Assembly (NCBI GenBank): GCA_034401795.1
Contig: CM067370.1
Coordinates: 102,242,028 to 102,306,027 of the forward strand
Reading direction: 5' to 3'
Length of the DNA: 64,000 nucleotides
Source of the DNA: Chaetoderma sp. LZ-2023a
Taxonomy: Eukaryota; Mollusca; Caudofoveata; Chaetodermatida; Chaetodermatidae
Within the stretch, counting starts at the first letter, position 1; the number at the start of each line of letters is the position of its first letter. Under the pieces are notes generated by a model. It searched no databases. It saw only the letters and a list, made by a program, of their open reading frames with translations, and was not told the DNA's origin. Shown here piece after piece: positions 1 to 64,000 of this stretch. A program made the translations under genes and the position numbers.

Positions 1-169
1 TTTTGAAAATAATTTGATTGGGCACTGTTGCTGCCATTATGCAGAAACAGCACCCAGTCAAATTAGTTTCAACATATTCAACAACATCTTACCTGTATAG
101 TTTTCTGGAAATTGAGATTCGGAGAGTGGCCAAACACGGGTGAAGCGCGGGATAAAACTGGATTCCTCC
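1..169. mobile_element. Hairpin MITE family H1, partial copy at the left edge
   Basis: Positions 1-86 form an inverted repeat built on AACTAATTTGACTGGGTGC, and 87-169 match the outer part of copies at 60232 and 61031. The match includes a shared CTTACCTGTATAGTTTTCTG stretch and the end AAAACTGGATTCCTCCA. The rest of the element lies outside the window. It is in the PHRF1 intron only 26 bp from the exon donor at 195. It carries a latent donor (CAG|GTAAG, minus strand, at 93). Confidence 0.7.
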
Positions 170-195
170 AATCGGTAAGTTTTCACCATACATAC

Positions 196-3100
196 CTTTT
201 CCTTGCTTGCCATATTATTTAAGTCCACAGCAGAAGAAGGTATATCATCAGGTGCTGGCTCCTTGGTCGCTTTGTCAAAAGCATCACTGCCTGTCTTACG
301 CGATGCTGCTGATTTAGTGTCTTTACTATGAGCTGAACGTACTACTGAGGCTGATGATGATGATGTTAATGATGACTTTGCTTTAACAACAGGTGACCTA
401 ATAATCATCTGTACATCTTCGTCCATAGGAGACATATCACTATCTACAGGTATAACTTCAACTTGAGAAAAACGTTTAGATTTGCTAGCACTAGAACTAT
501 CTGTAGATTGTTGAGAGGAAACTTTGATTTCTCTAGCAGTATTTGCAAATTTTTCAGAGTTTTTCTTTGCTAATGCAATTGCCTGAAGATTTTGTTTAAT
601 CTTACCCGAGTTTATTTTATTAAGAACGTCTGTGATATTTAGGATCTTGCCCTGCACCTGGGCAAAATCATCATCTTTCTGAGAAGACACTTTCTGTTGC
701 GCAGTATTTGAAACTGCGGACAATGTTGTGTTTCTAGAGACAGTTAATGGGGGTCTGGTTATATTTACTGGAGCGGGTGGTGGTGGTGGAGGGTGGCCTG
801 TATGCTGCATCTGTACAATAGCTGGTGCATCGGGTGTAAGAACACGAGAAATTGGACTGACATGCTGATCTATTGATTCAGTCGGCAACATACTGATTAA
901 AGGAGGACGCTGATCATGGCGTATAATACCACCGGGAAGTGACGCCTCTGGTGCTGCACCTGTAATTGCTGAAAATGAAATTGATGAACTATTGATAACT
1001 GTTTGCTGTGCTGATTCAAGGTTTTGTGTATATGAAACAGCAGGGATTTGGCCTTGTGAGACAGTTTGAAGGCCACCTGGCATATTCTGAACATGTATTA
1101 CTTGTTGTGGATGACTGACAGACCAGCCAAATCTTGCCATGTGTTGCGGTGGTGCTGCACTCGGTCCATCTGGAATACTAAATCTGCTGAATTCAGCTGT
1201 CACTCCTGGAGGACGGTTTATTAGTAATGGAGGGTTCATATTCATTAACAATGGCTGCCGTGGTATTGCGCCAGGAGGTGGAAATCCAGGCTGAGGCATT
1301 AGTCCTATGCCAACACGAACAGGCATATTTGGAGGTGGTAGCATTGTTAACATACGTGGATCACTTTGCATGAGAAAGCTACCATCACCCATTAGTGGTG
1401 GCGGCTGCATATGTCGGGGAATGGCATTACCCATGAGTGGCGGAGGTCCTAGATGCATCATTGGACCAGCCTGGACGTGCATAAGACCCTCTTCTACCGA
1501 TTCGATTCTATAATCATCAGGGCCAGCATCGTCATTACTGTCATCTATCTCCATATCATCTGTTGGATTAGAAGGATCATACAGCATCTCTGTGTCATTC
1601 CTGTCAAATTCATTTCTCATTTCAAACTTATTGTTACCAGGTCTGTCCGGGATCTTGTCATGTGTCCTAGACATATTTTGTTGCTCCCTCATGCGACCAG
1701 GACCAGACTGATTGTTTAGCCAGTCAGGTTGTCTATTATCTCGTCTATCTCTGTTTGATCTGTCTCTGTCTATACCCCTGTCCCGCTCCATACCTCTATC
1801 TCGATCCATACCCCTGTCTCGATCCATACCACGCTCTCTCCCCATACCCCTGTCCCTATCCATACCCCTGTCCCTATCCATACCCCTGTCCCTATCCATA
1901 CCCCTGTCCCTATCCATTCCCCTGTCCCTATCCATACCCCTGTCTCGATCTGTACCACGGTCTCGATCCATACCTCGGTCTCTTTCCATACCCCTATCTC
2001 TGTCTCTATCTCTATCCTTACCCCTGTCTCTATCCATGCCCCTGTTTCTATCTCTATCTTCAGATTGATCTCTGTCAAATCGGCTGCTTCTATTTGTATC
2101 ATCCTCCCATTTGCTGCGCCTATCTGACCTATTCCTATCACGATCCTTTGTCTTATCATCTTCTAAATCTTTCTCTCTGGCTGGCCGACCAAAAAATGTT
2201 GGTAACTGAAAATTAGCTAAAAAGTCTGCCGATTCGCCTATATATTCTACATCATCATCAGACTTATTCTCTTTGGTCAACACATCCTTTTCATTCTCCA
2301 CTGCAGACTTTATTTCTTTCTCGCCTTTTCCTAAGCTGTCATCAACAGAGCTTGGCTCTTTCTGAGAGGAGCTATTACTGTTAGATTTACTTTCTGTTAC
2401 ATCCATTTCTGGAGAAACTGGTTCCTCAATCACAACAACATTCTCATTATTCTCGTTACTTTTTCTGTCATCACTTTCATTATCCTCGTTTTTCCTTTTG
2501 GCATCGCTTACATTATCCTCATTATTCTTTTTGTCCTCTTTAACATTATCTTTACTAATATTTCTATCATCTAGTTCTATACTCTTTCTGTCATCACTCA
2601 CATTATCTTCTCTACTCTTTTTATTACTATCATTATTATCTTGATCTACATCATCAAATGAGCGTTTTTTATGCATATCATCAGATTTCTGAACACTATC
2701 GCCTGATGCCAAATTAGACTCATTCTTACTCTCACTGTAATCGTTTTCCTTTTCCCGATTTTTACGTCTTGGACTCCTGGAGTGTGACCGACTCCATCGA
2801 AGACTACGCCGCTTCTTTCTACCATCATCTGACCGTGAGCCTGATCTGCTTCTACGTGAATGTTTTCCTTTTCGACGACTTCTATTTCGAGATCGTGACC
2901 TAGATCTTGACCGAAATCGTTTTTCCTCAAACCGTGATGACCTGTCCCTTGATCGATCTCGAGACCTCTCCTTATAACTATCTTCTCTCTTTCCCACCTC
3001 TTTGTCTTTTTCACGCCGATTATCTTCTAATCGCTCCTGTCTGTCCTTGTCTTTCTTAAAATCCTTTGGAATATCGGTGTCCTCAATGTTAGAAAACCGT

Positions 3101-4064
3101 GATTCCCTCCTTCCCCTACGTTCCTCTCTTGCTGTCTTACGATCCTTTACTGGTGTCTCATCAGTGGGAGGAATCTCCACTACTTTCCTCTCTCGTTTTC
3201 GCTTTGGAATTCTGGGCAATTCAGAAATAGGTATCCTTGGTTTTCTGTCTGTTTCTGTTTCACTTTCAACAGCCTGGTCCTCGAAAGCACCGTCATCACC
3301 GACTTTAGACCTAACTCCTTCCTTCTGTTCTGAACTTGCTAAAACAACAACACGCATGTCGCCTGCAACAGCAATCGACAGATTCTCCTCATCAATCCCA
3401 TCAGTAACATGAACAGTTGGTGCCGAATGTTTCTTCTCCTCCTTATCTTCAAACTTTGATGGTATCTTTATCACTATTTTCTTACTATCTTTACTTGTCG
3501 CCTTTAATGAGCTAGATTGTTCCTCAAATACAATATCCTTAGGATGTGATGCTATTTTTTCAAACACATCGGCTAAGTCAAAATTTTCACTATTTGTCTT
3601 TCTATCATCAGTAGTTATAGGTGTCTCGTCATTGTCCTCTTCCTTAACCACAGCAATGTTAACATTGTCATGCTCCTCACCTTTATTACATTCCTCTTCA
3701 TCATCATTAGAATCACCAAATATATCTTTACACAACTGAAATTCATTCTCATCAATCTCATCCTCCTCTTCCAGTTTTGGAGTACATATATCATCATCAA
3801 CATCACCGACAACATCATCATCACTATCCTCCGCACTATTTTTCTCACTTAGTTCTGTAATTTTTGTATCTTGCTCCGGTTCAATGACAATTGAGTGCTG
3901 CTGCTCTGAAGCATCCTCAGAATTATCCACTTTTCCATCCTCGACCAATTCAACTGCTTTTTCATCATCAGTTGCATGGTTTGCATCATGTATGGAGTCC
4001 AAGCTGTTGCTATTTTCATTAGCAATATTGACATCTGAGATTGGCTTTTGGACAGTGAGTGAAC
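196..4064 (-). CDS. PHRF1: PHRF1 giant exon: acidic, RS, MDRDRG-repeat and proline-rich regions
   Basis: This exon of about 1,290 codons runs from acceptor TTTCTGCTTCAG to donor AAAAG|GTATGT on the minus strand. The open frame extends beyond both splice sites (4161 to 58), but the extra ends are intron read-through. Exon residues in order: acidic, Asp/Glu-rich (about 1-250); ISELPRIPKRKRERK (about 279), a PHRF1 hallmark; an Arg/Ser (RS) domain (about 368-438); a Lys/Asp/Asn-rich stretch; MDRDRG hexapeptide repeats (about 670-765); LYDPSNPT (about 828), like PHRF1 VYDPSDPT; a Met/Pro-rich region (about 870-940); and ITDVLNKINSGK (about 1142). It ends ASKEK. PHRF1 normally ends in an SRI-like CTD-binding domain, so that part should be encoded left of position 1. 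The YDPSNPT motif lies after the RS domain here but before it in the human protein as I recall it. Confidence 0.88.
1765..2060 (-). repeat. 18-bp coding minisatellite encoding MDRDRG repeats
   Basis: In the PHRF1 giant exon an 18-bp unit (plus-strand CCCCTGTCCCTATCCATA and variants) is repeated about 16 times, giving MDRDRG, MERDRG and TDRDRG hexapeptides. The central units, about 1840-1930, are nearly identical and the outer units are diverged. Because the unit is a multiple of 3, copy-number change keeps the frame. Confidence 0.9.
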
Positions 4065-4553
4065 CTGAAGCAGAAACAAAATTATAATGTGTAAAAAGCC
4101 TTTGACCTCTTGAGCTATAGATACACTTCTTAGACACCAAAGACAACCATCCACCTTCCACACAAATTTGATCTAGATCCTTTCAGGAGAACTCGAGTTA
4201 CATGTATCACGCAAGACATTTTAAAACCATTTCCATGACCATGACATTTGACCCTTTGGTCCAAAAATTAATAAACATTTTCTGGACAAGTCCAACCTCC
4301 CACCCAGGTTTGGTGAAGATTCTTTCAGTAAAACACACATTATTGCACCATAGACATTTTTAAAACCCTTTCGATGACCTTTGACTTTAGACCCCAAGTG
4401 TAAAGATACTTTCAATATCTATGAGCTATCATACTGGACAGTCACCGCAGGCATGTAGGCAGGCAGATGCAGTCCATCCATCTGTCTGCCCAGTCGCCAC
4501 GCCAGTCCATTTTCCCGCCCGCCCGCCCACACCGGTCCGTTTGCCCGCCCTCC
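4065..4553. repeat. Intron start with a dispersed-repeat-like sequence
   Basis: No exon is visible. About 4210-4400 holds a repeat-like text with phrases such as TTTGACCCTTTGGTCCAAAA and TTTGGTGAAGATTCTTTCAGT, and two related halves (TTTTAAAACC..TGACC at about 4221 and 4362). It leads into the GACA microsatellite, which suggests a non-autonomous element ending in simple repeat. Confidence 0.4.
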
Positions 4554-4623
4554 CATCAGACAGACAGACACACAGAGACGGACATACACAGACAGACAAA
4601 CACAGGCAGGCAGGCAGGCAGGC

Positions 4624-4690
<67 letters not shown>

Positions 4691-4704
4691 GACAGACAGA
4701 GACA
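4554..4704. repeat. (CAGA)n microsatellite
   Basis: CAGA/GACA tetranucleotide repeat, pure from about 4622 to 4690 and imperfect on both sides (CACAGAGACGG, GGCAGGCAGG). It creates long spurious open frames on both strands. Confidence 0.95.
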
Positions 4705-4861
4705 TTCTATGGCGACTCATAATAGACAGATGTCTTAGGATCTGAAGGAGAAACAACTGCCTAGCAAAGCTATTTTGAGGAAATTAGTTAATTAATGGAT
4801 AGACATTTTAGATTTAGATCATGAGTCGCGACCCTGTCAAACATTAATGAGTATGGTCTTG

Positions 4862-4947
4862 CAAAAAGCTTTCTCATACAAAAAATATTTTAAACAGAGT
4901 AAATCTGCATTGGATCTTTGTTTAATCACAGAAAACTCAGTAGGATG
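4862..4947 (+). repeat. Diverged tail fragment of the 1.17-kb segment
   Basis: GCTTTCTCATAC .. GCATTGGATCTTTGTTTAATC matches the last ~100 bp of the 1.17-kb segment (GCTTTCTCATACATG .. GCGTTGGATCTTTGTTAAATC). It lies just left of the first satellite monomers. Confidence 0.7.
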
Positions 4948-4992
4948 ATAAAATAGTTAAACCTGTCTATAATGGTCACCTACTTTTGGGGC

Positions 4993-5216
4993 CAAAAGAT
5001 GGGAGTTCTTTAAGATGGGTGGCAGCCAAAAGATGGCAGTTCTTTAAGATGGTTGCCGGCCAAAGGATGGCAGTTCTTTAAGATGGGTGGGCAAAAGATG
5101 GCAATCCTTTAAGATGGGTGGGCAAAAGATGGCAGTTCTTTAAGGTGGGTGGCTAAAAGATGGCAGCTCAAGCTGGGTGGGCAAATGATAGCAGTCCTTT
5201 AAGATGGGTGACGCAT
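4993..5216 (+). repeat. 31-bp satellite, left-edge block (diverged)
   Basis: First monomers of the array, irregular in length (for example GGTGGCAGCC, GGTTGCCGGCC), as expected at an array edge. It ends in TTTAAGATGGGTGACGCAT, the standard lead-in to the 1.17-kb segment. Confidence 0.9.
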
Positions 5217-5500
5217 GATGGTGTAATTTTGAAAACAGTAGTGCTGGAAGAGGACTCATGAAATATGTGTATATGTGAAAGATTCTAAGCAATCAAAGTT
5301 TACAAAGTTCCACGCTAAAAAAATCAATAAAACAGGAGCTCCGCAAATGGCGCATAATACCTCGCCATAATGACAAACCAATGAATGAGAGCTATCAGAA
5401 AGTAGCGATTTCTTCCTCAAACCTAGATTTCTTATATAGTTTCAACGCCATCCGCTAAACGGTCTAGAGTTATCGTCCAGAAACCAATTTTCATGATGGC
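5217..5500 (+). repeat. Truncated 1.17-kb segment (copy C0)
   Basis: Matches the first ~284 bp of the 1.17-kb segment (GGTGTAATTTTGAAAACAGTAG..). It switches to satellite inside TTCATGATGGCC: other copies continue ACTGGTGGCTGG, this one AAAAGATGGCAG. GATGGCC is common to both partners. Confidence 0.9.
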
Positions 5501-6575
5501 CAAAAGATGGCAGTCCTTTAAGATGGGTGGTCAAAAGATGGCAGTCCTTTAAGATGGGTGGCCAAAAGATGGCAGTCCTTTAACATGGGCGGCCAAATGA
5601 TGGCAATCCTTTAACATGGGTGGCCAAAAGATGGCAGTCCTTTAAGATGGGTGGCCAAATGATTACAGTCCTTTAAGATGGGTGGCCAAAAGATGGCAGT
5701 CCTTTAACATGGGTGGTCAAAAGATGGCAGTCCTTTAACATGGGTGGCCAAAAGATGGCAGTCCTTTAAGATGGGTGGCCAAAAGATGGTAGTCCTTTAA
5801 GATTGGTGGCCAAATGATTACAGTCCTTTAAGATGGGCGGCCAAAAGATGGCAGTCCTTAAAGATGGGTGGCCAAATGATAACAGTCCTTTAAGATGGGT
5901 GGCCAAAGGATGGCAGTACTTTAAGATGGGTGGCCAAATGATGGCAGTTCTTTAAGATGGGTGGCCAAATGATACCAGTCCTTTAAGATGGGTGGCCAAA
6001 AGATGGCAGTCCTTTAAGATGGGTGGCCAAAAGATGGCAGTCCTTTAACATGGGTGGCCAAATGATGGCAATCCTTTAAGATGGGTGGCCAATTGATTAC
6101 AGTCCTTTAAGATGGGTGGCCAAAAGATGGCAGTCCTTTAACATGGGTGGCCAAAAGATGGCAGTCCTTTAAGATGGGTGGCCAAAAGATGGTAGTCCTT
6201 TAAAATGGGTGGCCAAATGATTACAGTCCTTTAAGATGGGCGGCCAAAAGATGGCAGTACTTTAAGATGGGTGGCCAAATGATGGCAGTTCTTTAAGATG
6301 GGTGGCCATATGATGGCAGTCCTTTAAGATGGGTGGCCAAAAGATGGCAGTCCTTTAAGATGGGTGGCCAAAAGATGGCAGTCCTTTAAGATGGGTGGCC
6401 AAAAGATGACAGTTCTTTAAGATGGGTGGCCAAATGATGGCAGCCCTTTAAGATCGCAGGCCAAAAGATGTCAGTCCTTTAAGATGGGTGGCCAAATGAT
6501 GAGTCCTTTAAGATGGGTGGCCAAAAGATGGCAGTTCTTTAAGACGGGTGGTCAAATGATGGCAGTCCTTTAAGA
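5501..6575 (+). repeat. 31-bp satellite block
   Basis: About 35 monomers of AAGATGGGTGGCCAA plus AAGATGGCAGTCCTTT with scattered variants (GATTACAG, GATACCAG, AACATGGG). It continues on the far side of the hAT-like insertion. Confidence 0.97.
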
Positions 6576-7731
6576 TAGAGCCAATGATTTTCCGTTTCAA
6601 AATAACATGTTTTCCATTTCAGGATATATTAAATTCCGTTTCGTCACCGGTCTCCTAATTTTTCAGCTTCAAATGCATCATAATGTGTTGCTATCTCCCC
6701 ATGGTTACCACCAACCCTTTGTAGGTATGCTTCTCCAGAGGCCAAAAGTATAATGAGGCATTGGTAATTCAATAAATATGATATTTCAGTGAGGTAACAA
6801 GCAATATTAGATAGAATTTAAATCCAGAACTTCACCCTTAAAATTCAAGCCCATTAAATTACCAATGAAACATCACAATTCTGGACTCAGTCAATTGTCA
6901 CTACAGCAAATTGTGTGTGTGTGTGCGTGACTGCAAATATTTGTGACGTAACGCATAGGGTTTAACAGGTGCAATATGGCAAATGTTTCTACACTTGCTT
7001 TATAATACATATACCGGGAACTAGTGACTGCTAATCGCGCGTGCCCGGGCACATGCTCGAAATGCTAAAAAGTCAATTAGAATTAGTCTGCGTAACAGTC
7101 TATCCAGCTTGTCAGATTGCGCCCGGAACACGTTTGTGTACTGGGAACGTGTCAGATTGAGCAATGGTCCGCCATTTTATACTTTAGATTTGCCGCTTCA
7201 ATAGTTTTAAAAAGGCGTGAAAATGACAAAATATTGAATGTTGATGTTCTCTAGCGTTATATATGAATGTTTTATCAAGTTTCTTGGTTATGCATCGTCG
7301 TAATTTAACTCTAAACGTCAAGAAAGGGCTTCTATGGGTTTTAATTTCGCGTAAAATTTTGGAATTATGTACAGGAAAGATATCATCTCTGTGTACCGGA
7401 AAGACATCTCCGTGTACCGGAAGGACACGAAACAAAGTCTTGCGCATTGGAGTAAACGGATGTAATACGTTTGTCGTGATTTGGGAATATTTTGACATAA
7501 GCGAACTCTACTACTTTGCGATAGACATCAAATAACGCCAATTTTAATGATAATAAGCGAGAAATTTAAGTAAAATTAATATTTTCACCGAGATGGTCAA
7601 TTATTTAATGCGATTATATCTAGTTTTTGTGGAAAACATTTAATTGTCACCAAGATACCAGATTCCGTTTCAATATGTCCATTCCGCAAATTCCGTCCAT
7701 TTACCGCGATCACGGAAAATCATTGCCTCTA
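6576..7731. mobile_element. hAT-like non-autonomous DNA transposon inserted in the satellite
   Basis: A 1,156-bp insertion bounded by 20-bp terminal inverted repeats TAGAGSCAATGATTTTCCGT (one mismatch, S). It is flanked by exact 8-bp direct repeats CTTTAAGA at 6568-6575 and 7732-7739, a satellite-derived target duplication. TIRs starting TAGAG and an 8-bp duplication fit the hAT superfamily. Subterminal ATTCCGTTTC-like words recur at both ends. Only a 104-residue open frame (7498-7184, minus) exists; I see no transposase motifs, so the element is non-autonomous. Confidence 0.85.
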
Positions 7732-8526
7732 CTTTAAGATGAGTGGCCAAATGATGGCAGTTCTTTAAGATGTGTGGCCAAATGATGGCAGTTCTTTAAG
7801 ATGGGTGGCCAAATGATGGCAGTTCTTTAAGATGAGTGGCCAAATGATGGCAGTTCTTTAAGATGGGTGGCCAAATGATGGCAGTTCTTTAAGATGGGTG
7901 GCCAAATGATTACAGTCCTGTAAGATGGGTGGCCAAAAGATGGCAGTCCTTTAAGATGGGTGGCCAAATGATTACACTCCTTTAAGATGGGTGGCCAAAT
8001 GATTACAATCCTTTAAGATGGGTGGCCAACATATGGCAGTCCTATAAGATGGGTGGCCAAAAGATGGCAGTCCTTTAAGATGGGTGGCCAAAAGATGGCA
8101 GTCCCTTAAGATGGGTGGCCAAAAGATGGCAGTCCTTTAAGATGGGTGGCCAAATGATTACAGTCCTTTAAGATGGGTGGCAAAATGATGGCAAACCTTT
8201 AAGATGAGTGGCCAAAAGATGGCAGTCCTTTAAGATGGGTGGCCAAATGATTACAGTCCTTTAAGATGGGTGGCCAACATATGGCAGTCCTTTAAGATGG
8301 GTGGCCAACATATGGCAGTCCTTTAAGATGGGTGGCCAAAAGATGGCAGCCCTTTAAGATGGCAGGCCAAACGATGTCAGTCCTTTAAGATGAGTGGCCA
8401 AATGATGGCAGTTCTTTTAGATGGGTGGCCAAATGATGGCAATCATTTAAGATGGGTGGGCAAAAGATGGCAGTTCTTCAAGCTGGGTGGGCAAATGACA
8501 GCAGTCCTTTAAGATGGGTGACGCAT
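7732..8526 (+). repeat. 31-bp satellite block
   Basis: About 25 monomers between the hAT-like element and copy C1, rich in the AAATGATGGCAGTTC and AACATATGGCAG variants. It ends with the lead-in CAAGCTGGGTGGGCAAATG and GGTGACGCAT. Confidence 0.97.
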
Positions 8527-9682
8527 GATGGTATAATTTTGAAAACAGTAGTGCTGGAAGAGGACTGATGAAACATGTGTATATGTGAAAGATTCTAAGC
8601 AATCAAAGTTTCCAAAGTTCTACGCTAAAAAAATCAATAAAACAGGAGCTCCGCAAATGGCGCATAATACCTCGCCATAATGACAAACCAATGAATGAGA
8701 GCTATCAGAAAGTAGCGATTTCTTCCTCAAACCTAGATTTCTTATGAAGTTTCAACGCCATCCGCTAAACGGTCTAGAGTTATCGTCCAGAAACCAATTT
8801 TCATGATGGCCACTGGTGGCTGGCATCCATATTGGATTTCAGATCATTTTCTATTTCGATAGGTTTCCTCCTCAGAGGTAGTCCAGTCATCCTATGACGC
8901 AGCAAAGCGATACGCTAAACGGAAATGGAATTATCATTCAGAAACCGATTTTCAAGATGGCCACCAATGGTTGGCGGCCATATTGGATTTAGGATCATCT
9001 TCGATTTCGATAACTTTATTCCTCAGACCTAGTGAAGTCATCCTATGTTTCAAAGCAGTCCAACGATCAGTAATTGAATCACCAAGATGGCTGCCCTTGG
9101 CTCACGGGCATCTTGAATTTCGGATTAAATTGTCGATTTCGATAGGTTTCTTATCCACACCTAGTCCAAGAACCCTATGAAGTTTCAAAGTGATCTGATA
9201 AACTTTAGCGGAGCTCTCATGCAGAAACTAATTATCAAGATGGCCCCCAGTGGTTGGTGGCCATATTGAATTTCGGATCATTGTCAATTTTGAGATTTCT
9301 TCTCCAGACCTAGTCCAAGAACCCTATGAAGTTTCAAAGCCCACCAATCTGCACAGATGGCGCCATCACATAATACACTGCCATTGTTTGGTAGGGTATA
9401 AAGATGTCAATAACTAGCTTTATAAGATGTTATTATTACCCATTTTATTGGTTGATTATTATGTAATTAAATTATTGGTCTTCATTCTTATTTTTTTAGA
9501 TCTGTGGTGTGGAATGATAATGAAAGTGTTTTCATAATAAATCAGCGCTTTCTCATACATGTAAATTTTTCAGCAGAGTTGTTCTGCGTTGGATCTTTGT
9601 TAAATCATAGAAAGCTCTACCGATCCTAAATCAGTTCAAGATATTTGATATGAATTATATAAAACCATTAGATTACATGTAC
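8527..9682 (+). repeat. 1.17-kb segment copy C1 (ancestral-type variants)
   Basis: Full copy of 1,156 bp. It has an 11-bp deletion near ATTGAATCACCAAGATGG and the variants CATCACATAAT, TTCATAATAAATC and AAGATATTTG, shared with C10 and the solo copy C11 but not with C2-C9. Its open frame of 69 codons is a repeat artefact. Confidence 0.95.
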
Positions 9683-12600
9683 AAGATGGCAGTCCTTTAA
9701 GATGGGTGGTCAAAAAATGGCAGTTCTTTATGATGGCTACGTAAAAGATGGCATATTTTTAAGATGGGTAGCTAAAATATGGCAGTCCTTTAAGATGGGT
9801 AGCCAAATGATGGCAGTTCTTTAAGATGGCTGGCCAAAAGATGGCAGTCCTTTAAGATGGGTGGTCAAAAGATGGCAGTCCTTTAAGATGGGTGGCCAAA
9901 AGATGGCAGTCCTTTAAGATGGGTGGCCAAATGATTACAGTCCTTTAAGATGGGTGGCCAACATATGGCAGTCCTTTAAGATGGGTGGCCAACATATGGC
10001 AGTCCTTTAAGATGGGTGGCCAAAAGATGGCAGCCCTTTAAGATGGCAGGCCAAACGATGTCAGTCCTTTAAGATGAGTGGCCAAATGATGGCAGTTCTT
10101 TTAGATGGGTGGCCAAATGATGGCAATCATTTAAGATGGGTGGGCAAAAGATGGCAGTTCTTCAAGCTGGGTGGGCAAATGACAGCAGTCCTTTAAGATG
10201 GGTGACGCATGATGGTAGTCCTTTAAGATGGGTGACCAAAGGATGGCAGTACTTTAAGATGGGTGGCCAAATGATGGCAGTCCTTTAAGATGGGTGCCCA
10301 AAAGATGGCAGTCCTTTAAGATGGGTGGCCAAAAGATGGCAGTCCTTTAACATGGGTGGCCAAATGATGGCAATCCTTTAACATGGGTGGCCAAAAGATG
10401 GCAGTCCTTTAAGATGGGTGGCCAATTGATTACAGTCCTTTAAGATGGGTGGCCAAAAGATGGCAGTCCTTTAACATGGGTGGCCAAAAGATGGCAGTCC
10501 TTAAAGATGGGTGGCCAAATGATGACAGTCCTTTAAGATGGGCGGCCAAAGGATGGCAGTACTTTAAGATGGGTGGCCAAATGATGGCAGTTCTTTAAGA
10601 TGGGTGGCCAAATGATGGTAGTCCTTTAAGATGGGTGACCAAAGGATGGCAGTACTTTAAGATGGGTGGCCAAATGATGGCAGTCCTTTAAGATGGGTGC
10701 CCAAAAGATGGCAGTCCTTTAAGATGGGTGGTCAAATGATGGCAGTCCTTTAAGATGAGTGGCCAAATCATGGCAGTCCATTAAGATGGATGGCCAAATG
10801 ATTAGTCCTTTAAGATGGGTGGCCAAATGATTACAGTCCTTTAAGATGGATGGCCAAAAGATGGCAGTCCATTTAAGATGGGTGGCCAAAAGATGGCAGT
10901 CCTTTAAGATGGGTGGCCAAAAGATGGCAGTCCTTTAAGATGGGTGGCCAAATGATTACAGTCCTTTAGGATGGGTGGCAAAATATGGCAGTCCTTTAAG
11001 ATGGGTGGCCAAATGATGACAGTCCTTTAAGATGGGCGGCCAAAGGATGGCAGTTCTTTAAGATGAGTGGCCAAATGATGGCAGTTCTTTAAGATGGGTG
11101 GCCAAATGATGGCAATCCTTCAAGATGGGTGGCCAAAAGATGGCAGTCCTTTAAGATGGGTGGCCAAATGATTACAGTCCTTTAAGATGGGTGGCCAACA
11201 TATGGCAGTCCTTTAAGATGGGTGGCCAAAAGATGGCAGTCCTTTAAGATGGCAGTCCCTTAAGATGGCAGTCCTTTAAGATGGGTGGCCAAAAATGGCA
11301 GTTCTTTAAGATGGGTGGCCAAATGATTACAGTCCTTTAAGATGGGTGGCCAACATATGACAGTCCTTTAAGATGGCAGTCCCTTAAGATGGGTGGCCAA
11401 AAGATGGCAGGCCTTTAAGATGGGTGGCCAAAAATGGCAGTTCTTTGAGACGGGTGGCCAAATTATTACAGTCCTTTAAGATGGGTGGCCAAATGATGGC
11501 AATCCTTTAAGATGAGTGGCCAAAAGATGGCAGTCCTTTAAGATGGGTGGCCAAATGATTACAGTCCTTTAAGATGGGTGGCCACCATATGGCAGTCCTT
11601 TAAGATGGGTGGCCAAAAGATGGCAGTCCTTTAAGATGGGTGGCCAAAAGATGGCAGTCCCTTAAGATGGGTGGCCAAAAGATGGCAGTCCTTTAAGATG
11701 GGTGGCCAAAAATGGCAGTCCTTTAAGATGGGTGGCCAAAAGATGGCAGTCCTTTAACATGGGTGGCCAAAAGATGGCAGTCCTTTAAGATGGGTGGCCA
11801 ATTGATTACAGTCCTTTAAGATGGGTGGCCAAAAGATGGCAGTCCTTTAACATGGGTGGCCAAAAGATGGCAGTCCTTGAAGATGGGTGGCCAAATGATG
11901 ACAGTCCTTTAAGATGGGCGGCCAAAGGATGGCAGTACTTTAAGATGGGCGGCCAAAGGATGGCAGTACTTTAAGATGGGTGGCCAAATGATGGCAGTTC
12001 TTTAAGATGGGTGGCCAAATGATGGTAGTCCTTTAAGATGGGTGACCAAAGGATAGCAGTCCTTTAAGATGGGTGGCCAATTGATTACAGTCCTTTAAGA
12101 TGGGTGGCCAAAAGATGGCAGTCCTTTAACATGGGTGGCCAAAAGATAGCAGTCCTTTAAGATGGGTGGCCAATTGATTACAGTCCTTTAAGATGGGTGG
12201 CCAAAAGATGGCAGTCCTTTAACATGGGTGGCCAAAAGATGGCAGTCCTTAAAGATGGGTGGCCAAATGATGACAGTCCTTTAAGATGGGCGGCCAAAGG
12301 ATGGCAGTACTTTAAGATGGGTGGCCAAATGATGGCAGTTTTTTAAGATGGGTGGCCAAATGATGGTAGTCCTTTAAGATGGGTGACCAAAGGATGGCAG
12401 TACTTTAAGATGGGTGGCCAAATGATGGCAGTCCTTTAAGATGGGTGCCCAAAAGATGGCAGTCCTTTAAGATGGGTGGTCAAATGATGGCAGTCCTTTA
12501 AGATGAGTGGCCAAATCATGGCAGTCCATTAAGATGGGTGGCCAAATGATTAGTCCTTTAAGATGGGTGGCCAAATGATTACAGTCCTTTAAGATGGATG

Positions 12601-15600
12601 GCCAAAAGATGGCAGTCCATTTAAGATGGGTGGCCAAAAGATGGCAGTCCTTTAAGATGGGTGGCCAAAAGATGGCAGTCCTTTAAGATGGGTGGCCAAA
12701 TGATTACAGTCCTTTAGGATGGGTGGCCAAAATATGGCAGTCCTTTAAGATGGGTGGCCAAATGATGACAGTCCTTTAAGATGGGCGGCCAAAGGATGGC
12801 AGTTCTTTAAGATGAGTGGCCAAATGATGGCAGTTCTTTAAGATGGGTGGCCAAATGATGGCAATCCTTCAAGATGGGTGGCCAAAAGATGGCAGTCCTT
12901 TAAGATGGGTGGCCAAATGATTACAGTCCTTTAAGATGGGTGGCCAACATATGGCAGTCCTTTAAGATGGGTGGCCAAAAGATGGCAGTCCTTTAAGATG
13001 GCAGTCCCTTAAGATGGCAGTCCTTTAAGATGGGTGGCCAAAAATGGCAGTTCTTTAAGATGGGTGGCCAAAGGATTACAGTCCTTTAAGATGGGTGGCC
13101 AACATATGAGTCCTTTAAGATGGCAGTCCCTTAAGATGGGTGGCCAAAAATGGCAGTTCTTTGAGACGGGTGGCCAAATTATTACAGTCCTTTAAGATGG
13201 GTGGCCAAATGATGGCAATCCTTTAAGATGAGTGGCCAAAAGATGGCAGTCCTTTAAGATGGGTGGCCAAATGATTACAGTCCTTTAAGATGGGTGGCCA
13301 CCATATGGCAGTCCTTTAAGATGGGTGGCCAAAAGATGGCAGTCCTTTAAGATGGGTGGCCAAAAGATGGCAGTCCCTTAAGATGGGTGGCCAAAAGATG
13401 GCAGTCCTTTAAGATGGGTGGCCAAAAATGGCAGTCCTTTAAGATGGGTGGCCAAAAGATGGCAGTCCTTTAACATGGGTGGCCAAAAGATGGCAGTCCT
13501 TTAAGATGGGTGGCCAATTGATTACAGTCCTTTAAGATGGGTGGCCAAAAGATGGCAGTCCTTTAACATGGGTGGCCAAAAGATGGCAGTCCTTGAAGAT
13601 GGGTGGCCAAATGATGACAGTCCTTTAAGATGGGCGGCCAAAGGATGGCAGTACTTTAAGATGGGTGGCCAAATGATGGCAGTTCTTTAAGATGGGTGGC
13701 CAAATGATGGTAGTCCTTTAAGATGGGTGACCAAAGGATGGCAGTACTTTAAGATGGGTGGCCAAATGATGGCAGTTCTTTAAGATGGGTGGCCAAAAGA
13801 TGGCAGTCCTTTAACATGGGTGGCCAAAAGATGGCAGTCCTTTAAGATGGGTGGCCAATTGATTACAGTCCTTTAAGATGGGTGGCCAAAGGCTGGCAGT
13901 CCTTTAAGATGGGTGGCCAAAAGATGGCAGTCCTTTAAGATGGGTGGCCAAAAGATGGCAGTCCCTTAAGATGGGTGGCCAAAAGATGGCAGTCCCTTAA
14001 GATGGGTGGCCAAAAGATGGCAGTCCTTTAAGATGGGTGGCCAAAAATGGCAGTCCTTTAAGATGGGTGGCCAAAAGATGGCAGTCCTTTAACATGGGTG
14101 GCCAAAAGATGGCAGTCCTTTAAGATGGGTGGCCAATTGATTACAGTCCTTTAAGATGGGTGGCCAAAAGATGGCAGTCCTTTAACATGGGTGGCCAAAA
14201 GATGGCAGTCCTTGAAGATGGGTGGCCAAATGATGACAGTCCTTTAAGATGGGCGGCCAAAGGATGGCAGTACTTTAAGATGGGTGGCCAAATGATGGCA
14301 GTTCTTTAAGATGGGTGGCCAAATGATGGTAGTCCTTTAAGATGGGTGACCAAAGGATAGCAGTCCTTTAAGATGGGTGGCCAATTGATTACAGTCCTTT
14401 AAGATGGGTGGCCAAAAGATGGCAGTCCTTTAACATGGGTGGCCAAAAGATAGCAGTCCTTTAAGATGGGTGGCCAATTGATTACAGTCCTTTAAGATGG
14501 GTGGCCAAAAGATGGCAGTCCTTTAACATGGGTGGCCAAAAGATGGCAGTCCTTAAAGATGGGTGGCCAAATGATGACAGTCCTTTAAGATGGGCGGCCA
14601 AAGGATGGCAGTACTTTAAGATGGGTGGCCAAATGATGGCAGTTCTTTAAGATGGGTGGCCAAATGATGGTAGTCCTTTAAGATGGGTGACCAAAGGATG
14701 GCAGTACTTTAAGATGGGTGGCCAAATGATGGCAGTCCTTTAAGATGGGTGCCCAAAAGATGGCAGTCCTTTAAGATGGGTGGTCAAATGATGGCAGTCC
14801 TTTAAGATGAGTGGCCAAATCATGGCAGTCCATTAAGATGGGTGGCCAAATGATTAGTCCTTTAAGATGGGTGGCCAAATGATTACAGTCCTTTAAGATG
14901 GATGGCCAAAAGATGGCAGTCCATTTAAGATGGGTGGCCAAAAGATGGCAGTCCTTTAAGATGGGTGGCCAAAAGATGGCAGTCCTTTAAGATGGGTGGC
15001 CAAATGATTACAGTCCTTTAGGATGGGTGGCCAAAATATGGCAGTCCTTTAAGATGGGTGGCCAAATGATGACAGTCCTTTAAGATGGGCGGCCAAAGGA
15101 TGGCAGTTCTTTAAGATGAGTGGCCAAATGATGGCAGTTCTTTAAGATGGGTGGCCAAATGATGGCAATCCTTCAAGATGGGTGGCCAAAAGATGGCAGT
15201 CCTTTAAGATGGGTGGCCAAATGATTACAGTCCTTTAAGATGGGTGGCCAACATATGGCAGTCCTTTAAGATGGGTGGCCAAAAGATGGCAGTCCTTTAA
15301 GATGGCAGTCCCTTAAGATGGCAGTCCTTTAAGATGGGTGGCCAAAAATGGCAGTTCTTTAAGATGGGTGGCCAAAAGATGGCAGTCCTTTAACATGGGT
15401 GGCCAAAAGATGGCAGTCCTTTAAGATGGGTGGCCAATTGATTACAGTCCTTTAAGATGGGTGGCCAAAGGCTGGCAGTCCCTTAAGATGGGTGGCCAAA
15501 AGATGGCAGTCCTTTAAGATGGGTGGCCAAAAATGGCAGTCCTTTAAGATGGGTGGTCAAATGATGGCAGCCCTTTAAGATGGGTGGCCAAAAGATGGCA

Positions 15601-16751
15601 GTCCTTTAACATGGGTGGCCAAATGATGGCAATCCCTTAACATGGGTGGCCAAAAGATGGCAGTCCTTTAAGATAGGTGGCCAATTGATTACAGTCCTTT
15701 AAGATGGGTGGCCAAAAGATGGCAGTCCTTTAACATGGGTGGCCAAAAGATGGCAGTCCTTAAAGATGGGTGGCCAAATGATGACAGTCCTTTAAGATGA
15801 GCGGCCAAATGATGGCAGTTCTTTAAGATGGGTGGCCAAATGATGGCAGTCCTTTAAGATGGGTGCCCAAAAGATGGCAGTCCTTTAAGATGGGTGGTCA
15901 AATGATGGCAGTCCTTTAAGATGAGTGGCCAAATGATGGTAGTTCTTTAAGATGGTGGCCAAATCATGGCAGTCCATTAAGATGGGTGGCCAAATGATTA
16001 GTCCTTTAAGATGGGTGGCCAAATGATTACAGTCCTTTAAGATGGGTGGCCAAAAGATGGCAGTCCTTTAAGATGGCAGTCCTTTAAGATGGGTGGCCAA
16101 AAGATGGCAGTCCTTTAAGATGCGTGGCCAAATGATTACAGTCCTTTAGGATGGGTGGCCAAAATATGGCAGTCCTTTAAGATGGGTGGCCAAATGATGA
16201 CAGTCCTTTAAGATGGGCGGCCAAAGGATGGCAGTTCTTTAAGATGAGTGGCCAAATGATGGCAGTTCTTTAAGATGGGTGGCCAAATGATGGCAATCCT
16301 TTAAGATGGGTGGCCAAAAGATGGCAGTCCTTTAAGATGGGTGGCCAAATGATTACAGTCCTTTAAGATGGGTGGCCAACATATGGCAGTCCTTTAAGAT
16401 GGGTGGCCAAAAGATGGCAGTCCTTTAAGATGGGTGGCCAAAAGATGGCAGTCTCTTAAGATGGGTGGCCAAAAGATGGCAGTCCTTTAAGATGGGTGGC
16501 CAAAAATGGCAGTCCTTTAAGATGGGTGGTCAAATGATGGCAGCCCTTTAAGATGGCAGGCCAAACGATGTCAGTCCTTTAAGATGAGTGGCCAAATGAT
16601 GGCAGTTCTTTTAGATGGGTGGCCAAATGATGGCAATCATTTAAGATGGGTGGGCAAAAGATGGCAGTTCTTTAAGGTGGGTGGCTAAAAGATGGCAGTT
16701 CTTCAAGCTGGGTGGGCAAATGACAGCAGTCCTTTGAGATGGGTGATGCAT
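9683..16751 (+). repeat. 31-bp satellite, longest block with its own higher-order repeats
   Basis: About 228 monomers. Rare variants recur in order: AAATCATGGCAGTCC at 10765, 12513, 14817 and 15961, and GTCCTTGAAGATGG at about 11875, 13590 and 14211. Internal duplications of about 1.75 kb, 2.3 kb, 1.14 kb and 0.62 kb are implied. Several half-monomer deletions read TTTAAGATGGCAGTCCCTT. Confidence 0.95.
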
Positions 16752-17920
16752 GATGGTATAATTTTGAAAACAGTAGTGCTGGAAGAGGACTGATGAAACA
16801 TGTGTATATGTGAAAGATTCTAAGCAATCAAAGTTTCCAAAGTTCTACGCTAAAAAAATCAATAAAACAGGAGCTCCGCAAATGGCGCATAATACCTCGC
16901 CATAATGACAAACCAATGAATGAGAGCTATCAGAAAGTAGCGATTTCTTCCTCAAACCTAGATTTCTTATGAAGTTTCAACGCCATCCGCTAAACGGTCT
17001 AGAGTTATCGTCCAGAAACCAATTTTCATGATGGCCACTGGTGGCTGGCATCCATATTGGATTTCAGATCATTTTCTATTTCGATAGGTTTCCTCCTCAG
17101 AGGTAGTCCAGTCATCCTATGACGCTGCAAAGCGATACGCTAAACGGAAATGGAATTATCATTCAGAAACCGATTTTCAAGATGGCCACCAATGGTTGGC
17201 GGCCATATTGGATTTAGGATCATCTTCGATTTCGATAACTTTATTCCTCAGACCTAGTGAAGTCATCCTATGTTTCAAAGCAGTCCAACGAACAGTAATT
17301 GAATCACCAGAAAACTTTCAAGGTGGCTGCCCTTGGCTCACTGGCATCTTGAATTTCGGATTAAATTGTCGATTTCGATAGGTTTCTTATCCACACCTAG
17401 TCCAAGAACCCTATGAAGTTTCAAAGTGATCTGATAAACTTTAGCGGAGCTCTCATGCAGAAACTAATTATCAAGATGGCCCCCAGTGGTTGGTGGCCAT
17501 ATTGAATTTCGGATCATTGTCAATTTTGAGATTTCTTCTCCAGACCTAGTCCAAGAACCCTATGAAGTTTCAAAGCCCACCAATCTGCACAGATGGCGCC
17601 ATTACATAATACACTGCCATTGTTTGGTAGGGTATAAAGATGTCAATATCTAGCTTTATAAGATGTTATTATTACCCATTTTATTGGTTGATTATTATGT
17701 AATTAAATTATTGGTCTTCATTGTTATTTTTTTAAGATCTGTGGTGTGGAATGATAATGAAACTGTTTTCATTATAAATCAGCGCTTTCTCATACATGTA
17801 AATTTTTCAGCAGAGTTGTTCTGCGTTGGATCTTTGTTAAATCATAGAAAGCTCTACCGATCCTAAATCAGTTCAAGATGTTTGATATGAATTATATAAA
17901 ACCATTAGATTACATGTACA
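16752..17920 (+). repeat. 1.17-kb segment copy C2
   Basis: 1,169 bp. Contains about four ~147-bp sub-repeats ending AAACCRATTTTCAAGATGGCC..GGCCATATTGGATTT, then an AT-rich tail with TTATTATTACCC and GCGTTGGATCTTTG. Derived variants CATTACATAAT and TTCATTATAAATC. The lead-in GATGGGTGATGCAT is shared only with C3. Confidence 0.97.
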
Positions 17921-19793
17921 AGATGGCAGTCCTTTAAGATGGGTGGTCAAAAAATGGCAGTTCATTATGATGGCTACGTAAAAGATGGCATTTTTTTTAA
18001 GATGGGTAGCTAAAAGATGGCAGTCCTTTAAGATGGCTGGCCAAAAGATGGCAGTCCTTTAAGATGGGTGGTCAAAAGATGGCAGTCCTTTAAGATGGGT
18101 GGCCAAAAGATGGCAGTCCTTTAACATGGGTGGCCAAATGATGGCAATCCTTTAACATGGGTGGCCAAAAGATGGCAGTCCTTTAAGATGGGTGGCCAAT
18201 TGATTACAGTCCTTTAAGATGGGTGGCCAAAAGATGGCAGTCCTTTAACATGGGTGGCCAAAAGATGGCAGTCCTTAAAGATGGGTGGCCAAATGATGAC
18301 AGTCCTTTAAGATGGGCGGCCAAAGGATGGCAGTACTTTAAGATGGGTGGCCAAATGATGGCAGTTCTTTAAGATGGGTGGCCAAATGATGGTAGTCCTT
18401 TAAGATGGGTGACGAAAGGATGGCAGTACTTTAAGATGGGTGGCCAAATGATGGCAGTTCTTTAAGATGGGTGGCCAAATGATGGCAGTCCTTTAAGATG
18501 GGTGACCAAAAGATGGCAGTCCTTTAAGATGGGTGGTCAAATGATGGCAGTCCTTTAAGATGAGTGGCCAAATGATGGCAGTACTTTAAGATGGGTGGCC
18601 AAATGATGGCAGTCCTTTAAGATGGGTGGTCAAATGATTACAGTCCTTTAAGATGGGTGGCCAAAAGATGGCAGTCCTTTAAGATGGGTGGCCAAAAGAT
18701 GGCAGTCCTTTAAGATGGGTGGCCAAAAGATGGCAGTCCTTTAAGATGGGTGGCCAAATGATTAGTCCTTTAGGATGGGTGGCCAAAAGATGGCAGTCCT
18801 TTAAGATGGGTGGCCAAATGATGACAGTCCTTTAAGATGGGCGGCCAAAGGATGGCAGTTCTTTAAGATGAGTGGCCAAATGATGGCAGTTCTTTAAGAT
18901 GGGTGGCCAAATGATGGCAATCCTTTAAGATGGGAGGCCAAAAGATGGCAGTCCTTTAAGATGGGTGGCCAAATGATTACAGTCCTTTAAGATGGGTGGC
19001 CAACATATGGCAGTCCTTTAAGATGGGTGGCCAAAAGATGGCAGTCCTTTAAGATGGCAGTCCCTTAAGATGGCAGTCCTTTAAGATGGGTGGCCAAAAA
19101 TGGCAGTTCTTTAAGATGGGTGGCCAAATGATTACAGTCCTTTAAGATGGGTGGCCAACATATGGCAGTCCTTTAAGATGGCAGTCCCTTAAGATGGGTG
19201 GCCAAAAGATGGCAGTCCTTTAAGATGGGTGGCCAAAAATGGCAGTTCCTTGAGACGGGTGGCCAAATGATTACAGTCCTTTAAGATGGGTGGCCAAATG
19301 ATGGCAATCCTTTAAGATGAGTGGCCAAAAGATGGCAGTCCTTTAAGATGGGTGGCCAAATGATTACAGTCCTTTAAGATGGGTGGCCAACATATGGCAG
19401 TCGTTTAAGATGGGTGGCCAAAAGATGGCAGTCCTTTAAGATGGGTGGCCAAAAGATGGCACTCCTTTAAGATGGGTGGCCAAAAGATGGCAGTCCCTTA
19501 AGATGGGTGGCCAAAAGATGGCAGTCCTTTAAGATGGGTGGCCAAAAATGGCAGTCCTTTAAGATGGGTGGTCAAATGATGGCAGCCCTTTAAGATGGCA
19601 GGCCAAACGATGTCAGTCCTTTAAGATGAGTGGCCAAATGATGGCAGTTCTTTTAGATGGGTGGCCAAATGATGGCATTCATTTAAGATGGGTGGGCAAA
19701 AGATGGCAGTTCTTTAAGGTGGGTGGCTAAAAGATGGCAGTTCTTCAAGCTGGGTGGGCAAATGACAGCAGTCCTTTGAGATGGGTGATGCAT
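17921..19793 (+). repeat. 31-bp satellite, part of 3,042-bp unit
   Basis: 1,873 bp, about 60 monomers in a fixed variant order. It begins AAAAAATGGCAGTTCATTATG..GGCA-T8 and ends CTTCAAGCTGGGTGGG. The same order recurs in the next blocks. Confidence 0.97.
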
Positions 19794-20962
19794 GATGGTA
19801 TAATTTTGAAAACAGTAGTGCTGGAAGAGGACTGATGAAACATGTGTATATGTGAAAGATTCTAAGCAATCAAAGTTTCCAAAGTTCTACGCTAAAAAAA
19901 TCAATAAAACAGGAGCTCCGCAAATGGCGCATAATACCTCGCCATAATGACAAACCAATGAATGAGAGCTATCAGAAAGTAGCGATTTCTTCCTCAAACC
20001 TAGATTTCTTATGAAGTTTCAACGCCATCCGCTAAACGGTCTAGAGTTATCGTCCAGAAACCAATTTTCATGATGGCCACTGGTGGCTGGCATCCATATT
20101 GGATTTCAGATCATTTTCTATTTCGATAGGTTTCCTCCTCAGAGGTAGTCCAGTCATCCTATGACGCTGCAAAGCGATACGCTAAACGGAAATGGAATTA
20201 TCATTCAGAAACCGATTTTCAAGATGGCCACCAATGGTTGGCGGCCATATTGGATTTAGGATCATCTTCGATTTCGATAACTTTATTCCTCAGACCTAGT
20301 GAAGTCATCCTATGTTTCAAAGCAGTCCAACGAACAGTAATTGAATCACCAGAAAACTTTCAAGGTGGCTGCCCTTGGCTCACTGGCATCTTGAATTTCG
20401 GATTAAATTGTCGATTTCGATAGGTTTCTTATCCACACCTAGTCCAAGAACCCTATGAAGTTTCAAAGTGATCTGATAAACTTTAGCGGAGCTCTCATGC
20501 AGAAACTAATTATCAAGATGGCCCCCAGTGGTTGGTGGCCATATTGAATTTCGGATCATTGTCAATTTTGAGATTTCTTCTCCAGACCTAGTCCAAGAAC
20601 CCTATGAAGTTTCAAAGCCCACCAATCTGCACAGATGGCGCCATTACATAATACACTGCCATTGTTTGGTAGGGTATAAAGATGTCAATATCTAGCTTTA
20701 TAAGATGTTATTATTACCCATTTTATTGGTTGATTATTATGTAATTAAATTATTGGTCTTCATTGTTATTTTTTTAAGATCTGTGGTGTGGAATGATAAT
20801 GAAACTGTTTTCATTATAAATCAGCGCTTTCTCATACATGTAAATTTTTCAGCAGAGTTGTTCTGCGTTGGATCTTTGTTAAATCATAGAAAGCTCTACC
20901 GATCCTAAATCAGTTCAAGATGTTTGATATGAATTATATAAAACCATTAGATTACATGTACA
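19794..20962 (+). repeat. 1.17-kb segment copy C3
   Basis: 1,169 bp, 3,042 bp after C2 and identical to it in every stretch compared, including the GGTGATGCAT lead-in. Confidence 0.97.
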
Positions 20963-22835
20963 AGATGGCAGTCCTTTAAGATGGGTGGTCAAAAAATGGC
21001 AGTTCATTATGATGGCTACGTAAAAGATGGCATTTTTTTTAAGATGGGTAGCTAAAAGATGGCAGTCCTTTAAGATGGCTGGCCAAAAGATGGCAGTCCT
21101 TTAAGATGGGTGGTCAAAAGATGGCAGTCCTTTAAGATGGGTGGCCAAAAGATGGCAGTCCTTTAACATGGGTGGCCAAATGATGGCAATCCTTTAACAT
21201 GGGTGGCCAAAAGATGGCAGTCCTTTAAGATGGGTGGCCAATTGATTACAGTCCTTTAAGATGGGTGGCCAAAAGATGGCAGTCCTTTAACATGGGTGGC
21301 CAAAAGATGGCAGTCCTTAAAGATGGGTGGCCAAATGATGACAGTCCTTTAAGATGGGCGGCCAAAGGATGGCAGTACTTTAAGATGGGTGGCCAAATGA
21401 TGGCAGTTCTTTAAGATGGGTGGCCAAATGATGGTAGTCCTTTAAGATGGGTGACGAAAGGATGGCAGTACTTTAAGATGGGTGGCCAAATGATGGCAGT
21501 TCTTTAAGATGGGTGGCCAAATGATGGCAGTCCTTTAAGATGGGTGACCAAAAGATGGCAGTCCTTTAAGATGGGTGGTCAAATGATGGCAGTCCTTTAA
21601 GATGAGTGGCCAAATGATGGCAGTACTTTAAGATGGGTGGCCAAATGATGGCAGTCCTTTAAGATGGGTGGTCAAATGATTACAGTCCTTTAAGATGGGT
21701 GGCCAAAAGATGGCAGTCCTTTAAGATGGGTGGCCAAAAGATGGCAGTCCTTTAAGATGGGTGGCCAAAAGATGGCAGTCCTTTAAGATGGGTGGCCAAA
21801 TGATTAGTCCTTTAGGATGGGTGGCCAAAAGATGGCAGTCCTTTAAGATGGGTGGCCAAATGATGACAGTCCTTTAAGATGGGCGGCCAAAGGATGGCAG
21901 TTCTTTAAGATGAGTGGCCAAATGATGGCAGTTCTTTAAGATGGGTGGCCAAATGATGGCAATCCTTTAAGATGGGAGGCCAAAAGATGGCAGTCCTTTA
22001 AGATGGGTGGCCAAATGATTACAGTCCTTTAAGATGGGTGGCCAACATATGGCAGTCCTTTAAGATGGGTGGCCAAAAGATGGCAGTCCTTTAAGATGGC
22101 AGTCCCTTAAGATGGCAGTCCTTTAAGATGGGTGGCCAAAAATGGCAGTTCTTTAAGATGGGTGGCCAAATGATTACAGTCCTTTAAGATGGGTGGCCAA
22201 CATATGGCAGTCCTTTAAGATGGCAGTCCCTTAAGATGGGTGGCCAAAAGATGGCAGTCCTTTAAGATGGGTGGCCAAAAATGGCAGTTCCTTGAGACGG
22301 GTGGCCAAATGATTACAGTCCTTTAAGATGGGTGGCCAAATGATGGCAATCCTTTAAGATGAGTGGCCAAAAGATGGCAGTCCTTTAAGATGGGTGGCCA
22401 AATGATTACAGTCCTTTAAGATGGGTGGCCAACATATGGCAGTCGTTTAAGATGGGTGGCCAAAAGATGGCAGTCCTTTAAGATGGGTGGCCAAAAGATG
22501 GCACTCCTTTAAGATGGGTGGCCAAAAGATGGCAGTCCCTTAAGATGGGTGGCCAAAAGATGGCAGTCCTTTAAGATGGGTGGCCAAAAATGGCAGTCCT
22601 TTAAGATGGGTGGTCAAATGATGGCAGCCCTTTAAGATGGCAGGCCAAACGATGTCAGTCCTTTAAGATGAGTGGCCAAATGATGGCAGTTCTTTTAGAT
22701 GGGTGGCCAAATGATGGCATTCATTTAAGATGGGTGGGCAAAAGATGGCAGTTCTTTAAGGTGGGTGGCTAAAAGATGGCAGTTCTTCAAGCTGGGTGGG
22801 CAAATGACAGCAGTCCTTTAAGATGGGTGACACAT
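20963..22835 (+). repeat. 31-bp satellite, part of 3,042-bp unit
   Basis: 1,873 bp with the same variant order as 17921-19793. The lead-in to the next copy changes to GGTGACACAT. Confidence 0.97.
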
Positions 22836-24004
22836 GATGGTATAATTTTGAAAACAGTAGTGCTGGAAGAGGACTGATGAAACATGTGTATATGTGAAAG
22901 ATTCTAAGCAATCAAGGTTTCCAAAGTTCTACGCTAAAAAAATCAATAAAACAGGAGCTCCGCAAATGGCGCATAATACCTCGCCATAATGACAAACCAA
23001 TGAATGAGAGCTATCAGAAAGTAGCGATTTCTTCCTCAAACCTAGATTTCTTATGAAGTTTCAACGCCATCCGCTAAACGGTCTAGAGTTATCGTCCAGA
23101 AACCAATTTTCATGATGGCCACTGGTGGCTGGCATCCATATTGGATTTCAGATCATTTTCTATTTCGATAGGTTTCCTCCTCAGAGGTAGTCCAGTCATC
23201 CTATGACGCTGCAAAGCGATACGCTAAACGGAAATGGAATTATCATTCAGAAACCGATTTTCAAGATGGCCACCAATGGTTGGCGGCCATATTGGATTTA
23301 GGATCATCTTCGATTTCGATAACTTTATTCCTCAGACCTAGTGAAGTCATCCTATGTTTCAAAGCAGTCCAACGAACAGTAATTGAATCACCAGAAAACT
23401 TTCAAGGTGGCTGCCCTTGGCTCACTGGCATCTTGAATTTCGGATTAAATTGTCGATTTCGATAGGTTTCTTATCCACACCTAGTCCAAGAACCCTATGA
23501 AGTTTCAAAGTGATCTGATAAACTTTAGCGGAGCTCTCATGCAGAAACTAATTATCAAGATGGCCCCCAGTGGTTGGTGGCCATATTGAATTTCGGATCA
23601 TTGTCAATTTTGAGATTTCTTCTCCAGACCTAGTCCAAGAACCCTATGAAGTTTCAAAGCCCACCAATCTGCACAGATGGCGCCATTACATAATACACTG
23701 CCATTGTTTGGTAGGGTATAAAGATGTCAATATCTAGCTTTATAAGATGTTATTATTACCCATTTTATTGGTTGATTATTATGTAATTAAATTATTGGTC
23801 TTCATTGTTATTTTTTTAAGATCTGTGGTGTGGAATGATAATGAAACTGTTTTCATTATAAATCAGCGCTTTCTCATACATGTAAATTTTTCAGCAGAGT
23901 TGTTCTGCGTTGGATCTTTGTTAAATCATAGAAAGCTCTACCGATCCTAAATCAGTTCAAGATGTTTGATATGAATTATATAAAACCATTAGATTACATG
24001 TACA
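22836..24004 (+). repeat. 1.17-kb segment copy C4
   Basis: 1,169 bp. First copy with the CAATCAAGGTTTCC variant, which continues through C9. Confidence 0.97.
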
Positions 24005-25877
24005 AGATGGCAGTCCTTTAAGATGGGTGGTCAAAAAATGGCAGTTCATTATGATGGCTACGTAAAAGATGGCATTTTTTTTAAGATGGGTAGCTAAAAG
24101 ATGGCAGTCCTTTAAGATGGCTGGCCAAAAGATGGCAGTCCTTTAAGATGGGTGGTCAAAAGATGGCAGTCCTTTAAGATGGGTGGCCAAAAGATGGCAG
24201 TCCTTTAACATGGGTGGCCAAATGATGGCAATCCTTTAACATGGGTGGCCAAAAGATGGCAGTCCTTTAAGATGGGTGGCCAATTGATTACAGTCCTTTA
24301 AGATGGGTGGCCAAAAGATGGCAGTCCTTTAACATGGGTGGCCAAAAGATGGCAGTCCTTAAAGATGGGTGGCCAAATGATGACAGTCCTTTAAGATGGG
24401 CGGCCAAAGGATGGCAGTACTTTAAGATGGGTGGCCAAATGATGGCAGTTCTTTAAGATGGGTGGCCAAATGATGGTAGTCCTTTAAGATGGGTGACGAA
24501 AGGATGGCAGTACTTTAAGATGGGTGGCCAAATGATGGCAGTTCTTTAAGATGGGTGGCCAAATGATGGCAGTCCTTTAAGATGGGTGACCAAAAGATGG
24601 CAGTCCTTTAAGATGGGTGGTCAAATGATGGCAGTCCTTTAAGATGAGTGGCCAAATGATGGCAGTACTTTAAGATGGGTGGCCAAATGATGGCAGTCCT
24701 TTAAGATGGGTGGTCAAATGATTACAGTCCTTTAAGATGGGTGGCCAAAAGATGGCAGTCCTTTAAGATGGGTGGCCAAAAGATGGCAGTCCTTTAAGAT
24801 GGGTGGCCAAAAGATGGCAGTCCTTTAAGATGGGTGGCCAAATGATTAGTCCTTTAGGATGGGTGGCCAAAAGATGGCAGTCCTTTAAGATGGGTGGCCA
24901 AATGATGACAGTCCTTTAAGATGGGCGGCCAAAGGATGGCAGTTCTTTAAGATGAGTGGCCAAATGATGGCAGTTCTTTAAGATGGGTGGCCAAATGATG
25001 GCAATCCTTTAAGATGGGAGGCCAAAAGATGGCAGTCCTTTAAGATGGGTGGCCAAATGATTACAGTCCTTTAAGATGGGTGGCCAACATATGGCAGTCC
25101 TTTAAGATGGGTGGCCAAAAGATGGCAGTCCTTTAAGATGGCAGTCCCTTAAGATGGCAGTCCTTTAAGATGGGTGGCCAAAAATGGCAGTTCTTTAAGA
25201 TGGGTGGCCAAATGATTACAGTCCTTTAAGATGGGTGGCCAACATATGGCAGTCCTTTAAGATGGCAGTCCCTTAAGATGGGTGGCCAAAAGATGGCAGT
25301 CCTTTAAGATGGGTGGCCAAAAATGGCAGTTCCTTGAGACGGGTGGCCAAATGATTACAGTCCTTTAAGATGGGTGGCCAAATGATGGCAATCCTTTAAG
25401 ATGAGTGGCCAAAAGATGGCAGTCCTTTAAGATGGGTGGCCAAATGATTACAGTCCTTTAAGATGGGTGGCCAACATATGGCAGTCGTTTAAGATGGGTG
25501 GCCAAAAGATGGCAGTCCTTTAAGATGGGTGGCCAAAAGATGGCACTCCTTTAAGATGGGTGGCCAAAAGATGGCAGTCCCTTAAGATGGGTGGCCAAAA
25601 GATGGCAGTCCTTTAAGATGGGTGGCCAAAAATGGCAGTCCTTTAAGATGGGTGGTCAAATGATGGCAGCCCTTTAAGATGGCAGGCCAAACGATGTCAG
25701 TCCTTTAAGATGAGTGGCCAAATGATGGCAGTTCTTTTAGATGGGTGGCCAAATGATGGCATTCATTTAAGATGGGTGGGCAAAAGATGGCAGTTCTTTA
25801 AGGTGGGTGGCTAAAAGATGGCAGTTCTTCAAGCTGGGTGGGCAAATGACAGCAGTCCTTTAAGATGGGTGACACAT
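24005..25877 (+). repeat. 31-bp satellite, part of 3,042-bp unit
   Basis: 1,873 bp with the same variant order and T8 run as the preceding blocks. Confidence 0.97.
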
Positions 25878-27046
25878 GATGGTATAATTTTGAAAACAGT
25901 AGTGCTGGAAGAGGACTGATGAAACATGTGTATATGTGAAAGATTCTAAGCAATCAAGGTTTCCAAAGTTCTACGCTAAAAAAATCAATAAAACAGGAGC
26001 TCCGCAAATGGCGCATAATACCTCGCCATAATGACAAACCAATGAATGAGAGCTATCAGAAAGTAGCGATTTCTTCCTCAAACCTAGATTTCTTATGAAG
26101 TTTCAACGCCATCCGCTAAACGGTCTAGAGTTATCGTCCAGAAACCAATTTTCATGATGGCCACTGGTGGCTGGCATCCATATTGGATTTCAGATCATTT
26201 TCTATTTCGATAGGTTTCCTCCTCAGAGGTAGTCCAGTCATCCTATGACGCTGCAAAGCGATACGCTAAACGGAAATGGAATTATCATTCAGAAACCGAT
26301 TTTCAAGATGGCCACCAATGGTTGGCGGCCATATTGGATTTAGGATCATCTTCGATTTCGATAACTTTATTCCTCAGACCTAGTGAAGTCATCCTATGTT
26401 TCAAAGCAGTCCAACGAACAGTAATTGAATCACCAGAAAACTTTCAAGGTGGCTGCCCTTGGCTCACTGGCATCTTGAATTTCGGATTAAATTGTCGATT
26501 TCGATAGGTTTCTTATCCACACCTAGTCCAAGAACCCTATGAAGTTTCAAAGTGATCTGATAAACTTTAGCGGAGCTCTCATGCAGAAACTAATTATCAA
26601 GATGGCCCCCAGTGGTTGGTGGCCATATTGAATTTCGGATCATTGTCAATTTTGAGATTTCTTCTCCAGACCTAGTCCAAGAACCCTATGAAGTTTCAAA
26701 GCCCACCAATCTGCACAGATGGCGCCATTACATAATACACTGCCATTGTTTGGTAGGGTATAAAGATGTCAATATCTAGCTTTATAAGATGTTATTATTA
26801 CCCATTTTATTGGTTGATTATTATGTAATTAAATTATTGGTCTTCATTGTTATTTTTTTAAGATCTGTGGTGTGGAATGATAATGAAACTGTTTTCATTA
26901 TAAATCAGCGCTTTCTCATACATGTAAATTTTTCAGCAGAGTTGTTCTGCGTTGGATCTTTGTTAAATCATAGAAAGCTCTACCGATCCTAAATCAGTTC
27001 AAGATGTTTGATATGAATTATATAAAACCATTAGATTACATGTACA
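25878..27046 (+). repeat. 1.17-kb segment copy C5
   Basis: 1,169 bp, exactly 3,042 bp after C4, with the same AAGGTTTCC variant. Confidence 0.97.
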
Positions 27047-28917
27047 AGATGGCAGTCCTTTAAGATGGGTGGTCAAAAAATGGCAGTTCATTATGATGGC
27101 TACGTAAAAGATGGCATTTTTTAAGATGGGTAGCTAAAAGATGGCAGTCCTTTAAGATGGCTGGCCAAAAGATGGCAGTCCTTTAAGATGGGTGGTCAAA
27201 AGATGGCAGTCCTTTAAGATGGGTGGCCAAAAGATGGCAGTCCTTTAACATGGGTGGCCAAATGATGGCAATCCTTTAACATGGGTGGCCAAAAGATGGC
27301 AGTCCTTTAAGATGGGTGGCCAATTGATTACAGTCCTTTAAGATGGGTGGCCAAAAGATGGCAGTCCTTTAACATGGGTGGCCAAAAGATGGCAGTCCTT
27401 AAAGATGGGTGGCCAAATGATGGTAGTTCTTTAAGATGGGTGGCCAAATGATGGTAGTCCTTTAAGATGGGTGACGAAAGGATGGCAGTACTTTAAGATG
27501 GGTGGCCAAATGATGGCAGTTCTTTAAGATGGGTGGCCAAATGATGGCAGTCCTTTAAGATGGGTGACCAAAAGATGGCAGTCCTTTAAGATGGGTGGTC
27601 AAATGATGGCAGTCCTTTAAGATGAGTGGCCAAATGATGGCAGTCCTTTAAGATGGGTGGTCAAATGATGGCAGTCCTTTAAGATGAGTGGCCAAATGAT
27701 GGCAGTACTTTAAGATGGGTGGCCAAATGATGGCAGTCCTTTAAGATGGGTGGTCAAATGATTACAGTCCTTTAAGATGGGTGGCCAAAAGATGGCAGTC
27801 CTTTAAGATGGGTGGCCTAAAGATGGCAGTCCTTTAAGATGGGTGGCCAAAAGATGGCAGTCCTTTAAGATGGGTGGCCAAATGATTAGTCCTTTAGGAT
27901 GGGTGGCCAAAAGATGGCAGTCCTTTAAGATGGGTGGCCAAATGATGACAGTCCTTTAAGATGGGCGGCCAAAGGATGGCAGTTCTTTAAGATGAGTGGC
28001 CAAATGATGGCAGTTCTTTAAGATGGGTGGCCAAATGATGGCAATCCTTTAAGATGGGAGGCCAAAAGATGGCAGTCCTTTAAGATGGGTGGCCAAATGA
28101 TTACAGTCCTTTAAGATGGGTGGCCAACATATGGCAGTCCTTTAAGATGGGTGGCCAAAAGATGGCAGTCCTTTAAGATGGCAGTCCCTTAAGATGGCAG
28201 TCCTTTAAGATGGGTGGCCAAAAATGGCAGTTCTTTAAGATGGGTGGCCAAATGATTACAGTCCTTTAAGATGGGTGGCCAACATATGGCAGTCCTTTAA
28301 GATGGCAGTCCCTTAAGATGGGTGGCCAAAAGATGGCAGTCCTTTAAGATGGGTGGCCACAAATGGCAGTTCCTTGAGACGGGTGGCCAAATGATTACAG
28401 TCCTTTAAGATGGGTGGCCAAATGATGGCAATCCTTTAAGATGAGTGGCCAAAAGATGGCAGTCCTTTAAGATGGGTGGCCAAATGATTACAGTCCTTTA
28501 AGATGGGTGGCCAACATATGGCAGTCGTTTAAGATGGGTGGCCAAAAGATGGCAGTCCTTTAAGATGGGTGGCCAAAAGATGGCACTCCTTTAAGATGGG
28601 TGGCCAAAAGATGGCAGTCCCTTAAGATGGGTGGCCAAAAGATGGCAGTCCTTTAAGATGGGTGGCCAAAAATGGCAGTCCTTTAAGATGGGTGGTCAAA
28701 TGATGGCAGCCCTTTAAGATGGCAGGCCAAACGATGTCAGTCCTTTAAGATGAGTGGCCAAATGATGGCAGTTCTTTTAGATGGGTGGCCAAATGATGGC
28801 ATTCATTTAAGATGGGTGGGCAAAAGATGGCAGTTCTTTAAGGTGGGTGGCTAAAAGATGGCAGTTCTTCAAGCTGGGTGGGCAAATGACAGCAGTCCTT
28901 TAAGATGGGTGACACAT
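27047..28917 (+). repeat. 31-bp satellite, part of 3,040-bp unit
   Basis: 1,871 bp. The T8 run is T6 here, which accounts for the 2-bp shortening. A monomer pair near 27411-27470 is replaced and another near 27625-27690 duplicated, with no net length change. Confidence 0.95.
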
Positions 28918-30086
28918 GATGGTATAATTTTGAAAACAGTAGTGCTGGAAGAGGACTGATGAAACATGTGTATATGTGAAAGATTCTAAGCAATCAAGGT
29001 TTCCAAAGTTCTACGCTAAAAAAATCAATAAAACAGGAGCTCCGCAAATGGCGCATAATACCACGCCATAATGACAAACCAATGAATGAGAGCTATCAGA
29101 AAGTAGCGATTTCTTCCTCAAACCTAGATTTCTTATGAAGTTTCAACGCCATCCGCTAAACGGTCTAGAGTTATCGTCCAGAAACCAATTTTCATGATGG
29201 CCACTGGTGGCTGGCATCCATATTGGATTTCAGATCATTTTCTATTTCGATAGGTTTCCTCCTCAGAGGTAGTCCAGTCATCCTATGACGCTGCAAAGCG
29301 ATACGCTAAACGGAAATGGAATTATCATTCAGAAACCGATTTTCAAGATGGCCACCAATGGTTGGCGGCCATATTGGATTTAGGATCATCTTCGATTTCG
29401 ATAACTTTATTCCTCAGACCTAGTGAAGTCATCCTATGTTTCAAAGCAGTCCAACGAACAGTAATTGAATCACCAGAAAACTTTCAAGGTGGCTGCCCTT
29501 GGCTCACTGGCATCTTGAATTTCGGATTAAATTGTCGATTTCGATAGGTTTCTTATCCACACCTAGTCCAAGAACCCTATGAAGTTTCAAAGTGATCTGA
29601 TAAACTTTAGCGGAGCTCTCATGCAGAAACTAATTATCAAGATGGCCCCCAGTGGTTGGTGGCCATATTGAATTTCGGATCATTGTCAATTTTGAGATTT
29701 CTTCTCCAGACCTAGTCCAAGAACCCTATGAAGTTTCAAAGCCCACCAATCTGCACAGATGGCGCCATTACATAATACACTGCCATTGTTTGGTAGGGTA
29801 TAAAGATGTCAATATCTAGCTTTATAAGATGTTATTATTACCCATTTTATTGGTTGATTATTATGTAATTAAATTATTGGTCTTCATTGTTATTTTTTTA
29901 AGATCTGTGGTGTGGAATGATAATGAAACTGTTTTCATTATAAATCAGCGCTTTCTCATACATGTAAATTTTTCAGCAGAGTTGTTCTGCGTTGGATCTT
30001 TGTTAAATCATAGAAAGCTCTACCGATCCTAAATCAGTTCAAGATGTTTGATATGAATTATATAAAACCATTAGATTACATGTACA
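28918..30086 (+). repeat. 1.17-kb segment copy C6
   Basis: 1,169 bp, with a private variant ACCACGCCATAATG near 29060. Confidence 0.97.
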
Positions 30087-32268
30087 AGATGGCAGTCCTT
30101 TAAGATGGGTGGTCAAAAAATGGCAGTTCATTATGATGGCTACGTAAAAGATGGCATTTTTTTAAGATGGGTAGCTAAAAGATGGCAGTCCTTTAAGATG
30201 GCTGGCCAAAAGATGGCAGTCCTTTAAGATGGGTGGTCAAAAGATGGCAGTCCTTTAAGATGGGTGGCCAAAAGATGGCAGTCCTTTAACATGGGTGGCC
30301 AAATGATGGCAATCCTTTAACATGGGTGGCCAAAAGATGGCAGTCCTTTAAGATGGGTGGCCAATTGATTACAGTCCTTTAAGATGGGTGGCCAAAAGAT
30401 GGCAGTCCTTTAACATGGGTGGCCAAAAGATGGCAGTCCTTAAAGATGGGTGGCCAAATGATGACAGTCCTTTAAGATGGGCGGCCAAAGGATGGCAGTA
30501 CTTTAAGATGGGTGGCCAAATGATGGCAGTTCTTTAAGATGGGTGGCCAAATGATGGTAGTCCTTTAAGATGGGTGACGAAAGGATGGCAGTACTTTAAG
30601 ATGGGTGGCCAAATGATGGCAGTTCTTTAAGATGGGTGGCCAAATGATGGCAGTCCTTTAAGATGGGTGACCAAAAGATGGCAGTCCTTTAAGATGGGTG
30701 GTCAAATGATGGCAGTCCTTTAAGATGAGTGGCCAAATGATGGCAGTACTTTAAGATGGGTGGCCAAATGATGGCAGTCCTTTAAGATGGGCGGCCAAAG
30801 GATGGCAGTACTTTAAGATGGGTGGCCAAATGATGGCAGTTCTTTAAGATGGGTGGCCAAATGATGGTAGTCCTTTAAGATGGGTGACGAAAGGATGGCA
30901 GTACTTTAAGATGGGTGGCCAAATGATGGCAGTCCTTTAAGATGGGTGGCCAAATGATGGCAGTCCTTTAAGATGGGTGACCAAAAGATGGCAGTCCTTT
31001 AAGATGGGTGGTCAAATGATGGCAGTCCTTTAAGATGAGTGGCCAAATGATGGCAGTACTTTAAGATGGGTGGCCAAATGATGGCAGTCCTTTAAGAGGG
31101 GTGGTCAAATGATTACAGTCCTTTAAGATGGGTGGCCAAAAGATGGCAGTCCTTTAAGATGGGTGGCCAAAAGATGGCAGTCCTTTAAGATGGGTGGCCA
31201 AAAGATGGCAGTCCTTTAAGATGGGTGGCCAAATGATTAGTCCTTTAGGATGGGTGGCCAAAAGATGGCAGTCCTTTAAGATGGGTGGCCAAATGATGAC
31301 AGTCCTTTAAGATGGGCGGCCAAAGGATGGCAGTTCTTTAAGATGAGTGGCCAAATGATGGCAGTTCTTTAAGATGGGTGGCCAAATGATGGCAATCCTT
31401 TAAGATGGGAGGCCAAAAGATGGCAGTCCTTTAAGATGGGTGGCCAAATGATTACAGTCCTTTAAGATGGGTGGCCAACATATGGCAGTCCTTTAAGATG
31501 GGTGGCCAAAAGATGGCAGTCCTTTAAGATGGCAGTCCCTTAAGATGGCAGTCCTTTAAGATGGGTGGCCAAAAATGGCAGTTCTTTAAGATGGGTGGCC
31601 AAATGATTACAGTCCTTTAAGATGGGTGGCCAACATATGGCAGTCCTTTAAGATGGCAGTCCCTTAAGATGGGTGGCCAAAAGATGGCAGTCCTTTAAGA
31701 TGGGTGGCCAAAAATGGCAGTTCCTTGAGACGGGTGGCCAAATGATTACAGTCCTTTAAGATGGGTGGCCAAATGATGGCAATCCTTTAAGATGAGTGGC
31801 CAAAAGATGGCAGTCCTTTAAGATGGGTGGCCAAATGATTACAGTCCTTTAAGATGGGTGGCCAACATATGGCAGTCGTTTAAGATGGGTGGCCAAAAGA
31901 TGGCAGTCCTTTAAGATGGGTGGCCAAAAGATGGCACTCCTTTAAGATGGGTGGCCAAAAGATGGCAGTCCCTTAAGATGGGTGGCCAAAAGATGGCAGT
32001 CCTTTAAGATGGGTGGCCAAAAATGGCAGTCCTTTAAGATGGGTGGTCAAATGATGGCAGCCCTTTAAGATGGCAGGCCAAACGATGTCAGTCCTTTAAG
32101 ATGAGTGGCCAAATGATGGCAGTTCTTTTAGATGGGTGGCCAAATGATGGCATTCATTTAAGATGGGTGGGCAAAAGATGGCAGTTCTTTAAGGTGGGTG
32201 GCTAAAAGATGGCAGTTCTTCAAGCTGGGTGGGCAAATGACAGCAGTCCTTTAAGATGGGTGACACAT
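30087..32268 (+). repeat. 31-bp satellite with an extra 310-bp block
   Basis: 2,182 bp. A 10-monomer (310-bp) block starting GATGGGCGGCCAAAGG is present twice in tandem (about 30476 and 30786). The T run is T7, so the unit is 3,041+310=3,351 bp. Confidence 0.95.
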
Positions 32269-33437
32269 GATGGTATAATTTTGAAAACAGTAGTGCTGGA
32301 AGAGGACTGATGAAACATGTGTATATGTGAAAGATTCTAAGCAATCAAGGTTTCCAAAGTTCTACGCTAAAAAAATCAATAAAACAGGAGCTCCGCAAAT
32401 GGCGCATAATACCTCGCCATAATGACAAACCAATGAATGAGAGCTATCAGAAAGTAGCGATTTCTTCCTCAAACCTAGATTTCTTATGAAGTTTCAACGC
32501 CATCCGCTAAACGGTCTAGAGTTATCGTCCAGAAACCAATTTTCATGATGGCCACTGGTGGCTGGCATCCATATTGGATTTCAGATCATTTTCTATTTCG
32601 ATAGGTTTCCTCCTCAGAGGTAGTCCAGTCATCCTATGACGCTGCAAAGCGATACGCTAAACGGAAATGGAATTATCATTCAGAAACCGATTTTCAAGAT
32701 GGCCACCAATGGTTGGCGGCCATATTGGATTTAGGATCATCTTCGATTTCGATAACTTTATTCCTCAGACCTAGTGAAGTCATCCTATGTTTCAAAGCAG
32801 TCCAACGAACAGTAATTGAATCACCAGAAAACTTTCAAGGTGGCTGCCCTTGGCTCACTGGCATCTTGAATTTCGGATTAAATTGTCGATTTCGATAGGT
32901 TTCTTATCCACACCTAGTCCAAGAACCCTATGAAGTTTCAAAGTGATCTGATAAACTTTAGCGGAGCTCTCATGCAGAAACTAATTATCAAGATGGCCCC
33001 CAGTGGTTGGTGGCCATATTGAATTTCGGATCATTGTCAATTTTGAGATTTCTTCTCCAGACCTAGTCCAAGAACCCTATGAAGTTTCAAAGCCCACCAA
33101 TCTGCACAGATGGCGCCATTACATAATACACTGCCATTGTTTGGTAGGGTATAAAGATGTCAATATCTAGCTTTATAAGATGTTATTATTACCCATTTTA
33201 TTGGTTGATTATTATGTAATTAAATTATTGGTCTTCATTGTTATTTTTTTAAGATCTGTGGTGTGGAATGATAATGAAACTGTTTTCATTATAAATCAGC
33301 GCTTTCTCATACATGTAAATTTTTCAGCAGAGTTGTTCTGCGTTGGATCTTTGTTAAATCATAGAAAGCTCTACCGATCCTAAATCAGTTCAAGATGTTT
33401 GATATGAATTATATAAAACCATTAGATTACATGTACA
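32269..33437 (+). repeat. 1.17-kb segment copy C7
   Basis: 1,169 bp, carrying the AAGGTTTCC and GACACATG variants. Confidence 0.97.
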
Positions 33438-36400
33438 AGATGGCAGTCCTTTAAGATGGGTGGTCAAAAAATGGCAGTTCATTATGATGGCTACGTAAAA
33501 GATGGCATTTTTTTAAGATGGGTAGCTAAAAGATGGCAGTCCTTTAAGATGGCTGGCCAAAAGATGGCAGTCCTTTAAGATGGGTGGTCAAAAGATGGCA
33601 GTCCTTTAAGATGGGTGGCCAAAAGATGGCAGTCCTTTAACATGGGTGGCCAAATGATGGCAATCCTTTAACATGGGTGGCCAAAAGATGGCAGTCCTTT
33701 AAGATGGGTGGCCAATTGATTACAGTCCTTTAAGATGGGTGGCCAAAAGATGGCAGTCCTTTAACATGGGTGGCCAAAAGATGGCAGTCCTTAAAGATGG
33801 GTGGCCAAATGATGACAGTCCTTTAAGATGGGCGGCCAAAGGATGGCAGTACTTTAAGATGGGTGGCCAAATGATGGCAGTTCTTTAAGATGGGTGGCCA
33901 AATGATGGTAGTCCTTTAAGATGGGTGACGAAAGGATGGCAGTACTTTAAGATGGGTGGCCAAATGATGGCAGTTCTTTAAGATGGGTGGCCAAATGATG
34001 GCAGTCCTTTAAGATGGGTGACCAAAAGATGGCAGTCCTTTAAGATGGGTGGTCAAATGATGGCAGTCCTTTAAGATGAGTGGCCAAATGATGGCAGTAC
34101 TTTAAGATGGGTGGCCAAATGATGGCAGTCCTTTAAGATGGGCGGCCAAAGGATGGCAGTACTTTAAGATGGGTGGCCAAATGATGGCAGTTCTTTAAGA
34201 TGGGTGGCCAAATGATGGTAGTCCTTTAAGATGGGTGACGAAAGGATGGCAGTACTTTAAGATGGGTGGCCAAATGATGGCAGTTCTTTAAGATGGGTGG
34301 CCAAATGATGGCAGTCCTTTAAGATGGGTGACCAAAAGATGGCAGTCCTTTAAGATGGGTGGTCAAATGATGGCAGTCCTTTAAGATGAGTGGCCAAATG
34401 ATGGCAGTACTTTAAGATGGGTGGCCAAATGATGGCAGTCCTTTAAGAGGGGTGGTCAAATGATTACAGTCCTTTAAGATGGGTGGCCAAAAGATGGCAG
34501 TCCTTTAAGATGGGTGGCCAAAAGATGGCAGTCCTTTAAGATGGGTGGCCAAAAGATGGCAGTCCTTTAAGATGGGTGGCCAAATGATTAGTCCTTTAGG
34601 ATGGGTGGCCAAAAGATGGCAGTCCTTTAAGATGGGTGGCCAAATGATGACAGTCCTTTAAGATGGGCGGCCAAAGGATGGCAGTTCTTTAAGATGAGTG
34701 GCCAAATGATGGCAGTTCTTTAAGATGGGTGGCCAAATGATGGCAATCCTTTAAGATGGGAGGCCAAAAGATGGCAGTCCTTTAAGATGGGTGGCCAAAT
34801 GATTACAGTCCTTTAAGATGGGTGGCCAACATATGGCAGTCCTTTAAGATGGGTGGCCAAAAGATGGCAGTCCTTTAAGATGGCAGTCCCTTAAGATGGC
34901 AGTCCTTTAAGATGGGCGGCCAAAGGATGGCAGTACTTTAAGATGGGTGGCCAAATGATGGCAGTTCTTTAAGATGGGTGGCCAAATGATGGTAGTCCTT
35001 TAAGATGGGTGACGAAAGGATGGCAGTACTTTAAGATGGGTGGCCAAATGATGGCAGTTCTTTAAGATGGGTGGCCAAATGATGGCAGTCCTTTAAGATG
35101 GGTGACCAAAAGATGGCAGTCCTTTAAGATGGGTGGTCAAATGATGGCAGTCCTTTAAGATGAGTGGCCAAATGATGGCAGTACTTTAAGATGGGTGGCC
35201 AAATGATGGCAGTCCTTTAAGATGGGCGGCCAAAGGATGGCAGTACTTTAAGATGGGTGGCCAAATGATGGCAGTTCTTTAAGATGGGTGGCCAAATGAT
35301 GGTAGTCCTTTAAGATGGGTGACGAAAGGATGGCAGTACTTTAAGATGGGTGGCCAAATGATGGCAGTTCTTTAAGATGGGTGGCCAAATGATGGCAGTC
35401 CTTTAAGATGGGTGACCAAAAGATGGCAGTCCTTTAAGATGGGTGGTCAAATGATGGCAGTCCTTTAAGATGAGTGGCCAAATGATGGCAGTACTTTAAG
35501 ATGGGTGGCCAAATGATGGCAGTCCTTTAAGAGGGGTGGTCAAATGATTACAGTCCTTTAAGATGGGTGGCCAAAAGATGGCAGTCCTTTAAGATGGGTG
35601 GCCAAAAGATGGCAGTCCTTTAAGATGGGTGGCCAAAAGATGGCAGTCCTTTAAGATGGGTGGCCAAATGATTAGTCCTTTAGGATGGGTGGCCAAAAGA
35701 TGGCAGTCCTTTAAGATGGGTGGCCAAATGATGACAGTCCTTTAAGATGGGCGGCCAAAGGATGGCAGTTCTTTAAGATGAGTGGCCAAATGATGGCAGT
35801 TCTTTAAGATGGGTGGCCAAATGATGGCAATCCTTTAAGATGGGAGGCCAAAAGATGGCAGTCCTTTAAGATGGGTGGCCAAATGATTACAGTCCTTTAA
35901 GATGGGTGGCCAACATATGGCAGTCCTTTAAGATGGGTGGCCAAAAGATGGCAGTCCTTTAAGATGGCAGTCCCTTAAGATGGCAGTCCTTTAAGATGGG
36001 TGGCCAAAAATGGCAGTTCTTTAAGATGGGTGGCCAAATGATTACAGTCCTTTAAGATGGGTGGCCAACATATGGCAGTCCTTTAAGATGGCAGTCCCTT
36101 AAGATGGGTGGCCAAAAGATGGCAGTCCTTTAAGATGGGTGGCCAAAAATGGCAGTTCCTTGAGACGGGTGGCCAAATGATTACAGTCCTTTAAGATGGG
36201 TGGCCAAATGATGGCAATCCTTTAAGATGAGTGGCCAAAAGATGGCAGTCCTTTAAGATGGGTGGCCAAATGATTACAGTCCTTTAAGATGGGTGGCCAA
36301 CATATGGCAGTCGTTTAAGATGGGTGGCCAAAAGATGGCAGTCCTTTAAGATGGGTGGCCAAAAGATGGCACTCCTTTAAGATGGGTGGCCAAAAGATGG

Positions 36401-36702
36401 CAGTCCCTTAAGATGGGTGGCCAAAAGATGGCAGTCCTTTAAGATGGGTGGCCAAAAATGGCAGTCCTTTAAGATGGGTGGTCAAATGATGGCAGCCCTT
36501 TAAGATGGCAGGCCAAACGATGTCAGTCCTTTAAGATGAGTGGCCAAATGATGGCAGTTCTTTTAGATGGGTGGCCAAATGATGGCATTCATTTAAGATG
36601 GGTGGGCAAAAGATGGCAGTTCTTTAAGGTGGGTGGCTAAAAGATGGCAGTTCTTCAAGCTGGGTGGGCAAATGACAGCAGTCCTTTAAGATGGGTGACA
36701 CA
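33438..36702 (+). repeat. 31-bp satellite with 310-bp and 1,084-bp duplications
   Basis: 3,265 bp. The block start GATGGGCGGCCAAAGG occurs at 33827, 34137, 34911 and 35221. That is two 310-bp steps and a 1,084-bp (35 monomers minus 1 bp) duplication. The private variant TTTAAGAGGGGTGG recurs 1,084 bp apart (34441, 35525). Unit length is 3,041+310+1,084=4,435 bp. Confidence 0.95.
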
Positions 36703-36703
36703 T

Positions 36704-37872
36704 GATGGTATAATTTTGAAAACAGTAGTGCTGGAAGAGGACTGATGAAACATGTGTATATGTGAAAGATTCTAAGCAATCAAGGTTTCCAAAGTTCTAC
36801 GCTAAAAAAATCAATAAAACAGGAGCTCCGCAAATGGCGCATAATACCTCGCCATAATGACAAACCAATGAATGAGAGCTATCAGAAAGTAGCGATTTCT
36901 TCCTCAAACCTAGATTTCTTATGAAGTTTCAACGCCATCCGCTAAACGGTCTAGAGTTATCGTCCAGAAACCAATTTTCATGATGGCCACTGGTGGCTGG
37001 CATCCATATTGGATTTCAGATCATTTTCTATTTCGATAGGTTTCCTCCTCAGAGGTAGTCCAGTCATCCTATGACGCTGCAAAGCGATACGCTAAACGGA
37101 AATGGAATTATCATTCAGAAACCGATTTTCAAGATGGCCACCAATGGTTGGCGGCCATATTGGATTTAGGATCATCTTCGATTTCGATAACTTTATTCCT
37201 CAGACCTAGTGAAGTCATCCTATGTTTCAAAGCAGTCCAACGAACAGTAATTGAATCACCAGAAAACTTTCAAGGTGGCTGCCCTTGGCTCACTGGCATC
37301 TTGAATTTCGGATTAAATTGTCGATTTCGATAGGTTTCTTATCCACACCTAGTCCAAGAACCCTATGAAGTTTCAAAGTGATCTGATAAACTTTAGCGGA
37401 GCTCTCATGCAGAAACTAATTATCAAGATGGCCCCCAGTGGTTGGTGGCCATATTGAATTTCGGATCATTGTCAATTTTGAGATTTCTTCTCCAGACCTA
37501 GTCCAAGAACCCTATGAAGTTTCAAAGCCCACCAATCTGCACAGATGGCGCCATTACATAATACACTGCCATTGTTTGGTAGGGTATAAAGATGTCAATA
37601 TCTAGCTTTATAAGATGTTATTATTACCCATTTTATTGGTTGATTATTATGTAATTAAATTATTGGTCTTCATTGTTATTTTTTTAAGATCTGTGGTGTG
37701 GAATGATAATGAAACTGTTTTCATTATAAATCAGCGCTTTCTCATACATGTAAATTTTTCAGCAGAGTTGTTCTGCGTTGGATCTTTGTTAAATCATAGA
37801 AAGCTCTACCGATCCTAAATCAGTTCAAGATGTTTGATATGAATTATATAAAACCATTAGATTACATGTACA
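36704..37872 (+). repeat. 1.17-kb segment copy C8
   Basis: 1,169 bp, of the same derived subtype as C4-C9. Confidence 0.97.
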
Positions 37873-40052
37873 AGATGGCAGTCCTTTAAGATGGGTGGTC
37901 AAAAAATGGCAGTTCATTATGATGGCTACGTAAAAGATGGCATTTTTTTAAGATGGGTAGCTAAAAGATGGCAGTCCTTTAAGATGGCTGGCCAAAAGAT
38001 GGCAGTCCTTTAAGATGGGTGGTCAAAAGATGGCAGTCCTTTAAGATGGGTGGCCAAAAGATGGCAGTCCTTTAACATGGGTGGCCAAATGATGGCAATC
38101 CTTTAACATGGGTGGCCAAAAGATGGCAGTCCTTTAAGATGGGTGGCCAATTGATTACAGTCCTTTAAGATGGGTGGCCAAAAGATGGCAGTCCTTTAAC
38201 ATGGGTGGCCAAAAGATGGCAGTCCTTAAAGATGGGTGGCCAAATGATGACAGTCCTTTAAGATGGGCGGCCAAAGGATGGCAGTACTTTAAGATGGGTG
38301 GCCAAATGATGGCAGTTCTTTAAGATGGGTGGCCAAATGATGGTAGTCCTTTAAGATGGGTGACGAAAGGATGGCAGTACTTTAAGATGGGTGGCCAAAT
38401 GATGGCAGTTCTTTAAGATGGGTGGCCAAATGATGGCAGTCCTTTAAGATGGGTGACCAAAAGATGGCAGTCCTTTAAGATGGGTGGTCAAATGATGGCA
38501 GTCCTTTAAGATGAGTGGCCAAATGATGGCAGTACTTTAAGATGGGTGGCCAAATGATGGCAGTCCTTTAAGATGGGCGGCCAAAGGATGGCAGTACTTT
38601 AAGATGGGTGGCCAAATGATGGCAGTTCTTTAAGATGGGTGGCCAAATGATGGTAGTCCTTTAAGATGGGTGACGAAAGGATGGCAGTACTTTAAGATGG
38701 GTGGCCAAATGATGGCAGTTCTTTAAGATGGGTGGCCAAATGATGGCAGTCCTTTAAGATGGGTGACCAAAAGATGGCAGTCCTTTAAGATGGGTGGTCA
38801 AATGATGGCAGTCCTTTAAGATGAGTGGCCAAATGATGGCAGTACTTTAAGATGGGTGGCCAAATGATGGCAGTCCTTTAAGAGGGGTGGTCAAATGATT
38901 ACAGTCCTTTAAGATGGGTGGCCAAAAGATGGCAGTCCTTTAAGATGGGTGGCCAAAAGATGGCAGTCCTTTAAGATGGGTGGCCAAAAGATGGCAGTCC
39001 TTTAAGATGGGTGGCCAAATGATTAGTCCTTTAGGATGGGTGGCCAAAAGATGGCAGTCCTTTAAGATGGGTGGCCAAATGATGACAGTCCTTTAAGATG
39101 GGCGGCCAAAGGATGGCAGTTCTGTAAGATGAGTGGCCAAATGATGGCAGTTCTTTAAGATGGGTGGCCAAATGATGGCAATCCTTTAAGATGGGAGGCC
39201 AAAAGATGGCAGTCCTTTAAGATGGGTGGCCAAATGATTACAGTCCTTTAAGATGGGTGGCCAACATATGGCAGTCCTTTAAGATGGGTGGCCAAAAGAT
39301 GGCAGTCCTTTAAGATGGCAGTCCCTTAAGATGGCAGTCCTTTAAGATGGGTGGCCAAAAATGGCAGTTCTTTAAGATGGGTGGCCAAATGATTAGTCCT
39401 TTAAGATGGGTGGCCAACATATGGCAGTCCTTTAAGATGGCAGTCCCTTAAGATGGGTGGCCAAAAGATGGCAGTCCTTTAAGATGGGTGGCCAAAAATG
39501 GCAGTTCCTTGAGACGGGTGGCCAAATGATTACAGTCCTTTAAGATGGGTGGCCAAATGATGGCAATCCTTTAAGATGAGTGGCCAAAAGATGGCAGTCC
39601 TTTAAGATGGGTGGCCAAATGATTACAGTCCTTTAAGATGGGTGGCCAACATATGGCAGTCGTTTAAGATGGGTGGCCAAAAGATGGCAGTCCTTTAAGA
39701 TGGGTGGCCAAAAGATGGCACTCCTTTAAGATGGGTGGCCAAAAGATGGCAGTCCCTTAAGATGGGTGGCCAAAAGATGGCAGTCCTTTAAGATGGGTGG
39801 CCAAAAATGGCAGTCCTTTAAGATGGGTGGTCAAATGATGGCAGCCCTTTAAGATGGCAGGCCAAACGATGTCAGTCCTTTAAGATGAGTGGCCAAATGA
39901 TGGCAGTTCTTTTAGATGGGTGGCCAAATGATGGCATTCATTTAAGATGGGTGGGCAAAAGATGGCAGTTCTTTAAGGTGGGTGGCTAAAAGATGGCAGT
40001 TCTTCAAGCTGGGTGGGCAAATGACAGCAGTCCTTTAAGATGGGTGACACAT
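37873..40052 (+). repeat. 31-bp satellite with an extra 310-bp block
   Basis: About 2,180 bp. Same 310-bp tandem block as 30087-32268 (GATGGGCGGCC at about 38264-38574) plus a 2-bp deletion GATTAGTCC near 39390, giving a 3,349-bp unit. Confidence 0.95.
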
Positions 40053-41221
40053 GATGGTATAATTTTGAAAACAGTAGTGCTGGAAGAGGACTGATGAAAC
40101 ATGTGTATATGTGAAAGATTCTAAGCAATCAAGGTTTCCAAAGTTCTACGCTAAAAAAATCAATAAAACAGGAGCTCCGCAAATGGCGCATAATACCTCG
40201 CCATAATGACAAACCAATGAATGAGAGCTATCAGAAAGTAGCGATTTCTTCCTCAAACCTAGATTTCTTATGAAGTTTCAACGCCATCCGCTAAACGGTC
40301 TAGAGTTATCGTCCAGAAACCAATTTTCATGATGGCCACTGGTGGCTGGCATCCATATTGGATTTCAGATCATTTTCTATTTCGATAGGTTTCCTCCTCA
40401 GAGGTAGTCCAGTCATCCTATGACGCTGCAAAGCGATACGCTAAACGGAAATGGAATTATCATTCAGAAACCGATTTTCAAGATGGCCACCAATGGTTGG
40501 CGGCCATATTGGATTTAGGATCATCTTCGATTTCGATAACTTTATTCCTCAGACCTAGTGAAGTCATCCTATGTTTCAAAGCAGTCCAACGAACAGTAAT
40601 TGAATCACCAGAAAACTTTCAAGGTGGCTGCCCTTGGCTCACTGGCATCTTGAATTTCGGATTAAATTGTCGATTTCGATAGGTTTCTTATCCACACCTA
40701 GTCCAAGAACCCTATGAAGTTTCAAAGTGATCTGATAAACTTTAGCGGAGCTCTCATGCAGAAACTAATTATCAAGATGGCCCCCAGTGGTTGGTGGCCA
40801 TATTGAATTTCGGATCATTGTCAATTTTGAGATTTCTTCTCCAGACCTAGTCCAAGAACCCTATGAAGTTTCAAAGCCCACCAATCTGCACAGATGGCGC
40901 CATTACATAATACACTGCCATTGTTTGGTAGGGTATAAAGATGTCAATATCTAGCTTTATAAGATGTTATTATTACCCATTTTATTGGTTGATTATTATG
41001 TAATTAAATTATTGGTCTTCATTGTTATTTTTTTAAGATCTGTGGTGTGGAATGATAATGAAACTGTTTTCATTATAAATCAGCGCTTTCTCATACATGT
41101 AAATTTTTCAGCAGAGTTGTTCTGCGTTGGATCTTTGTTAAATCATAGAAAGCTCTACCGATCCTAAATCAGTTCAAGATGTTTGATATGAATTATATAA
41201 AACCATTAGATTACATGTACA
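40053..41221 (+). repeat. 1.17-kb segment copy C9
   Basis: 1,169 bp, last copy with the AAGGTTTCC variant. Confidence 0.97.
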
Positions 41222-43078
41222 AGATGGCAGTCCTTTAAGATGGGTGGTCAAAAAATGGCAGTTCATTATGATGGCTACGTAAAAGATGGCATTTTTTTAA
41301 GATGGGTAGCTAAAAGATGGCAGTCCTTTAAGATGGCAGTCCTTTAAGATGGGTGGTCAAAAGATGGCAGTCCTTTAAGATGGGTGGCCAAAAGATGGCA
41401 GTCCTTTAACATGGGTGGCCAAATGATGGCAATCCTTTAACATGGGTGGCCAAAAGATGGCAGTCCTTTAAGATGGGTGGCCAATTGATTACAGTCCTTT
41501 AAGATGGGTGGCCAAAAGATGGCAGTCCTTTAACATGGGTGGCCAAAAGATGGCAGTCCTTAAAGATGGGTGGCCAAATGATGACAGTCCTTTAAGATGG
41601 GCGGCCAAAGGATGGCAGTACTTTAAGATGGGTGGCCAAATGATGGCAGTTCTTTAAGATGGGTGGCCAAATGATGGTAGTCCTTTAAGATGGGTGATGA
41701 AAGGATGGCAGTACTTTAAGATGGGTGGCCAAATGATGGCAGTTCTTTAAGATGGGTGGCCAAATGATGGCAGTCCTTTAAGATGGGTGACCAAAAGACG
41801 GCAGTCCTTTAAGATGGGTGGTCAAATGATGGCAGTCCTTTAAGATGAGTGGCCAAATGATGGCAGTACTTTAAGATGGGTGGCCAAATGATGGCAGTCC
41901 TTTAAGATGGGTGGTCAAATGATTACAGTCCTTTAAGATGGGTGGCCAAAAGATGGCAGTCCTTTAAGATGGGTGGCCAAAAGATGGCAGTCCTTTAAGA
42001 TGGGTGGCCAAAAGATGGCAGTCCTTTAAGATGGGTGGCCAAATGATTAGTCCTTTAGGATGGGTGGCCAAAAGATGGCAGTCCTTTAAGATGGGTGGCC
42101 AAATGATGACAGTCCTTTAAGATGGGCGGCCAAAGGATGGCAGTTCTTTAAGATGAGTGGCCAAATGATGGCAGTTCTTTAAGATGGGTGGCCAAATGAT
42201 GGCAATCCTTTAAGATGGGAGGCCAAAAGATGGCAGTCCTTTAAGATGGGTGGCCAAATGATTACAGTCCTTTAAGATGGGTGGCCAACATATGGCAGTC
42301 CTTTAAGATGGGTGGCCAAAAGATGGCAGTCCTTTAAGATGGCAGTCCCTTAAGATGGCAGTCCTTTAAGATGGGTGGCCAAAAATGGCAGTTCTTTAAG
42401 ATGGGTGGCCAAATGATTACAGTCCTTTAAGATGGGTGGCCAACATATGGCAGTCCTTTAAGATGGCAGTCCCTTAAGATGGGTGGCCAAAAGATGGCAG
42501 TCCTTTAAGATGGGTGGCCAAAAATGGCAGTTCTTTGAGACGGGTGGCCAAATGATTACAGTCCTTTAAGATGGGTGGCCAAATGATGGCAATCCTTTAA
42601 GATGAGTGGCCAAAAGATGGCAGTCCTTTAAGATGGGTGGCTAAATGATTACAGTCCTTTAAGATGGGTGGCCAACATATGGCAGTCGTTTAAGATGGGT
42701 GGCCAAAAGATGGCAGTACTTTAAGATGGGTGGCCAAAAGATGGCAGTCCTTTAAGATGGGTGGCCAAAAGATGGCAGTCCCTTAAGATGGGTGGCCAAA
42801 ATATGGCAGTCCTTTAAGATGGGTGGCCAAAAATGGCAGTCCTTTAAGATGGGTGGTCAAATGATGGCAGCCCTTTAAGATGGCAGGCCAAACGATGTCA
42901 GTCCTTTAAGATGAGTGGCCAAATGATGGCAGTTCTTTTAGATGGGTGGCCAAATGATGGCATTCATTTAAGATGGGTGGGCAAAAGATGGCAGTTCTTT
43001 AAGGTGGGTGGCTAAAAGATGGCAGTTCTTCAAGCTGGGTGGGCAAATGACAGCAGTCCTTTAAGATGGGTGACACAT
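41222..43078 (+). repeat. 31-bp satellite, unit shortened by a half monomer
   Basis: About 1,857 bp. Near 41330 TTTAAGATGGCAGTCC follows another copy directly: the 15-bp half (..CTGGCCAA) is missing, giving the 3,026-bp unit. Confidence 0.95.
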
Positions 43079-44244
43079 GATGGTATAATTTTGAAAACAG
43101 TAGTGCTGGAAGAGGACTGATGAAACATGTGTATATGTGAAAGATTCTAAGCAATCAAAGTTTCCAAAGTTCTACGCTAAAAAAATCAATAAAACAGGAG
43201 CTCCGCAAATGGCGCATAATACCTCGCCATAATGACAAACCAATGAATGAGAGCTATCAGAAAGTAGCGATTTCTTCCTCAAACCTAGATTTCTTATATA
43301 GTTTCAACGCCATCCGCTAAACGGTCTAGAGTTATCGTCCAGAAACCAATTTTCATGATGGCCACTGGTGGCTGGCATCCATATTGGATTTCAGATCATT
43401 TTCTATTTCGATAGGTTTCCTCCTCAGAGGTAGTCCAGTCATCCTATGACGCTGCAAAGCGATACGCTAAACGGAAATGGAATTATCATTCAGAAACCGA
43501 TTTTCAAGATGGCCACCAATGGTTGGTGGCCATATTGGATTTAGGATCATCTTCGATTTCGATAACTTTATTCCTCAGACCTAGTGAAGTCATCCATGTT
43601 TCAAAGCAGTCCAACGAACAGTAATTGAATCGCCAGAAAACTTTCAAGGTGGCTGCCCTTGGCTCACTGGCATCTTGAATTTCGGATTAAATTGTCGATT
43701 TCGATAGGTTTCTTATCCACACCTAGTCCAAGAACCCTATGAAGTTTCAAAGTGATCTGATAAACTTTAGCGGAGCTCTCATGCAGAAACTAATTATCAA
43801 GATGGCCCCCAGTGGTTGGTGGCCATATTGAATTTCGGATCATTGTCAATTTTGAGATTTCTTCTCCAGACCTAGTCCAAGAACCCTATGAAGTTTCAAA
43901 GCCCACCAATCTGCACAGATGGCGCCATCACATAATACACTGCCATTGTTTGGTAGGGTATAAAGATGTCAATATCTAGCTTTATAAGATGTTATTATTA
44001 CCCATTTTATTGGTTGATTATTATGTAATTAAATTATTGGTCTTCATTGTTATTTTTTTAAGATCTGTGGTGTGGAATGATAATGAAACTGTTTTCATAA
44101 TAAATCAGCGCTTTCTCATACATGTAAATTTTTCAGCAGAGTTGTTCTGCGTTGGATCTTTGTTAAATCATAGAAAGCTCTACCGATCCTAATCAGTTCA
44201 AGATATTTGATATGAATTATATAAAACCATTAGATCACATGTAC
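43079..44244 (+). repeat. 1.17-kb segment copy C10 (right edge, ancestral-type variants)
   Basis: 1,166 bp with small deletions (CATCCATGTTTC, CCTAATCAGTTC). Shares CATCACATAAT, TTCATAATAAATC and AAGATATTTG with C1 and C11, and CTTATATAGTTTC with C0. Confidence 0.95.
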
Positions 44245-45990
44245 AAGATGGCAGTCCTTTAAGATGGGTGGTCAAAAAATGGCAGTTCTTTATGATGGGC
44301 ACCTAAAAGAAGGCATTTTTTAAAGATGGGTAGCTAAAAGATGGCAGTCCTTTAAGATGGGTAGCCAAATGATGGCAGTTCTTTAAGATGGCTGGCCAAA
44401 AGATGGCAGTCCTTTAAGATGGCTGGCCAAAAGATGGCAGTCCTTTAAGATGGGTGGCCAAAAGATGGCAGTCCTTTAAGATGGGTGGTCAAAAGATGGC
44501 AGTCCTTAAAGATGGGTGGCCAAAAGATGGCAGTCCTTTAACATGGGTGGCCAAATGATGGTAATCCTTTAACATGGGTGGCCAAAAGATGGCAGTCCTT
44601 TAAGATGGGTGGCCAATTGATTACAGTCCTTTAAGATGGGTGGCCAAAAGATGGCAGTCCTTTAACATGGGTGGCCAAAAGATGGTAGTCCTTTAAGATG
44701 GGTTGCCAAAAGATGGCAGTCCTTTAAGATGGGTGGCCAAATGATTACAGTCCAATAAGATGGGCGGCCAAAAGATGGCAGTCCTTAAAGATGGGTGGCC
44801 AAATGATGACAGTCCTTTAAGATGGGCGGCCAAAGGATGGCAGTACTTTAAGATGGGTGGCCAAATGATGGCAGTTCTTTAAGATGGGTGGCCAAATGAT
44901 GGCAGTCCTTTAAGATGGGTGACCAAATGATGGCAGTCCTTTAAGATGGGTGGTCAAATGATGGCAGTCCTTTAAGATGAGTGGCCAAATGCTGGCAGTT
45001 CTTTAAGATGGGTGGCCAAATCATGGCAGTCCATTAAGATGGGTGGCCAAAAGATGGCAGTCCTTTAAGATGGGTGGCCAAATGATGGCAGTCCATTAAG
45101 ATGGGTGGCCAAATGATTAGTCCTATAAGATGGGTGGCCAAATGATGGCAATCTTTTAAGATGGGTGGCCAAAATATGGCAGTCCTTTAAGATGGGTGGC
45201 CAAATGATTACAGTCCTTTAAGATGGGTGGCCAAAAGATGGCAGTCCTTTAAGATGGGTGGCCAAAAGATGGCAGTCTTTTAAGATGGGTGGCCAAAAGA
45301 TGGCAGTCCTTTAAGATGGGTGGCCAAATGATTAGTCCTTTAAGATGGGTGGCTAAAAGATGGCAGTCCTTTAAGATGGGTGGCCAAATGATGACAGTCC
45401 TTTAAGATGGGTGGCCAAAGGATGGCAGCACTTTAAGATTGGTGGCCAAATGATGGCAGCTCTTTAAGGCGGGTGGCCAAATGATGGCAGTCCTTTAAGA
45501 TGGGTGGCCAAAAGGTGGCAGTCCTTTAAGATGAGTGGCCAAATGATGGCAGTTCTTTAAGATGGGTGGCCAAATGATGGCAGTCCTTGATGGGTGGCCA
45601 AATGATTACAGTCCTTTAAGATGGGTGGCCAAATGATGGCAGTTCTTTAAGATGGGTGGCTAAAAGATGCCAGTCCTTTAAGATGGGTGGCCAAATGATG
45701 GCAGTTCTTTAAGATGGGTGGGCAAAAGATGGCAGTTCTTTAAGATGGGTGGCCAAAAGACGGCAGTTTTTTAAGATGGGTGGCCAAATGATGGCAGTTC
45801 TTTAAGATGGGTGGCCAAATGATGGCAGTCCTTTAAGATGGGTGGTCAAAAGATGGCAGTTCGTTAAGATGGATGGCCAAATGATGGCAGTCCTTTAAGA
45901 TGGGTGGCCAAAAGATGGCAGTTCTTTAAGATGGGTGGCCAAATGATGGCAGTCCTTTAAGTTGGGTGGCTAAAAGATGGCAGATCGTTA
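44245..45990 (+). repeat. 31-bp satellite, right-edge block (diverged)
   Basis: About 56 monomers with many private variants and indels. The array stops at AGATGGCAGATCGTTAACCC. Confidence 0.95.
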
Positions 45991-46002
45991 ACCCTTTAAC
46001 AC

Positions 46003-46078
46003 TCTAACTGACCAAAACCAGCATCTGCAGTGCTCTTTAAAAATATCCATTTGCAGATCTGATCAAGAAGACTTTTTA
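46003..46078. mobile_element. Left part of a foldback element (family H2)
   Basis: CCCTTTAACACTCTAACTGACCAAAA .. AAGAAGACTTTTTAAC matches the left arm of the copy starting at about 60677. It then stops abruptly at the 147-bp repeat cluster. A matching right end (TTTTTCTTGAATAAATTTGAGG) appears at about 46888-46910. Confidence 0.55.
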
Positions 46079-46080
46079 AC

Positions 46081-46866
46081 GAGAGCTCTGCAAACGGTGC
46101 ATAATACCCCGCCATGATGACAAACCAATGAATGAGTCAGAAAATATGTGTTTCCTCCTCAGACCCATCAGACTAGTCATCCATATGAAGTGTCAAAGCG
46201 ATTCGTCAAACGGTCAAGGCGGTATCGTCCGGAAAGCAATTTTCAAGATGACTGCTTCTGACTGGCGGCCATATTGGATTTCGGATTATCGTAAATTTTG
46301 ATGTTTCTTCACTAGACATATTCCAACGACCCTAGAAAGTGATCCGATAAACGGTAACAGAGTTATCATCCAGAAACCAACTTTCAAGATGGCAGCCCGT
46401 GGCTGGCGGCTATCTTGGCGTTCGGACCATCGTCAAGTTCTATAAGTTTCTCCAGACCTAGTCCAACAACCCTATGACGTTTCAAAGCGATCCGATAAAC
46501 GGGAACAGAGTTATCATCCAGAAACCAATTTTCAAGATGGTGGCTGGTGGCCATCTTGAATTTCAGATCATTGTCAATTTCGATAGGTTTCTTCTTCAGA
46601 CCTAGTCCAACCACTCTATGAAGTTTCAAAGCGATCCGATAAACGGCGAGTTATCATCCAGAAACCAATTTTCAAGATGGTGGCTGGCGGCCATCTTGGA
46701 GTTCGTATCATTGCCAATCTCGATAGGTTTCTTCCCCAGACCTAGCCCAACCACTCCATGAAGTTTCAAAGCGATCCAATACACGGTAAAAGAGATATCA
46801 TCCGGAATTTTCAAGATGCCTGCTGGTGGATGGTGGCCATCTTGGATTTCGGATCATGATTTGCTA
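46081..46866 (+). repeat. Diverged tandem cluster of ~147-bp sub-repeats
   Basis: About five degenerate units with a common core: ATCCGATAAACGG .. GAGTTATCATCCAGAAACC .. TTCAAGATGG .. GGCCATCTTGG, then GATAGGTTTCTTC..CCTAGTCCAAC. The same unit makes up the 5' two-thirds of the 1.17-kb segment. Two repetitive open frames on the minus strand (46629-46384, 46814-46626) are artefacts. Confidence 0.85.
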
Positions 46867-47580
46867 TGAGGAAATTGAAATTTTTCTTGAATAAATTTGA
46901 GGATTCAGGTGTTAATGAACCACCACAATTTATCCACAGCTCTTTACCATAGTTTTATCAACCCGCTTCTAGTCAAGAATTGTCAGGAACATTGAAACAT
47001 TGTCTTAGTGAATGCCACTTTGTAGATGGAGGAAATTATTAATTTACCACTGAAATGACTGGCTTGATTATCATTTGTGGTAAAATTTCAGACTTCTCTT
47101 AAAATGCAAATGGGCATTTCTCAAGACAACCGCAGAGGTTGGTTTTGGCCAACTTCACCATGAAAGGTTTAGTCGACAACATATCATTGGTGACCATACA
47201 GTGTCCATTATAGACCGGTGTGCCTCTATGCAGACCAAAAATATATACCTATATGAAAATGCCGTTTGTCAAAGATTAATTCATAACATATTCACTAGCA
47301 ATTACTTTTACATGTTGTAGGCAGCAATGTTTTACACTCAGATTAAGTCCAAAATATTCAAGAGTACGCTTTACTTTGATTTGGAAACATTTAAAGTTAA
47401 TTCTGAGCTGTACTATACAATAGTAGCAATGCCCTCTAATAATACAACAAGTACATACACCTTAAATAAAGTATTAGTCATCGCTTAACAGAAATTTCTA
47501 GTCAATATCGCCTATCACACATACATGCACATACCATTCACCCAACAGTCTGATGTTAATTTGATGCATCGCATAATTAT
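46867..47580. other. Intronic sequence without a recognisable gene
   Basis: AT-rich. Contains the right end of a family-H2 foldback at about 46888-46910 and another partial H2 core (AATTTACCACTGAAATGACTGG) near 47041. Nothing else is supported. Confidence 0.5.
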
Positions 47581-47614
47581 GTAGGGCGGAACGTGCTTAT
47601 TTTGGCAATCTCAC

Positions 47615-47727
47615 CAGCCTGGTTGATTGCAGATGCAGAAGGATGCCATACAATGTAGCTGATATGTCCAATGGCTTTCTTTGGATTTTCGCTGGGGATA
47701 GAGGCATCACCATCGGGATCTAATTTA
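47615..47727 (-). pseudogene. Coding-like fragment, unknown origin
   Basis: On the minus strand GATACAG|T opens a frame with DPDGDASIPSENPKKAIGH and ISYIVWHPSASAINQAG, followed by G|GTGAGA. Frame-wise it reads like a normal exon (no stop, balanced composition), and it continues open to a TAA at about 47582. Phase: it starts needing one base and ends with one, so it cannot be inserted in frame between the flanking PHRF1 exons. I do not recognise the protein. It may be a nested-gene exon or a captured gene fragment; the adjacent 47746-47814 is repeat. Confidence 0.35.
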
Positions 47728-47745
47728 CTGTATCGTAATGAACTT

Positions 47746-47814
47746 TCTCATACGTAAATAAGTTTATCTAAAGAAGTTTATTCTGCGTTGGATCTCTGTT
47801 AAATCATAGAAAGC
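47746..47814 (+). repeat. Tail fragment of the 1.17-kb segment
   Basis: CTTTCTCATACG .. TTCTGCGTTGGATCTCTGTT and AAATCATAGAAAGCT match the AT-rich tail of the 1.17-kb segment. Confidence 0.7.
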
Positions 47815-47919
47815 TAATAGCTGTGACAGAATATGCATCTAAGGCAGCACATTTACACCCTGCATCTACATTTAAACTTATGCTTCAAAGTTATGTGCAT
47901 GTATATTTCCCCTTCACAT

Positions 47920-49008
47920 GATGGCGTAATTTTGAAAACAGCAGTGCTGGAAAAGGACTGATGAAACATGTGTACATATGAACGATTCTAAGCAATCAAA
48001 GTTTTCAAAGTTCTACGCTAAAAAAATCAATAAAACAGCTCTGCAAACCGCGCATAATACCACGCCCTCACGACAAATGAATAAATGAGAGCTTTCAGCA
48101 AGTAGCGATTTCTTCCTCAGACATAGATTTCTTATGAAGTTTCAACATGATCTGATAAACGATCAGAGTTATCATCCGGAAACCAATTTTCAAGATGACC
48201 ACCGGTGGCTGGTGTCCATATTGGATTTCAGATCAGTTTCGATTTCGATAAGTTTCTTCCTCAGACGTAGTCGTCATTCTATGAAGCTTCAAACTGATAC
48301 GCTAAACGGAAATGGAATTATCATTCGGAAAGCTATTTTCAAGATGGCTCCCGATGGTTGGCGGCCAAATTGGATTTAGGATCATCTTTGATTTTGATAA
48401 GTTTATTCCTCGGACCTAGTCCAGTCATCCTGTCTTTCAAAGCAATCCGATAAAACAGTAATTGAGTTACCTTTCGGAAAACCTTCAAGATAGCCACCCT
48501 TGGCTCACGGACATGCGGACATCTTGGATTTCAGATCTGATAAACATTAACAGAGCTTTTATGCAGAAACTAATTTCCAAGATGGCCCCTTCTTGGATTT
48601 CAGATCATCGTCAATTTCGATAGGTTTCTTCTCCAGACCTAGTCCATGAACTCTCTGGAGTTTCAAAGCCAACCCATCCACACAGATGGTGCCATCACAT
48701 GATAAATACATCGGCAATTTTTTGGCAGGGTATAAAGATATAAATTTCTAGCTTTATACGATGTTATTATTACCCATTTTATTGGTGGGCTCATTATGTA
48801 GTTAGATTATTGGTCTTCATTGTTATCTTTCTAAGATCTGTGTTGTTAATGTGGACTGATAATGGAACTGTTTTCATAATAAATCAGTGCTTTCTCATAC
48901 ACATAAATGCTTCAGCAGAGTTGTTCTGCGTTGGATCTTTGTTTAATCATAGAAAGCTCTACAGATCCTACATCAGTTCAAGATATTTGATATTAGATTA
49001 CATGTACA
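47920..49008 (+). repeat. Solo, diverged copy of the 1.17-kb segment (C11)
   Basis: Begins GATGGCGTAATTTTGAAAACAG and ends GATTACATGTACA like the array copies. It is about 1,089 bp, clearly diverged, and has no 31-bp monomers on either side. It has CATCACATGAT, TTCATAATAAATC and AAGATATTTG, the variants also kept by C1 and C10. The open frames in it are artefacts. Confidence 0.9.
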
Positions 49009-49529
49009 GTATGTATGTTATGTTCACATTTTCTTATGCAACACTTAAAGCTAACAAGAATTCTTACGAATTAAATTTCTCCCCTCTCCTCAATGCCAAT
49101 AAGCATCAGAGGTCAGTGACATTGACTTTTGATCTTGTTATCATGTGGATTCTTAAAAGCATAGATAACAATGTCCATATTAAAGTGCAAAACGTAACAT
49201 TGGCGCACCCATTGCCACTGCGATCGTCATTGCCATCGGAAAGGTTAAACCAATGGCTCACTTCTGGTTTGCAGATGAGACAAAAATTACTATTGTGAGG
49301 CTAACTTTTCCTCTATGAAATACCAGCGTATTAGACTGCATTGCAAAGTTCTATATAGGATACATGTTGAATACTTTGAAAATAATTTGACTGCCTAATA
49401 TCATATTTACTATCATATTTGAGGTAGCAATTTGAGTGTATAAAAGCATGAAAATTGTCTCACAAATACATGTAAGACACATTTACACAGTCCATTATAA
49501 CTGAATTAGCAATGTCCACTGCATTGGGA
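49009..49529. other. Intronic sequence without a recognisable gene
   Basis: A plus-strand open frame crosses from the repeat into this region (48810-49298) but shows no domain and starts in repeat DNA. Nothing else is seen. Confidence 0.4.
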
Positions 49530-50470
49530 GAATCGGGGACTACAATCTGTCATTCAAGTAACTGAGGTCATAAGTTGGAGTGGTCATCAAACTGTCCCTG
49601 TCTCCTCTGAACGTCTCTTCAAAGGATACATCAATAGACCAGAAGTTTCTCTTAGCCTGCTCATACCGCTGGCTGTGCTGCAAGGTGTTCTCCTGTCTCA
49701 TCTGTCTGAGGACTCAACCACTGCAGAATCTATAATCTTGAGATGTGTACCGAGACGATTATGACCAGTCCTAAATCTGAAGATACATGTCTGATCCTCC
49801 CTACTGAGGCTTTGTATTGCATCATTATGCTGCCTGCTGGAGGTTCTTGTGGGTCTACTGATATACTTCAGCACTTCAAAGTCAATCTCATAGTTGAACA
49901 GTTCGTTCTTTGACCCTTCCTTTAGCCAGTTGGTCAGCTTTGTCACTTCCTGATATGCCAGTGTCAGGGGATCCACTGTAAGGTGACATTGTTGTCTTTT
50001 GCCAATGTCTTTCTTATCCACTCTCCAGCACCTAGAGCGCTGACAGGGAGTCGGTCAGGAAGACAATATTTTCATTTATGGTTTCACGTTGTATTAGTTT
50101 TTGGCTAGCTAAGATCAGTGCCTGGATTTCTGCAGTATAATTGGTACAGTGCTTCCCAGTTGACAAACATAAGTGGAAACCCAATGTAAGCACCTGCTCT
50201 TTCATTTTTGACAAGCCTGGGCCCATGTTCTCGAAACTATCGTTAGCTAGCGATATCGTTACACTCATTGCTTTTGTATTGTGTAACGATATCGCTAACA
50301 TAACGAGAGCTTCGGGAACATGGGCCCTGGATAGCTGATCCATCTGTATAAACATGGTTCCACGCTTCCTTAGGGTAGTGTTCAACAATGCGACTCAAAA
50401 CAAGAACTTTGTTGGTCACCTCTGCTTGATATACCCGGAATCGGGGGCCTCATGAAATCATAATTAAATG
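49530..50470 (-). pseudogene. Decayed non-LTR retrotransposon 3' end: RNase H domain
   Basis: Minus-strand frames give the RNase H signature in order: VYTDGSA (about 50351-50334), NYTAEIQAL with the second acidic residue, IVFLTDSLSAL with the third, then KLTNWLKEGS in place of the usual AD.LAK.GS, and FRFRTGHNRLGTH. A tail region follows (QRYEQAKRNFW .. TPTYDLSYLNDRL then stop). Stops and frameshifts separate the pieces (about 50021-50032 and 49700). A 105-bp MITE splits the domain. The layout fits an RNase H-bearing APE-type element. It is dead. Confidence 0.8.
50221..50325. mobile_element. 105-bp palindromic MITE inside the RNase H remnant
   Basis: Near-perfect palindrome with ends GCCCATGTTC / GAACATGGGC and inner GCGATATCGTTACAC / GTGTAACGATATCGC arms. 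Flanked by CCTGG at 50216-50220 and 50326-50330, a 5-bp target duplication. It lies three codons after the YTDGSA motif, so it landed after or during loss of the retrotransposon. Confidence 0.85.
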
Positions 50471-50575
50471 ACATAGGTCCACTACAAAATGTGGCAAAGC
50501 TCTGACAATAAGTTAGTAACCATTCAAATTGTAGTTCTTTGATGAATTTATGACTTAATTAAACACTCTGTTGAA

Positions 50576-50700
50576 CATTGCAAAACTAATTTGACGAGGA
50601 GCTGTTGCCACCATAGGCAGCTCCCAGTCAAATTAGTTTCAAAATTTTCAAAAGCTTACGTGCATAGTTACCTTGAAATCAAGATTCCAGGAATTTATGG
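50576..50700. mobile_element. Hairpin MITE family H1, copy near PHRF1 exon 3
   Basis: CAAAACTAATTTGACGAGGAGC and GCTCCCAGTCAAATTAGTTT form the hairpin. The flank AAAGCTTACGTGCATAGTTACC matches the copy at 60-130. It lies about 117 bp from the exon donor at 50817. Confidence 0.7.
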
Positions 50701-50817
50701 TCCAGTGTTAGAGTCAAGTCAAACATACACACAAAGTGGACAGAACTTAGCTGGAAATAAATGTGGCGGAGCTCCCACTAGATCCCTCCTATTGATATAG
50801 ATTAATGACTATCTCAC

Positions 50818-50939
50818 CATCTCGGTTGATCGTGACATCTTTGCCAGTCATGCGTAACCTGCTCTGATTCTGTAAAATGGAACCGAGCAGATCAAAGCCA
50901 GAAGGGGTAGCATCAGGTGAATTGTTCGAGTCAAATGCG
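50818..50939 (-). CDS. PHRF1: PHRF1 internal exon (DLLGSIL..NRDG)
   Basis: A 122-bp exon with acceptor TTTTTTACAG and donor GATG|GTGAGA on the minus strand. It begins with C, which completes AG from the previous exon to give Ser. It then has 40 codons and ends with G, which joins GT of the giant exon to give Gly. The peptide contains SGFDLLGSILQNQSRL and DVTINRD. Human PHRF1 has DLLGSILSGQS and VIIHRDGSL at the same place, and here NRD-G-SL is recreated exactly across the splice. Reading past the donor meets a stop after ten more codons, so a terminal-exon reading is possible but less likely. The following intron is 46,753 bp and holds the whole satellite array. Confidence 0.88.
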
Positions 50940-50999
50940 CTGTAAAAAACAGAAACATGAGTACATAATCATCTGTTTCTAAGCGAGTGCTTTGTATGC

Positions 51000-52540
51000 G
51001 ACAATATATATCAAGTATTAATTCTATACATGGTCTTTGCCATATGGATGTACCACATTTACTAAACAAGAAGTTGCAAATTATGCAACATGTCATCAAC
51101 ATTTTGCAATCTTGTTCGTTAGCTATTAACTCTTTCAGCGAAGAATTCCACGTATCTCATTTTCAAGGCAACCATACAGAAAACTTGAATATTTTGAAAT
51201 GAATTTCACTGGAAACCATTGCTGCATTAACCCTTTAAAGGTCATATTTGGAGAAATCCCTTTTATGTACAATTTTGCAAGTATAACCCTCTAAAGGTCA
51301 TATTTGGAGAAATCCCTTTTATGTACAATTTTGCAAGTATTTAAGGCATTATTGTATAGTAATTAATAACAAACCAGCTGTATGTGTCTAACATTCACCA
51401 AATAGCTAATATTACGCCGCAAAGTCGGCGTATGATCGAATACACGAAATTACGTGATGACTCACCTCCCTTGATTTTGATCTCTTCAGCGTCAATAATG
51501 ACGTAATAGTGGAACAAGCTATCATACCGTAACGTTGAATACATACAGCTTCGTTCAACTTCAGTAGGAAATAAGTACAGTTTGGTTGCATTTTTCCCGA
51601 TCAGGCAAAAATAAAAATAGTTTTTTCCGGTCTTATGCCAATAAAAATAATAGAAAATTATATGCTGATTGATTTTAACCCTAACTAAACAACTGACCAT
51701 AGAGTCTAAAGCCCGCTCTTACTTAACATACATAATATAGCCTACATAGCGGAATGATAGTTTTTTGTTGCTGAATTAAATACATGTGCATACATAAACC
51801 AGACACACGTAAGTCAGCTAGATCTTTCTTATATGTCTAAAACAAAAATTGTATGAGAACTCAAGGCATTTTCTTTAATTCTGGTATTTTTTGTTGCGGC
51901 TATGTAGGCTACATGGTTTAGGCCTAGCGAGTGGTGTGTAGCTAGAATCACATAAAAACGGCAACAGCTACAAAAAAACAAATGCGGCAGATTTTTCTCG
52001 GGTTCATGTTTCCAGACATGTTTGAGAACATGATTGCTTCAATGGCGATTTTGGCTCGATAGAAATGTGCGTGAACAAAATTAGTCTGTAAATGACAAGA
52101 TAATTTAATTTAATGGTTGGATGGTGGGGTGGGGGTGGAGTCTGGAATGTGTAGGGGGTGCGGTGCCAGTTGGGGAATCGACGGGCCTGCATATTTTCAC
52201 ATTGATGCAAAGCATATTATTTTGAGAAATTACCACCGGGCTTATTGAAAATTACCACCGGGCGATAAAACAAGCATTCTGTGTAATGGAAGCACATAAA
52301 TAGTAGCAGATGAACGAATTCATAGGAAGACTGACATATCGGTTATCGATCGTCTCTTTCACTTCATGCGGACGTCAATGAAAGCGTATAATAAACAAAT
52401 AATTTTGACAGTCTTTGATGCGTAAGCTATCCAACATAAATTTGTGCACTGTTAACAAATGCAGGCCTATCTAAATATGACAATTTAGATAATCTTGCCC
52501 ATCTGTTATAAATTATTACTGTCACATTTTTTGCGCATCT
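51000..52540. other. Intronic sequence; short direct repeats only
   Basis: No supported gene. A 56-bp tandem duplication lies at 51229-51340 and AAATTACCACCGGGC occurs twice near 52230-52256. Open frames (51700-51395, 52210-52004) show no recognisable domain. Confidence 0.5.
51229..51340 (+). repeat. 56-bp tandem duplication
   Basis: AACCCTTTAAAGGTCATATT..TTGCAAGTAT (51229-51284) is repeated at once (51285-51340) with one base difference. Confidence 0.95.
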
Positions 52541-52550
52541 TCATTCATAT

Positions 52551-52680
52551 ACAGTGTTGGCCCCAGCATCTGATTTTTGGGGGTCCCAAGGACCCCACAC
52601 TCTCGGATTTGGGGGTCCCACTGTAAAATCTGGGGGTCCCATGGGGTCCTCATCTGAAATATGGGGGTCCCATGTTTTTT
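52551..52680. repeat. GGGGGTCCCA motif cluster
   Basis: Four spaced copies of GGGGGTCCCA preceded by ATCTGATTTT / CTCGGATTT / AAAATCT / CTGAAATAT. The minus strand reads as Gly-Pro-Pro-rich (MGPPDFTVGPPNPRVWGP) with stop at about 52541. It may be a degenerate minisatellite or part of a nested transcript. Confidence 0.6.
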
Positions 52681-52829
52681 TCTTAAAATAAACACAACAC
52701 ATTGATCTAATTATAAAGCACTTTATTAAACATGTTGAAAGCACTAGTTATGACATTGTAAATACTGTTAATGTATATATAGAGAATATTAACTATGCAT
52801 AGTTTATTAACCTTTAGCACTTAACACTT

Positions 52830-52975
52830 GGCCACCATTGTAGATCACCAAAATACCTATTTTTGAAAGTTTAACACTTGAATGACTAGCTCTAAACAGT
52901 GCCAGTCATTCCAGTGGTAAATTTTCAGAAATATGTATTCTGTGATCTACAATGATGGCTAAAATTGATCTATTG
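52830..52975. mobile_element. Foldback MITE family H2, copy
   Basis: Arms of about 65 bp: TGTAGATCACC..TTTTTGAAAGTTTAACACTTG..ATGACTAG pairs with CCAGTCATTCCAGTGGTAAATTTTC..TGTGATCTACAATGATGG, around a loop near 52895. Confidence 0.8.
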
Positions 52976-53073
52976 AAATGGCCCTTGTATATTTAACTAA
53001 TAACATTTGAACTGCATGTCAATAAACAATAACTTAAAGCACTGTACTTGTTTGTTGTTATTGTGAACCTCAC

Positions 53074-53387
53074 TTTTCCCGATAATTTGTACTACCGCTT
53101 ACGAAATTATTAGTCTTCTTCGCACTGCTACAAAATGTACACTTCATTTTACCATCCAGAACCTCAAGCCATTTACTATACGCCGGTGTTTTTAACCAAA
53201 CGTCACTGAATTTCCTAGACTTCACTTGCTTTACTTTAACCACATTTTCACAAATTTTCGCACTGGTGTCGCAAGACTCGCTACAAATTTTGCTACGCTT
53301 TGCCATACTTTCATTGTTATCATCACTATCAGCACATGTAGAATCTAGAGGTCGCTTAACGCCAAACTGAAACAAGCTTCGTTGCAT
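53074..53387 (-). CDS. Possible first exon of a BED/TTF-like zinc-finger gene nested in the PHRF1 intron
   Basis: Open frame from MQRSLFQFGVKR (an in-frame ATG lies further upstream at 53459) through a basic linker to RKFSDVWLKTPAYSKWLEV, GKMKCTFC and TNNFVSGSTNYREK. It is then cut by a plausible donor AAAA|GTGAGG whose GT lies at 53073-53072. The W..W..CxxC..F..G..N arrangement is typical of the N-terminal zinc finger of hAT-derived or ZNF862/KIAA1586-like proteins, where the His pair follows in the next exon. No later exon was identified. It may be a domesticated or degenerate transposon gene. Same strand as PHRF1. Confidence 0.45.
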
Positions 53388-53459
53388 TTTGACTAATTTA
53401 ATGAAGTCAATATTTCTCTCATATATATACACAGATAAATCAAGTCTAATACTCGACAT

Positions 53460-54760
53460 GAATTGCTCAATTATTGTCTTAAATTCAAAGCGAATGACGA
53501 AGCGGACAGATTCTATTCAGATCAATTTAGTTGAGAAATTGGGAAAACCTAACGATCGAGTATTGTTAAACATTATAAACACTAATCCATCAGTCAATCA
53601 ATCAGCCGCTATTGCTAAATAAAAGACGGCTTATAGCGCGCATTGATACCGTTATTCAAACAGCAATACAAAGACAACGCCGCTAATCCGTCAAATGACC
53701 ATTCAAATGTAAAAGATATCACAATATTTTCCATATATTCCTTCATCCATTTAGATATTTTGATAATTAAATAGAAAAAAATATTTTGCCTTTAAGTTAG
53801 GCAAGTAGGCATGCGCAAATTAATTTCAAAATATTCAGCAGATTAGTGATAACAACTTTGTGATCTGTCCAATGTTCTGAGCTGTGAAAGGGTTAAACGC
53901 CCAAACACGTTTGTATACGCTTGATCAGTTGTATTGGATTTCTCAAGCGTGAGTTCCTCTAGAGGGAGATTCCGCTGTTATCCAATCAAATACTGACACG
54001 TCACACTGACGTTTAGCACAACAGACAGAAACATGGCGGGTATTTTTGCAATTTGTAGGCCAAACAAGGCGACTAACATCGGGCTTGTAAACTCATTATT
54101 TATAATAAAAAAATTAGAGCAAATGGAATACTAAGGATGATTTGGGGATTGTGTTTACAATTAAATATGGTAGTTGAATCTGATTTATGGGCATTAACAA
54201 CTTTGGGCTGTGCAAGAAAACATACAACAAATAATAGTCTTAAACAACGCAGTAAGTTCGTTTTTATTGAACACACAATACATTAGGTATATTTTTTAAA
54301 GTAAAAACATGCACAAATAAATATACACACACGATAATATAATCGCTAATTAAGCACACGCAAAGTTACCAGTTTCCATTACTCTTTTTCACTGCGTCCC
54401 TTGTGCGTCCTCAGTGACGCAGAGGGTTAATTTTTATGAGTCCCTCTGCCATTTTTATGCGTATATACGCGCAAAAGGACGCATATGGGCAACTCTGCTC
54501 ATATATGTGCTTTTTTCAGTATACACGACAATTGTACACACTCAGAGCCAGCATTTGTCTCTAGTATGTAAGCCAAAAATTACTCCAGTAAAAGCGTGGG
54601 AGAGTGAGTGTCGCTATGCATAAATTTACACGTTAGCTACATTACATTCAAAGAAATGGTAGATATATACCCAGAATTTACCTCCTCACCCACATACATA
54701 TAGGATACGAACGCATATGTAGGCCTATGTTTAGAATGGCAGGAAACATAAGTGGTGATG
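53460..54760. other. Intronic sequence; possible promoter-like patch
   Basis: No supported gene. Around 53978-54045 there is ATCCAATCAAA (CAAT-like), TGACACGTCACACTGACG (CRE-like) and ACATGGCGGG, which opens a frame of about 32 codons. I cannot confirm a transcript. Confidence 0.25.
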
Positions 54761-54768
54761 CGTAGGCC

Positions 54769-54810
54769 TGACCACACACACACACAACACACACACACAC
54801 CACACAACAC

Positions 54811-54856
<46 letters not shown>
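54769..54856. repeat. (CA)n microsatellite
   Basis: CA dinucleotide run, interrupted by CACCACACAACACAACAC in the middle, pure over the last ~40 bp. Confidence 0.97.
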
Positions 54857-54857
<1 letters not shown>

Positions 54858-55136
54858 CACCCCGGTCACTCATTGCTGGAATACTGTATATCCCTAGATG
54901 ATATTGTAATCAATGCTTGTTAAAATCGATGTTTTAGATTGTCACAAATACTCTGGCTTAAGTCTACAGGAGATTTAATTATATAGGCCTATAAAATGTA
55001 TCAAATATAGGCCTAGCTTTCTCCAGTCTTAGACTTAAACAAATCAATTGATTGCGATACCTTTGGCAAATCTACCGATGGACTTTGCATTTGGTTTGTG
55101 TGTGTGCACATGCTTACGTGCATGTGTGCGTGTGAG

Positions 55137-55230
55137 GAGGCGTGGGGTGGGGTGGGGTGTGTGGGGCGTGGGGTGGTGTGGGTGGGGTGGGGGGGGGGGG
55201 GGGGGGGGTGGGGGGGGGGGGGGGGGGTGG
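55137..55230 (+). repeat. G-rich tract, (TGGGG)n to poly-G
   Basis: TGGGGTGGGGTGGGG units pass into runs of about 18 and 17 G separated by one T. Many runs of four or more G make this a strong G-quadruplex candidate. Confidence 0.95.
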
Positions 55231-55960
55231 TGGATAGAGATGCATCTGGAAAATCATAACCGATGCTGCTGAATTATAGGCTCAGTTTGGATAGTAAATA
55301 GATATGTTGTTTATCACATGCAATGCAGGAAATGACTTCTCATAGCATCAGAATTTTCAGGGAGAAGAACCAGCCCGCCAATATCTCCCCAAACCGCCAT
55401 TTGGAGGGGACACGCCCTCACTCATAGACCCTCTCCAATATTGAACTAACTCCATAATAAAATCCTAGATCTGTGCTTGACGGCCATCCCACCAATACTG
55501 GATATAGCAAGATATTGTGTCGTAAAAATACAGTATCTACAGAATCACACCGAGATATTTTCTCGAAGCAGATCTCATCTAAAAAGGGGTTTTTCGTGCC
55601 CGAGATATTCATATTAAAATGTGGCAGCGGCGCCATTATAAACTTCTGACTAATGTCTACCGGGAATATCATTGAGATCATTGCCTATTTCAAAATTCAT
55701 TGCTAAATACAATAGAATGAAAAAGTCACCCTGGCTAAACAGTGTTGCATGTATTAGCTTTGCTTAGCAGTTGTTCCACTATGACATCACAGCTGCTTGG
55801 AATTCAAAGGAGGTAATTCATGACGCGATATTCTAAAGCTATGTACTTTATCAGCAATAAATATAAAAATATGCCATGTATTAGCAAATTGATAACAGCT
55901 ATATGATTTGGAAGGGCTGGATATATTATAATGTCTTAAAATACACTCTCCATATATGAC
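55231..55960. other. Intronic sequence without a recognisable gene
   Basis: A minus-strand frame (55681-55418) has no known domain, and its sequence (ATGGCGGTTTGGGG, GTGGGATGGCCGTC) looks like a dispersed element. Nothing firmer. Confidence 0.35.
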
Positions 55961-55964
55961 CTTT

Positions 55965-56150
55965 AAGCCTTAAATTCTTTCAAGAAAATATCAATTTTCT
56001 CAAAGAAAATGTCAATTTGCAGACCAAGAAGACAATTTTTGAAACTTTACCACTGAAACGACTGGCTCAGCTATCGAGCCAGTCATTCCAGTTGTAAATT
56101 TTCAAAAACTGTCTTCACTTGGTCTGAAAATTGGCATTCTCAAGGGCTAA
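55965..56150. mobile_element. Foldback MITE family H2, copy
   Basis: About 68-bp arms: GTCAATTTGCAGACCAAGAAGACAATTTTTG..CCACTGAAACGACTGGCT pairs with AGCCAGTCATTCCAG..AAAACTGTCTTCACTTGGTCTG around a ~9-base loop at about 56068-56076. Confidence 0.85.
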
Positions 56151-56355
56151 CAATCCTGATATAATAGTTGAAAACAGGGTTGTTATTATTATTACTATAT
56201 AATTATTGTACAGCAGCCATTGCTAAGATTTGTGGAGCCCCATAAAAAAACAAATCTTAATCAATGTTCACCCTTTAATGGTCAAGTGCTAAAATCCTGT
56301 GATCGGGACAGTAATACTCTTGTGAAAACTCTATGATGTATAGATTATTCAGTTA

Positions 56356-56470
56356 TATATTTTGAAACTAATTTGACTGAAAGCTTCGACTGCAATGCAC
56401 AACAGGTTCCAGCCAAATTAGTTTCAAAATATTCAACAGCTTGCCAGCAGGTGTGTTGAAACTGAGCTAC
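56356..56470. mobile_element. Hairpin MITE family H1, diverged copy
   Basis: TATTTTGAAACTAATTTGACTG and CCAAATTAGTTTCAAAATAT flank a changed centre (AAAGCTTCGACTGCAATG). It lies about 250 bp downstream of the PHRF1 exon donor at 56720. Confidence 0.75.
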
Positions 56471-56720
56471 ACAAATTTAAGGCTAATGGGTTATGGCAAA
56501 TACTTAGGACAGTACTTCAATATTTAAAAAATAAAATTCAACTGGAGCTGACTGCTGGCTAAGAGAACATTTGCTTTCAGGCAAATCATTTTCAAAATCT
56601 TCAACTGATTATTTCATGCATCATAAAGAATTTGTATCTGGTCTGTATTGCCGAACATGTCATTTATTATATTTGAATATAAATTTTGAAAATATTATTT
56701 GCACATAGAGCGGTTCTTAC

Positions 56721-56801
56721 CTTGGTAACACTGGCCTTGCCACACGCTTGTGGGATTTTAAAGCCGATTTAGAATATGGACTCTTTGTCGATGCCTGTTC
56801 A
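56721..56801 (-). CDS. PHRF1: PHRF1 small internal exon (SALKSH..VARPV)
   Basis: An 81-bp exon with acceptor ATTCTTGCAG and donor CCAAG|GTAAGA on the minus strand. It starts with one base that completes the upstream AG and ends with AG. Its 26 whole codons include KSALKSHKRVARPVLP, which matches the PHRF1 landmark SRSALQSHQPVARPV. It is too short to appear as a long open frame and is recognised only by splice sites, phase and similarity. The upstream intron is 3,099 bp and the downstream intron 5,781 bp. Phase agreement on both sides and the conserved motif make a chance match unlikely. Confidence 0.87.
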
Positions 56802-56939
56802 CTGCAAGAATAAATACATTGCTCCAGTATCCACTATAATGCTTTATAAACAGAAATGTGGTTGCCATGCAACCATGATGCTCGACTTTACGACTTTCAA
56901 ATGAACTATGAAGCTTGACTTCAAACATAAAACAAGAGG

Positions 56940-57110
56940 CCTTTAGCCCAAGGGCCTGTGACGCTCCCCTGGACCATTAGCATTTAAACAATTTTCCTTT
57001 AAATAGACATAATGGATAATGTTCGGAAAATGCAAGATGACACGACCCCACCCACAACTCAACTCCCCCCCCCCCACCCCAAACAAATTGAGAAAGCAAA
57101 ATTCTTGTTT
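56940..57110. repeat. Dispersed-element head leading to the ~155-bp array
   Basis: AACAAGAGGCCTTTAGCCCA and GGGCCTGTGACGCTC resemble a head sequence I recall in front of similar arrays in marine invertebrates. A C-run at 57067-57077 follows. Confidence 0.4.
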
Positions 57111-57239
57111 GTTATGTTGACGCTTACCACCATAGGATCGGTCCACTCAAGTTTTATTGAAATCAGTATATTCATTAAGGAGTAACATTTTAAATGATTC
57201 CGGAAAATTTTCAGTAAATCCACGATGGGCAACAAAATA

Positions 57240-58720
57240 TCGACCAATCAGAACTTTGAATAGAAATTCTAGAAACTACCATTGTAAGATCCTTCCGGCA
57301 AAATTTGGTTAAAATCCACCCAGCACTTTGACAATTTTTCATAAAATAAGATAGGATTTTCATCAAAAGAATTGACCAAGCAAAATTCTGAATAGAAGTT
57401 CTAGAGTCTATCGAGATAGGGTCCTTCTAGCCAAATTTGGTTGAAGTCTGTCAAGCAGCTACGTCTCACTTTAACAATTTCCAGTAAATTTTTCATAAAA
57501 TCTAAGATTTTCATCTAAAAACATTGACCAAACAAAATTCTGAATATAAGTTCTGGTGAAGCCTACAACCACCGAAACCTTCCAGCCAAATTTGGTTGAA
57601 ATCCAACAAGCGGTTAAAGAGATGTGCTTTGATAATTTCCGCTAAATATTAAAAAATCTAAGATATTCACCCAAAGAACTGACCAATCAAAATTAAGAAT
57701 ATGTGTTCTGGAGCCTAGCACAACAGGGTCCTTCTAGTCAAATATGGTTGAAATCCGCCAGGCAGTTAACAAACAGATGCGGTAAATTTGTTTACAAAAT
57801 CTAAGATTTTCACCAAAACCATTGACCAATCAAAAATCTCAAGAAATTTTCTAGAGCATAAACTACATAGGATCCTCAAAGCCAAATTTGGTTGAAATCT
57901 GTCAAGAATCTAAGGAGATGCATTTTGACAATTGCTGGTACATTTTTTACAAAGTCTAAGATTTTCACACAAAAAATTCACCAATCAAAATTTTGAATAG
58001 AGATTCTAGAGCCTATCATTATTCTGTATACAGGTTCTGAAACATACTACGCTAGGGTTCTTCCATCCGAGTTTGATTTTCTTTAGTGATTTTTAGAAAT
58101 TTTTAGAAAATCCAAGATGGCTGCAAGAAAAATTGACCAATCAAAATTCTGTATAAGTTCTGAACCATATCAGTGTACTATACTCCCAGCTAAGTATGGT
58201 TGAAATTCATCAAGCAGTTAATGAGGAGTAGCGTATTGAACATTTTTCCACCATTTTGCAGAAATTTCAAGATGACAGCCGGAAAAATTGACTAATCAAA
58301 ATTCTGTATACAAGTTCTAAAGCATACCCCCATTGGATCGTTCATGTCAAATTAATTTGAAATCCACCAAGTGGCTAATGAGTAGCATTTTAAAGCAAAG
58401 GTTGATGGATGCCGGAAGGACGCGGACGGTCGGCATGGCATAAGCTAAACATTGACTAATAAAAAATCTGTATACTAATTCTGAAGCCTAAAGTATTAGG
58501 GTCTTTCCAGCCAAATTAGGTTGAAATCAGTCAAGCAGTTAATGAGTAGAGTTTTGACAATTACTGGCAAATTTTTCATAAAGTCTAAGGTTTTCACCAC
58601 AAAAATTGACCAATCAAAATTCTGTATACAAGTTCTGAAGGCTACCCCAATAGGGTCCTTGCAGCCAAATTAGGTTTAAATCTGCCAAGTTTAAAAAAAA
58701 AAGGCCTAAAAGGGATGACG
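57240..58720 (+). repeat. Degenerate ~155-bp tandem array, about ten units
   Basis: The core TTGACCAATCAAAATTCTG recurs at about 57241, 57373, 57525, 57683, 57823, 57980, 58136, 58290, 58452 and 58608. Each is followed by GTTCTGAAGC, GGGTCCTTCCAGCCAAATTT and GGTTGAAATC..CAAGCAGTTAA. Spacing is 132-162 bp. Open frames here are artefacts. Confidence 0.85.
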
Positions 58721-58891
58721 TTAATGAGGCATAGTGTTTTTAACAAAAAGTTGAAGGATGGATAGCGGACGATCGCCATGCGTATCAGTGACCTTGATCG
58801 TAGACCTTTTGACCAAAACATCATTGTGTGATGCCATGTCATTATAAGTTTGGGTCAAGTATGATTAACCAAACATAAATATCAGAGACTA

Positions 58892-59258
58892 TGGCCTCGT
58901 TTTCGCAACTGAATTGGTTCGTTGAACCACGGACTCAGGAACCACTGGCCACGAATCAGAAACGCCAAAACAGCATTTTTGTAAATTGACGAGGCTTGCC
59001 GATTGCAATTTCGTGGCAATGTTCTGAACCCACAAGCATTCTAAGTAGCATTAACTTTAGCAATTAATTTGATCGCAATTCGATTTAGACTTTAATTTCA
59101 GTCTATGTAAGTCGCAGATGACAGCATACACTAAAACATTGATGAGATCTTGTCATTCAAATAAGTTGTAAAATTTAGCTAGGCGCCATCTTGATATTTA
59201 CGAACCAGTAATCATTGGCAACAATGAACCGAGGTCAAAACTCACGAAAACGAGCCCA
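58892..59258. mobile_element. MITE with TIR TGGSCTCGTTTTCG flanked by TA
   Basis: The 14-bp ends TGGCCTCGTTTTCG and CGAAAACGAGCCCA are inverted with one mismatch and flanked by TA at 58890-58891 and 59259-59260. The 367-bp size and TA duplication fit a Tc1/mariner-type MITE. Confidence 0.55.
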
Positions 59259-59331
59259 TAGTTATAGTCAGCAACAGCCTTCTCAAACACTGTCGACCCA
59301 AATGTGCTCCAGTCTTTCCTCTACCTCAATG

Positions 59332-59690
59332 GACCTTTCCAATTTTAGCTAGGCCCCGCCTATCCCTAGTTAAGCTCCACCCATGCTGGGATCGATCGAT
59401 CCTTGAACTAAAAGCTGTTGACTATTTTGAAACTAATTTGACTAGGTGCTGTTGCTGCCTATGGCAGCAACAACGCCTAGTCAAATTAGTTTCAAAATAT
59501 TCAACATATTTATTAACTAGTAGACATACAATTCGTACAACGCTTAGACCGTCATCAATTATGCATTCATGATGAACTTATCTACGTCATTTATGAGAGC
59601 ATTGATTATGACATCATCCTACATGTCACGCAAAACTTTGATTATGATATCATATGAATGATGGATAAACTAGAAAGGTCCATTAATATT
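59332..59690. mobile_element. Hairpin MITE family H1, full copy
   Basis: About 360 bp with TIR-like ends TGGACCTTTCCAATTTTAGC and AACTAGAAAGGTCCA. Central hairpin at 59417-59505 has 43-base arms around a TAT loop. It ends with TCATCAATTATGCATTC..TTATGACATCATC. About 210 bp from the PHRF1 donor at 59900. Confidence 0.85.
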
Positions 59691-59900
59691 TGACATCAGT
59701 GCGTTACAGAGGTGTGTCGGTAGGAGGATGTGTAGCCATAGATGAGAATTGGTAGTACTAACCCTGTATAGTTAGTTTCAAATTGATACCAAAACATGTG
59801 ACAAGTGGGTGGAGCTTAATGAGAAATGGGCATAGCATAGCTAGAAATGGATCATTCTATTGCCTAATCAGTCTTAGTGGTTCGTCTTCAAGACACTCAC

Positions 59901-60115
59901 CTATCTGATAATGGTAGAAGATCATCTTTGTGGCCCATTATAGACAGCGGTGAAACACCAAGGTCTGCTCTCAGTGTATCTAAATTCTTCCCGTGTGTAG
60001 TTTTCTGCATTGGAAGCAAGCGACCAGTCGCAGGCTGTGATAAACCAAGCTTGCCAGCTATGCGAGATTTCACAGTTGATGGCGCTACAGCTTTGCTTCG
60101 CGGAAAACTCTTTTT
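59901..60115 (-). CDS. PHRF1: PHRF1 internal exon (KSRIA..LRADLG segment)
   Basis: The minus strand shows acceptor TTTCAG just before 60115, a 71-codon open frame and donor AG|GTGAGT after 59901. The peptide contains KSRIAGKLGLSQP and LDTLRADLGVSPLSIMG. Human PHRF1 has, from memory, a matching order of landmarks (SRIARTLGL, then LLRADIG..LSLFG) between its PHD finger and its RS domain. PHRF1 is a nuclear RING/PHD E3 ubiquitin ligase linked to TGIF turnover, H3K36-methyl binding and RNA polymerase II CTD contacts. The RING and PHD lie upstream of this segment and are not in the window. The exon starts in phase 0 if the whole run is coding and ends with two bases (AG), which join the T of the next exon to give Ser. 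It lies between two copies of a hairpin MITE. Confidence 0.85.
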
Positions 60116-60231
60116 CTGAAATTTAATAGAATAATTTTATTTCCTATGCGCAATGAAAACTGTAGTACATAACTTATTTGACATGACTTCCTTGAGCTGG
60201 ACAAAACAATGATCTTCCATGAGATAGAATA

Positions 60232-60633
60232 CAATGGAGGAATCCAGTTTTAGCTATGCCCCGCCTATCTTTAGCTAAGCTCCACCCACACTTTACCCAT
60301 GTTGGGATCGATCCGTGAACTCCCTGACTAGCAATTTTCAGAAAACTACACAGGTAAGCTGTTGAATATTTTGAAACTAATTTGACTGGATGCTGTTGCT
60401 GCCTATTGCAGTAACAGCGTCCAGCCAAATTCGTTTCAAAATATTCAACAGGACGTTTATTAAATAGTAAAGACTGTATATACATTTCATATAACGCTTA
60501 GTCTGTCATCAATTAAGCATTCGTGACGAACTTAGCTAGGTTATTCATGACATAATTGATTATGACGTCATCCAACACGTCACATAGTTCATTATGATGT
60601 CATATAATTTATGGTTAAATTGAATCCGCCATT
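60232..60633. mobile_element. Hairpin MITE family H1, full copy
   Basis: Starts TGGAGGAATCCAGTTTTAGC and ends TTGAATCCGCCA. Hairpin at 60361-60449. Contains CTACACAGGTAAGCTG, a latent donor-like sequence shared with the copy at the left edge. Lies about 120 bp upstream of the PHRF1 exon at 60115 (minus-strand sense). Confidence 0.8.
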
Positions 60634-60676
60634 CAATGACTTTTCCACGTCTATGCATAATACCATAGTAACACAT

Positions 60677-60925
60677 TAACCCTTTAACACTTAAGCTGAC
60701 CAAAAATAGCTTCTGTGCATGGATCTTGAGAAATGTCCATTTTCAAACCAAGAAGACGATTTTTGACAATTTACCACTGAAATGACTGGTTCAGTAATCA
60801 AGCCAGTCATTCCAGTGGTAAATTTTCAAATATAGTCTTTACTTAGTCTGCAAGTCAACATTTTCTATGTGAAAATTAGTTTTCTTGAATAAATTTGAGG
60901 CATAAATGGTTGACTGCGGAGCAAC
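60677..60925. mobile_element. Foldback MITE family H2, full copy
   Basis: CCAAGAAGACGATTTTTGAC..CACTGAAATGACTGG pairs with CCAGTCATTCCAGTGG..TATAGTCTTTACTTAG. Outer parts CCTTTAACACTTAAGCTGAC and TTTCTTGAATAAATTTGAGG define the ends seen split at 46.0 and 46.9 kb. Confidence 0.75.
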
Positions 60926-61030
60926 TATTCGAAAAAAATAACAAAAGAGGAAGTTCCTTTTCATTTTTCTAAACTTAAAACCAATAACCAATTTGGGAAA
61001 AGTCAGACACAACAATAGCATAGACATAAT

Positions 61031-61400
61031 GGACATTTCCACTAATAGCCCCGCCCATCACTAATTACGCTCCACCCACACTTCGTCTGTGTTGGGATCG
61101 ATCCCAGAACACCCGACTATCAATTTCCAGAAAATTAAACAGGTAAATAAATTGAGTATTTTGAAACTAATTTCACTGGGCACGGTTGCTGCCTATGGCA
61201 GCAACAGCATCCAGTCAAATTAGTTTCAAAATATTCAAGAGAATGTTTATTAAATAGTACAACGCTTAGTCCGTGTTCAATTATGCATTAGTGACATACT
61301 TATCTATGTCATTCATGACGTCACTGATTATGAGGTGATCCTACATGTCACATATTTGATTATGACATCACATGATGGATAGATAAATTGGAAAGGTCCA
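61031..61400. mobile_element. Hairpin MITE family H1, full copy
   Basis: TIR-like TGGACATTTCCACTAATAGC and AATTGGAAAGGTCCA, hairpin at 61152-61239, and the same tail TCAATTATGCATTAGTGAC as at 59.5 kb. Confidence 0.85.
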
Positions 61401-61529
61401 TTACTGGCAGATACTTGGACAAGGGTATTCTAATTGCACATATTAGGCTATACTATAGTTAAAGAGGATAACCATCAGAGCTGGATGAGAAGGATGGGAC
61501 TCAGTGACTGCACCAACGGTAGATAAATA

Positions 61530-64000
61530 TAATGATGCATGCTCTGCTGTTTAAGACTATATGCTCGGCCTCAACGTGGCACAGGGGTGTAACCCACTGG
61601 GTGTCAATCCAGACATTTGGAGGGGCTAACCAGAGCATTATGCACAACGCTAATGAAATGACCCTTGGAGATCGAATCAACCGAAATGGTGCTCGCCCTG
61701 TGAGGATCCGCCACACAGGTGCAGCACCGGGCTCCACGCCTCGAAAGAGCCCACCCTCAGCTACTGGAGGTCCCATCAACTCGTCTTGTAGAGCCAGGGG
61801 ACGAGGATGGAGAGCTACTGGCCAACCGAAAGAGAAGACCAAACCCAAAGAGAACCTCAGTATCAACATCATGCACTGAAACGCCGAAGGGGTTACCAAC
61901 AAGAAATCAGAGCTCGAACAGTTCCTGTACGAAAACAACATTGATATCTGCTGCATTCAAGAGACACACCTGCAAGAAGGAAAACCATTTAAGATCAGAG
62001 GTTACCAGATTTTCCGGTGTGATTGAAGAGGAAGAAAGAAAGGCAGGGTGATCACCTTGGTCCGAAACAGTGTGAACGCCATCCAGATCAAAACCTTTAT
62101 GGAAGAGGCAGAATATATCAAGATCAAGGTAACAACCAGCAACTCTGTGATTGACATTGTCAATTATTACTGCCCTAATGACAAGAATCTCTCACTTGAC
62201 ACAATCCAGGTCCCGGACTGCCACTTCCTCATTGTGGGAGACTTTAATAGCCATTCCCAGAGCTGGGGATACAGCACAAACGAGAAGACATTGAAGCATG
62301 GCAAGATGAAAAGCACCTTTTACTTGTCAACGATCCCACAGATCAGCCTAACTTCTACTCGCGCCGGTGGCACTCGACAACAACGCCAGACTTTCATTCA
62401 CAGAAACCTCAGTAGAGTGGTCGGATCGCAGTTATGAGGAAGCGACCACTGTCCAGTCCTCCTCTCTCTGTCTGGAAGTATCTCGACAAGTTCACCTCAA
62501 CATCCAAGGTGGAACTACAAAAAGGCAAATTGGAGTCTGTTCGGCATTCGTTCCAATGAGCCTACCCAAAATATATCAGAAGGGAGAAACATCAACAATG
62601 TGGTCAAGGAATTTAATTCAAGTATCCTCAAGGCTGCCAACGAAGCGATTCCTCGAGGGTTCAGGAAAAACTACCGCCCCTACTAGACAACAGAACTGCA
62701 AGTAGCACATGATAAACTAGACAAGGCAAGAGAAGATGCAGAGTAATCCCTGTCATGAAAACCACTTCACACTGCAACAAACTAAAACCAGGTATCTAAA
62801 GACCAAGCTGGAGGCCAAAAGAAGAAGCTGGAGGGAAAAGACGGCAGGGTTTAATTTAGAGAGACACAACAAAGCTATGGAGACTGACTAAAGCACTGAA
62901 TGATGAGGGTGTCGGGGGAGAGAAGATTACTCTTGAAGAAAATGGACAAACACTGTCAGGAAAGATGGCTGCAGATGCCCTTGCCGAAGGCATATGCAAA
63001 AGAAAGCAACATTTCTATACCACGAATGCATCAAAGAGGCTAGAAAAGAGCGAAAGGAAAGAACAGACACCAACACTCACGATGCAATGAAAGTTGACAT
63101 TAGTTTAGCAGAACTGAAGACTATCCGCCAATTGAAGATGAAATCTCCCGGGCCAGATGGCATTACGATTGAAATGATCCAACACCGTGGTAATGCATCT
63201 CTCCGCAAGTTGCTAGACATCTTTAATCTCAGTTGGACCAATGGAGAGGTTCCTCAGTGCTGGAAGGAAGCCAGAATGCATATGCAAGACCATGGAGCGC
63301 ATCGTCAACCAGCGGTACCTGGAGTCGGAGAACATTATAGTTTCAGAGCAGGCCGGCTTCAGAAGATACAGGAGCACAGAAGATCAAACAACACATCTTG
63401 CACAGGTCATAGAAGACACTTTTCAAGCCAAGAAGGTGATGCTAGCTGCCTTTATTGATCTGCAGAAGGCATTTGACAAGGTGTGGAAGGATGGCCTCCT
63501 CGTGAAGCTCCGGCGCACAGGCATCGGTGGCAACATGTTCCGATGGACCAAGTCATACCTACACAATCGCAGAGCTAGGGTGCTGGTGGATGGACAATCT
63601 GGACAGAATGTATTGCTGAGACAAGGGGTGCCACAAGGCGGAGTAATATCACCAACTCTGTTCATACGCTTCATTAATGACATTGTAGCAGAGCTGCCCA
63701 ATGGGATCCAAGCAGCCCTCTATGCAGATGACCTCGTACTCTGGTGCACCGAGGAGTACACAACGACTGCCACATACAGAATGCAGCTCGCCTTGGACAG
63801 AATTACAGCTTGGGCCAATCGCTGGTGTATGACCCTGAACAAAGAAAAATCATCAGCTATGCTATTCTCCCTGTCCACCAAAACCAAGGTTGGCAATCTG
63901 ACACTGGGCGGTACTCCACTGGAGTACGAGAACCAGCAGACATACCTGGGAGTCACCTATGACAGAAGATTAACATGGAAGGAGCACATCCAGAACGCAA
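61530..64000 (+). pseudogene. Broken APE/RT non-LTR retrotransposon, running off the right edge
   Basis: Endonuclease part: IMH-stop-NAEG, CCIQETHLQEG, RGRKKGRVITLV, FLIVGDFNSHSQSWGY (about 61850-62290). Linker RWNYKKANW .. PRGFRKNYRPY-stop (about 62500-62690). RT part: LKMKSPGPDGIT, then AGFRRYRSTEDQ, AAFIDLQKAFDKVW, GVPQGGVISPTLF and ALYADDLVLW (about 63110-63760), then TYLGVTYDRRLTW to the edge. Premature stops include two Trp-like positions and one Arg-like position, there are several frameshifts, and a deletion near 63277 joins CWKEARM to CKTMERIVNQR. No ORF1 was recognised in the 5' part. It is inactive. Confidence 0.9.

Follow-up and report, generated by a model that had tools for sequence, protein, structure and literature searches.

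We consider it quite probable that a 31-bp minisatellite expanded neutrally and in place within one intron of the PHRF1 gene of the mollusc Chaetoderma sp. LZ-2023a, inflating this intron from ~5.8 kb to 46.8 kb, and that the expanded intron is spliced out. The window analyzed is a stretch of 64,000 nucleotides from contig CM067370.1; positions refer to it, and features beyond its ends are numbered on the same scale.

A PHRF1 Gene Model Spanning the Repeat Array

Four minus-strand exons are present where the initial annotation had placed them in phase, with canonical acceptors and donors (Table 1). Joined, they form 4287 nt and a single open frame of 1429 codons with GT-AG borders throughout, and this frame has 0 stops, whereas the two alternative frames have 66 and 219. 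Read by eye, it also continues past both outer borders of the four-exon model, entering a lysine-rich exon upstream that ends at ~70700 and an exon downstream that encodes the SCAF11-like_C domain and starts at ~-7660.

The identification of the gene as PHRF1 is supported by its predicted domain architecture. The RING and PHD exons that the initial annotation had suggested seeking past 64 kb on the minus strand are indeed found there, and the joined exons of ~83.9-77.0 kb encode a RING finger followed by a PHD finger, as expected for PHRF1. With joined exons as queries, the RING domain (PF13639) scores 35.8 bits against a Pfam cut-off of 27.3, and the PHD domain (PF00628) scores 42.2 bits against a cut-off of 24. 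Downstream of the array on the same strand, a C-terminal SCAF11-like or SRI-type domain (PF23030) scores 41.3 bits against a cut-off of 27; we take such a domain to be a feature borne by PHRF1. From the RING exon to the stop, the gene is at least ~95 kb long.

The protein stretch beside the array, which presumably resembles the middle part of human PHRF1, matches 0 Pfam families, and its putative likeness to PHRF1 therefore rests on position and frame. This blindness of Pfam would suit a reading in which the exons flanking the array belong to two different genes and the array is intergenic. However, such an arrangement is scarcely credible given the one open frame shared by all four exons, its continuation by eye past both outer borders, and the placement of RING and PHD on one side of the array and SCAF11-like_C on the other, all on one strand. 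As the initial annotation held, the array is not intergenic: the open frame and splice sites place it within an intron of PHRF1.

This gene appears to be the only PHRF1 of the 2.44-Gb genome. A search with a 442-aa query (95 of 119 candidates scored) returned 22 matches, 10 of them at the present locus, and found no second copy; the other 12 (E values of 2.9e-8 to 9e-4) all fall within query residues 6-165, the RING/PHD part.

The intron measures 46,753 bp, in agreement with the 46.8 kb first reported. Its description as mostly 31-bp satellite needs qualification: the array is present, but monomer blocks make up 60% of the intron, and 88% is the share of the whole array complex. Without the 40,991-bp complex, 5762 bp are left, which is an ordinary intron length for this gene, whose five other modeled introns are ~0.66, 3.1, 5.8, 7.9, and 10.6 kb long. 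The tandem-repeat share is 58% in the window, 7.0% in the downstream flank, and 3.7% in the upstream flank, and 0 Rfam families reach threshold in the window. A CAGA run lies to the left of the array (4557-4700).

Table 1. Coordinates of the gene model, the intron, and the repeat elements
Feature	Position	Strand	Basis or remarks
RING and PHD exons	~83.9, 83.2, 78.6, 77.0 kb	-	upstream of the window exons, beyond 64 kb
PHRF1 coding exon, 215 nt	59901..60115	-	acceptor TAAATTTCAG, donor GTGAGT; in-frame join
PHRF1 coding exon, 81 nt	56721..56801	-	acceptor ATTCTTGCAG, donor GTAAGA; in-frame join
PHRF1 coding exon, 122 nt, adjoining the large intron on its upstream side	50818..50939	-	acceptor TTTTTTACAG, donor GTGAGA; end splits codon G/GT
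GT-AG intron holding the array, 46,753 bp	4065..50817	-	borders from exon joins
PHRF1 large coding exon, 3869 nt; acidic, RS-rich, MDRDRG-like repeats	196..4064	-	acceptor TCTGCTTCAG, donor GTATGT; open frame
SCAF11-like_C exons	~-7660 and ~-11060	-	downstream, below window position 1
Array complex, 31-bp monomers (888, 13 blocks) interleaved with 1.17-kb segments, 40,991 bp	4993..45983	+	monomer and segment mapping
Longest monomer block, 227 monomers	9685..16752	+	
Segment fragment, 290 bp, 97.6%	5213..5502	+	
Transposon, ~1155 bp, inside a monomer block	6577..7731	+	inverted ends of 18-19 bp, 1 mismatch, read by eye
First near-full 1.17-kb segment copy, 98.1%	8523..9682	+	
Reference segment copy, 1174 bp	16746..17919	+	core ~106-839 in a dispersed family with ~150-bp repeats
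Eight tandem higher-order units (monomer block + segment), 3024-4435 bp each	17920..44244	+	97.5-100% identical where aligned
Diverged segment copy, 83-86%, outside the array	47917..49000	+	

A 31-bp Minisatellite Private to One Intron

The ~900 monomers initially estimated compare well with a count of 888 (up to 9 mismatches allowed), all of 31 bp and on the plus strand, in 13 blocks totaling 27,850 bp. Among identical adjacent 31-mers, the longest run is 3. The term "megasatellite" used in the initial annotation is wrong for a 31-bp unit; the array is better called a minisatellite, or a VNTR that has a ~3-kb higher-order unit. In the one assembly analyzed, the array has tandem units of at least 6 bp at one locus inside an intron, as expected of an intronic minisatellite.

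At the stringency searched, the repeat is private to the PHRF1 intron, because a monomer pattern with up to 2 mismatches matches 696 times on the forward strand and 0 times on the reverse strand of the whole 2.44-Gb genome (complete totals), and likewise 696 times within the window. The 100 genome matches listed all lie at C12:102.247-102.254 Mb. The reversed control pattern gives 0 matches on either strand of the genome, 100 dinucleotide shuffles of the window give 0, and 0 monomers occur in 200 kb of flanks with up to 8 mismatches. The pattern count detected no spread of the repeat elsewhere in the genome. A separate DNA search with the repeat returned at least 391 matches, of which those listed all lie at C12:102.247-102.289 Mb; this figure is unusable as a count because local BLAST under six settings yields 576-913 matches in the window alone.

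Composite Units and a Later Transposon

The eleven array copies of the 1.17-kb segment noted initially are a fair but loose description, since there are 10 near-full copies, one 290-bp fragment, and one diverged copy, plus shorter pieces. Most segments carry plus-strand ORFs of 97 aa, which we take to be by-products of the ~150-bp repeats. The segment core belongs to a dispersed family with 8386 first-look candidates, 40 of which were scored, and ~150-bp repeats are present in all three copies fetched.

Eight higher-order units were compared in 28 pairs, leaving out a ninth unit of 8.2 kb (9683-17919). One adjacent pair of 3042-bp units shows no difference, and two nonadjacent units are 99.94% identical. 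Judged from sequence identity, the latest growth was probably duplication of the ~3-kb composite unit. The same identities could also be produced by misassembly, in which case the repeats would be true but their number or order wrong. We regard this as quite unlikely: the joined 264 kb contain 0 N, the units differ by substitutions and in length, and the flanking exons remain collinear. Moreover, the longest exact self-match is 4206 bp at period 3042 (periods 20-11,999 tried), which a usual long read exceeds.

The transposon was a later insertion into the array. Its target duplication spans 8 bp (CTTTAAGA) or 9 bp (CTTTAAGAT), according to whether the element is taken to include the T at 6576. 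Seven other full-length matches share the same start and end bases.

Splice and Poly(A) Signals

On the transcript strand, which is the C-rich strand of the monomer array and as such does not favor R-loops, the monomer blocks contain 0 GTRAG and 0 AATAAA in 27.9 kb. The other strand has 2 and 0, respectively, and strand is therefore immaterial for these signals. We thus rejected the idea that the transcript strand alone is free of strong splice or poly(A) signals, and retained a strand bias for GT and YAG. Specifically, YAG occurs 2.3 times per kb on the transcript strand of the monomer blocks, compared to 32.7 on the other strand and 27.6 on the transcript strand of other intron sequence, whereas GT occurs 13.4 times per kb compared to 63.3 on the other strand. 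A shuffled monomer is devoid of GT as well as YAG in 7% of trials, and because all monomers share one origin, this depletion is close to a single observation. GTRAG occurs 10 times and AATAAA 20 times on the transcript strand of the ten segments, a mean of one and two per copy, and their other strand has 0 and 12. Taken in its entirety, the intron therefore does contain such signals.

One could propose that the repeat was born and kept in a conserved gene since it is poor in splice signals, above all on the transcript strand, that selection removes richer arrays, and that the timing or level of PHRF1 expression is set by array length. We find this proposal very improbable.

Possible Effects on PHRF1

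The suggestion in the initial annotation that the array could affect elongation, splicing, or chromatin is not supported: GTRAG and AATAAA are absent from the transcript strand of the monomer blocks, and the two AAGATGG words of the monomer differ sharply in conservation. Because the segments do carry both signals on this strand, an effect on PHRF1 is still conceivable.

A related possibility is that the array regulates PHRF1 as an enhancer, silencer, or pausing zone, either through AAGATGG, which we take to be a YY1-like core motif, or through chromatin state. Positions 4991-46060 contain 1077 AAGATGG and 0 CCATCTT, compared to 31 and 53 in 200 kb of flanks, and among the 31 7-mers of the monomer, the AAGATGG at positions 15-21 ranks third in conservation. 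However, any repeat amplifies whatever words it contains. The other AAGATGG of the monomer ranks last in conservation, and AAGATGGCGG, presumably a fuller YY1-like motif, was counted 0 times. Because conservation per 7-mer takes the two words in opposite directions, a role as binding platform through AAGATGG is not favored and was set aside. In a preprint, long alleles of the human CACNA1C VNTR are associated with lower expression in fibroblasts and testis (PMC13131567), but the PHRF1 monomer was found at one locus only and thus offers no second case for comparison. Overall, we consider regulation by the array unlikely.

Relation to Known Intronic Repeats

Intronic repeats of this kind are known, and the PHRF1 array is a large example; among the titles listed by our literature searches, none concerns satellite DNA within an intron of PHRF1. 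Its closest known counterpart is TRACT, the intronic VNTR of human CACNA1C, which is described in the preprint as having a 30-bp unit in variants on one motif, with 100 to more than 1000 units spanning 3 to more than 30 kb (PMC13131567). The PHRF1 array is likewise intronic, with a unit of 31 rather than 30 bp and 888 units in 27.85 kb. Unlike the CACNA1C repeat as described there, it has a second level, the ~3-kb composite unit whose segment holds a copy of a dispersed element. In addition, allele variation and a link to expression are reported for CACNA1C, whereas the PHRF1 array is known from the sequence of one assembly.

Satellite DNA has been shown to be transcribed within the gigantic introns of kl-3 and kl-5, Y-linked Drosophila genes expressed in spermatogenesis; these introns contain megabases of simple repeats making up more than 99% of the locus (PMC6508621). 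Satellite DNA in introns of protein-coding genes is common to both systems. However, the PHRF1 intron, with 46,753 bp in a gene of at least ~95 kb, does not reach gigantism of this megabase kind (>99% of the gene), and its units are more complex.

The segment core, as opposed to the 31-bp array, can be compared with HINE, a nonautonomous Helentron-type element of Crassostrea gigas that is dispersed and has a short central array, with repeats of 140-180 bp most abundant, and a 3' palindrome (PMC7492417). The core is likewise a dispersed family, and its ~150-bp repeats fall within this size range. Of four stretches folded, three have a predicted hairpin adjoining the end, and one of the four lies beyond nearly all shuffles (z-scores of -3.58, -1.39, 0.16, and -1.05). 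Strict runs of a HINE-like left tetranucleotide microsatellite occur in none of three fetched copies. By eye, one of these three copies has a degenerate GTCN stretch.

Macrosatellites such as human DXZ4 consist of kilobase-size tandem units at one locus. The PHRF1 array shares these two properties with DXZ4, as generally understood.

Origin and Significance

The intron is most likely long because the minisatellite arose in place, inside an ordinary PHRF1 intron of ~5.8 kb, and grew there. The 31-bp units probably multiplied first, and the composite unit, a monomer block plus a segment with its dispersed-element copy, would then have undergone several rounds of tandem duplication, for which unequal exchange or replication-based duplication is the most likely mechanism. 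Because the intron keeps good GT-AG borders, the array is most likely transcribed and then removed by splicing in the living cell. We infer that the expansion was neutral: the array would be tolerated because it is sited in noncoding sequence, and perhaps also because competing donor or poly(A) signals are nearly absent from the monomers.

The array is a clear example of an intron-private repeat with readable layers of growth: the 31-bp unit, the ~3-kb composite unit, the copy that diverged outside the array, and the transposon that entered later. Although a single case answers neither question, such cases bear on the length to which an intron can expand before splicing or expression is impaired, and on whether growth within introns is restricted to sequences with few splice signals.

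A Satellite Array within PHRF1

The initial annotation assigned four minus-strand exons of the window to PHRF1 and placed the satellite in one of the introns between them. The borders of these exons are canonical, and the joined frame runs for 1429 codons without a stop, compared to 66 and 219 stops in the competing two frames. RING and PHD exons, sought past 64 kb on the minus strand, are present in the flanks taken for the gene search (140 kb upstream and 60 kb downstream of the window, which lies at C12:102242028-102306027 in a genome of 2.44 Gb in 2753 contigs). Matches to RING, PHD, and SCAF11-like_C in flanking exon pieces all exceed curated Pfam cut-offs. Thus, frame, borders, and flanking domain exons bear out the location of the array within an intron of PHRF1, a gene spanning at least ~95 kb.

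No second PHRF1 copy was seen with a 442-aa query taken from its exons, in which the linking exons were omitted and the large exon was represented by its beginning alone (95 of 119 candidates scored). Ten of its 22 matches lie at this locus, and the remaining 12 are weaker and confined to the RING/PHD part (query 6-165).

Several other features were observed at the locus. The minisatellite in the large exon is in frame, with an 18-bp unit, and encodes a repeated MDRDRG-like hexapeptide. One intronic ORF, antisense to PHRF1, matches an endonuclease of the retroelement kind (PF14529, 29.3 bits; cut-off 27.4), and another ORF weakly matches a zinc finger of the C17orf113 type (PF25431), its score of 27.1 bits falling short of the 29.5-bit cut-off. 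A short element that contains an inverted repeat (TTGAAACTAATTTGACTGG...) recurs in several PHRF1 introns.

Features of the PHRF1 locus, in window coordinates
Feature	Position	Strand	Remark
RING exon	~83.9 kb	-	upstream flank
RING continuation exon	~83.2 kb	-	upstream flank
PHD finger, two exons	78.6 and 77.0 kb	-	upstream flank
Likely exon, arginine-rich	~74.2 kb		between PHD exons and first window exon; by eye, start approximate
Likely exon, lysine-rich	end ~70700		between PHD exons and first window exon; by eye, start approximate
Endonuclease-like ORF	62027-62437	+
Window exons	59901-60115, 56721-56801, 50818-50939, 196-4064	-
Zinc finger-like ORF	53070-53516	-
Inverted-repeat element	50575-50700, 59410-59506, 60344-60389, 61152-61253, others
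Eight composite units	17920-44244
Segment core	16851-17584
Transposon	6577-7731
Minisatellite	1760-2052		large exon
Downstream exons	~-7660 and ~-11060	-	stop closes the ~-11060 exon

Organization and Growth of the Array

From 50818 to 4064 the intron measures 46,753 bp and contains 888 monomers of 31 bp (≤9 mismatches; 144 distinct sequences), which lie exclusively on the plus strand in 13 blocks totalling 27,850 bp. Interspersed with these blocks is a 1174-bp segment, present in ten near-full copies plus one 290-bp fragment, and a diverged segment copy outside the array shows 83-86% identity. Monomer block and segment together form a composite unit, mostly of ~3.04 kb. Eight such units are 97.5-100% identical in their aligned parts (28 pairs, gaps ≤1.4 kb), a comparison that leaves out the ninth, 8.2-kb unit preceding them. 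Because identical neighbouring monomers form runs of at most three, whereas the longest exact self-match in the array reaches 4206 bp with a period of 3042, the latest rounds of growth acted on the ~3-kb composite unit.

A transposon sits inside one monomer block, and therefore the surrounding block predates the insertion. Judged by eye, its inverted ends measure 18 bp and differ at one position (19 bp when the T at 6576 is assigned to the element), and two flanking copies of CTTTAAGA(T) represent an 8- or 9-bp target duplication. The 8-bp version would fit a hAT-like element. Within the window the element matches only itself, and it has not been multiplied with the ~3-kb units. Elsewhere, at least seven relatives extend from base 1 to 1155 of this 1155-base element at 94-97% identity, and many further matches are without an inner part (40 of 129 first-look candidates scored). 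These full-length and shorter matches point to a transposon family that was probably active recently.

Genomic Distribution of the Two Repeats

A 30-base monomer pattern (≤2 mismatches) matches 696 sites in the window and likewise 696 across the genome, on the forward strand only, and the reversed control pattern had no match in the genome. The first 100 genomic places, those listed, are all at this locus, and the equal counts put the other 596 here as well. It follows that the monomer is private to the PHRF1 intron at this stringency, while further-diverged copies may exist elsewhere; none at ≤8 mismatches occurs in 200 kb of flanks.

Unlike the monomer, the segment core belongs to a dispersed family (8386 first-look candidates genome-wide, 40 scored). 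The listed off-locus matches, at 71-85% identity, fall within query 106-839 save one short piece at 847-896, and so the segment ends were not seen elsewhere among those scored. The core, and all three dispersed copies fetched, carry tandem repeats of ~150 bp in which AAGATGGC and its complement are abundant. In this they resemble the HINE elements of Pacific oyster (PMC7492417). However, the test for a HINE-type microsatellite failed and the hairpin test gave a mixed result, and we do not adopt this assignment.

Splice and Poly(A) Signals

On the transcript strand (PHRF1 sense), the monomer blocks contain no GTRAG and no AATAAA across 27.9 kb, a single acceptor-like site with a pyrimidine tract, and 2.3 YAG per kb, compared to 27.6 in other intron sequence. 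Monomers without any GT number 566 of 888 on this strand versus 21 of 888 on the other. A strand-specific reading is disfavored by the other strand, where counts are likewise low (2 GTRAG, no AATAAA), and by shuffled monomers, 7% of which had neither GT nor YAG. In the ten segments, GTRAG occurs 10 times and AATAAA 20 times on the transcript strand, versus 0 and 12 times on the other. Thus, the monomer blocks look quiet in these signals and the segments do not, and the counts are no demonstration of selection. Where monomer blocks dominate, plus-strand GC skew is 0.29-0.35, making the transcript strand the C-rich one, an orientation unfavorable to R-loops. None of these observations amounts to evidence that the array alters PHRF1.

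Origin and Relation to Known Intronic Repeats

Without the array complex the intron would measure 5762 bp, compared to ~0.66, 3.1, 5.8, 7.9, and 10.6 kb for five further introns in the gene model. The simplest and most likely account, judging from sequence, is that the array grew locally within an intron of ordinary length and that the enlarged intron, array included, would be removed by splicing.

Comparable cases exist. A preprint (PMC13131567) describes an intronic repeat of human CACNA1C with a 30-bp unit, 100 to more than 1000 units, and 3 to more than 30 kb, with lower expression from long alleles in two tissues and overt instability not seen. Another report (PMC6508621) shows for Drosophila Y genes that introns holding megabases of satellite do get transcribed. 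The large array in PHRF1 therefore belongs to an already known kind, among which its own feature is the second repeat level.
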